Shown here piece after piece: positions 1-64,000 of a DNA stretch of 64,000 nt. The notes below the pieces were generated by a model. That model was not told where the DNA came from and did no database searches. It worked only from the letters and a program-made list of their open reading frames with translations. Position numbers and translations under genes: made by a program. The number at the start of each line of letters is the position of its first letter. The first letter of the stretch is position 1. This DNA comes from Amphirosellinia nigrospora (lineage: Eukaryota > Ascomycota > Sordariomycetes > Xylariales > Xylariaceae): the NCBI GenBank assembly GCA_004123355.1, contig SCHM01000001.1:1356001-1420000 (forward strand), in the 5' to 3' direction.

Positions 1-1
1 G

Positions 2-160
2 ACGGTCCAGAGGGAGTACCGCATTGTGCTCGGCGAAGGCATGGACGCAAAATTAGTGAAGCAAGAGATTGATAATCTAGCAGCGGGTACGGTCACATTA
101 GCTCCGCTCAACTACGTCCAGTTAGCGCTCAGGAAGCGAACAGACATGAAGACTGACTAA
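2..160 (+). CDS. C-terminal end of an unidentified protein (partial)
   Basis: Reading from base 2 gives 52 codons without a stop, ending in TAA at 158-160; the gene enters from outside the window. The visible tail is charged and soluble-looking, with no membrane segment, and ends in RKRTDMKTD. Codon use looks like real coding sequence, and AT-rich DNA follows the stop, as in a fungal 3' flank. I do not recognise the family. The frame is a judgement based on the open length and composition. Confidence 0.5.
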   Translation, partial: TVQREYRIVLGEGMDAKLVKQEIDNLAAGTVTLAPLNYVQLALRKRTDMKTD

Positions 161-1195
161 ACACCTTGAATAAAAGATAAGAATTCCCCTTGTTATAGCT
201 TTAATAGCCTGCATTTAAAATATACTTATTGTATTGTAATTTAATTACTTTTCTTTAATTATTATATTCATTAGGTTATTAACATATGGTTATGTACTTC
301 GAAACATATATAGTTTTCAAACATGCATCTTCGGTGAAGCCCTTGATACTGTAATAGCGCCAGGTCGGTCAAGTCTCCCAAGAGGAAAATGATGGAGTCT
401 AGACCAGCCCATGCGCACCTTTCCGCTCCCGTAGGTTCAGCAGGTAGGTGATGGGATGGGACGTTCCCGCGCCCACGTGGTGAGAATTATGCAACTCGAA
501 ACGCTATCTAGACGGCGACCTCAACAATCCCTTATCCCTGTCATATAACCAACCGATTGCCAAGCTGATACCGGGACTAACCTAGATACTTGCCTTGCCC
601 TATCATAAATAGATCGCGTACGGATGATGCTCAACAGGCTAAATGGCAAGCTAACTCGGCCCCTGAAACTTATAAACGCCAAGAGAAACCTTATATGCAC
701 AACAATCCGTCTACTAGCGTAGCCCTTAGTAGCGCTGTTGGGAGTCTGTCCGGACTAGTGAAAGACATCACCTGATGAACCATAAGAACATTCCTCACCT
801 ATCAATTAACTCGGCTTGAATAGGTAAAAAGGGGTTAATTCAATGGCAGCACTATTCCTATACCATGCTAGACTATGCTTGGAGTCATGTCTAATCCTGG
901 GGCCACGACCCTATTTTATGATGTCCCCAAGTCACCATCAACCATTCCAATGAACCTTTGCCTCCGTCTATTAACCCTTCCGAAACGCCGTGGTATGAAG
1001 CGCCAAGATATGCCAAGTCCAAGAGCCCAACCAAGTGAGTCTCTTCGTCAGGACAACAGAAGACTATAAAAAAACGCGATTGAAGGAGCTCCTCCCAGCC
1101 GACCTCGCTTCAATTGTTGTTACATGTTATAGGGAGAGAGGGGTCTCTCGGGATGCGGTAGTCGATTCCAATTGTTAAGTGAGCTTGATACCTGC
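161..1195. other. Intergenic stretch with no recognised gene
   Basis: The first 150 bases are AT-rich, as expected after a stop codon. Two short open stretches (about 590-775 and 875-1069) lie in the same + strand frame, separated by several stops. Together they could be remnants of a decayed gene, but I recognise no domain. The last 130 bases are the 3' flank of the minus-strand glycosyltransferase. Confidence 0.5.
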
Positions 1196-2894
1196 TCATA
1201 GCTCCGGAACTTTCCAGGCCGGTTTGGTGCATTCGCCCGTCGCCTCTATCCAGTCGTGTATACCCTTTAAATACCAGCCACTCGTCCACCTCGCTTTCTT
1301 ATCCTCCCCGTCCGCCGGTTTGGGTTTCGGCTCTCCTAGTTTGAAGCTCTTCGCCGTGCAGCACACCTCGTCATGCCAACGATACTGAAAGCACTCTCGG
1401 TCGATCTGTTTTTGCTTGTCACCGGATTCTGCGTCTGGGATCTCTGTCTCACACACTCTGGCACAATTCTCGGGTGATTTCCAGGCCTCCTTCTCAATGT
1501 CATTCATCTCGTCTTCTTTCTTCTGACGATCTTTGGCGTGTCCGTCGGCACGCTCTTGCGCTTCGGGGTCGCGATTGATGTAGCAAACATCGTCGGATCC
1601 ATTATCCCAGTTTTCGCGAGTCTCTTGCATCTTAGGGGCAATTAGAGCATCGTATAAGTCTCTTATCATCAAGACACCCTAGTTTTCGAAGTTAGCCTAG
1701 GTTCGGGAACACGGATCCTGAGCGGATTATTTTCTCTCGAAATGGTGACGTGAGTGCGCAGGGTGCTATCCTAGATCCATACTCACATTTGTCTTGCGTG
1801 TCTGCTCCAACTGCCACACGGTACTGATCTCCTCAGCGTCCATGTGATGCATGGTCAGGATCGGTTCACACCAGTGATTTCGGCCGTAGGGTAGAGTGTT
1901 CGGTTTCTCGCCGTTCAGCATCGGCCACGATTGTCGAATTTTGATGCCTTCGTGCTCATCCAAAGCCAGCGCCACCAGTAGGTCTCCACAGCACTCCCGA
2001 GTGGCCTGGTCGGTGTACTGGCCGGTGAGATTATTGTGATTTTCGACGAGGTGCTTCAAAACGGCGCCACTGAGGATATATCCTGAGCCTCCATGCGCGA
2101 AAGGCCTATTACCAACGAAGGAACGGCTACCCAAGTAGACTTTCTCGCGTGGGTTGAGGCCAGACTTATTCCTCAACCAATGCATCATGTTGGCCCAGAA
2201 AATGTAGGTATCGGCTTCGGCAAATATGTACCAGTCATATCCCGGGCGCAGTCTCCATGTTTCCTCGATCATGGGCAGGAACTTGTATTTATCGAGGTTC
2301 CATGCGTTCTGTCTCTGGTCCTTGGCGTCTATGCACGATTTTTGGGAGAGGACGCACTCCTTCTGATTGCGGTATAAGTCGAAATCGGCAATCCTGGCCT
2401 TATCGGCCTCGTCAATTTTGGAAAGAGCATCATATATGTGATATGGGCCCATTTGCTGTTCCTATTCAGGAGTTAGCGCACCCGGTATAGCTCCATCTAT
2501 AGGTTGGCAACTAAATGAAAATATGCCATACCATATCAGAGAAGAAGAGAAAATTGTTGGGAAGACAGGCCATTGTGGTGAGAAGTTGGGTGGGTAGTCT
2601 GTCAAAAGCTTCCGTGGCGCCGGTTTTCATGATGAGGAGAACGCCATCTGTATTAGGAAAGCGAGCGCAGCCATCGCTTGTATTGTATTGTTTTTGAACC
2701 AGCTGTTTATTGTCTTGATTGTAGAGGGTGTTATCGTAAACGGGCCGTGAGAAATAGTCTGTGACGCCATCGTAGTAATCGCGGTACTCGAACTGTCGCC
2801 ATTGAGGATGGAGATAGATATAGGTTACGATTAGCGTGAGGGCGGTTACGGCGCCGAAGATGCGAAGACGCCGAGAGCTTGGCGGCGCAATCAT
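1196..2894 (-). CDS. Glycosyltransferase family 31 protein (fungal, type II membrane), three exons
   Basis: Predicted Golgi-type glycosyltransferase of the fungal GT31 (fringe/core-1 GalT-like) group, transferring a sugar from a nucleotide donor to a glycoprotein or glycolipid acceptor; the exact sugar is not readable. Exons: 2894-2532, 2461-1787 and 1678-1196, all in phase 0, giving 506 aa. Intron 1 (2531-2462, 70 nt) starts GTATGG and ends TAG; intron 2 (1786-1679, 108 nt) starts GTGAGT and ends CTAG. The N-terminus has a short basic tail and one membrane anchor at about residues 12-28, typical of type II Golgi enzymes. The block FFSDM-EQQMGPYHIYD joins exactly across intron 1, and the acidic metal/donor motif E-A-D lies at about 203-205. 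The family glycine-rich AHGGSGYILS block and a Cys-rich C-terminal region follow. The ATG has an A at -3. Family assignment is by motif memory; the gene looks intact. Confidence 0.85.
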
Positions 2895-5523
2895 CTTTGT
2901 TGACGGGCACGGCTAAGAGGGGTGTAGTGTATGTATGTATGCGTGTGTGTCTGGGCCGGCTTCCGTCTAGGATCGCGAACGCCGGGAGGAAGGGACACGT
3001 GAAGCCAAGATGGGGTGGTTACAAAGAAGAACAGGCAACATTAAAAAAGATGCAGGTCAAGAAACGCTAGACAAGAATAACTCAAGATGCCAGGGACGGG
3101 AACAGGACACAAATCAGCGAACCATGATTGTCGCCGTATATTGCACAGGCAGAAGCAAGAAAGGAGGTTAACTTCCAATCTTGGCCGAGCGAAGGGAGGT
3201 GAGTTGGTTGACCAGGGATGATGAGGTGGGAGATGTGTGTGTGAGGATAGGCATCTCCAAGCTGTAGCGCGAATCAAGGTGGGAAGTAAGCCGGTAATAC
3301 TACTTGGTAGCACATGTATACTTTGGTGTAAGGTTAGGTTCTGTATTCAGACATATCCTACCTAAAGTGTACGAATCGAGGTACGTAATTTGTTTGCGGG
3401 CCCTACCAACCTTTCTACAGTAGGTATCTACAGGGGCAGCAGTAGCGAACCCGTATTCTAGTGAGGTACGGCAGAAGCGCTAATATTAGCTATTAGCCCC
3501 CTCGGCCCATTTCTTGGGCGGAATGACGCACTTCTGCAGTGGTTTGTTTTAATTGGTGTGATCGAGATCTTCTGCGCCACCACCGCTATTGACCTTTGGT
3601 ACAGTTGACTAGCTCGGTTCGGGCTCGGTTGTGTGCAGGACAGCAGGTACTTAGGTACTTATGATGTGATGCACAGGCGGTGCAACTGCTGCAACCCAAA
3701 TTGCATGCGAGACTCTGCGAGGGGGCAGAAGAGGGGCACTACCTACCTGATTGGGACTGGTCTGTTCTAGCCTGTCGGCTTGCGAATCTGAAACAAACTG
3801 ACCCCTGTCCATTTTACGGGGCGAACCTTTTTCGGTACTCCCGGACGCCTAGTCAAGACTATTATCTCCAGATGTATTTCTTCCGTATGGTATTCTTTGT
3901 TAAAGATGTTGAGATCAGATTCATCGCCAGGACAAAGTGACACACCCATTTACAATCAAATCACACTATTGATTAAGTCTGACTGAAAAACCTGTGACAT
4001 GGTCTTATTTCTGTACTGTATGACTGCTACGAAGTCAAAATTGCGATCCGCTTATGAAGCAGTCTTGCAAGTTACAAAGCACTGTACACTATACTTTTAA
4101 AACACTGTACTCCAGTACGTATGTAAGCAGTTTACAGCCAATAAATACCACAACGGGTTTGACATTGACACATCTAATGTAAGGCAATAGGGGCTCATTA
4201 ACCAATCGGCCAGGCTCGGTATTTCTACGAAATCGCCATGAAAGACTCGCATGATTCTGGGAACAGCAAGGAGAGTACTATACAGATAATTACACCGAAA
4301 TCCGATTGGCCATAGCTCGCCTAAGTTAGTATTGTCTTGCCAGTCCCTCTCAGAGCCTTAAGTATTCAGGCAGGGAGGTCCAACATCCTTTTCTAGCTAC
4401 CCTACCCTACACACCTAGCTGCCGACGGTTAATAGGTACAGCTTGCTAAAAGTGACTGAATGGACAGAATGATGAAAGATGAGCATCGTACATGCATGGT
4501 ATGTGATGTAGTTTTAGGCGGTTTATTTATATCCAAGATTTACAATGGAGTGATTGTCGGGAGAAAATGTGGGGGTAGAGTATAGACACGGATTGGGTGA
4601 AGCCGTGGCGGTTGTAAGGCTAGGTATTAATGGCTGTTTTCTATCCTTGGGGTATTGGGGGCTGAAAAAACCGTTGCATGTTAACTGCAGCCAATCCAAA
4701 ATAACCTCGCCTGGTTTGTTGCTGCAAGCCGTACTGGTAATGGAAGACGCGAAGTGAAAGAGCAACCTGCATGATAGAGCTAGTGTATCAACTCTCGTAC
4801 AAGGCTTACGCTAAATGCGCCTGGGTTATTATAGGCTTTCAAGAACCAAATACCAGACTAGTAAGAGACAGCCTATCCTCAATGATTGACACACCTAAAC
4901 TCAGGGCTACTAAATCACCGACCGTTATGCACGACTATCTGAAGAGAGTAGGGTACCTCTTTCCTCCACTCCTGAAATTGCCATTGAAAATTTCTAAGCC
5001 CAGATTAGTCTGAACGGTCGCTAGGAATGCCTATGTTGGCTATCTCGAGGGCTATGAGTATCGACGTGGGCTGAATAGTTAATGGAATCACTCCTAGTGT
5101 GATGATGAACGGTAGTCGCATGTGGTTTATCGAAAATCTGCGAGGCGGGCTTCGTCTACGAGTGGTTTCGATGTTGGAAAGCTACGATATCGCTTGAGGT
5201 GTCTAGATGCGAGTGCACCGCAACCGAACAGATATGCGGTATCCTTGTATCCGTGAGAATGTTTTCAATATCCTCGAGATCTTCTTGCACATAGCCCCGA
5301 TTTATCTGCGTCTTCTCTCTACCGTGCTTTGTTGAGCTAGTCGGTCACGAGCGTTCAACATCGACTATGCGGACTTGGCAACTTCGCAGAACAGTGAGCG
5401 AAGCGAGTATCCCCATATTGAGCTCTTGAATTCCTCCTAAGGACATCGACCGCTTGGGTGTTCTCCGCCCCACGCTTCCCGTATATAACTCCTGGGATGA
5501 GACAATTATTTGTCTTATCCGAG
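2895..5523. other. Gene-poor intergenic region
   Basis: Bases 2895 to about 3300 are the upstream flank of the minus-strand glycosyltransferase and include a GT-rich microsatellite near 2929-2951. Open stretches at 3680-3940, 4554-4757, 4771-5013 and 5355-5537 are short, lie in unrelated frames and show no motif I recognise. AT-rich, stop-filled sequence lies at about 3950-4300. I see no RNA gene here. Confidence 0.5.
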
Positions 5524-6144
5524 TTAAAGCCGTGCATGCGTAACCCAGCGTACAGATAAAACAGGGTAGATTGGCTTCTTAGTGCCTCGAAACCTCTGCC
5601 TCCAGTTCTTCCAGTGACTTCCTATAACGAAACATGAGTAAGTCCATCATCACAGCAACTGGGAGGAAATAAGGCAAAAAGATGAACGATGAAACACATA
5701 CGATTCTGCCTTGACTGACGATCCGCTCGAGACGCGAGGCCCGCACGTTTCAGCCGGTACTTGGCATCGAACGCCGTCCGCGCCCGGACTGAGTCGTAGA
5801 TACATACCAGACCGGTGTTTTTGCCGCCGCCGAATGCCGTCTGCAGGCCGAAGATGCTGATTTGCTCGGGTGCCGCCTTATAAAGCCTCCCCAGCGCTTG
5901 TTCTAAGTCTGACCTCGATATGCCGGATCGGCCAGAGTGCAGCACGTCCCTGGGAGGTTGGGTTAGCATACATAGTCTCCCCTATCAAGTAAGAGAGAAA
6001 GGATACTTACACGACCATCTGTCTCTATAGAAACGATCGTTGATTAGTTCCAATTGCTAAGAAATATGGGCGAACATTGGCTTACACGAGATAGCAAGGG
6101 GTTAGTTTGGAATTTTCGGTTCGGATGGTAATAGTACCCGCCAT
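5524..6144 (-). pseudogene. RPS24: Ribosomal protein eS24 (RPS24) pseudogene, four exons with frameshift
   Basis: Decayed copy of the small-subunit ribosomal protein eS24. ATG at 6144 opens MAGTITIRT, then one base is missing and the eS24 sequence RKFQTNPLLSR continues in the next frame: exon 1 (6144-6086) is 59 nt where 60 are needed. Exon 2 is a 14-nt micro-exon (6024-6011, RQMV plus part of V), exon 3 is 5949-5702 (DVLH...FGGGK.TG..YDS...YRL.R.GLAS) and exon 4 starts at 5621 and holds FRGTKK. Introns 6085-6025, 6010-5950 and 5701-5622 keep GTAAGC, GTAAGT and GTATGT donors and AG acceptors, so this is a DNA-level duplicate and not a reverse-transcribed copy. Several substitutions against the usual protein fit C-to-T/G-to-A change (for example Arg to Trp twice in exon 4, Arg to Gln in FGFRT). 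The natural C-terminus is lost; the reading runs to TAA at 5526-5524. A functional copy should lie elsewhere in the genome. Confidence 0.82.
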
Positions 6145-7813
6145 GGCTGGTATTGACGGGTAGAGTTCCACGGCTAGGGGTCCTATACTAACCATCAACT
6201 TAATAGATATTGCCTTATAAGAGTAATCAATTTGAAGTTTTTCTTGCTCTGGTTATTTGCTTCATATATAACTCAAAGCTAAAATATAGAATTGACTGCG
6301 GCGAGGCAGAACATGTGGAGCAGCTGCACCGCCACAATGAGTCAACAGAGAGACGCCTTCGGCCTGACTATTCGATGTCGCTTTTCAAGCTAGTTGCTGT
6401 ACTAGCGTCCTGGTCACAGAACAGCATCCTAAACAAGTCTCCTGGTCTATGTGACAGCGCTAATAATGCAAGTGGTGGTGGTATATGGGTAGTTGGTTGA
6501 TCACGATTCGCCCGTGCATTATTTCCCTTATATCGTAAGGAACAAGAGATATTGTGTTATACTATCATGTCTCATACTCAATATAGTGTTACTAGCAGAA
6601 TCTACAAACTTGATGAATATCTCCAGACTAATACCATCTGAAATAAAATGATAGCAAGACAGCCGTGAAATTAGAGTTGTCTAGGAGCGATAATAGCTCC
6701 AGGCAAATCGGGTTTTCTTCGGTGATGCTGAAGCTATGCTTTATTTAACATGCTTTGCATACAAATTGATAAGACTAATAACTAACCGTCTAGAAGTAGC
6801 GTTAGACCTACTTCTAATAACTAGGATTTCCTGCTAAATCGAAGAAAATGTTATAGTACGTAGTCATTTACGACCGCTAGAAGGTTAAATGGTCGACAAG
6901 TCCACGCCCTATCTTTGATGCTGTTGTTATGTAACGCTGGATTTCCGTTCATGACAGACACATTCCGATTCATAAGGAGACGTGCAGATCACCACATGAT
7001 AATATTGTGGCAAGGGCTGGGGCTCAAGTGGTTGGAACTTGATGTTCTGTTCAGCTAACAATCTCTTTGGGGTCTATATGCTCCCTAGTTTCCTATTCCT
7101 CACTTCAATGTAACCTCGCCTAAAGCTCTGTAAATGGAGACAAAATTCGAGAGCCTAGAACCCCTGATCCTAGGCTTCCTGGGGAGTGGTCTATACTGCA
7201 CGAGGCTATATCAGCCAATACTCATTCTATATCCTCTTATATGTCTAAGCCCCCAAACAGAGGTCGGAGGGAATCGGCCGTCTTGTCCTAGTGGCTATGT
7301 AGCTTGTTTGCGAGACAAAAACGAATAAATATCACTAGGTGGGGGCTAGAGATGCCGACTATGTGACGAGATTAAACTAGATTCGCTCCTTATTCACGTC
7401 CGACCCCATAACCCTGAACGATAAATGTGACGAGGTTCTACCCCAAAAATCGCCGTCCAGTTCGTCATGTTGAAATCCACGGAGTTTAGTAATAGCAAAG
7501 AAAATCCAAGAAAGATCATAATCGTAACCGGTTGTTTTGTAGTACAGGGATGCACTGTTACCCTATATGTGCTTGCATGGGCGGGTGACCTAGTAAAAGT
7601 ATACCCCCCTTAAGCCTGCTACCAATCGTTGCCTTGCCCGCTCTGCACGCAAGAGACGATCATGTACTTCAAGAACAACATTCGGCTATCAGTGCGATCG
7701 ATAGTTGGAGTAACCCGTTCAAATGTTGATGTATTTAGAAGCCCACCATTCCTACTAACTCTAGCAACGTACGACTCACTTTCGTATTCCAAAGCTGAGA
7801 AAACTGAGCAATC
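6145..7813. other. Intergenic region with no recognised gene
   Basis: The region holds only short open stretches (for example 6210-6500, 7134-7328, 7629-7826) in unrelated frames with no recognisable domain. Composition is mildly AT-rich around 6540-6900. The last few hundred bases must contain the promoter and 5' UTR of the P450 gene, but no motif stands out. Confidence 0.5.
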
Positions 7814-9545
7814 ATGTCCTTATTGACGGAGTCACTATCGGTAGCAGATTTCATTCTCTTAGTTTTGAGCGGTGTCTTGTTGTGGTATCTGGTTTCATCT
7901 ATCGTCACTTGGTATAGGCTGCGACATATTCCGGGGCCGTTTCTGGCCAAGTTCTCATATCTGTGGCTCGCTCGGACAGCACAAGGGGGGCGGCAATATA
8001 GCTTCCACCGAGACTTGTGCAAGAAATACGGCCCGGTCGTTCGCGTAGGTCCAAATGAGCTGACAACAGATGACCCGGAAATTTTGAGACGAGCCGCTGC
8101 CGTCAGGAGCACGTACGGAAAAGACCCGTGGTATGTAGGGTCTAGGTTCAATCCGTATCACGATGCCATGTTCACTACTCTGGATGTGCCAGCACACGAC
8201 AAGATGAAGGCACAAATAGGGAACAACTTTGGTGGGCGTGAGATTCCTCTTCTCGAGCCCGGCGTCGACGAGCAAATAAAGGCACTGGTTGGTAATATTC
8301 GACAGACGCTGTCAAGTGGGGATACCGACACCGACTCCAGTAGTCTTATCGACTTGGCGCCCCTGATGAGCTACTTCACCATGGATGTGGTGACAAAAGT
8401 GGCATTCGGTAAAGAATATGGATACCTCAAAGCCAACAAAGATCTTTATGGTTTTCTGAAGGAAGTCCGCGAAAATTGGCCAAAGATGGCAATGTCGGTC
8501 GATGTGCCTCTTGTACGATATATCATTCTGTCCCCGTTGTTTCTGAAAATATTTGGTCCGTCAGTGGCAGACACGAAAGGGATGGGGAAGCTGATGGGGT
8601 AAGTTATTCATCTTAGCTGAATGCGCAACTTTACTGAGCACTCTTGCAGAGTGGCGAGACAGTATGTTGGGGAGAGATATCACCCGGATGCAAAGCCCCA
8701 ACGAGATCTACTAGTAAGCCTTGGGAACTTTATAACTGGTGGAAATATCTTCTAACAGGTGCATAGGGTTCATGGATCCGTAATAGTGTGACCCAAGATC
8801 GAGCTGAGATCGAGGGTCTCTTCATAATTATCGCGGGCTCCGATACAACGGCTTCAGCCATCCGTGTCACCATGCTTCACATCATAACCTGTCCCCGAGT
8901 TTACAATAAGCTCAAGCAAGAGATACGTGATGCCATGGTTGACGGCAAGGTTGCCAGTCCCATTAAATTCGAAGAAGCGAAGCGACTTCCTTATCTCCAG
9001 GTGAGTTTATAAAACCGCATATAGATCAAGAGCTGATGCATCCATAGGCTGTTGTATATGAGGGCCTCCGAATGCGACCCCCCGCACCAGGTCTCTATCC
9101 AAAATCAGTTCCACCGGAAGGTGACATGATGCACGGGAAGTTCATCCCGGGTGGTACGGCAATTGGGATGAATACCCCTGCCCTCTTCTCGTCAACTACC
9201 CATTTTGGCGACGACGCAGCAATTTTCCGCCCAGAACGCTTCACTGAAGCTGATGAACCAAAAAGGACGGAGATGGAAAGACTAGTAGAGCTCGGATTCG
9301 GCTACGGCAGATTCCAGTGTGCGGGAAAACCAGTCGCATTCATGGAGCTAAACAAGGTGTACTTCGAGGTACGTGTGGGTATTGCCAGAAAGCTCGACGG
9401 TTTAACTAAGGAGATTATGCAGTTACTTCGCGCTTTTGATTTCCAAGTGGCTAGTGCGACAAGTCCATGGAAGTCCCGGAGCTATATCGTTTTTGTCGAG
9501 GAGGATATGTGGGTAAAGGTTTCGGAAGCAGGCAAGATTGCATGA
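7814..9545 (+). CDS. Cytochrome P450 monooxygenase, pisatin-demethylase-like, five exons
   Basis: Membrane-bound heme-thiolate monooxygenase of the endoplasmic reticulum, partner of NADPH-P450 reductase; the substrate is unknown. The closest type I recognise is the fungal pisatin demethylase/CYP57-like group. Exons: 7814-8598, 8650-8713, 8767-9000, 9048-9368 and 9423-9545, giving 508 aa, a normal P450 length. Introns of 51, 53, 47 and 54 nt all have GT...AG borders. Features in order: N-terminal anchor at about 11-33; proline hinge HIPGPF near 38-43; I-helix AGSDTT at 306-311; K-helix E-x-x-R at E366/R369; PERF at 423-426; heme loop FGYGRFQCAG with the axial Cys at 452. Intron 4 (9369-9422) is a multiple of three and stop-free, so a naive reading inserts 18 false residues; removing it joins ELNKVYFE to LLRAFDFQ as in the family. 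Intron 2 must end at AG 8765-8766; the earlier AG at 8757-8758 would bring in a stop. No frameshift is seen, so the gene looks functional. Confidence 0.9.
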
Positions 9546-10490
9546 ACGGTGCGCTCCACCTCGTAGCCGCCGGGCCTCCGTTTTGCCATCGGCAGGTTGA
9601 CTCCACCGGTGCACCGTACCTAATTGGGGAACGGAACGCTTGAGCCGGCGGGTCATGCTGCTCCTCCTGCCCCGAACGATGCCGCTTCCACTTAGGCCAC
9701 CCCACCTTCCTCCTCTCCTTTTTCTCTTTCGCGTAACACCCTACGCTCATACCGCCGAGGGCGCCGCGCTAAGAACTAACAATAATGGCTCCTGAAGCCT
9801 ATAGCAATCCCTCTACGCGCCATGCTTAGCTTACCGGGCGAATAAGGGGACTTTGCTCTAGTCTATTGATAATTATAGTCTTGAAGTCACGTATACTAGG
9901 TTTGCGTATAACCAGACTTTAGCGCAATAAACTTGGCGAGGTGGTGGCACCGCCCATAGGTATATAGCAAGATCTTGGTGCCACTTTGGTTCTCTCTTGC
10001 GTGTCGTAGCCTTGTAGGGTAGTAAAGATGATTTGTATATAGCTATAGCCTAATCCTGAAGGGTTGATGGAACTATGCACAACAGGTATCACATACCTGC
10101 CATCGAGCATTCTAGTCCTAAAAATTTTGAATTGTTCCGTTTGTGTGGCTGCATTCTCTTTTAAGCTATCTATACCTATGCTTGTACCGGGCCAGTGCGC
10201 CGCGTTTTGCGGCCCTCCTATAGCCGCCACAGGGATACCGCTGAATACCTAGGTAGCTATACAGCACCAATGCTAGGTATTATCATTGTGGCACTGACAA
10301 GCACTGGCAGTTGCCCTGGCGGGCACTGCCCTTGGATCCTGTTTAGTAGTGGTTGACAAGCACGCATATCACTCCCTAGTTCCCCCACTTCTCTTCCTTT
10401 CTTGATTCCGCCCTTAATGCACCACACCACATCCTTGCTCCCGAGTTACGCTGCTCGCCTCTTGGCCCAAGAAGAAGCCAAGGATTTGAA
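9546..10490. other. Intergenic region between the P450 and the F-box gene
   Basis: A GC-rich patch (about 9546-9780) follows the P450 stop, with weak inverted symmetry between ACGGTGCGC near 9545 and GTGCACCGT near 9610. An open stretch on the minus strand at 9919-10230 is unrecognised. A perfect 9-bp inverted repeat AATACCTAG/CTAGGTATT lies at 10244-10281 with a 20-nt loop. CT-rich sequence at about 10380-10410 is typical of fungal core promoters and probably belongs to the F-box gene. Confidence 0.45.
10244..10281. repeat. Short perfect inverted repeat (9-bp arms)
   Basis: Arms 10244-10252 (AATACCTAG) and 10273-10281 (CTAGGTATT) are exact reverse complements around a 20-nt loop, about 210 bp before the F-box start codon. 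It could form a hairpin or be an end of a small decayed element; no function can be read from it. Confidence 0.5.
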
Positions 10491-11024
10491 ATGGGGCAGT
10501 CATTCCAACTCGTTGCCCCTCGGGCTAAACTGACGTTGCCTTGGACGGGTAAACTGGGAGAAATTCTTTTTGATGGTTCAGCAAGAGATCTTGTGTCCCT
10601 CCTAGCTGTTCCAGTCCCACAGCTAGTCCCACATCAAGTCTCACAGCAGCATAATTCGCCTCAAACCCCGTCTATCGACTCGACCGACACTATCTGTAAG
10701 GAGAAGCGAGGAGTCAAGCGTAGCAGGGATGACGACAACGTGCATGTCGGATCCCCGCCATACCACAAGCAGACAAAAGTTCAAACCCGACATGAGAAAA
10801 CGGTTTCGAACAACCGCATTGCCCTTTCTAATCTTCCTCTGAAACTACATCAGCTTATATTTTCCTTCCTCGAGCACATCGAAGACATCATTTCCCTTAG
10901 CATCACGAACCGGTCCTTTTTGTCGACAGGCCGTGAAGGCTTGGAGTATTACTACACATTACATCTCGGGCGGTGGGCTGGTACAAATGTTATCTATGTG
11001 GGCCACGATGTGGAACCAAATGAC
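10491..11024 (+). pseudogene. F-box protein gene, 5' part, cut off by retrotransposon insertion
   Basis: First 178 codons of a fungal F-box protein, a family whose members act as substrate adaptors of SCF ubiquitin ligases. The N-terminus MGQSF..., the block GKLGEILFDGS (residues 20-30), a basic KEKRGVKRSR stretch (70-79, possible nuclear signal) and an F-box at about 110-150 (LPLKLHQLIFSFLEHIEDII then LS.TNRSF) are all visible. The reading frame leaves coding sequence exactly after Asp178: the next codons TGC TAA are the first bases of a retrotransposon LTR. The rest of the protein resumes in frame at 62433. As it stands the fragment would give a 179-residue truncated protein keeping the F-box but lacking the downstream half; whether it is expressed is unknown. 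Confidence 0.9.
11020..11024. other. Left target-site duplication ATGAC of element G
   Basis: ATGAC here is repeated at 62433-62437. Between them lies DNA starting with TG and ending with CA. Removing the insert and one copy restores an uninterrupted F-box reading frame (Asn-Asp then His-Pro-Pro-Gly). Confidence 0.92.
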
Positions 11025-11171
11025 TGCTAAAATGGAAGGTATACAAGCGTACTATTTAGCTATTTAACTATATAATAGAGTAAATAGGATAACCTGTTTA
11101 TATACATAATGGATGCCTTGTACCCTTATATAGTACTTATGGTAACTTTTTAACCTAGTATTATTTTAGTA
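11025..11171 (-). repeat. Left LTR of element G (147 bp)
   Basis: It aligns over its full length without gaps to 62286-62432. All the differences I checked are C/T or G/A transitions, the RIP pattern. The outer end (TGCTAAAATGGAAGG) is less mutated than the matching bases of the right copy, while its inner half is more mutated. Confidence 0.92.
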
Positions 11172-14100
11172 TTCCCGCTTAAAAAAATATTATAAGTTTA
11201 AATAATCTATTTATTTTTATTAATTAATTAACCGAAGATTTATATTATAAATTACGAACTATAAAAGTAAAAAATTTTTATAGTTTTTTATTTATAGCTT
11301 TTATAATTTTTATACTAGTTAGCTATATTAATTATAATCGGGTTATTTATTTTATTAGTTAAATATTTTAAAAATTTATTATTTATTTTTTAACGTTATT
11401 ATTAAATATAAAACGTAGTTTTTTAATATTTAATATAATTTTTTTTTTTGCTTTAAATAATAAAAAAACAGTAGTTTTTATAATTATCGGATTAAATAGT
11501 TATAAAGTTATTAAAATTATATATATTAAGTTTTTATATTATATAACTTTAATAATATTTTTTTAGTAATTTAACTTTTAAATTTATATAATTTATTTTG
11601 TTTAATAAGCTTTTATAAAGTTTTTAAAGTTTTTTTTTTTAAGGTTTTTTTATATATTTTTAAATTATTAAGTTATAAAAATCGCTAAGTTTAGTTATTA
11701 GAAATTATTTTTAGCCCTAACGCTTTTTTAAATTTTTTAAATATTTTTTAAAAAGCGGTTTTATTAATCCGTCCGCTATTATATTTTTTATATAAACTTA
11801 TTTTAGCTATATTATTTTTTGCTTAATTTGTTATAAATAAAATATATTTAAATATTTATATTTATTTTTATTATATTATGTTAAGTTTTTTATAAATATA
11901 ATAAAACTTTAATTATTGCTATAAATAATTATTATATAAGGCTTTTTTAATATTTTTATTGCTTTTTTTTTTTTATAACTAGCGTTTAATTCGCTATATA
12001 ATTATAAAAACTATATTATTTTTTTAGCTATATTAATTATGTTTTAATATTTAGCTTTATATATTAATAGTATTATAGTTTGCTATAATTTAAATAATTA
12101 GTTAATTATACCGCTATTAAAATTAAAAATATATTTTAAAGTTAATTTTTATATATTTAGATTTTTTTTTTAGTTTATATTAGTTTAGCTTATTAAAAAC
12201 TATAATAATTTTAAAAAATAAAATAATAATTTTTTATATTTAATAAATATTTAAAATTCGTTTAATTATTACTTTATAAATAAATATAAAGTTTAAAACG
12301 TAATAACTAATTATTAATACTATATATATAATATTTAATCGAGTTTTTATTATTAAATATATTAATAATTTTACGCTAAATTAATATTTATATTTTTTAT
12401 TTTTTAAATATATTTATTTTAGCTTAGCTTTTTATAGCTTTATTATTATATAAAATATTTATTAGTTTATAATTTTTTAATCTATATTATATAAATATTT
12501 TATTAATATATTTTTATTAATCGAAATATATAGTTTTGTTTGCTTTATTATATTATATATAAATGCTTAAATAATATTAATATAAGCTTAAGTTTATTAT
12601 TTAGAATTTTTATTTAAGATTATTTTAACGTTATTAATTTTAGTTTATTTTTTTTATTATAAATAAATTATTAACGTAATTATAATAAAAATTTTTGTTT
12701 TATCGTTTATAAATATATTATAATTAGTGCTAATTAGCTTATAACTTAATATAATAAAAATTTAAATAATATTTTAAACTAAACTTTTAAAGCTTATTTT
12801 AAGCTATATAAAGCTTTTTTTAGCTTATAAACTTATTTTATACTATTTTTAAATTTATATAGTTATTTAACGTAAATATTTTTTTTATTTTTTATAAAAA
12901 AACGCTATTTTTATATTTATTTATTTTATTTTTAGATTTTAAGCTATTATTATAACGAATAAAATCTTATAGCTTATTAGCTTAATAACCGAAGTAAATA
13001 TTTTAAAATAATCGATATTTTCGATTTATTTGAATTTTTAAATTATTTATTTTGCTTTATAGCGAATAATTTTATTATTAAAGCTATATTTAAATTTATA
13101 TATTTATTTTTTTTAGTACGTATATATTTTTAGTATATATTATTAATATTTAAGTTTTTTTTAACTAGAAATTTAAATTTAATTTTTATTTTTTTAACTA
13201 TTTTTTTTTATTTAAAATTTTAATATTTTTTTTATTATAAAAAGTTTAATTTTATTATTTTATAACTTTAATATAGCTATTAAAGCTAGTATAATATATA
13301 ATATTTAAACTAAATTAAAAAATAAAAGCTAAAAGTTTTTAAATAAATATTTAAGTTTAAATTTATTAAAAACTTTATTAATAATTTTAAAGTTTAATAG
13401 TTTTTTAATAAATAATATAATTTTATTTAAAAAATATAATAAAAAGTTTATAGTTAGATTTATTATAATATTTTAATTAAAAATAATAATATTTTAGCGC
13501 TTTTATTTTATTAGTAAAAATATAAATTTTTTATTTTTATAACTTTATTAGCCGCGTTATTTATTTAAATATTAATAAAAACTATTTATAATATATTAAA
13601 TAATTACGAAATTTTACTAATTATTATAATATTTTATTTAATATTAAAATATATATTTTATTTTATAGTTTTAATAACCTTGCTATTATTAATTATTATT
13701 TTATAAATAAAATTATTATTATATTTAATTAAAATTTTTAATACTAACTTAAAATCTAGTTTTTTTTATTTAATGTTTAAAAATAAATATTATAGTTTAA
13801 TATTAAATATTTTAATATAAAAAATATTAAGTTTTTAACTATAAGCTTTTTTAAAAAATATAATATTAAATATATTATATAAGCTTTTATTATATAAATA
13901 ATTAATAATTACTATAATTTTAAACTAATATTTTAAATTAATAGCGTTTTTTATTATTATAAATAAAAATTTTTCGCGTATTATAATATTAAAACTTTTA
14001 ACTATATTATTATTTTTATATTATTTTATTAATATTATTTAAATATTTATTTTTTTTTATATAGCTTATTTATTAGCGTTTTTTAAAATAAATTCGTTTG

Positions 14101-14919
14101 TTTTATTTACGTATATAATATAATATTTTTGTTTTTATAGTTCGAAATTAGCTAAATTATTAATAAATTTACTAATATATATTTATATATTAGTTTTATT
14201 TTTTATAAGTTTTAATAAATTTAGCTTATTATATATGTTAATTTAAATAAGCTAATATTTTTTTTTATAGCTTTTAATATAAAAAAATCTATAAATATCG
14301 ATAAATATAATTTTTTTTAAATATTTTTTTTCGCGTAGTTTTTTTTATATAGTTTTTTATATATTTATTTAAAAATATAAAGTTTATAAATATAATAACT
14401 TTAAACGTTATTTATTTTTATACGATTTTTTTTAACTTTAATAATAATTTTCCGCTAAAATAGCTTATTTATTTATATTATAACTTTATAAATAAATTTA
14501 TTATATATATTATTAAAGCTAATAATATTATTCGGGTTATTTTTAGTATAAATAAGTTTTTAAATTATATTATTTAGATCGTAATATTTTTTAAAAAAAA
14601 AATTAAATATAATATCGTTTTTTCGTTAAAAATATTAGTGCTTTTTATTAAAAAATTAAATAACTAAAATAAAATTAACTTTTAATTTTAATATATATAA
14701 AACGTTAGTAAAAATAATTTTAATATAATTATTTTTTATAATATATTTTTAATTAAATTTTTTTGTTTTATTATAAGTATTTTTATTTTTTTAATATTTA
14801 TAATAATAATTTTTTTTAAAATAAGCTTTTTATAATTAATTAGCTTATTTTTGTTTTATATAATATATTAAACGTAGCTTAAATTTAATATTTAGATTTG
14901 CTATAAAAAATAATATTTT
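11172..14919 (-). other. Internal segment of element G, RIP-degraded
   Basis: The segment is 3.7 kb of AT-saturated sequence with almost no C or G on either strand and stops in all frames. The + strand is T-rich, suggesting that the former coding strand was the minus strand. It would hold the 3' portion of the ancient pol region if the orientation is right; no residues can be identified. Confidence 0.6.
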
Positions 14920-15135
14920 TGCTACACTTTAATAAGGGGGTGACCCCCGCAGGGGGTCCCTACTGCAGAGTGGAGCTTATTTTACTAATAAGTGGAGTTT
15001 AGTCCTGTAGATTAGATAAGGAAGCTAAGGACTAGGTAAATCTTCTGCTTTTAGTAGGAGCTTTACTTAGTATTTGTTTTTTTTTTATTATTTAATATAA
15101 ACTTAATATTATATTATTTTTAATAAAGCTTATTA
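14920..15135. repeat. Left LTR of element C (216 bp), partly spared by RIP
   Basis: The LTR starts TGCTACAC and contains alternating G and C runs (GGGGGTGACCCCCGCAGGGG from 14936) that can form two mutually exclusive hairpins. GC content in 14920-15070 is far above the surroundings. It matches 39035-39250 with mainly C/T and G/A differences. Confidence 0.85.
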
Positions 15136-15878
15136 AATAGTACGGTAAATTTTATAATTTTTGTTTTTTAAATTATTTTAGTTTTGTTTTTTTCGGCCGG
15201 TAGTTTATTTATATAGCTACTTTTAATCGTTTTAATAATATTTCGCACCGTTTTATAATTTTTATAGTATTTTAAAAATGCTTAAACTTTGCGCTAGTTT
15301 GTTTTATATCGATTTATATTTTAGTAAAATAAAAAAAGCTTAAAAAAGTTTATATTAACGTTATTTTATATCGATTTATATTTTAATAAAATAATAAAAA
15401 CGCAAAATACTTTAATATTTATTTATTTAAAAAAAACTACGTTATTATTTTATAATTTTATATAGTTTAAATAAAATATAATAATATTAATTTTTAATAA
15501 TTTATATCGAATGGATTAGTTTTTAGTTTAATATTAACGTTATAATTTTTAATATTACGCCGATTTAATTATAACTAAATATTTATGTTTTAATATTATT
15601 TTTAAAATAGCTTTATTATTTTTGTACTAATTATATCTAATTAAAGCCGATATTTATAATAATATGTTATTATTTTATAACTTTAGTTATATTATATTTT
15701 AATTTTTTATACGTTATTTTATAACTTTTATAAAAAAACTAATTATTTATTTTTATTATAATTTATTATTATTTAATAATTTTAGTAAATTTAGCAAAAC
15801 TATTTATTTATATTATATTTTAAATTATTATATAATTTATTATTTTTCGGTATAAAAATATAAATTATAATAATGATA
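15136..15878. other. Internal segment of element C
   Basis: The segment is 743 bp of RIP-degraded, AT-saturated sequence between the C left LTR and nested element A. No coding content survives. Confidence 0.6.
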
Positions 15879-16092
15879 TAGATCTTTAAAGGGAGTGGCA
15901 GGCTTGAACTACCACCCTTTGTGTATGGTTTGTGCGTAAGGGCCTGGTAGGCCGTCAGGCCTGCTAGCTAACTAGCAGCTGCTATATAAAACTTATAAAA
16001 GTAAATTTTGTAGCCGCGCCTATAAAATCTGCATTTAAAGTTTTTATTTTTAAATATTATAGTTATACTTTATTAAAAGTTTTTTTTAAATA
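15879..16092. repeat. Left LTR of element A, largely un-mutated core
   Basis: The core at about 15890-16020 keeps G and C while the partner at 23360-23571 has A or T at the same places. It contains the perfect stem CTGCTAG/CTAGCAG with a 4-nt loop and the sequence GGCCTGGTAGGCC. Being the better-preserved copy, it approximates the ancestral LTR. Confidence 0.88.
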
Positions 16093-19000
16093 GTACTTTT
16101 ATTATTTTATTGTAAAAACTATTATTATTATTTTAATTATTTTTATAATATTATTTTTTAAAGTTAAAAAGCTTTTTTATTCTGCTGGTATTTTCTTACG
16201 TAATTATATTATTGTATAATAATAATCGTTAATAATTTTTAGCTTTTATTTTAGTAAGCAAATATATTTATTATAAGCAAATTTATTAAAATTTATTTTA
16301 ATTTTTTTATTTATTATTTATTTTATTTTATTTACTACTTTTTATAAAAGCTTAGTAATAATGAATATTTAATATTTTATAATTTTTGCTTTATAATTAT
16401 TTAATTATATTTTAATATTATTTATAAAAAATTTAAATATTTAACCGAATAATATATAAACGTTATAGTTTTTTTTATTAATACTGAATTTAAATATATA
16501 TTAAAATATTTTATTTTTTGCTTTGTTTAAAAATTAATTAAGTTTAAATAAACTGTTTAAAATTTTAAGCTTTATTAATTTTAACTATATTATATTTATA
16601 TTTATAAATTAATAAAATTTAAATAAACTATTTAAAATTTATATTTTATTAATTTAATATTTATTTTTTAATTATTTTATTTTATAATTATTTTACTATT
16701 AAAGTACTAAAGTATTAATTATTATTATATTTTTAAAATAATTAAATTTTTTATTTATTTTAATATTTATTTAAATAACTTTATAAAAGTTTAAAATAGC
16801 CAACTAAAAAAAACTTAGCTACTTTTAAAAAATATCTTATTTAATAATAGCTAATAAATAAAAATAAAAACTTTAAAATAGCTTAGCTTAGTTAACTTAA
16901 AAAGTTTATAAATAATAAAAAATTAATAAAATATTTAAAAATAAAATTAATAATAGTTTATATATTATTAATAAAAAAATTAAAAATATTAAAAAACTAT
17001 GTAATTTATTAATAATACTATTTAAATATTCTTCGATTTTTAACGAACTATTTAAAATATTTTTATTAATTTTATTTAATACTATATTTAATTAGCGTAC
17101 TTTTTATAATATAAAAATACTTAGCAAAATAAAAAATAAAAAATATTTAAAAAAAGCAATTATAATACTTAAAACGCCTAAGCAAATACGTATAATAAAT
17201 ATTTTAAATAACCTAAACTCTTTAAACTTATTGGACTTTAATATAATAATAATAATAATAATAGCTTTAAAAAAAAACTTATACTTAACTTTAGTTATAA
17301 ACGAATACTAAAATTAATTATTATTAATAATAAATTATATAAAATTAAATATAAAAATATTAGTTTATTTAACTTTAAATATAATAACCTTAATAATATT
17401 AACGTAGTTACTAATAAAAAAAACTTAATTTTATTAATATTTATTTTTTTTTAATTATATTAAATTATTCTTAAAAAATTTTATTTAAATATTTTATATA
17501 AAATATAACTTTTAAATATATTTTAAATATTATTTATTAATCTTGCTATATTTTAATAAATAATAAAATAACCTTAAAATATTATTATAAATTATAAACA
17601 AAAAATTAAAAAAATATTTAAAAAACTTTAAACTTAATTTATTTTTAATATAATATAACTATTTAATATTTAAACAAATAATGTTTATATTTAAAAATAT
17701 AAAATATAATTAATATAAGTTGCTATAGTTTATTTAATATAAACTATAATATATAAAAGCTATAAAAATACTTGCGTAAAATAATTTTAATTAAAAAAAT
17801 ATTATAACCTAAATATATAATAGTATATTTTTAAAAGTTAAATAATTCGTATAATTATTTTATAAAAATTAAACTTTTAAAAAATATATATATTTTATCG
17901 AAAAAACTAAAAAAAACTTAAATAATATAACGTATAAAATACTTAACAATCGCGCTTTTAATAGTTCTTATTATATTAATAAATTATTATGCTTAAAATC
18001 TCGATAATTTAAAAAATACTATATATAACGATTAAATAAAAATATAATATATTAAATAATAATATATTAATATATTACGCTATAATAACGCTATATTTAT
18101 TTCGAAAACTAGTTATATAGCTATAATTATAATAAATATATTCGCTTTTACAATAATAGCAAAAAAAAACATAATAATAACTAATAATAATAAACGTAAT
18201 AATAAAAATAATAATTAGCAAAATAATCGATAAAATAATTAGCAAAATAATAATTAATAAAAAAAATAATAATAACTTAATAATAATAAATATTAAACGT
18301 TATAATATAAAAAAAAAAATAACTATTAAAATCGTATATATTTTTTTAAACTTTTAAATAATAATAATAATAATAAAATAGCCCTTAAAATAGCTTAAAT
18401 AATAATAGCAATAAAAACGTCGAAAATAAAAACTTATTATTTTACGTACTAAACTTAAAACTAATATATTATTAATATAACGAATAATTTAACGATATTG
18501 CAAATAAACTTAAATATTAACGTATATATTATACTAATATTACTATCGAAAAACTTTATAATAAATCTTTTATTAACTTAATTAAATATATTTATAAATA
18601 CTATAATAAAACATTTTTTTTTTATAATTTTTTTAAACATATTATTTATTATAAATAAACCTAAAAAATATTATTATAAATTATGCTATTATATTAAATA
18701 AATCTATACTAAAAACATAAATAAAAAACAAATAAAAAAATCAAAGCTAATAAAAACTAAAATACTAAATAAAATATATTTATTTTTAATATATTTAAAA
18801 TAGATATAAAAAATAATGCTTTATTTTTAAGCTATTTATTTTTGCTTTAAAATTAACCTTTATTTAAAAATAATAATTTAAAATATATATTAATCCGGGT
18901 ATTAAACATATTATTATTAATTATTTATTTTTAAAATATTTAACCTATATAATAATTTTTCGCTAAAATAATTTTAAAAAACTAGCGAAAAAAAATACGA

Positions 19001-22000
19001 ATAAAAAAATAAGCTAAATTTAAATTTTTTTACTAAAAAATAAATATAAAAAAAAAACTTAAAATTTATTACTTCGTTAAAAAAAATAAATAATTAATAA
19101 TAAATTAAAACTTAATTTTTAATTAATAATAATTCTTTTTATTTTATAAAGCTACGATTAAATATTTAAATTATAGTATAATTTTTATTTAGTTTAATTT
19201 TATATTAAAATTTAAAGCTTAAAGCTAAGGTTATAAATATATATAATAAATAATAAATATAAAAATTAATACTTTAATAAAAAAAACAACGTATATATAT
19301 AATTAATTATAAACTATTACTTATTAACCGTAACTTTTATTTTATAACAATAAACTTAATATTATATATATTATAATTAGCGCAAAAATTTTATATATTA
19401 TATTAATAAAAATATAACCGACCGTATAATAATACTAAATAAAAATATTAAAATAAGCTATATTTATAAAAAAAAAATATAACAAGTTTATAGCTATATT
19501 TTAAAAAAACGTAATAAAAACTTCGCATTAATAGTAGCTATAATAAAAGCTATATATAGCGGATTAGCTAATAATATTTACTTATATTACAAGTACTTAG
19601 TTGTATAATATAATACTTTTAAATATAAAATTTAATATAACGCTAATAATAACTATAATTATAACCGATATAATATTAGCGCATAATAATTAAACTATAA
19701 ATAATTTAGTTAATATAATTACTAATTACTTTAAAGTATTTACGTTAAAAACGCCACTTTTAAATACTATATTTAATATTATATATAAAATCTTTTAGTT
19801 AATCTAATTAATATATTTAATTATATATTTAACCTAATAATATTTATAAATATAATACCTATTAAAAATCTAGAACTATTTAACGCGTTAATTAAACTAT
19901 TTTTATAATATTTATTATATTTAAATTAAACTAAAAATTAAAATATACTTAATTTTTAATATTAAAAAGCTAACTAATATATTAAAATAAATAACTAAAA
20001 AAGTATATATATATATAAAATATTTTTATTAACCGATAAACTTTATAAAATTATTTTAATATATAATATATAAAAAAATAAAATATAATTAATATATTTA
20101 AAATTAATAAATAAAAATTCTATTAATAAAAATTAGCAAAATATTAAATTAAATTTAAATTATATCTATTAAATAACTAAAATTAAAAATTATTAAATAA
20201 AATATATAATAAACTATATAAAAAAATAAAATAAAATAAGTTAATAAATTTATATTTTTTACCTATTTATTATTTATTATATAATAATCCGCGTATAATA
20301 AAAATAAAAGCTAATTATAATAAACTAAAAGCTTTTAACTAAGTTATAATTTTTAATTATTATTTATTTTTATTATAAGCTAATATTATCGGTTTATTAA
20401 AAATAAAAAATTTATAATATTATTAATACTACTAATTTTTCTACTAATTTAAAATATATTTAAATTTTTATAACTAATTTATAATAATTAATAAATATAA
20501 CTTAAAATAATTAACTATAACGCTAATAAAATTCTATAATTTATTAATATATATATATAGTTTATAAATAAACTATTAATTAATTATAAATATTATTATA
20601 AAGTTTTTATTAATAATATTATAATATTTTTAAATACGGCTAAAAAATATAAAAAATATTTATATATAATTTTTTATTATTTTAAAAAAAAAAATTTTAA
20701 TATCGCCTAAAAAATTATTTATCGGATATTTATTAGTTAAACTATTAAGCTTTTATATAAACGCGCTTAATATAATTATAACTAAAAAACGATTAATAAT
20801 ATTTAAAAATTTAGCATTTTTATAATAATTAAAAGTTTTTAAATAATATATTAGTACTATTAGTTTTTAAAAAAACTAATTTTATATTTTACTTAAATAA
20901 TAAAACTTTTATAAAAATAAAAAATAGCACTATTAATAAAAAGCAAAAAAAAAAATAAAATAATAATAAATAATCTTAAAAAACGTAAAACATATTATTA
21001 AACAATATTATAATTTAATACTAGCTAAAATTATATCGTTTAAAGCAATATAAAACGCGATTTATAAAAAAATAATATTATTTTATTATAACTTTATATA
21101 TATTTTATACTTTTAAATTAATATTTATAAAATGTAAATTTAATATAATAATATTTTATTTAAATTTAAAAAATAAATACTAGGCAATAAAATCTTAAAT
21201 ATTATAATATAACTAATTATATATTTTAATTACTACTTTTTAAATATAAAAACAAAATATATTTTCGGAATTAAAAATAGCTTATTTATTTAATTAGCAA
21301 AAAAATTATAAATAATAATTAAATTAAACTAAAAAATAATAATTTAATAAATATTTTAATAAAAAATATTATAAATTAAACTAAACTAAATATTTTAACT
21401 ATTAATCGCGCGAATATTTAACTAATTAATTTATTATATTATTTATTATAATATAAATTATAAGTTTATTATTTTTAAAACGTTTTAATTTTATACTAAA
21501 TATATTTAATCGCTTAAAAATAATAACAAATATATATAACTAAAATAAAAAGCTAACCTAAACTAATAATTTTATTATTTTAAATATTATTTATTATATA
21601 TAACTAAAACTATTATAAACAATAAAATAACTATAAAATTTAAATAAGCTTATAAAAATAATTTTAAGTTCGCTAAAATTTTTTAAATATTAAAAACCTA
21701 ATAAAAACGTTAAATTTTTTTTAAGCCTAGCTATTTTTTTAAAATATATAATAGTTTTATTTATAATAACTATAATAAAATATATTATTTTTATATTTTA
21801 TATAATATAATTAAAAAATTTATATTTTTTATATATAATAATAAATATTATTTTAATATATAGCGTATATTATAAAAACTAAAGCTTTATTAAATCTATT
21901 ATAAAATATATTTTATTAAAAAATATATTAAACATTATTATAGCTATAACGTAAATAAAATAAATAAATAATTATTAATAAAAAATCTATTATTTATTAA

Positions 22001-23359
22001 ATTATTAATTTTATTATTTATATAAACTATTATTATTAATTTTATTCTAGTTATATTAAAAATAAAAGCTATAAAAATATTTTAATAATTAAACAATAAT
22101 AAAATATATTCGCCGAATATAACTAAATAATAATTATAACATATTTTATATTTAAACGTACCTTATTAATTCCTAAAAATAAAAATATATAGCCGAAAAA
22201 TAAAACGCCGCGCTAATAATATAATTATTACTTTTGGACTAAAGAATATTTAAAACTATTATTTTTAATCGAAACAAAAAATTTATATTAAACTTCTAAA
22301 AAAAATCTAGAAAATATTAAATATTTAACTATTAATAACTATAATATATTACTTTTAAGCTAATAAATTATTTAAGCGAAAAAATTAAACAGTTAAAATC
22401 GCAATTAAATATTATTATTTTATAAACTTAAACGTTTATTAGCTTAATATTATATTTTTTTTATAATAAAACTTAAACGTAGCTTATTTAAAAATAATAT
22501 AATTAACTTTTTATAAACAACTATTTAGCTTTAAACTATTTAACGTACTAAAAATCCTAACGGATACTAATATTAAATATTTTAAAAATATAAAATACTT
22601 TTATAATTATTTCTAAAAAAATATTTAACTAATAATAAACTTTATTACTATATATAATAAATATTATTATAATTAATAATATTAATACTTTAAATTTAAA
22701 CTTAGTAATAAAATTTACTTTTAACTATATTCTAGCTATAATTTGCCTAACAAACTATCTAAAAAATATTTATAATAAAAATTAAACTTTAAACTATAAA
22801 ATAATATATAAAACTATTTATATATAAATTAAACTTTTTTCTTAAATATTATATTTATTTAGTTATTTTTATAAAGTATTTACGACTAATTTTTAATAAA
22901 GCTAATCCGTTCGAACGTTTTATATTATTACTAAAACTTATAAAACTAAAAAATAATTTTAATAATAATAATAATTACTATAAAATAAAAATAATCTTTA
23001 ACTATAAATTTAACCGATATAAAAATAGCTTTAATTATTTAATTGAATAAAAAAATAAAGCTATAAATATAATCGCTAAATAATAAAAATTAATTATAAT
23101 ATAATAAAAATCTAGTAAAAAATACTAAAAATATAATAATAGTTGTTTTAACTTTTATATAAAAAATAAAATTAAAAACATTAATATTTTATAATTTATT
23201 AAATAAAGCAAAAATAAACCTTAAAAAATAAATAAATAAAATAAAAAAACTATAACTAAAAAACTTTAAGTTTATATAATTAAATAAATAATTAAATAAA
23301 CTAATATATATAAAAAAAACTACTAAAAGTAATATTTTTTTTATACGCCTAGTATTTAA
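16093..23359. other. Internal region of element A, RIP-degraded
   Basis: The first 0.8 kb is T-rich on the + strand; the remainder is A-rich, with stops in every frame. It should correspond to former gag and pol, but no protein motif can be read with confidence. Confidence 0.6.
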
Positions 23360-23571
23360 TAAATCTTTAAAAAAATAGCAAGCTTAAACTACTACCCTTT
23401 ATATATAGTTTATACGCAAGGGCCTAATAAGCCGTTAAGCTTACTAGCTAACTAGTAGCTACTATATAAACCTATAAAAGTAAATCTATAGCCGCGCTTA
23501 TAAAATCTATATTTAAAGTTCTTTATTTTTAAATATTATAGTTATACCTTATTAAAAGTTTTTTTTAAATA
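23360..23571. repeat. Right LTR of element A
   Basis: It aligns to 15879-16092 almost end to end, with mostly A for G and T for C at the differing positions. The GC core is heavily mutated here. Confidence 0.88.
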
Positions 23572-25511
23572 ATTAATTAATTTATACATTATAAAATAGC
23601 TAACTATAAATATTATATATTATATAATTATTTTATTTTAAAATTTATTTAGATTTTTTATATTTATTATAATATATTTAATAATATTATTTTTAATAGG
23701 TTTTTTTAGTTAGCTATTTTATAAATTATAATTAAAACTTATTTAGAATTTAAAACAGATATTATTATTAAAGCTAAATTAAAAAAAATCGATAGTTTAT
23801 TTTAAAAGCTTAAAAGCTTTATAATCGAATATAAAATTTTAGCTTTAATTAAAAACTTAATACTAAAACTAATTAAAGTTAGTTTTATACTAATATTATT
23901 ATTTAAGCCTAATATATTATTAATAGTTTAAATAATTTATAATAGCTTTAATAAAAAAACCTAATAAAAATCTATATTATTTTTTACTACGCTTTATTAA
24001 GCTATAATATTTAAGCTAATATTACCGCTAAACTTTAACTTATTATTAAAACTACTAGCAGCAATTAAATCTTGTTTATATTTCTAAAATAAAATACTTA
24101 GATTTTAATATACTAAAAAAACATAAATATAACTATTTATATTAAATCTTAATATATTTATTTATTTTAAGCTTATTTATAATTTTAAAATAATAAATTA
24201 AAAACTTATTTTAGCGAATAATTAAAAAATAAAAATTATTTATTTATTTTTAATAAACTTAAAATAATAATTAAATATAAAATTATATTAAAAAAAGTTT
24301 AAATAATAAAATAATTAGTTTAATATTATTATATATTAAATAGCGGCTTAAAAAACCTATTTATTTTATTAATAAATATTATTAATATAAACTAAAAAGT
24401 TAAAATATCGAATTAATATTAATTAAGCTAGTTATAAAGTAAAATAAATTAATAAAAAAATTTTAAAATTAAAAGCTAAAAGTCGATTTTTAAATCGATT
24501 TTTAAGCTAATAAACTTTAGTTTATTTTTATATTAAGCCGGTTTTATAAATATAAATATAAATATTATTAATAAATATTACGCGTTTATTATATAAACGA
24601 TTTAATTAAATATATAAATTACCGCTAATAAATATATTAGCTATAGCTATATATATAATTATAACTAGTGTATTTTTTTAATAAAAGCGTTAGCAATTAA
24701 TATTAAAATATATTATTATTAGCTAAACAATCATAATAATATAATAATTCGATAATATTATTATAATAAAAACAACTATAATATTAAATTAATAACTTTT
24801 AATATATTAATTTTATTTTTAAATAGTTATTTTTATTACTTTTATTTATATATTAACCGGAGTTTTTACTAAATATATATTAATTAAATCTTAAACGTTT
24901 TAAACAATATATTTTTATAATAATTTAATATTTATAATATATATAGCACTAATAATTTATATAGCGCTAATAATAATAACGTATATTAAACTAACTAAAA
25001 ATATAAAATATTAATTTTTATATAAATATTTAAAAATCTTTATATTTAAATATAGCTTATATAATTTATAAATAATATATATTTAATATTTTTAGTACTT
25101 TTTAATATTTTATAACTTTTACCTAAAAATAGCTAATATAAAGCTTTAATATATAATTTAATTTATAAGTTTAATAATTAAAAAAACTTTTAATTTTAAT
25201 TTTTTAAATAGTTTAATAAAAAAGCCGAATAAATTTCTTATTTTATATTAATAGTTTAATAAAGCTTAAAAATAAATAGTTTTTAATATTTAATATTTAA
25301 TTATATTTAGAACTTATTATTAAAGCGCTTTTATAAAAATCCTAATAATAATAATAATAATATAATAATATAATATTAATAACTAAAACAATTAAATAAT
25401 ACTAAATAAACTTATATTAAATGTAAACTATATAAACTATTATGTCCGCTATATAATTTAAAAGATTTTTATAATAAAATTTTTATAAAGTTAAATAAAA
25501 TATAATAAAAT
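23572..25511. other. Internal segment of element C
   Basis: The segment is 1.9 kb of AT-saturated sequence, mostly A-rich on the + strand from about 23.75 kb, between nested elements A and B1. No surviving reading frame. Confidence 0.6.
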
Positions 25512-25791
25512 TGTTAGGTAGCTAAGGAGTACAATATTATATATATAAAAGGTAAAATAAATATTTATATATATCGATTTATTTTTTTTAATTATTCGTA
25601 CGAAAGCTAAGCTTTTATACGGAGAATTTTTTATATAAAAAGAATTTTGCTGCAGTATATTATATAACCGAATTAAGCGGACATATTAGCCGATTTTATT
25701 ATACGAACAACTAATATTATAATTAATAATTAGCTATATATAGTTAATACTAATATATTAACTTTATATAAATAATATTATAATTATAATA
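25512..25791 (-). repeat. Left LTR of B1
   Basis: It starts TGTTAGGTAGCTAAGG and ends TAATA (probably TAACA before RIP). It shares sequence with four other copies in the window at 32418, 34806, 42559 and 49544. Confidence 0.9.
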
Positions 25792-26113
25792 TTAGCTTTT
25801 TTTTTTTTAGCTATAGCGTGCTTTTATACGATTTTTGCTTAATATAAAAAATTTAAACGTAAAAAAATATTAAATATATTATATAATAAATATATAAATA
25901 AAAAAGCGCCCGATAATATATTAAATTGTTATTTTTTTAAAATATTTAATGCTTATATAACTGTATATAAAAAAAAGGTTAATAAGTATAAATAAAAAAG
26001 CTAATTTATATACTATTATATATAATTTTTTATTTAATTTGTTTAAATATTTTAAAAGATTAAGTAATATATTATTTTTATATTTGCTACTATATATAGA
26101 TAAGTTATTTTTA

Positions 26114-26117
<4 letters not shown>

Positions 26118-26145
<28 letters not shown>
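26118..26145. repeat. Poly-T tract inside B1 (28 T)
   Basis: An uninterrupted T run followed by ACGCGCG and a TA-rich microsatellite. The same tract occurs at the matching place in B2 (43185-43209), so it is a family feature and not an assembly artefact. Confidence 0.85.
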
Positions 26146-26147
<2 letters not shown>

Positions 26148-29100
26148 GCGCGTATATTTATACTTATATATATATATAATATATATATACATATATATAT
26201 TTTCGTATATATTTTAATTAATTTTATAAACTTATATAATATTAAGTTTAATAATTATTATATAATAAACGTAATATTAGCAGAATAAATTAAGCAATAG
26301 TACTAGCAATACTAATAATATTAGCAGTAGTATTACTATTATTATTGCTATTATTATTATTATACGTAAAGCTTTTTAAGTTTTTTAAATATTATATTAA
26401 TAACAATTAAAGCAAAATTACTATTAGTATTAGCAATAGCTGCTATAAAACTTATTAATTTTGTTAGGTTTTTTGCCCGCGTTTTACGCTTTTTTGTTTA
26501 GTAATATTATATAGTTTTAAAACTTCGTACGTTTAAAAATAGTAGCGCTACTAAAGTTTATAGTTTTTTTACTAAAATCGGGCTTATAAAGCTTTTATAC
26601 TACGTTATATATAAACATACGTATATTTTTATTTATTTATTTTATATAAATATTTTTAATATATATTTTAGTTAATTTATTTTGTTATATAATAAAATAA
26701 AAAAATAATTGTTTTTATTTTTTTATATAATATTATTTTTTAAATATTATTAATTATTATTTTTGTTAATATATAAATAAAGTTCGTACGTTAAAAAATA
26801 TTTTTATACGATTTTTATTTAAAATCGTAGCTAAATTATCGTTATATTAAAATAATCCGCGCAATAATTACGTTAATTATTAAAATATTTTATTTAACTA
26901 ATATTATATAATGCTAAGTTTTTAAAGTAACGTTTATAGCGCTTATATATAACGATCGTATAATATTTATTATTTTTATTATATATAGTTTAAATTTAAA
27001 AAAAAAGGAAAAAAAAAATAAAATTATTATATATTATTTTTCGGGTATAAATTTTAGTTATTATTTTTGCTATAATTTTCTAACTTTTTTATTATTTATA
27101 TAATATTTTTTTTTAAATATTTATATATAATATATCGCTTTTATATATACCGGCTACTATTTATTATAAGCGTACTTTTTATAGTTTTTTAATAAATATT
27201 TCGATTTATATAAGCAGCTTATTTATAAAAACTAAATTTTAATACTTAGTTTAATATATGCTTAATAAATATATTAGCTAGGTTATTTTTACTATTAATT
27301 TATTATATTTTAAAATTTTTTTTTTTATATAACTTTTAAAAAAATATAATATTTATTATTAATTTTTTTTTTAGTTATTTTTAGCTTAATTAAATAGTTA
27401 TATAACGATTTTAAAATTTAAATATAAAATAGTAAATATTAAAAATAAATTAAATATTTTTTATAACTTTTTAAAATATTATAAAAAAATAATATACTAT
27501 TAAAACCGTTAACTATATTATATAATTTGTTAGCTAGAATATTTCGCGTAACTTTTTTATATTTGTTTAAATTTTAATATATAATATTATTTAATTTTAA
27601 AATTTAAGTTTATTATATTTTTCGTATAAGCTTTAATTATAAATATAATAATAAATTTAAGCTATAAAGTTATATTTATATTATTTACGAATAATTTATT
27701 TATAAAAATAAAAAACTTTATATAAAAATCGAAAAAAATAAACGTAAGTTTTTTAATAGGTTATTATTTTTTATTATTTAATTTATTTATTTAATTTTAA
27801 TATTATATAATTATAGTTTATAATTTAAGCTATAATAGTAAAATCGTATAATTTTAATATATATTATTAATATATTTTTTAGTTTATTAAAAAATATAAG
27901 CTTAAATAAATCTTTTTATATAAAATTAATTTTAGCTAAATTTTTAGTTTAGTTTTTTTAAATTATTATAATATTTGCTTATACGAAAAAATTTTTTTGC
28001 TGTTAAATTTAAATAAATATTTAAAAAATAAAGTTTTTTTAAATTTTACGCGAAGTTTTACTTGTTTAAGTTTTTTTTTTTGCGTAATAAAAAATTTAAC
28101 ATAATAAAGCTTAATATATTTGTTTATATTTTAGTTATTAAAAATATTTAAACTATTATATATAATTAATAAATATAAATTATATATAAATATTTATATT
28201 TTAAGTTTTTTTTAATAATATTAATAATATATTTTAAACTAATATAGCTTAAATTAGCTAAACTATATAAAATTATATAATATATAAAATAGTTTTTAAA
28301 AAATATTTTTTTTTAGTTTAAAAATAAATAAATATAAATATTATATAATAGTTTATTTTTAATTAAATAAACTTAAATAATATTTTTAAGCTTATATAAA
28401 GTTTTAAATTTTATATAAAAATAAAGCTAAATATTAAAATTAACTATTAGTTTATTATTAAATTTAATAATTAAATTAAAATAATACTTTTTTAATATTA
28501 TTATACTTTTATATAATAAGTTTAAACTTTTTATATAGCTTTATATTTTTTTAATTTTTTATATAAAATAAAACTTAAAAATATATTTTTTTTATAAATA
28601 TTTAGTTATATAATAAATTTAAAAACGTTTTATATAATAAGTTTATTAATTTTTATTATATTTAATTTTTTAAATAGTTTATTAAAAATTATAATAATTT
28701 TATATATAGTTTAATTATTAATTTAAAAGCTTGTTTTTTTTTTTTATTAAAAAAGTTTAATATAATATTATTAAATAATATAATTTAAACGTTATATAAT
28801 AATAAAGCTAAGTTTTTTTTTTTAGCTAACTATGTTTTTTTTTAATAATTATTAGCTATATAAATTATATATTATTTTAGTTTAAATTATCGCTTAAATA
28901 TTTTATATAATAATATAGTTTAATTTATATATATTAAAAATATATTAGTTTATTAATCGAAGCTATAATTATATTTAATTTTTCGATTATTTAATTTTAT
29001 ATAGTTTTTATTTTATTTTTTTTTTTATATTAAATTTGTTTCGAAAAAAAAATATAAATACGTTATATAAAAATAGTTTATTTTGTTTATTAATCGCGTA

Positions 29101-32100
29101 ATTAATTTTAACTTTTATAATTTTTATATAGTATTTTTATTGCTTTTTAATAATTGCTGCTTTTTATATAATAAAAAAAAATAAAAAAGATTTTTTATTA
29201 ATATAAAAATAAGCTTTAAAAATAAAAAAAGTTAATATAAAACTATTAAATTTAATAGTATTATTTAATATTTTTATTTTTTTATAAAATTAATTTATTA
29301 TTTATATATACGTTAATTTTTTTTAAAAAATATATATACGTTTAAATAGCTTATATATTGTTTTATTTTATTTATTATTTAATATATTTTAATAAATATT
29401 TTATAATATTATATATTAATTATTTTTATATTTTTTAAATTTATTTAAAAAATTTATTTTAAAATTATATATAATATTATTAAAAAGTTTTTATAAATAT
29501 TAATCTAATATTTATATAATATTTTTATATATTTTATATAAATATTAATTTTAAAAAAATTACCGCTTAAAATAATATAAAATAATATATAATATATTTA
29601 TTATTTATTTATAATATTTATAATTATTTTATAGTTAAATTTATAGTTATTTTTAATTATAAATTTAAATTATTATAAACTTTATTATATATTAATAATA
29701 ATAATAAATTTTTAGATTTTTTTAAAATAAATTATTTAATTTTATATTTTACGCAAAATATATTTTATATAATTTTTATATAAAAATATTTAAATTATTT
29801 ATATAAATAGTATACTTAATTTTATAAATAATTAGTTATTTATACGGCTAATATTAAAAAATAAATACTTTATTTATATAATAAAAATACTATTTTTATT
29901 TTTTATATAATAATATTTTTTATATTATAAAATATATTTTTAAGTTTATATTTTTTAAAAAAAATAAAAATAAAATAAAAATATTTAAAATATAAAATAT
30001 TTATAGTTAATTTAATTATTAATTTTTATTATATTAACCGAAATTATTATATAGTTTTTATTAAAGCTTTTTTAGTTATTTTAAAAGTTTAAATAATTTT
30101 AGCTTTTAAGTTTTTTATATATAAGCTTTTATTTATAGTTTTTTATAGTAAAAAATTTTAAAGCTTTTATATTTTAAATAATATTTTAATATTATATAAT
30201 ATTAATTATTAAATATAAATAAATTAAATAATTAGTTTATAATTATTAACTAAATTTTTTTTTTATATAATATATAAATATATTATTTATAATATATTAT
30301 ATAATATTTTATTTTATATATCTGAATTTTTTTTTTTTTTTATTATATATATTTAAATAGCTTTTATATTTATTAAATAATTAAAAATTTTCGGATTAGT
30401 TTATTTTTAAATATTATTTCGTATATATTAAAATATTAATTTTTATATAAAACTTTTTTTAAAAAATATAATTAGTTAATTAATATTTTTTTTTTAGCAA
30501 ATAAAATTTTTTATTTATATATAAGTTTTTTAAAAAATAATTTATATAATTTTAGCTAATATATTATTTTTAAAAATTTTTAAAATATTATATAATATTT
30601 TATATTATATAATAATAATTAATTTAGTTATATTATCGATTTATATAATAAAAATTTTTTATTTTTTATATAAAATATTAAATTATTAGGTTTTTTTTAA
30701 CAAAATATAAAAAAGTTTAAAAAAAATTTTCGTATATAAGTTTTTAAAAAATAAATATTATTTTAAATTCTAAATATTTTTATATATATATAATATTATA
30801 TTTAAATAAATTTTTTTTAAATATTTTGCTTTAAATATTTTTTAAGCTTTAAATAGCTTATTAATTATAATTTTAATATTTTAAAAATAGGTTTTTTTTT
30901 TATTTATATATTTATATAAAAATAATATTAGTTTAATTAGTTTAATATTATTATAGTTTATAATTATATTAAAATATAAGTTTATAATATTATACGTTTT
31001 TTTTATATATAATTAAAGCTAATATAATATATATAATAATTTTATATATTAATTAATATTATAAAAAATATAATATAAAACTAATTTTTTATAATTTTAA
31101 GCTTAATAATAATTACGAACTATTATATTTTATTATAAAATAAATTATATATTTTTAAATAAGTTTTTTTTTTTTTGCTAAATTTTTAAAAAAATTAATA
31201 TTTCGAATAAAATAGCTTTATTTTAAATATTATATATAAAAAATTTAAATTAAATAAAAATATTTTTATATTTAATATTATATAATAAATAAATTATTTT
31301 AAAGTTTAAAAAAATTTTAAAAAACTAAATATTTTATTATACGTTAAAAATATAATATATTTTTATTTATATAAAAATAATTATTAACTAAAATAAATAA
31401 TAAATAACGTTTAATATTATAAAAATTTTAAAATTTATTTTAATATTTTTTTATATAATATTTATTATTTAAAGTTAAAAAGCTAGCTTTTAATTATATA
31501 TATAGTTATTTCGGCTATTTTTTATTTATTTTTTTTTTTTTTTTTATTTATTTTTTTATTTAAAAAAAAAAATTATAAAATTATTTTATTATATAAAAAA
31601 ACTTTGCTAACTTTAAAATTATTAATTTAGCATAAAAATATAAATATTATTAAAATAATTATATAAAAATTTAAAATTTATACGCTAAAATATATTTTTT
31701 TTATAAATTATAATATATAGTTTTTTTTAACTATTTATAAGTTTTTAATTTAAAACTTTTTTATAAAAAACGTTATAAATTTTTTTAATAATTTAAATAT
31801 TAATTTATTAAATATTTCGGGTTTATTATTTTAAATTTTTTACTAATATTTTTAAAAGTTTTTTAAATTATATAAAATATAATTATATTTTATAAATAAT
31901 ATTATTATACATTAATTTATTTTATAATAGCTATTTTAAATTTATAAAATATTTTTATATATATAAAATTAATAGTTTTTCGTATAAAACTTAAAAATAT
32001 ACTGGTTTTTTAAGCGATTTTTTAGCTATACTATTATATAAAATATTAGCTAAAAAAATAAAAATTATTTTAGCTATTTTTTAAAAATAAGCGTTTTTAT

Positions 32101-32417
32101 ACGTTTGCTATATTAGCTATTATATAATTAATTATTATTTTTATTATATTTAAAAATATTATAAACAAAAAAATTATTAAATTATATTAAACTTTTATAT
32201 AGTTCGTATAATAATAATTAAAAAATAATATAATTACGCTATTAATTAAACTTTTATATAAAAATATAATATTAAAATATTAAAATAATTAATTTTTTTT
32301 TTTATTATATAATATTAAAAAAACTAAAATACAATATAAAAAACTAGCTTATATAATTAAATTTAAATTTATTTTTATTTTTGCTAATTTATATTTTTAG
32401 CTAAAAATATTAATTAA

Positions 32418-32688
32418 TATTAAATAGCTAAAAATATAATATTATATAATAAAAATAAAATAAATATTATATATATATTTTTTTTTTTAATTATTTATAA
32501 AAAGCTAAACTTTTATATAAAGAATTTTTTATACGAAAAAAATTTTACTATAATATATACAACCAAATTAAGCGGATATATTAGCCCGACTTTATTATAT
32601 AAACAACTAATATTAAGTTAATAATTAGCTATTATACGTAGTTAATATAATATATAACTCTGTACGTAAATAATATATAATTATAATA
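32418..32688 (-). repeat. Right LTR of B1
   Basis: It begins TATTAAATAGCT, the RIP-mutated form of the TGTTAGGTAGCT start, and ends TAATA followed by the duplication AAAAT. Confidence 0.88.
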
Positions 32689-33670
32689 AAAATATATTTA
32701 AAAAAAAATAACTAATGCTTTATAATATAAATTAATAAAATTAAAAAAACAAACGTTAATTAATCGATTAAAATAAAATAATTTTAATAATAAAAATATA
32801 ATAATTTATAATAATAAGCTAATTTTTATAAATATATTTTATTTCGTAAATATATCGATTTATTTTAAAAAATAAAAAATTAGCAAAAATTAATAATAAA
32901 TAATTATTATTTATATTTTAAACATTTTTATTAAAACTAGTATATAATATAATAAAATAACGAACTAATAATATTAAAACGAACTAATATATATAAAAAA
33001 AATTAACCGTAATTATATAATCTTATTAATAAGTTTATTATATAAGCTTTTTAAGCTATAAAATTATTTAACTAGTTATATTTTAAGCTAAAATATTTAT
33101 TTATAATAAAATAGCTATAACTATTTTTATTTAATAAAATTATAATTATATTTAAGCAATAAAAACATTAAATAAAAACTATAATTAATATAATATTATA
33201 ATTTTATTTAGATTTATATAAACTTAAATATTAAATAATTTTACTAATATTTAAGTTTATTATAAAATTAGTAGATTATATATTTTAAGTTATAAAAATA
33301 AAGCTAATTTTTTAATAACTGTTCGTAAAAAATATTTTAAAAATAAACTATTAAAAATATAATAAATTTAAGCATAGTTTTAAATAAATAACCGATTTAA
33401 TAAATATAAAAATAAAAAAATCGAAAACGTTAAACTATTAGCTTAAAAAAAAAAAATTATAAATAAAAGTTAATTATAACTATAAATATAACTAAAAAAA
33501 AAAATATAAAAAAATTAAGCTAACTTTGTTTAAAAAAAAAAAACAATATTAACTTTGCTAATAAAAATAAAAACAATTTTTTTATACTTATTTATGCGAT
33601 TTAAATTAAAAAATAATAATATATTTATTATAATAAATTATATATAATATTATAAATATTATAATAAAAT
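32689..33670. other. Internal segment of element C
   Basis: The segment is about 1 kb of A-rich, RIP-degraded DNA between B1 and the solo LTR F. Nothing else recognised. Confidence 0.6.
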
Positions 33671-33932
33671 TGTGATGGATACAACACAGGCAGAAGGTTC
33701 AGACACCTAATTTACCCTATATTGGAAGCTAATATTCTACTTAGGGAAAGAAGGAAGGAAGTACTAGTACATTGACCTGCAAGTGGTGATAAGTATTTGT
33801 GGGTGTGTGCCCCACACCGCCCAGTACTGCCGCCACACACCGCCCAGCCCAGTACTGCCACACATTCCCTGTGGGGCAGCCACAGTGCAGCCACAGCCCT
33901 AGATAAGTGGGTCAAAAGAGTGGGCTGTGACA
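33671..33932. mobile_element. Solo LTR F (262 bp), not affected by RIP
   Basis: A block of normal base composition in the middle of the AT-saturated island. It starts TGTGATGG, ends GCTGTGACA and is flanked by perfect AAAAT duplications (33666-33670 and 33933-33937), the hallmarks of an LTR left after recombination between the two LTRs of an element. It is rich in CpA sites that RIP would have changed, so it arrived after the surrounding DNA was mutated or escaped RIP as a short copy. A minus-strand open stretch inside it (33712-33933) has no sign of being a gene. No internal region of this family is present in the window. Confidence 0.9.
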
Positions 33933-33937
33933 AAAAT

Positions 33938-34800
33938 ATTTAATTTAATATATAAAAAACCAGTATATATATATATATAATATATAGCTAATTAAATAAA
34001 TTATATTTTAATCCTTTATATAAAAAAATAAACAAACGTATTATACTATATTATTTTATTTTATTATAAAATATATTATTTATTATTTTAAGTTTTATAT
34101 AGCTAAAAATTTTATATAACTATTTAAATAAAATAATATATTTATAACGTAAAAAAATATATTTAAAAATAATTAAGCTAAATTAGTTTTAATTTTTTTA
34201 ATAATTATATAAACGTTTTTTAAACTATATAAAATAAATAATAATATAAAAAAGTTTTTTAATAATTGTTTTTTATATTTAAAAGTTAATATTTATACCC
34301 GATAAAATAATAAAAATATTATTATTTATTTTAATTTTAAAATAAAATATAATATTATTACGTATAAACTTTTAAATATTTTAAAATATATTATTATACG
34401 TTATAAAATAAAATTAAAATATTAGTAATAAAAAATATAAATAAACATTAAGCTATATTTTTTATTATATTATAAAAAAAACGCTAATAGTTTTTTATTT
34501 TAATAATATATTATTAAATTTATATAATATTTAAAAATAATATTAAGCTTAAAATATTATTAAATAATAATTTTTTTAGCTTATAAAAAGCTATAATTAA
34601 TTATAAAAGTTAGCAAATAATATTCGCTAGTATAAATGACTATAAAATTTTTTTAAAATATATTTTTTATATAATTATATATATATAAAATAATTTTTTT
34701 AAAAATATATTATTTAAACTTAAATTATTATTAAAATTATTAATTATTATTTTATTATTTAATTAAAACTTCTCGTTTTAAATTTTTATATAAAAATAAT
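33938..34800. other. Internal segment of element C
   Basis: The segment is about 0.86 kb of RIP-degraded A-rich sequence between the two solo LTRs. Nothing else recognised. Confidence 0.6.
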
Positions 34801-34805
34801 ATAGC

Positions 34806-35092
34806 TGTTAAATAGCTAAGGGGTACGATATCGTACGTAATAAAAAGTAAAATAAATATTTATATATATCGATCTATTTTTCTAACTATTCGTACGAAAG
34901 CTAGGCTTTCGTGCGGAGAATTTTTTTATACGAAAAGAATTCTACCGCAATATACTATATAACTAAATTAAGCGGACATACTAGCTTAATTTTATCGTAT
35001 AAACAGCTAATACTACAATTAATAATTAGCTATTATACGTAATTAATACCGATATATTAACTTCGTACGTAAATAATACTGCAATTATAATA
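34806..35092. mobile_element. Solo LTR of the B family (287 bp)
   Basis: It matches the B LTRs over its whole length, starting TGTTAAATAGCTAAGG and ending TAATA, with a perfect target duplication ATAGC (34801-34805 and 35093-35097) and no internal region. It keeps more G and C than the B1 LTRs, so it has seen less RIP. Confidence 0.9.
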
Positions 35093-35097
35093 ATAGC

Positions 35098-38000
35098 TAT
35101 TATTATTAAATTTATTATGTTATAATAATTATAACTAATTTTTATTAAAAAAAAATAATATTTAAAAATATTTATATTAAATTTATTTTAAATAAATTAA
35201 TACTAATTTTAAACTTATAATATAAAAAAGTTATTTAAAAGCTATAATAATAGCTATAATAATAGCTATAATTAAAAAATTAAATTTAAATATAAATATT
35301 TTTTAGTTAATAAATATTAATTTTACTAATATTAAAATATAAGTTTTAGCTAATTTAAAAATATTTGCTATTTTTAACGTTAATAAAAGCTTTTAATAAT
35401 TTTTACGTTTAAAATAATTATTATTAAAATATATTTAATTATTTAAAAAAAAATATAATAATAATTTTAATTAATATAATTAATATTATTAATATATTAA
35501 AAAAATAATATTTTATAAAAAAAAAGCATTTTATATTAAATATAATTTATTTTATAATTAAAAGCGTAATATAAAATAAAATTCTAAAAGAAATATTCGA
35601 TAATAAATAAAAACTTAAAATTTTTAATATTGCTTTAATTTTTAGTATTTATAAGTTTATTAAAATTAAAAAAATAATTATATTTAATATATAATTAATT
35701 TATATTAAAAATAATTTAAAAATTATTAATATTTTTAAACTAATTAATAATATATTTAAATTTAAATTAACTAAAATATTATTAATATATTTATTAATAA
35801 ATTAATAAAAATTTTTTAATAAATAATTAATAAAAAATAAAACTAAATAATTGTTTATATTTATTATTTATTTATAATTAAAAATAATTAACGTTATATT
35901 TAATAAATTATATAATTAAAGTTATATAAAATAAATCGATAATTTAATTTTTTTACGTATTTTATTTTTATTATATAAACTTAAAAAAAAAAGCAACTTT
36001 ATTTATAACTAATAATTAATTTACGCGTTTTAAATAAAATAATAGTTTTAAATAATTATTTGTTTTATTATAATCTAAAATTATTAAATTTATTTATAAT
36101 AAACTTTATAAATAATAATAAATATTATTTTTTTTATTAGTTCGGCGTTTATTTTAACTATTATAATTATTTTATAATAATTAACTATTAAAAATTAAAT
36201 AATTAATAATTATTTAATAAGTTTTATAATTTATTAATATTTAAATAATATTTTATAAATAAAAAACTTTAATTTTTTAAAAAATTTTATCGTATATTTA
36301 TTTATAATATTATTATTTTTTCGGATATTATTAAAAAATATTTATTTTATTTATATATTATTTTAAAATATTTCGTTTTATTATATTTATTATTTCTAAA
36401 AAAATCTTTTTTTGCTTATTTTTTTATTAATTTATTAAGCTTCCGAATAAACGCTTTTAACTATTTAATTATATTAAATAATTAACTATTTTTTAAAACT
36501 TAAAGTTTTTAAACTAGTTTAAAATATTAAAATAATATTTAATAGTAGTAAATTTTTACGTAATTTTTTTTTATATTATATATAATATATAAACTTTATA
36601 ATATTAAAAAATAAATTATTTATAAAAAGTATAAATTAAATTATATATTTATAAATAATTTTAAAAAATAATAAACTTATTATTAATTTATTATTATAAG
36701 CTAACCGAAAAAAAAAAACTTTCGTTCGAAACTATATAAACTTAATTTATAGTTATATTTTTTTTTATATTATAATTTAGTTTAGCAATTATTTATATAA
36801 ATAAATAAATTTTTAAAAAAAAGTTTTAATATTATAGTTTTTTATTTAAATAAAAACTATTAATAAAATTTTAATATATTTATTCCGAATATTTAAATAT
36901 TACTAATTATATTTTAAATTATTATTTTATAAATATTAAACTATACTATAAACTTTTTAAATTAAAAATTATTTATATAATATAAATATATAAAAAGCTA
37001 TATATTATAATTAAAACTATATAAAATTTATTATAATATAACTAATTATTTATAATTAAAAATATTTTAAATTAAACTAAACTTAATATAATATTTTAAT
37101 TAAGCTAATAAACGTTTTATTAATATTTTTATTTATTTATTTTAATATAAATTATAATATACTATTTATTTAATAAATTAAATTTTATTTTAATATATTA
37201 AATTAATTTTATATTATATTTAATTAAATAAATAATAATAATTAAATTAAACAATTAAATAAAAAACTTATTTTAAATTAAATTTAATTAGTTAAATTAT
37301 ATTAAAAATAGTTTTTAAAGCTATATTTAATAAAATAATAAAAGCTAAAATTATTATTAACTATAATAAAAACTTTAAATATTATTATATTATATATATT
37401 ATTTATAAAAATAATAAAATTATTAATAGAATATTTTTACGCTTTAGTTATTTATTTATAATTATTAAAGATTTATTTTATAATATAAACAAAAAAAATA
37501 AATATAAACTATATATTTTAATAAATAAATATATAAATTTATATAAATAACTTATAATAATAAATATTATTTTAATATTAATATATAAAAAAAAATTAAA
37601 ACTTTATATTATTTATTTAAAAACGTATAAAATAATAGCTTATATTAAATATTATAATAATTATAAAATATTATTATTAGTTAAAAAACCTTATAAAATT
37701 ATTAGTTTATTTATTTAAAAATATTAAGCTTATAAAAATTATTTCGTTTAATTTATTATTAGCTTATTTAAAGTTTTTTCGGCAAATATATTTTAATAAA
37801 TTAAAAGTTATAACTATTATAATACGTTAATACTTATAATATATATTACTTTAAAAAAACTTTATTTATTTTAAATAATAAAAAATATACTATAAAAAAT
37901 TAAATAGCTATATTAATTATATAATATTATTAAATAATTAAAAATTATTTATTAGTATTATTTTAGATTAAAATTATAAATTTATTTTAAATTTTTAAAA

Positions 38001-39034
38001 AAATTATAAAAAATATAAAAAGCTAAACTTTTTATAATTATTATTATTATTTTAAAAAAATAATTTTTTAATAAAAAAACTAAACTATAAAAATTATTAT
38101 TTAATACTATAACTTTAAATATTTTAAAAATAATTAAATTAATTTGTTTTATTTTAATAAAATTAATAATATATTTATTTAAATCTTATTAAATTTTCGT
38201 TTTATAAATAATTATTTAATTTTTAACTTTTTAAACTTAATAATATATTAATAAAATTAATACTATTAAATATAAAAACTTATGCTTTATACGTAAATAT
38301 TTATATAAAAATTAAATTAGCTATAAATTTTATTTTTATTAAGCTAAACAATATTATAATTAAAAATATAAGCTAATAAAATTTAAAAAAAAATAAAATA
38401 TATTTATAGCTATATTAAATTATTATTTTTAAATAAACTTTTTAAAAGTTTTCTAATAATATATTAATTTTTAAAAAATTAAAAATTAAATTAAATATTT
38501 TATTTATAAACTAAATTTTTTTAAAACTTTTAAAATATATTTATTATTTTTATTGCTTATTTATTTTTAAATAAATAATAAAGATTTTTTTTATTAATAA
38601 ATTTTTTTTTTAATTTAATTTTTAATAATTAATTTAATTTTAAAAAAAACAATAATTCTTTTAAAATAAAAAATCTTATAATATTAATTAAACCGTAATT
38701 ATATTAGCTTTTAATACTTAATAAATAAAAAGCTATAATTATAAAAATAACTAATAAAATTAAAATAATAATTAAAAAACTCTAAAAATTTAATTAAAAA
38801 ATATTAATCTCGAATAAATAATAAACCTAAAATCGAAAAAAAAAAAAAAAAGCTATAATTACTATAGTTTAACCTAGCAAATAACCTTATAGTTGTCCCT
38901 AGAAAATAAACTTTACTATAAAAAATAAATTAAAAATAATAAATTTATTTAATAAATACTTAATATTATATATTAGCTTAAATATAATACTAAAATTATT
39001 AAAAGCAATAATAGTCTTTTTTAAGGCTAGTATT
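35098..39034. other. Internal segment of element C
   Basis: The segment is 3.9 kb of AT-saturated sequence, including a poly-A tract near 38831-38845 and a slightly GC-richer patch at about 38850-38930 just before the right LTR. No reading frame survives. This is the largest continuous piece of C. Confidence 0.55.
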
Positions 39035-39250
39035 TACTATATTTTAATAAAAAGGGTGACCCCTACAAAAAGTCCTTACTATAAAATAAAGCTTACTTTA
39101 CTAATAAATAAAGTTTAATTCTATAAATTAAATAAAAAAACTAAAAACTAAATAAGTTTTTTACTTTTAACAAAGCTTTACTTAATATTTGTTTTTTTTT
39201 TTATTATTAATATAAACTTAATACTATATTATCCTTAGTAAAGCTTATTA
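39035..39250. repeat. Right LTR of element C (216 bp)
   Basis: It begins TACTATAT (mutated from TGCTACAC), keeps GGGTGACCCC, and ends GCTTATTA like the left copy. Its G runs are partly converted to A compared with 14920-15135. Confidence 0.85.
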
Positions 39251-40000
39251 ATTTATAAGTTTTAAAAAATTATTAGCTTTAGCTATAATAAAAAAATAAT
39301 CGAATAATAAATTTAAAATTTTTTAAATTAAAATATTAAAGCTATATAAATAAATAATATTATTATTAAATAAAATAATTATTAAAATTTTTATAATAAT
39401 ATTTATAGCAGTTTAAATTAACGATTTAAATAATATTTTTTAAATCGTTATTATTATTTTCCGGTTTTAAATATATTATTAATAAGCTTTTTTTTTTTTA
39501 TATTTATTATTTTTTTTATTATATTTTTTTTTTTTTTGCTTATTTTTTTTTGCAACTTTAAATATAAATTTTAATATTTTAATTTTATATGCTTAATTTT
39601 TTTATAATATAAATATTTAAGCTTTTTATAAAATAGATTTTTTGTTTATAAGCGGAATAATTATTATTTTTTTTTTTTTTTTTATAACGTTAGTTTTAGC
39701 TATTATAGCTATAACGCTAGGTTTAAAATAATTAATATAATTATTTTATACGGGCTTTTTTAGTTTTTACGGTTTAAGCTATATTAGTTAGTTATAATAT
39801 TTTAGCTTTTATTATATTTTAAAAAACTTAAGCTTAAGTTTTAAATTTTTTTTTAAAATTATAAATAAAATAAACTATAAATATAGCTATTAAAAAATAT
39901 ATATTTTAGCTTAATTTAACGTAGCTTTTTTAAATCGTTTTAATTTTATTTACTAGTTTATATGCTATTAGAAAATTTTTAATAATTATTTAGTTTTAAT
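39251..40000 (-). other. Internal segment of element G
   Basis: The segment is 750 bp of T-rich, RIP-degraded sequence lying between nested elements C and D. It should continue the G internal region interrupted at 14919. Confidence 0.55.
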
Positions 40001-40291
40001 AGTTACGTTTTATACACTTAAAAAGACAAAGCTCTAATATATATAATATTATATATAAAATTTATAAATAAAAAAAAAAAAAAAAGGTCTAAGTTTATAA
40101 TATAAATAGCTGCTTAAATACTTGCGTAAAGTAGCTATATTTACTACTAATGCTTACTTTTTTTACTATAACTACATTTATTATAAATAGCAGTTATGCA
40201 TTTATTATAAATAAAAATTACTATAAATAGAAATTATAAGTACTATAGCTAATAATAAAGCATAGCTATTAAAGCTTATAAATTTATAACT
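40001..40291 (-). repeat. Left LTR of element D (291 bp)
   Basis: Matches 53683-53973, including a poly-A run of about 15 followed by (A)GTCTAA(G) and the block AATACTT.C.TAAA.TAGCTA. Differences are mostly transitions. Confidence 0.82.
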
Positions 40292-42553
40292 ACTTTTTTT
40301 CGAAAAAAAAATAATTTAACCGGGTTAAAATTATAACTACTTTTTAATAAAAAAAAAATCGTTTTAAGTTTTTATTAATATAAATTTTCGTAAAACTTTT
40401 ATACTATTAAATTATTATATTAGTTTTTTTATATATTGTTTAAAGTTTTTTTATTTAATATAATATTTAAATATATATAAATATATTTTATTTATATATT
40501 TTTTTTTCGCGTTATTTTTTTTTTACGCTATAGCTTTATTATTATTTAAATATAGCTTATTAAAAACGTTATTTTATATTATATTTAGTTATACTTATAA
40601 TTATATTAAAAGTTTAGCTAAATTAAAATTCGCGTTATAAATTTTTTAATATTTTATACTATTTTTAAAATTTTTTATAAAATATTATATATTATTAGAA
40701 TTTTATTTTTTTTAATTTATTTAATATTATAGCTTTTAATAATAAAATTAAAACGTTTATATTTTTTTATAATAAATTTTTTTTATTTTAAGTTTTATTA
40801 TTTTTTTTTTAAATTTTTTATTTTTTAACTTAATAATAAATATTTAAATATTTTTATAATCGATTTATATAATATTAATTAAATATTTTTTAAGTTATAA
40901 AAACGTTTAATATAAATATATTTTTATTTTTTTCGTATATTTTAAACTTTTATTATATTATAAAAAAGTTTAGTTTATTTAATAAATAATTTATTTTTTA
41001 AAATTAATTTTTTTTTAAAATTAATATATAATTTTTTACGTTAAAATTAAATTTGTATTAACTTTTATTAGCTTAATTAATTATACGTTTTTAAATATAA
41101 CGTAAGTTTTTTTTAATTAATTTAATAAATTATACTATTTTTTTTATTTTTTTTTATATATTTATTTAAATCGTTTTTTTTTTAATAAATAGTTTTATAG
41201 CTTTTTTTTTATAGTTTGGTTTTTTTAGTTAAAATTAAATAATATTAAAAAGCTTATTTTTATTTTATAAAATATAATTTTATTAAAATATAAAAAATTA
41301 AAACTTATATATAATTTATAATAAATATACGTTTAAACTAATTATTTTAATAATAGTTTATATATAATTTTAATTTTTAATTAATATATTTATTTATTAT
41401 TTTATTTATTTTATAATTTTATAATATTTTATAATAGTTAATATATATTTTATATTTATTAGTTTATATAGTTTATTTATAAAAGCAAAAATAAACTAAA
41501 TTTATAGTTTAAAATTATAGTTATAAATATTTTAAAAATTTAAAAAAATCTTTTATAGTATATTTTAATAATATTTTTATAGTTATTTTTATAATATAAA
41601 ATATAGTTTATATTTATTTGTTTAAATAGTTTATTATAATTAATACGTTATTATATTTATATTTATTTTTAAATATTTATTTAAAATCGATAACGAAATA
41701 ACGTTATATATATTTAAATATTAAAAAAAATATAAATTTATTAAAAATTTTATTTTAAATATTTTAATAAGTTTATATTTTATATAGTTTATTATATAAT
41801 AATTATAATTTTTGTTTAGCTTAAGCTATTAATAATATTAATAATAAATTTATATTTATTTTTATTAAAATATATAATAAATATTTTATAGTATATTTTT
41901 TAATAAAATTTATTTTTAAATATAAAAAATTAAAAATAATTAAACGTTTATAAAATATAATTAATTTATTTTTAATTTTTATAAGTTTTTAGCTTATTAT
42001 TTTTTATTTGTTAATAATAAATTTTTATTTATGTTTTTATAGTTTTTTTAAAAATTTATTTAATTAATTATAGTTTATAAAAACGTTTAGTTTATTATAT
42101 ATTTTAATAAAACTTATTTAATATAATTTTATTTATATAAAAATTAATTATATTATATTATTTATTAGCTAAAATATTATAAAATAATATTATATTTTTT
42201 TTTAGCTTTTATATTATTAGGTTTTTTTATTTTATAATAAAACGTTAGCTAATATATTATTTTTATTAAAATAATATAATATTAAAAAATTATATTTTAA
42301 AAAAAACTTAACTTATTTAGTTTATTTTAAATTAAAATATTATTTTTCGCTAAAAATTTTAAAGCTTAATTATTAATAAATATTAAAAAAGCTTATTATA
42401 GCTATTAATTAATTTAAGTTTTTATTTTTTAAAATATAATATAATTATTAATAATTTTTATTATAAATATTATAATTTAATTTAATATTATAAAATATTT
42501 TTAAAAAATACGTTATAAAATATTAAGTTTTATATAATATATAATAATATATT
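40292..42553 (-). other. Internal segment of element D, left part
   Basis: The segment is 2.3 kb of T-rich, AT-saturated sequence before the B2 insertion. No gene content remains. Confidence 0.55.
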
Positions 42554-42558
42554 AAAAC

Positions 42559-42844
42559 TGTTAAGTAGCTAAAGGGTACGATATTATACGTAATAATAAA
42601 ATAAAATAAATATTAATATATATCGATCTATTTTTTTAACTATTTGTACGAAAGCTAGGCTTTTGTGCGGAGAATTTTTTTATACGAAAAGAATTTTGCT
42701 ATAGCATACTATATAACCGAATTAAATAAATATACTAGCTTAATTTTATTGTACGAATAGCTAATGCTACAATTAATAATTAGTTATTATGTAGTTAATA
42801 TTAATATGTTAATTTTATACGTAAATAATACTATAATTGTAATA
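42559..42844 (-). repeat. Left LTR of B2
   Basis: It starts TGTTAAGTAGCTAAAGGG and ends TAATA, followed by the pyrimidine tract shared with B1. Confidence 0.9.
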
Positions 42845-43184
42845 TTAGTTTTTTTTTTTTTAGCTATAGCGTGTTTTCGTACGATTGTTTTTTTAATATA
42901 AAAAATCTAAGCGTAAAGAAAATATAATATATTGTATAGTAAATATATAAATAAAAAAACGCTTAATAGTATGTTAAATTGCTATTTTTTTAAAGTGCCC
43001 GGTGCTATATAATTATACGTAAAAAAAAGGTTAATAAATATAAATAAAAAGCTAATTTATATATAACTATTATATATAATTTTTTTGTTTAATTTATTTA
43101 AATATTTTAAAGGATTAAATAATACGTTGCTTTTATATTTTTGCTATTATATATAGGTTAAGTCGTTTTTATATTGCTTTTCTG

Positions 43185-43209
43185 TTTTTTTTTTTTTTTT
43201 TTTTTTTTT
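43185..43209. repeat. Poly-T tract inside B2 (25 T)
   Basis: Counterpart of the 28-T run in B1, again followed by ACGCGCG and a TA microsatellite. Confidence 0.85.
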
Positions 43210-46200
43210 ACGCGCGTATATTTATATTTATATATATATATATATATATACGTATATATATACTTCGTACGTATATTCTAACTAATTTCGTAAATTTATA
43301 TAATATTAAATCTAATAATTATTATATAATAGGCGTAATATTAATAATAATATTAATAAATATTAATAATACTAGTAATATTAATAGCAATATTATTATT
43401 ATTATTACTATTATTATTAGCAATAGCTGCCGTAGAACTTATTAACCTTGTTAGGGTCCTTTGCTTACGCTTTATATTTCTTATTTTTAACGGTATTACG
43501 TAGTTTTAAAACTTCGTATATTTAGAAAATAGCGGTACTATAGAATTTATAGCTTTTTTACTAGGAATCGGGCTTATAAAGCTTTTATACTAGCGTTATA
43601 TATAAACGTACGTATATTTTTATTTGTTTATTTTATACGAATAATTTTTAATATATATTTTAGCTAATTTGTTTTATCGTATAATAAGATAAAAAAAATA
43701 TAATTATTTTTATTTTTTTATACGATATTATTTTCTAGGTATTATTAATTATTATTTTGCCGATATATAGGCGAAATTTATACGTTAAAAAAAATATTTT
43801 TATACGATTTTTGTTTAAAGTTGCAGCTAAATTATTATTTTATATTAAAACAGTCCGTATAGCGTTATGTTAATTATTAAAGTATTCCGTTTAATTAATA
43901 TTATACGGTACTAAGTTTTTAGGGCGGCGCTTATAGCGCTTATATATAGCGATTATATAATGTTTATTATCTTACTATATATAATTTAGGTTTAAGGGGG
44001 AAGGGGGGGATAAGGGATTAATTATACGCGTTATTTTTCGGGGTATAAATTTTAATCGTTATTTTTACTATAATTTTTTAATTTTTTTACTATTTATATA
44101 TAATGTTTATTTTTTAAATATTTATATATAATATATTGCTTTTATATATATTTAGCCGTTATTTATTATATAAATATATTTTTTACGGTTTTTTAATAAA
44201 TATTTCGATTTATATAAGCAGCTTATTTATAAAAACTAGAGTTTTTAGTGCTTAGTTTAGCGTACGTTTAATAAATATATCGGCTAAATTATTTTTATTA
44301 TTAATTTATTATATTTTAAAGATTTTTTTTTTTTATACGACTTTTAAAAAATATAATTATATTATTAATTTTTTTTTTAGGTTATTTTTAATTTAATTAA
44401 ACAATTATATAACGATTTAAAATTTAAGCATAAAATAGTAAGTATTAAAATAAGTTAAATGTTTTTATATTTTTTAAAATATTATATAAAGTAATAATAT
44501 TTATTAAAACTATTAATTATATTATATAATTCGCTAGCTAGAATATTTTATATAATTTTTTTATATTTGTTCGAATTTTAATATATAATATTATTTTTAA
44601 TTTTAAAGTTTAAGTTTATTATATTTTTTATATAAGTTTTAATTATAATATAATAATAAATCTAAGTTATAAAATTATATTTATATTATTTGCAAATAAT
44701 CTATTTATAAAAATAAAAAGTTTTATATAATAAAAATCGAAAAGAATAAACGTAAGCTTTTTTAATAGGTTATTTTTTTATTATTTAATTTATTTGTTTA
44801 ATATTTTAATATTATATAATTATAGTTTAATAATTTAAGCTATAATAATAAAATCGTACGTAGTTTTAAATTAATATACTATTAATATATATTTTTTAGC
44901 TTATTAAAAAATATAAGTTTAAACGAATTTTTTTATATAAAAGTTAATTTTAGCTAAATTTTTGCTTAGTTTTTTTAAGTTATTATAATATTTTATTTAT
45001 ATAAAAAAATTTTTTGCTATTAAATTCGAATAAATATTTAAAAAATAAAGTTTTTTAAGCTTTACGCGAAATTTTATTTGTTTAAGTTTTTTTTTTTCGT
45101 ATAACGAAAAATTTAATATAATAAAGCTTATATATTATTTATTTATATTTTAGTTATTTTAAAATATTTAGATTATTATATGTAATTAATAAATATAAAT
45201 TATATATAAATATTTATATTTTAAGTTTTTTTAGTAATATAGTAATATATTTTAAACTAATATAGTTTAAATTTAGCTAGGCTATATAAAAGTTATATAA
45301 TATATAAAATAGTTTTTAGAAAGTATTTTTTTTTAGCTTTAAAAGTAAACAAGTATAAATATTGCGTAATAGTTTATTTTTTAATTAAACGTAAGCTTAA
45401 ATAATATTTTTAAGCTTATATAAACTTTAAAGTTTTATATAAAAATAAAGCTAAATATTAAAATTAACCGTTAGTTTATCCGTTAAATCGTTAGTAATTA
45501 AGTTAAAATTATATTTTTTTTAATATTATTATTTTTTATACGATAAGTTTAAACTTTTATATAATTTATAGTTTTTTTTTAATTTTTTATATAAAATAAA
45601 ATTTAAAAATATATTTTTTTTTATAAATATTTAGGTATATATAATAAATTTAAAACGTTTTATATAATAAATTTATTAATTTTTATTATATTCGATTTTT
45701 TAAATAGTTTATTAAAAGTTATAATAATTTTATTTATATATAGTTTAGTTGTTAATTTAAAACTTGTTTTTTTTTTTATTAAAAAAATCTATAGTATTTA
45801 AATATTATACGATAAGTATATTTAAGCGTTATATAATAATAGGGCTAAGTTTTTTTTTTTTAGCTAATTATGTTTTTTTAATAATTATTAGTTATATAAA
45901 TTATATATTATTTTAGTTTAAATTATTTGCTTAAATATTTTTATATAGTAGTATAGCTTAACTTATATATATTAAAAGTATATTAGTTTATTAATCGAAG
46001 CTATAATTATATTTAATTTTTAATTGTTTTAATTTCGTATAGTTTTTTTTATTTTATTTTTTTTTTATATTAAAATTTTGTTTCGAAAAAGAAATATAAA
46101 TATATTATATAAAATAGTTTATTTATTTATTAATCGTACGATTAATTTTAATTTTATACGGTTTTTATATAGTATTTTTATTACTTTTTAAATAGCTACC

Positions 46201-49200
46201 GCTTTTATATAATAAAAAAAAAATAAAAAGATTTTTTATTAATATAAAAAAGCTTTAAAAATAAAAAAATTAGTATAAATTATTAAGTTTAATAGTATTA
46301 TTTAATGTTTTTATTATTATTTATAAAATTAATTTATTATTTATATATATATCGATTTTTTTCCGAAAAATATTATATATATTTAAATAGCTTATATGCT
46401 CGTTTTATTTTATTTATTGCTTAATATGCTTTAATAAGCATTTTATAGTATTATATACTAGTTATTTTTATATATTTTTAAATTTATCTAATAAAAATTT
46501 ATTTTAAAGTTATATATATATTATTAAAAAGTTTTTAATAAATATTAATTTAATATTTATATAATATTTTTATATATTTTATATAAATATTAATTTTAAA
46601 AAAATTGCCGTTTAAAACGATATAATAAATTAATAATATATAATATATTTTAGTTGCTTATTTATATAATATTTATAATTATTTCGTAGTTAAATTTATA
46701 ATTATTTTTAATTATAAATTTAAATTATTATAAAGCTTTATTATATATTAATAATAATAATAAAATTTTTAGATTTTTTTTAGAATAAATTGTTCGATTT
46801 TATATTTTACGCGCGATAATATTTATATATATTTTTTTATACAAAAATATTTAAATTTTTTATATAAATAGTATAGTTTAATTTTTATAAAATAGCTAGT
46901 TACTTTATATAAGCTAATATTAAAAAATAAGTAGTTTTATTTACGTATATATAAGAATATTATTTTGTTTTTTATATAATAATATTTTTATATTATTAAA
47001 GTATACTTTTAAAATATTATATTTTTAAAAAAATAAAAATAAAATAAAAATATTTAAAATATAAAATATTATATAGCTAATCTAGTTATTAATTTTTATT
47101 ATATTAACCGAAATTATTATATAGTTTTATTAAAGCTTATTTTAGTTATTTTAAAAGTTTAAATAATTTTAGTTTTTAAGTTTTTTTATACGTAAGTTTT
47201 TGCTTATAGTTTTTTATAGTAAAAAATTTCGAAGCTTTTATATTTTAAATAATATTTTAATATTTCGTATAATATTAATTATTAAATATAAATAAATTAA
47301 ATAGTTAATTTATAATTATTAACTAAATTTTTTTTTATTATATAATATATAAATATATTATTTATAATATATTATATAATATTTTTATTTTATATATTTA
47401 AATTTTTTTTTTTTTTTATTATATATATTTAAATAGCTTTTATATTTAGTTAAATAAGTTGAAAATTTTTCGGGGTTAGTTTATTTTAAATATTATTTCG
47501 TATATATTAAAATATTAGTTTTTCGTGCGAAACTTTTTTAAAAAATATAATTAGTTAACTAATATTTTTTTTTTAATAAATAAAACATTTTTTATTTATA
47601 TATAAAGTTTTTTAAAAAATAGTTATTTATATAATTTTAGTTAATATATTATTTTAAAGATTTTTAAAATATTATATAATATTTTTATATTATATAAAAT
47701 AATAGTTAATTTAGTTATATTATCGATTTATATAGTATAAATTTTTTATTTTTTATATAAAATGCTAAATTGTTAGGTTTTTTTTAACCTAGAAATATAA
47801 ATAAAAGTTTAAAAAAAATCTTTTATATATAAGCTTTTAAAAAATAAATATTGTTTTAAATTCTAAGATATTTTTATATATATATAATAGTTATATTTAA
47901 ATAATTTCTTTTAAATATTTATTCCGAATATTTTTTAAGCTTTAAATAATTTATTAATTATAACTTTTAATATTTTATATAAAAATAGGTTTTTTTTTAT
48001 TTATATATTTATACGAAAATAATATTAGTTTAATTTTAATATTAGTTATAGTTTATAATTATATTAAAATATAAGTTTATAATATTATATATTTTTTATA
48101 TATAATTAAAGCTAATATAATATATATAATTTTTTATATAATTAGTTAATATTATAAAAATATAATATAAAATTAATCTTTTATAATTTTAAGCTTATAA
48201 TAATAATTAAATATATTATATTTTGTTATAAAGTAAATTATATAGCTTTTTAAAATAGTTTTTTTTTTTTTACTAAGTTTTTTAAAAAAATTTAATATTT
48301 TGCGAATAAAATAGCTTTATTTTAAATATTATATAAAAAAGATTTAAATCTTAAATAAAAATATTTTATATTTAGTATATATAATAAATAAATTATTTTA
48401 AAGTTTAAAAAAATTTTAAAAAACTAAATATTTTATATATATTAAAAATATAATATATTTTTTGTTTATATAAAAATAAATTATTAACTAAAATAAATAA
48501 TAAATAATATTTAATAGTTATAAAAAGTTCTTAGAACTTTGCTTTTAATATTTTATTTTTATATAATATTTTATTATTTAAAGTTAAAAAGCTAGCTTTT
48601 AGTTACGTATATAAATTATTTTATAGTTGTTTTTTTGTTTATTTTTTTTTTTTTTTTTGTTTATTTTTATTTAAAAAAAAAAGATTATAAAGTTACTTTA
48701 TTATATAAAAAATTTTACTAACTTTTAAAGTTATTAATTTAGCGTAAAAAATATAAATATTATCTAAAACAATTATATAAAATTTAAAATTTATATACTA
48801 AAGTATATTTATTTTTTATAAGTTATATAATATAGTTTTTTTTTAATTATTTTATAAATTTTAATTTAAAACGTTTTTTATATAAAAAACGTTATAAATT
48901 TTTTAATAATTTAAATATTAATCTTATTAAATATTTCGGGTTTTATTGTTTCGAAGTTTTTTGCTAATATTTTTTAAAAATTTTTTAAATTATATAAAAT
49001 ATAATTATATTTTTATATAAATACGCTATTTAATATTAATTTATTTTATAATAATTATTTTAAAATTTTATAAAATATTTTTTATATATAAAAATTAATA
49101 GTTTTTTAATAAAACTTAAAAATATACCGGTTTTTTAAGCGATTTTTCGGTTAACTATTAATAAAATATTAGCTAAAAAAATAAAAAATTATTTTAACTA

Positions 49201-49543
49201 TTTTTTAAAAATATTATTTTTATACGTTTATTTATATTAGCTATTATACGATTAGTTATTATTTTTATTATATTTAAAAATATTATAAACAAAAAATTAT
49301 TAAATTATATTACGAATTTTTATAGTTTATATAATAATAATTAAAAATAATATAATTACGCGCTATTAATTAAACTTCCGTACGAAAATATAATATTAAA
49401 TATATTAAAATAATTAATTTTTTTTTTTATTAATATAATACTAAAAAAACTAAAATATAATAAAAAACGTAGCTTATATAACTAAATTTAAATTTTATTT
49501 TTATTTTTATTAATTATATTTTTTAGTTAAAAATATTAATTAA

Positions 49544-49824
49544 TATTAAATAGCTAAAAAATAATATTATATATAATAATAAATAAAATAAATATTAATA
49601 TATATTAATTTATTTTTTTTAACTATTTATATAAAGCTAGGCTTTTATATAGAGAATTTTTTATACGAAAAAAATTTTGCTACAGCATATATATAACTAA
49701 ATCGGGCGGATATATTAGCCCGATTTTATTATATAAACAACTAATACTATAATTAATAATTAGCTATCGTACGTAATTAACACCGATATATTAACTCCGT
49801 ATATAATAATACTACAATATAATA
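49544..49824 (-). repeat. Right LTR of B2
   Basis: It begins TATTAAATAGCT and ends TAATA just before the AAAAC duplication. It keeps blocks such as TCGGGCGGATATATTAGCCC that are partly mutated in the other copies. Confidence 0.9.
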
Positions 49825-49829
49825 AAAAC

Positions 49830-52800
49830 TAATATTATTAAAAAATCGGTTTTAATTTTTATTATAAATTATAATTGAAATTTTTAATAAAAAAAACGTA
49901 TTAAAGCTTTTTTAAATTAATAAAATAACTTTTTATATTTTTTAGTTTATATAAAAATACGTTTTTTATATTAATTAGTTTAAAAGCATAATAATAAAAC
50001 TTTAAATATTAATAAAGTTTTAATAAAAGTATAAAATTTTAAAAAAATTATACGTTTTAACTAATATAAAAAATTTTTTATTTTAATATAATATTAATTT
50101 TAATAAAATTACTTAAATTTTTTTAATAAATTAATAATATAAAAACTTAGTTTTTATAATATAAAATTTAGATTTTTTTAAATTAATTTATAATCCGGTT
50201 TAAATTAATCGTTTTAATATATAATATATATAAATAATATATTTTTTTATTATTTTTAAATAAATAATATATTAATATAAATATATAAAAATCGTTTAAA
50301 AAATTAAATAATATATTATTAATTATATTAAAATATTAAAAATTTATTAAAAAACTAAATAATAATATTAATAATTAATATATATATTTTATATAAAATA
50401 TTATATAATTTTTATTTTTAAATAGTATATAAATATAATTAAATATTTATTATATATTAAATTAAGTAAAATTTTCGTTTTATTAATATAAGCTAAAATT
50501 TTTTTAATAAAAAAAATAAATATTAATTTTTTTTTATAATTTTATTTAATTTATAATAATTTATATAAAAATAAAGCTTATTATTTATTTTTTTTATAAA
50601 TAAATAAATATATTATATAAATATTATTAAATTTAATAAAACTTTTATATAAATTTTTAACTAAAAATTTTTATATAGTTTTTAATTTATTAAATAATAT
50701 TTATATAAAAAGTTATAGCTTAAATTAGTTTAAATTTACTTTTAAAAACTTTATTTTATAGTTTATTTATAAATAATATAATAAAATATATTAAAATTAA
50801 TTCGGCTAAAAACGCGTATTAAATTTTAATATTTTTTAAGTATTTTTTTTATGCTTTTTATTTTAATTTTTATTTTTTTTTTCTAAAAATCGTTTTTATT
50901 TTTTAATTTTTAATTATTTTATTAATTTATTAATACTAATAATATAAACGTTTTTATTTATTTTTTTTTTTTATTATATTAAAAATAATTATATTTAAGC
51001 TAAATATTTTAATTATTATTTTTATATTAATTAATATTATTTTATTTTATATAATAAAAACTTTTTTAATTAAACTTTTAAATAAAAATTAAAATTATAT
51101 TTTTTATAAAAAATATAGCTTATATTTTTTAAAAATAAATTCTAGCAAAAATTAATTAAATATTATTATTTTATTTTATTAAAGTTTTTTTATACTAAAT
51201 TATTATATTTTAAAATAAATATTTTTAGTTTTTCGTTTTTTAAATATTATTTTGTTATTTTTTATTATTATTAATATTATATTTTTCGATTTTAAAATTA
51301 TAGTTTTATTAATTAATATTAAATTAATAAGCTAAATATTATAATTATATATTTATTTATTATTATTAAATAATATTTTATTTATAATTAAAAAATAATT
51401 AAAATAAAAATATTAAATAGTTTTATTAATAATTTAATAAAATATAATATTTAAATTATAATTTATTTAAAATAATATTATAAATTAAATTAATAATAGT
51501 TATAAATTTATTTTTAAAAAATTTTTTATATATTTTAATAATAATAAAAAACTTAATTAATATTTTTTTTATTTTTATTATTATATTTTATAATTTTTTA
51601 ATAAAAAAATCTATATAATAATAAAATTAAATAGTTTAATAATTTTTTAATAAATTATTAGTTTATGTTTATATATATATTTATTTTTATATTTTTAAAA
51701 AATTATTTATAATTAAAAAAAGTTTATTATTATATAAAATATAAATATATAATAAAGGTTTTTTATTTAAGTATTTTTTATTAGATTTATTTTATAATTA
51801 ATAATATTTTTTAAAATATTTTTTTTAAAAAAAAGCTATTTTTTTTAAAATTATTTTTTTTTTTTATATTTATTAAAAGTTTATTTTTTTATATATTAAC
51901 TAGCTTAATATTTAATATATTATATAGCTAAAATAATAATAATTTAAGCTTTTTTATTTATTAAAGTTTAATTTTTTAAAAAATATTTTTTCGAAATAAT
52001 TTTTATTAATAATAATTAAAATATTTATTATTAAAAATTAAATTATATTTTATTAATATTAAGTTTAAATAATTAAATAGAATTATTATTATTATTATTA
52101 TTTAATTTTAAAATAAAATAAAAATTATTCGAATAAAAAAAAAAAAAAAAAAATAAAAGTTATAATAAATTTTTATATTTTTTTTTTATAAATTTTATTT
52201 TATTTATAATTAGTTATTATTAAATAATAAACTATTTAAAAATAATATTTTATATAAATATTAAAATTAATATTTTTTTTAAATATTTTAATATAGCTTT
52301 AATTATTAATTAAAAAAATAGTTTATTTTTAAACTTTTTTTTTTATTTAGTTTTATTAAGTTTAATTTTATTAATTAAACGGATAAAAATAGTTTAAAAT
52401 TTTAAAAATTTAATTAATATATATTAATTAAAACTAAAAAATTAAAAATTAATTTTAGTTTTTTTATTATAATTAACGTTAATATAAATTTTTTTAAAAT
52501 ATTTTAAAATAGCTTTTAAATTAATAAATATATTAAAATAATCGGATAAAAAATAAAAAAAAAAATTATTAGCTATATAACTTTTAATATAAGTTTTAAT
52601 ATTAGCTATTTTAGTTATATTATTATAAAACTAATTAATATTAAATTTAAAGCGATTTTATATAGTTCGAATTTATATTTTAAACTTAAGTTTATTTTTA
52701 GTTATATTATTATAAAAAATAAATATTAATATTTTAATTATATATTAGTTATTTTTTTTATTATTTAATAAAATAAAAATTATTTTATAATAATTTAATA

Positions 52801-53682
52801 AATTAATTATTTATTAGTTTAAAATATTTAAATTATTTTAAGCGTAATTATATTATTTAGTTATTTTTTATAGTTTATTTAATAATTAATTAATAGTTTA
52901 TTAATTAGTTTATTATTAGCTAAAATTATTTTTAATTATAAGTTAAAAAATATTAATAATATATATTAATATAATATATATTTATTAAAAAATAATAATT
53001 TTATTTTATTTTTTTATTTAATTAAGTAAAACTTTATTTTATTTATTTAATTTTTTAGCAAATATATATAAATTAATAATAAAATAATAATAAATTATTA
53101 AAAAAATATATATTTTATTTTTTAAAAAATAATAATAAATTTTTATATATATTATATATTAGTTTAATTTATTTTAATTAAAATTAAACTAGATTATTTT
53201 ATTATAATATATTATTAGTTTAAAATAAAAGCTAAATTTAACGTTTTTTATTTATAGTTTTATATAATTATTAGCTAAATATTAAATTATTTAATTAAAA
53301 TTAATAATATTTATATTAAATTTTTATTTTTTAAATATATAATTATTAATAATATTATAAAACTATTATATTAAATTAATTAAAAATAATTAGTTTTTAT
53401 AGCTTATTATTATAATTTTTGCGTAGTTTAAAAAGCTAAAATAAATATATTTTTTATTATTTATTAAAATTTCGTTATAAAAAGTTTATTATTTCGAACA
53501 TTTAAAACAAACAAATCTAAAATATTAATAAAAGCTTTAATATATATAGCTATACGCGTTTATTATTTTAATTCTTTTTAAAAAATATTTTAATATTTTT
53601 AAATTAAATTAATCGTTTAATTTAGTTAAAAAATATTATAAAAATAATCTTAATATTATAATATTATAAATAATTTATAAAT
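49830..53682 (-). other. Internal segment of element D, right part
   Basis: The segment is 3.9 kb of AT-saturated sequence after B2, up to the right LTR of D. No coding content can be read. Confidence 0.55.
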
Positions 53683-53973
53683 AATTACGCTTTATATATT
53701 TAAAAAAATAAAGCTTTAAATATATATATATTATATATAAATTTATAATAAAAAATAAAAAAAAAAAAGTCTAAATTTATATATAAATAACTGTTTAAAT
53801 ACTTATATAAAATAGCTATATTTACTACTAATGCCTGCTTTTATTTATTGCAACTATATTTATTACGAATAACAATCACGCATTTATTGCAAATAAAGAT
53901 TACTACAAGTAAAAATTACAGGTGTTATGGCTAGTAATGGGGCATAGCCATTAAAGCTTATAGATTTATAACT
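53683..53973 (-). repeat. Right LTR of element D (291 bp)
   Basis: Partner of 40001-40291. Its right third (about 53860-53965) keeps more G and C than the left copy, for example GTTATGGCTAGTAATGGGGC, and gives the better view of the ancestral LTR. Confidence 0.82.
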
Positions 53974-53978
53974 TTAAT

Positions 53979-54485
53979 AAATTATTTATTTTAAAAAAAA
54001 ATAATTGTTTTTTTATAAAACTTTTTATTTATTTAGTTAAATATTTCGGAAATTATTATATTATATAAAAACATAAGTTTAATATATAATTTAAATTATT
54101 TTTTATTAATAATATATTTTTCATTAAAAAGTTTTTTATTTTATTTTTAGTATTAAAATATTTTTTTTTTTTTTTTAATAATTTATCCGGAATAAGTTTA
54201 TAAGCGTTATAAGCTTTTAATAAATTATTATATTAAAATATTATTTATAATAGTTTTTTTAATTTTTAGTTTTATAAAAATTTAATTTTTATAACGTTTA
54301 TATTAATTTTAAATATTTAATAATATTAACGTTTATTATATTAAAGTTATTTATAATAGCTATAATTAAATTATTGTTTTTTTATTTAATAAATATATTA
54401 ATAATATATAAATTAAATAATAAAAAAATTACTATAGATTTAAAATAATTAATAGTTATAAAAAATTTAACTTTAATAATTATAA
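53979..54485 (-). other. Internal segment of element G
   Basis: About 0.5 kb of RIP-degraded DNA between nested elements D and E, assigned to G by position. Confidence 0.5.
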
Positions 54486-54490
54486 ATTTT

Positions 54491-54802
54491 TGTGGAAATG
54501 GTGTTAATACTAGGGTAATACTAGGTTGGTTGGCTTAATTATTATATTTATGCTATTATATATTTTTTATCTTCTAGTTATAAACTAAGTAAGCTATTCT
54601 TTTATTAAATATTAGAGAATTTGCCTAAGCAGCTATAGCAGCCTAATATTCTTTTTATCCGCGTAAAAAGGGCTTTTTTTACGTATATTATGTAATATTT
54701 AGCGTATATAAAACTATGTACTATTATGCTATATAGCTACTTAAGCACTAGTAATTATATAATTTATTACTAGGCTAATTAAATATTAGATTTATATTAA
54801 TA
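54491..54802 (-). repeat. Left LTR of element E (312 bp)
   Basis: Its first 40 bases are well preserved (TGTGGAAATGGTGTTAATAC against TATAAAAATAATATTAATAC in the right copy, G-to-A only). The rest is more mutated than the right copy. Confidence 0.9.
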
Positions 54803-57800
54803 TTTTTTTTAGCTATAAATATTATAATATTATAAGCTTTAAAAAAAAAAATAATAAAAACTTTAAATTAATTTAGTACTATAATTAAACTTTTTTTTTA
54901 TAACTAAAAATATATAATTAATTAATTAAACTAAATATAATATTTATATATATATAAACTATATATTTTGTTTTAAAACAGATTTATTTTTTTATTTAGT
55001 TTAAAATTGCTATTTATAAATATTTTATTACTACTATAATTTTAGTATAATTTTTATTTATTTTAAAGTTTAAAAAAAAAACTTTTAAAATATTTTATTT
55101 TTTATAAAGTATATAAAATAAAATAGCATTATTTTTTTATACTTATTTAGGTATTTATTAAATAAGCAACTAGATAACGTTATTTTTTTAAGATTTTAAA
55201 CTTTTTTAAATTTAAACTTTTAAAACTTTTTTAAATCTAAAAAATAAATAAAAATATTAGTTATTTTTAGCTAAATATTATTTTTTTAATATTTAATAAG
55301 CTTATTAATTATATAATAAAATAAATTAAATTAATTATATATAATCTATAAGTTTTAAAATATTATAAGTATTAAAACATTAAGTTAATTATTTTTTAAA
55401 AAATTAATATTTTAGTAATTTTTTTTTTAATAGTAATAAATAAGCTTAAGCTATTAATTATTTATTATATAAAGTTTTAAAAAAGTTTAGTTTTATTTTT
55501 TTTTATTAATTTTTTAATTTATAAATTAAATAAAAATAAAAACTTTTAATGTTTAGCTTTTTTTAATAGTTTAATTAACCTATTAATTAAATTATTTTTT
55601 AATTTTATATATATTAATTTAATATAGTTAGCTTATACTTTTTAATTAATATAATAATATATTATTTTATATATTTTTTTTATTTTAATATAGCTATATA
55701 TTTAAATTAACTTATAGCTTTTATATTATTATATAAAAAATAATAAAATTATTTAATAATATTTTAAGTTTATTTAAAAAGTTTTTTATTTATGCTAAAT
55801 CGCTTATTATTTTATTTATTATAATATATTTATTTTTAATAAAGTTTTTTATTATAACTAACTATAGTTTAAAATATTATAATATTAGCGCTTATTTAAA
55901 AATATAATATATTTATTAATAATTTATTATTTTATAAGTTTAATATTAAATAATATTAATAATAACGAATAAACTTATATTATTATAAATTTTATATAAA
56001 TAGCTTTTTTTTAGTTTATTATATTTAATTTATATATTTAAAGTATTTTTATATATTTAATTAATTATTTTATATTTTTAATATATTTATTAAAAGATTT
56101 ACTATAAATTTTGCTTAAATAAAAATAATAAAGTTTATATTAAGCTTTATAATTTAAATAAAAAAACTTAACTTATTAAATAAAAAAGTATAATTAAATA
56201 TTTTTTTTAAAATAAGTTTTTTTTATATTTTATAATATAAGTTATTTTTTTAATATTTATAAATATAAATATTTATATATTAAATTTAAACTAATAAATT
56301 TAATATTTTAATTATATATTATTTTTAATTAAAGCTTATTATTATTAATTTTATTTTTTACGATTTATATACTTAAAAACTAGTTATTTTAGCTTAAATT
56401 ATTTATTAAAATTATTTTATTAATTTTTATAGCAATATTTTTTAAATAATTTAAGTTTTATAATTAAAAAATTATTTATATAAAATATTATAACTTTTTT
56501 TATTTTATATTAATATATATAATATTATTAAAAATTATAAGCTTAAATTTAATTTTATTTATAATTTTTTAGTTTTAATTTTTATTTATATTTTAATTAT
56601 TTAAAGCTATATAAAAGTTTTATTAATTTAATAATTTTTTAACTAGCTAGTTATATTTTTTTTGTTTTAATTTAAAAGTTTTAAAGTATTTTTTTAATAT
56701 TTTAAACTATTTTATAAATATTTTTTTATAAAAAGCTCCGTTAAAATATACTATTATAAAATCGATTTAAAATATATTATTTTTAAATAGCTATTAAAGC
56801 TATTAAAATTTTTTATAATATTATTTAGGCCGTAAAAAAAAATTTTATTATAATTAATATTTTATATTAAAAAATTTATAAATATAAATTTTAGCTTTAT
56901 ATTTATTTAATTTATTAATTAATAAATATTTTTTTTTAAATATTTATATAAAATTAATAAAATAGCTATAAATAGCTTTTATACGTTTTATAAATTTTAA
57001 ATATTATGTTTAAATAAACTATATTTTTTTAAATATAGCTTTAAGTTATTTTTTTTAATTTTTTTTATAAATATTTTTTTTAAAATAAGTTTATTAAAAA
57101 TAAATATTTTTATTATAAATTTTTTTAGTAATTTTTATAAATAATTTATATAAAAACAGCTTTTTAAAAATATAATAGTAATTTAATCTATTTAATTTAG
57201 TTTTTATAAGCTATAAATATTATATTAATTTTTAAGTTTTAAATTTATTTATTTTACCTTTATATTTTAAATCGCTTATAAAATTACTTATATATATATT
57301 TTTATTTTTTTTAGCTTAATATATATTTAAAATATAAATTATATTAAAATAATTTTTGTTTATTTTATATAGTAAATATAAACTTTTAACTAAGTTTTTT
57401 TAAAGTTTTTTTTTATTACGCTTAATAATAAAAATTAGTTTTATTGTTATTTTTACGGTTAGCTACGTTTTTTTAGTTCGTTTTTATTATTTATAATATT
57501 ATTTTAATAATATTATAATTATAGTTTATATTTAAATAAAATTTTTAATTTTTTAAAACGTTATTTAAATTTACGCATATTTTAAAAATAATAACATATA
57601 ATATTTTTAAAATTATAAACGTTATTATATTTTTAATATTTTTATAAAAAGTTATATAAATATATATAATATTTATATTTTAGTAAGTTAAACTATATTA
57701 ATAATATATTTTATAATCTAAAAATTAAATTAGCTTTTTTATTTTATTTTTTAGCTAATATATATATAAATTTATTAATAAATATATATAACGTATATTA

Positions 57801-60800
57801 TTATTTATAAATTATTAAAATTAAGTTTATTATTTTTTTTTAATTAAATAATTAAAATATTTTTTAGCTAAAGTTATTTTTTTTATATAAATTAATTTTT
57901 TTAAAAATATATATATATTATTAAAATTTATATATTTAAAATATAATTATAATTTAGTTTATAAAAATAAAGCTTTAGTTTTATTTTAAATAAAATTTAT
58001 TAATTTTTTAATTATCTATTTTAATATTAATTTATAATAATAAAATAATAATAGTTATTTTTATTCGTTATAAAATACTTTTAAATCTTTTATACCGAAC
58101 TTTTTATTATTATTTATATATAAAACGTAATATTTTTTTTAGTAATTTTTTTAATTAAAATATTTAAAATATTAATTTTTATTTATTTATTATAATATAT
58201 TTTAATAGTACTTTTATTTATTTTTTATTTTATATGCTTTAAAAATATAATATTTATATATTATTTACTATAAATAAAAAATATTTATATTTTTCGATTA
58301 AAATTAATTTTATTTAACTAAAGTTTATTTAAATTATTTTTTTAAATAATTAGCTTTTTTAATAGTTTTTTTAAATATATTTTTAGCTTTAGTTTAATTA
58401 TAAATAAAATAAAAAAAATATTTAACTTTTTTAAACTTTATATTAATATTTATAATATATTTAATTATTTATATTAACTTTTTAATATTAAAATAATATA
58501 GCTAAGTATAAAAAAATTAGTTTATTTTAAATTTTAAAATTATTTTTATTTTTTTTTTAATAATAATTTAAATAATAACTTTTTTAACGTTTTAATTTTA
58601 TTTGCTATATTTAGCGCGAATTTTTATAGCTTTTTTTAAAATTAATATATTATATAAACCTTTTTTTTTTTATATATTTATAAAAAAAAACTATACTATT
58701 AAATATTAAAATTATAATAGTGTTTTATAGCTATTTTTTATAATATATTTATTTAAATAACTTTTTATTTTATATAGTTATTTTTTTAAAAATATATTTA
58801 ATAAAAACAATAAAATAAATAAAATATATTTTACGTTTATATTATATTTATTTTTATTAAAAGTTTTAAAGTTCTTTATAATAGTGCTAATTTTTTATTT
58901 ATATAAGTTTATTTTTTATATAAACTATATATTTTTTTTTTTTTAGTTAAATTTATTATTAATTTTTTTCGAAGTTAGCTTTATTATTATATATTTTTAT
59001 ATTTAATTTTATATTAAATAAAATATAACGCTTATATATTAAAATATAATAATTTTTTAAATATAAATATGCTTAAAAATATTACTTTTTTTATATAATA
59101 ATTTAATATTTAGTCCGTTATTATTAATAATTTTAATATTTAGTACGTTTTTTAACTTAAGTTATTTAAAATTGCTATTAAAAACAAAATATAAAAATAA
59201 ATATAGTTAAAAGTATTATATAGTTTTTTGTTTAATAATTAGTTTAATAATTAGTTTTAAATTATTTTTAGATTTATTACTACTAAAACTAATTTTTATT
59301 TAATAAAAAATTATTATTTTTAATTAATAAATAATTTATTATAGTAAATAAGTCATAGTTATTTTTTTTTTTATAAAAAAGTTTATAATAATTTTTTTTA
59401 TAAATAAATCCGCCGTTATTTTTTTTAGCCTAATATAATTATTAAAACTAAAGCTATTTTTTAAGTTAGGATTTTTAGGTTAAAATTTCTTAAGTTAAAG
59501 TTTTTTAAATTAAAATCTCTTAAATTAAAGTTTTTTAAATTAAGGTTTTTTAAGCTATAATAACCTTTTAGCTTAAAATTATTTTATATAACGTAGTTTT
59601 ATTTATAATTAATAATATTATAGTTATTTAAAATAAAAAAAAATAAACTAAATATAATAAAAAAAAAAAATAATATTTTATAATTATAAAAATTTATTAA
59701 ATTTTATAAAATATTTATATTTATATAAACAAAATAACTAAAATTATCTTTAAAGCTTATAAATAGCCTTTAATTTTTTATAAGTTTATTATAAATATTA
59801 TAAATTTTTAATTATTTAAAGTTTTAATGCTAGTTGTTATTATTTTTATTAAAGTAATTTTTAGCAATATAACCTTATTAGCTGTACTTAAAGCATTTAA
59901 GCTTTTTTTTTTATTATAATTTTTTTTTTAAAGTTAAATTTAAAATTTAACTTATAATTTTTATTTTTATTATTATTTTTATTATAATTTTTATTTTATT
60001 AATAATATTATTATTAAACTTTTTTTTTTATAGTTTTTTAATTTAGGCTTTTTTTTTATATAGTTTATAAAATTATTATTAAATTTATTAATTAAATTTT
60101 AAATATAGCATTTTTTATACTTTATAACTTTAATAATAAAATTATATTAAGCTATTATTTTATTTTTTATTATAGCTATAAATATTATAATTTATTAGTT
60201 TATATTTATTTTTTTTTTAGTTTTTATATTATTTATATTTTTAAAAATTTAAATATAAAAAATACTAGATTTTTTTATTATATTTATAATTAATAATATT
60301 GTTTTATATATTTTTTAATATATTTAACTATTATATTATAAGTTTTACTAAAAATTTTTAGTATATATAATTTTTTTTAATATTTTTAATTAAATTTAAA
60401 AAAGCTAGTTTTAACGTACTAATAATTATTTATATTAGTATTAGTTTTTTATATAAACTAATAAAATTTTTAAAATTATATTTAATAGTTTTTATAGTAA
60501 AATATAAATTATATTAATATATTAATTAGTTTTAAGCTTTTTTTAAGTAATTTTTTTATTAAACTTTAGCTTAAATTTATACTATTTTAATTTAGTTTTA
60601 TTTATAAATAAAAGCTTTTTTAAGTTTTTCTATAATAAATAATATTATATTTAATATAAATATTATTAGATTTTTTTAAATCTAACGATAATAATAATAA
60701 TAATAAATTTAGGTTTAAATTTAAAATAAAAGTAATTTTCTTTTTTTTTATTTTTAGATTTTTTTTTAATAAAATTATACTTTGGTTTTTTTTTTTTAAA

Positions 60801-61383
60801 ATTAATCGATTTAAATTTTTTAAAAGATTTATTTATTTTTTTTACCGTTTTATTTAAAAAGTTTAATACTTTTTAATTATTTTTTTAATAATATTATTTA
60901 TTATTAAATATTTCGAATATATTTTATTAGCTAGATTAATTTAATTAATTAAATTAATTAAATTAATTAGAACTAATTTTTTATTTAATTTGCTTAATTT
61001 TTTTAAGTTATTAATAATTTTATTAAATTTATTTTTTATAAGTTTTATTTATATTTATAATTAATAAATTATTTTTTAATTTTTTTTTAAAGTTTTTAAT
61101 AACTTTATTATATTTTTTTTTTTAGTATAGTTTATTTTTATATATTTTAAAATTATATATTATTATTTTTAATTATTATTAAGCGTTAATTTATTAATTA
61201 ATTATTTTATTAAGTAAATATTAATATTTTATTATTTTAATTTTAGATTTATAATAACTTTTTTTAACTTTTTTTTAATTAATATTTATTAATTAAACGA
61301 TTAAATTAATAACCGGAAATAATTAAAATACATTAATTAAACGTTTTAAAAGTCGATTAATCGTAAAAATATACTAGCTACTA
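54803..61383 (-). other. Internal region of element E, RIP-degraded
   Basis: The region is 6.6 kb of AT-saturated sequence. A small run of diverged short direct repeats built on TTTTTTAA(A/G)TTAA(A/G) lies at about 59460-59560. No reading frame survives. Confidence 0.6.
59460..59560. repeat. Short imperfect tandem repeat inside E
   Basis: Units of roughly 18-20 bases of the form TTAAATTAAAGTTTTTTAAA and variants follow each other about five times. They differ by C/T and G/A, suggesting a tandem array later altered by RIP. Confidence 0.5.
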
Positions 61384-61702
61384 TATAAAAATAATATTAA
61401 TACTAAAAAGCAATATTAAATTAGTTAGCTTAATTAATATATTCGTACTATTATATACTTTTTGTTTTTTAGTTATAAATTAAATAAGCTATTTTTTTAC
61501 TAAATACTAGAGAATCTACCTAAGTAGCTATAGTAGCCTAACATTCCTTTTATCCCGCGTAGAAAGGGCTCTTTCCACGCGTGCCGCGCAGTATCCAGCG
61601 CACATACAAAGCCACGTACCACTATGCCACACAGCCACCCAGGCACCAATAATTACGTAATCCATCACTGGGCCAATCAGGTACTAGATCTATATGCTGA
61701 CA
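61384..61702 (-). repeat. Right LTR of element E (319 bp), right half spared by RIP
   Basis: Bases from about 61545 to 61702 have normal composition and keep many CpA sites (for example CCACACAGCCACCCAGGCAC), while the matching part of the left LTR and the first half of this LTR are converted. It ends GCTGACA at the ATTTT duplication. Confidence 0.9.
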
Positions 61703-61707
61703 ATTTT

Positions 61708-62285
61708 TAAAAATATTAATTTATTTTTTAAAATTTAAATTATTAAAAAAATTAATTTTTATTAGTTTTTATTAAAATTTATAATAGCTAGTTTTATATA
61801 TTTTAATTTAAAAGCTAAAAATTTTTCGGTTATTAAGCATAAATAATATATTTATATTATTAAAATCGAGCTAATAATTATTAATTTTTTTAAATAAGTT
61901 TATATAAAAAAAGTTTTTTTTATTTTTTTTTTATAAATTATTATATTATTAATTAGATTTTTTTATTAAATATAAAAAATTATTAATAGCGAATAATTTT
62001 TAAATAATAATAAATAAAATTATTTATTTTTTATTTTTTTATTATATATTAATTAAATTTTTATTATAATTATTTTTAATTAATATTATAAAATAAAATA
62101 AATAATAAAAATAATTTTTTTTTTAGCGTAAAATTTATATTTATTTATACTATATTTAATATTTTATTATTTTTAGTCCGATATATATTTAAGCTTAAGT
62201 TTATATTTTAATTAATTAATTTAAAAATTATAAATAAAATATTTAGCTAGTTATTTTAGTAAAAAAAATTTCCGGGCTTATAACC
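61708..62285 (-). other. Internal segment of element G, next to its right LTR
   Basis: RIP-degraded 0.58 kb. Just before the LTR the minus strand reads GGTTATAAGCCCGG, placed where a tRNA primer-binding site would be for a minus-sense element; the resemblance is suggestive only. Confidence 0.5.
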
Positions 62286-62432
62286 TACTAAAATAAAAAA
62301 TATACAAGCGTACTATTTAGCTACTTAACTATATAATAAAGTAAGTGGGATGACCTGTTTATATACACGATGGATGCCTTGTGCCCTTGTATAGTACCTG
62401 TGGTGACTCCTTGACCTAGTATTACTTCAGCA
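62286..62432 (-). repeat. Right LTR of element G (147 bp)
   Basis: Gap-free partner of 11025-11171, ending TTACTTCAGCA directly before the second ATGAC. The half next to the F-box fragment is nearly free of RIP changes, whereas the half facing the island is strongly converted. Confidence 0.92.
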
Positions 62433-62437
62433 ATGAC
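62433..62437. other. Right target-site duplication ATGAC of element G
   Basis: Second copy of the 5-bp duplication at 11020-11024, marking the right end of the 51.4-kb insertion. Confidence 0.92.
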
Positions 62438-63210
62438 CACCCCCCTGGCCTGTTTTCAAACGAAGAACTCGAGGTTCTACGCCAGAAGACGACCGACATA
62501 CCGGATGACTGGGTGTATCCCGATGAGGGAGCTGTTCGGAACGAGCCCTTTACTCTCGAGCATTTCACATTTCCAAGTGTGTCTAGGACAGAGAAGCTCG
62601 AGACCGATCTTGACAGCATAACATCCCGGTTGAAGGGTCGCTGTACCCGACGAGGCATATCTGAGGACCCTGCGTATTCCCATATAAAACAATACTTTTG
62701 GTTCACAAACGAGGCCCACTTTCCCACGGATCAGCAGTGGATTCTCCGAAATTTGACTACGAAGCAGATAGTTCGTTCTGACGCCATTGCCCTATCACCT
62801 GCTTATATCAAGGGCCCTAGAATTCACGTCTTGGGGTTCGGCGAAGTTGTCATGTCGCGCATCTGCTGGTCAACATCCGACTGTGTCAGTATGAAGGATA
62901 CAACTAATATCTCGAGGGGAGTATGGGCAGGTCACTGTTTTGATATTACTACACTTTCAAGACATGAGGTTGAGACCCACGGGGAGGAGTGGAGCGATGT
63001 GAGCGAAGAGGTTGCAAAAGAGATCGCCGGCATCTGGGAAAGCGAGTACGGCGCTAATTGGCGTGATATTTATTTGCAAGAGCTACCGGGCGTGGCACTA
63101 CTGACACCTTCATCCACGCTCTGGAGACCGAAGACGGAAACAAGAAGTATGCCTGCAACCCATACGACCTGGAGGATGGGGAGGTTTTAATGGCCAGCTC
63201 GATATGGTAG
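62433..63210 (+). pseudogene. F-box protein gene, 3' part, with added frameshifts
   Basis: From the second ATGAC the frame continues as HPPGLFSNEELEVLRQKTTD and runs open to 63190. It covers the conserved downstream half of this fungal F-box family (DDWVYPDEG, NEPFTLEHFTFPSVSRTEK, RIHVLGFGEVVMSRICW, HCFDITTL). With the 5' part, the uninterrupted gene would encode about 428 residues in this frame. Near the end the frame is broken: the tail T-D-T-F-I-H-A-L-E-T-E-D-G-N-K-K and NPYDLEDGEVLMASSIW, ending at TAG 63208-63210, is in a different frame, so small indels (best explained as two single-base gains between about 63065 and 63095) occurred. The fragment has no start of its own and is inferred to be non-functional. 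Confidence 0.88.
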
Positions 63211-64000
63211 GCTAGGCTAGGTAATGAGATGCGCCACAGAGGAAGGGAGGCAGACCTCATACAGACCTCGGACAGATGCCGAACATGGACACGCATATCC
63301 TACTTCTCATATGTCAGATACAGAACGAGGGATAGGTAGAAAACAGGCCTCAGCGTCATGGTCTCTTAGGGACCTAGATTAATAAGACTTGTCCCCATCT
63401 GAGTGCTACTATCCTTGAGCGAATGTGACGCAAGCAGTGAAGCGCCGGTCATCTCAACTCCCGGTCCCAACTAACAACGGGGTAAGACTCAAAGGGGGTA
63501 GCACATCGTCAGGCAATAGGTGCAATGCCCGCACCGGCAACAAAAAGCCAGAAGCTTATTTCAGTTCTCTCTCCCACTAAAAAGCTGCATTGCGCTAGGT
63601 ACTTTGAGTTGGTGCCCCTTGACCTACCTCTTAATTCGCTTGCCTGTAACCATCTACTGTTGAGATCGCCTTGTCTGATACATCAGACCTACATCGTTTC
63701 TTAAGATGGCATCGTCGAGTCAGGAGGTCCTCCCCCGGGCCATGTGCTTCTAGCTCACTTACTTACTGACCTATAGGGTACCTAACCTGAGCGCGGCACG
63801 GGCCGCAATCAGACCGGCGAATAGATCGCAACCAGAATCCAAAATAAGTGGGGTAAACGGTGGGGTGCCAACGCCCGAGGAACAGATAACTTATAGAAGT
63901 AGTTACTTATTTGCGCTGATTTTAGTACGGTTAGAGCCAGAGCCGACAAGTAACTCAACTGATCGCTCAGAAGATGGAAGCTGACAACATGACGACCCGA
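63211..64000. other. Right flank with no recognised gene
   Basis: Normal base composition returns. I find no long reading frame or RNA gene; the sequence presumably includes the former 3' flank of the F-box gene. RIP appears to stop within the LTR, since this flank is not AT-biased. Confidence 0.5.

Follow-up and report, generated by a model that had tools for sequence, protein, structure and literature searches.

An F-box gene of Amphirosellinia nigrospora split by a Copia retrotransposon at the base of a 51.4-kb AT-rich island

A 64,000-bp stretch of the Amphirosellinia nigrospora genome (assembly GCA_004123355.1, contig SCHM01000001.1, positions 1,356,001 to 1,420,000; hereafter the window) contains an F-box reading frame that opens at 10491, reaches the end of codon 178 at 11024, and resumes in frame at 62438, on the far side of an AT-rich island (Table 1). 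The island has a G+C content of about 10% overall and 4.9 to 15.9% per 2 kb. In the 500 bp outside the left and right junctions the G+C fraction is 0.49 and 0.51, respectively, compared with 0.12 and 0.17 just inside. As predicted from the sequence, the same five bases stand at both junctions and the inserted DNA is bounded by long terminal repeats (LTRs) of equal length, 51,408 bp from LTR to LTR. On their outer sides the LTRs keep the predicted TG...CA termini; on the inner sides TA now stands, a change of the type made by repeat-induced point mutation (RIP). Between the two LTRs there are 23 differences in 147 sites; every one is a transition, and the alignment has no gap. The right end of the gene had earlier been placed at 63210 and is corrected here, as the frame ends at 63190 and positions 63208 to 63210 are the stop codon of another frame.

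Table 1. Coordinates of features in the window, with the basis for each assignment
Feature	Position	Strand	Basis
F-box gene, first 178 codons (F-box domain)	10491-11024	+	Open frame, Pfam PF00646, paralogs
Target-site duplication ATGAC, left copy	11020-11024		Sequence identity with right copy
LTR, 147 bp, left (3' LTR if coding strand is minus)	11025-11171	-	LTR comparison, RIP ramp
Founder piece 1 (sister 1-3917)	11025-14919	-	Strict-scoring match; strand by the sister's reverse-transcriptase match
Purine-rich tract beside left LTR, putative polypurine tract (reverse complement AAGCGGGAA)	11172-11180	-	Inference from sequence
Insertion 1, about 24.3 kb; LTRs of about 217 bp, 14920-15136 and 39035-39251; flanks ATTTT/ATTTA (4 of 5)	14920-39250		LTR pair
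LTR-paired element inside insertion 1; LTRs 15878-16094, 23359-23573	15878-23573		LTR pair
LTR-paired element inside insertion 1; LTRs 25502-25797, 32418-32689; family of 42550-49842	25502-32689		LTR pair
Lone LTR, family of 25502-32689; G+C 26%	34796-35098		Self-comparison
Founder piece 2 (sister 3924-4669)	39260-40006	-	Strict-scoring match to L024
Insertion 2, a chromodomain Gypsy element of about 14.0 kb with LTRs at 40007-40291 and 53689-53973; outer edges approximate	40007-53973	-	LTR pair, L070 match
LTR-paired element inside insertion 2	42550-49842		LTR pair
Founder piece 3 (sister 4664-5174)	53980-54482	-	Strict-scoring match to L024
Insertion 3, 7.2 kb, TG...CA; exact ATTTT flanks 54486-54490, 61703-61707	54491-61702		LTR pair
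Founder piece 4 (sister 5182-5877), ends in right LTR	61720-62432	-	Strict-scoring match to L024
Putative primer-binding site, complementary to the tRNA-Met(CAT) anticodon stem-loop but for one RIP-type change	62272-62285	-	Inference
LTR, 147 bp, right (5' LTR if coding strand is minus)	62286-62432	-	LTR comparison
Target-site duplication ATGAC, right copy	62433-62437		Sequence identity with left copy
F-box gene, second part, in frame; stop 63188-63190	62438-63190	+	Open frame, paralogs

Each half of the F-box gene was searched separately against the 48-Mb genome itself (11 contigs), using 178 codons from the left and 219 from the right, both free of stops. The left half, in which the F-box domain match is marginal (E value 0.00032; 20.9 bits against a cut-off of 20.5), returned six matches: itself, four at two paralogous loci, and a weak one elsewhere (E value 0.2). 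The right half also returned six, one to itself and five at the same two paralogs. At both loci (C4:10.3196-10.3207 Mb, termed L021, and C1:1.8476-1.8489 Mb) the halves lie adjacent and in order. The joined protein aligns with L021 over 357 aa (44.8%) in one frame and without a gap at the junction, where the window reads PND-HPPGLFS and L021 reads PDD-FPPGLFS; the continuity claimed for the two halves is thereby confirmed. From these paralogs and the duplicated ATGAC we infer the empty site. In the broken gene, the frame now ends one codon into the LTR, leaving a 179-codon frame whose predicted product has the F-box and lacks the remainder. Because the C1 paralog has stops inside its matched stretches and the C4 paralog shifts frame close to its end when compared with the window copy, the family may be dispensable here, with loss perhaps tolerated. 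We also considered, and dropped, a shift of frame near 63090 in the second part of the gene, since the tail beyond that point matches neither paralog.

The element at the base of the island was identified through a sister copy on contig C6, L024, which at 5,877 bp is the shortest pair of the LTR family and is flanked by the duplication GAAAC. For the founder search, transitions were nearly free and transversions costly, a scoring that may turn some transversions into gaps. L024 matches the island in four collinear pieces on one strand, whole but for a few bases at the breaks, with 19 transversions, 793 transitions, and 89 small gaps over 5,801 aligned bases. Under strict scoring, no other match on the two strands scored 45 or more, and the reversed control gave none; looser scoring gave weak extra matches on both strands, three of them on the minus strand (scores of 91 to 107, 82 to 84% when transitions are ignored), and these were gone under strict scoring. 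L024 contains a Copia reverse transcriptase in two pieces (Pfam RVT_2; 35.8 and 34.8 bits, cut-off 31.6; C6:3588463-3588980), part of a total of 18 RVT_2 matches. The founder copy in the window has no protein match, RVT_2 included, and takes its Copia class from L024. A search for integrase (rve) gave 10 matches in the genome, none of them in L024 or elsewhere in its family; the coding sequence of L024 is heavily degraded. The RVT_2 match of L024 lies opposite in strand to the element orientation used, which makes minus the expected coding strand in the window; the putative primer-binding site beside the right LTR and the purine tract beside the left would fit this assignment.

When the rest of the island was compared with itself, each of three insertions proved to have an LTR pair, as did three further elements nested in them, and a lone LTR emerged as well. 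About 9 kb of the body of insertion 1 was assigned by LTR pairing and matches no reference, and the 5-base flank matches of the insertions are weak evidence because the surrounding DNA is so AT-rich. Insertion 2 corresponds to L070, a little-mutated chromodomain Gypsy locus with RVT_1, RNase H, H2C2, rve, and Chromo domains; the Gypsy frames gave only weak matches to the sister element by tBLASTn (best E value, 2.4).

RIP converts C to T on both strands and acts on sequence common to copies. Over 4,492 bases aligned between insertion 2 and L070, 1,955 of 2,319 G:C pairs are changed (84%), alongside 59 transversions and 20 reverse transitions, as strong RIP would produce. By context, the changes affect 567 of 601 CpA (94%), 465 of 568 CpT (82%), 472 of 577 CpG (82%), and 451 of 573 CpC sites (79%), a CpA preference that is weak, near saturation, and drawn from one element only. 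The seven LTR pairs of the island together show 303 transitions, 3 transversions, and 40 gaps, and the G+C content of the island stretches measured is 6.6 to 16.9%, the lone LTR excepted.

We hold with very high confidence that a Copia LTR retrotransposon split the F-box gene and that later nested insertions and RIP made the island. The element, about 5.88 kb long, inserted after codon 178 and duplicated ATGAC, the two copies of which are present. Three later elements then entered the founder, and others entered those, adding about 45.5 kb by the reckoning of founder pieces and LTR pairs, with RIP probably mutating the DNA after the insertions or in between them. Both parts of the original prediction that concern origin stand: a single insertion broke the gene, as its halves share paralogs side by side and the LTR family of the element makes 5-bp duplications, and the island grew inside the broken gene, as the founder is whole in four collinear pieces with three later insertions between them.

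We took in 50 LTR copies of the family with their flanks, drawn from the best 40 of 65 and the best 40 of 68 candidates; solo LTRs make up 28 of them, eight pairs account for 16, and the other 6 are single ends or truncated. Exact 5-bp duplications flank 24 of the 28 listed solo LTRs, three others differ by one transition, and one is mismatched; two of the 28 (L040 and L042) have identical flanks. Contig, strand, and order served to match the pairs, though not blind, as the duplications could be seen at the time; of the 8 listed, 7 have exact duplications, the window pair included. Their spacings are 5,877, 7,657, 12,535, 30,281, 47,753, 51,408, and 81,434 bp, the other large blocks lying on contigs C4 (12.5 kb), C6 (30.3 kb), and C5 (47.8 and 81.4 kb). 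The eighth pair, 75,988 bp apart, has TTAAT at one side and CTGAT at the other; both differing sites are RIP-type, and RIP could have caused the mismatch. The 7,657-bp copy (L023) consists of the L024 element plus about 1.8 kb. L059, on contig C9, was rejected as a full copy and is an end fragment of about 155 bp.

Four other accounts of the locus were weighed. The two halves appear in the open-frame list as distinct frames of 179 and 225 aa, which is how two separate genes that happened to flank an AT-rich block would look; however, the two paralogs matched are the same for both halves, with the matches side by side and in order, L021 carries them in one ungapped frame, and ATGAC is exact at both sides. 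The paralog matches lead us to reject this account, to which we assign virtually no probability. Large AT-rich repeats are hard to assemble, and the gene halves might have been joined to a repeat by misassembly, but the whole founder can be followed collinearly through the island, the two copies of the duplication agree, and exact duplications also flank six further listed pairs of the family. An assembly error is, in our judgment, very improbable.

The single LTR pair and single duplication with 51.4 kb between them would also be expected of one giant non-autonomous element inserted at full size. Yet the sister copies measure 5.9 and 7.7 kb, the spacings of family pairs vary, and the 5.88-kb unit is cut into four here by DNA that has LTR pairs of its own; on the strength of the four pieces this account too was rejected, and its chance of being correct is close to nil. 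Finally, neither half of the gene contains a stop, which would allow it still to work if the island were removed from the transcript or the genome. Against such rescue, the reading frame meets a stop after a single LTR codon, the degraded paralogs suggest that loss may be tolerated, and we know of no fungal intron as long as the island. Continued function is thus highly unlikely, and we retain the insertion of a Copia element, followed by nesting and RIP, as the origin of the block.

The LTRs also record how RIP is distributed along the element. RIP-type changes at G:C sites were counted in 15-base bins against a single reference, the high-GC solo LTR L031, and some differences from it may be subfamily variation. 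In the eight left LTRs used, 1 of 48 sites is changed in the outermost 15 bp; the fraction climbs with every bin and reaches 25 of 40 in the innermost one. The seven right LTRs used go from 22 of 40 innermost to 1 of 35 outermost along an uneven course (0.55, 0.10, 0.33, 0.13, 0.07, 0.05, 0.03), and in 7 of the 28 solo LTRs, L031 among them, 0 to 5% of sites are changed per bin. From this ramp, RIP appears to fade over about 100 bp toward the end of the shared sequence. While the ramp is observed, we infer the rest from known RIP behavior: limited to shared sequence and fading over roughly the outer 100 bp, RIP would have left the gene halves near 50% G+C. A ramp of this kind at the edge of shared sequence has no related description in the literature searched, which is no proof of absence. 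LTR edges offer a readable record of the reach of RIP along shared sequence.

A broader proposal is that this one Copia family is a recurrent founder of AT-rich islands, its copies being RIPped after landing in gene-rich DNA and becoming heterochromatic landing pads into which chromodomain Gypsy and other elements are steered, with the outer ~100 bp of the LTR, over which RIP fades, insulating the adjacent gene DNA. Six of the seven listed exact-duplication pairs exceed the 5.88-kb unit, by up to 14-fold, and the interiors of two of these six are resolved. Recurrent founding and steering go beyond this evidence, since among the six pairs other than that of the window the 5.9- and 7.7-kb interiors were read, and we consider the proposal unlikely as it stands. 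The seven pairs nevertheless form a size series, from 5.9 to 81 kb, that can be used to ask how islands grow.

Across the joined flanks of the seven pairs, the longest open frames are 465 codons in the window, 317 at L023, 214 at the C6 30.3-kb block, and 34 to 59 in the other four. The downstream part at L023 weakly matches a pyridoxal-dependent decarboxylase (19.6 bits against a cut-off of 27) and the upstream part has no domain match; of the two C6 parts, one has a below-cut-off match and the other none. As further split genes, L023 and C6 are suggestive only.

AT-isochores have reportedly been described in Leptosphaeria. In Zymoseptoria tritici (Mycosphaerella graminicola), 78 nested transposable element (TE) clusters span 7.5 to 63 kb, 49 of them LTR based; duplications are verified for 35 of the 49, and one cluster, 47 kb long, has the duplication TGGAA (PMC4522978). 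They share with the island an LTR base, verified duplications (4 to 6 bp there), multilevel nesting, and low GC, whereas the base of the island lies in a coding frame and a gene split by the base element is not reported in the cluster section of that paper (PMC4522978). The original prediction considered such an origin rare, which is unsupported because there are at least seven exact-duplication LTR pairs in this genome and 35 such nested clusters in Zymoseptoria (PMC4522978). In Pyrenophora teres, AT-rich isochores likewise open as fissures within syntenic DNA and nine genes are interrupted by TEs; the insertions there measure 169 to 6,514 bp, compared with 51.4 kb and resolved nesting here (PMC5915480). 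The literature searched held nothing closer to a founder or seeding role than these two reports (PMC5915480, PMC4522978), although this does not prove absence. Mean G+C in large RIP-affected regions is given as 14.9% for Fusarium poae, 15.6% for Trichoderma reesei, and 15.2% for Z. tritici, figures that are genome means, whereas our 2-kb values come from a single island (PMC7882544). Given the published Zymoseptoria clusters, Pyrenophora fissures, and RIP regions of ~15% G+C, the island is a clean, layered case of a known kind: the gene is really split, and exactly so, in an island of a sort already familiar from fungi. Its value lies in its resolution, with an AT-rich block traced to one identifiable insertion in a coding frame and the founder separated from later layers.

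Solo LTRs mostly escape RIP here and in Podospora crapaud, where RIP is described on the LTRs of full copies; unlike in that report, the level of RIP was followed here along the LTR, dropping toward the outer edge (PMC10787394). RIPped TEs are common to the island and to the core chromosomes of F. poae, which has intact TEs on its extra chromosomes (PMC4994206). A Copia family of F. poae is 4,900 bp long with 195-bp LTRs and is therefore not the founder element (PMC4994206). The putative primer-binding site, complementary to the anticodon stem-loop of tRNA-Met(CAT) genes of this genome, has 13 bases in L059; in L024 and the window it is 14 bases long, one of them changed. A 15-base tRNA pattern had no match in the genome and a 13-base pattern matched at 7 places, against 4 in a reversed control; 2 of the 7 were examined and both were called tRNA-Met(CAT). 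Of the fungal Copia clades, FunCo1 is described with a primer-binding site that pairs with an internal part of a tRNA, and GalEa as lacking one (PMC5445492).

The 147-bp LTR family of the Copia-type founder element, which splits the F-box gene in the window, is unevenly spread over the genome, as far as the listed copies show. Among the LTR matches listed, 20 of the 28 solo LTRs sit on three small contigs, C9, C10, and C11, which together make up 2.9 of 48.1 Mb of the assembly, and all eight LTR pairs lie on other contigs; these counts must be read knowing that the LTR searches favor unmutated copies. The three small contigs also carry 25 of the 41 RVT_1 matches in the assembly; 16 of these 25 are stop-free, versus 9 of the 16 on other contigs. 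This skew of solo LTRs and RVT_1 matches is reminiscent of Fusarium poae with its extra chromosomes.

Two solo LTRs on C9, L040 and L042, have identical flanks and opposite orientations, with one close to each contig end. The ends of C9 are inverted duplicates, either real or assembly-derived. Also on C9, locus L059 retains an end fragment of an element of this family, comprising the LTR and putative primer-binding site. The sequence directly after this fragment resembles the beginning of a tRNA; ARAGORN called no tRNA at that stretch of L059.

Features of the founder family and neighboring frames
Feature	Location	Context
Open frame	window 7814-8602	upstream of F-box gene; matches Pfam p450
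Open frame	window 9072-9545	upstream of F-box gene
26-bp match to LTR end	L021:7208-7233	~0.5 kb upstream of C4 F-box paralog
Solo LTR	C4:10330281-10330425	~10 kb from C4 F-box paralog
Solo LTR L042	C9:1082-1230	opposite to L040
Solo LTR L040	C9:1315916-1316064	opposite to L042
Element end fragment	L059:~178-380
Interrupted frame	L023:972-1615 + 9278-9584	317 codons

The founder LTR family lies close to all three F-box genes (window, C4, and C1), perhaps by chance, the C1 paralog lying ~4 kb from L023, the 7.7-kb sister copy of the element. This copy itself sits inside a frame that looks like a pyridoxal-dependent decarboxylase, with a Pfam score under the cut-off. Upstream of the window F-box gene, the second open frame appears to continue the p450-matching one.
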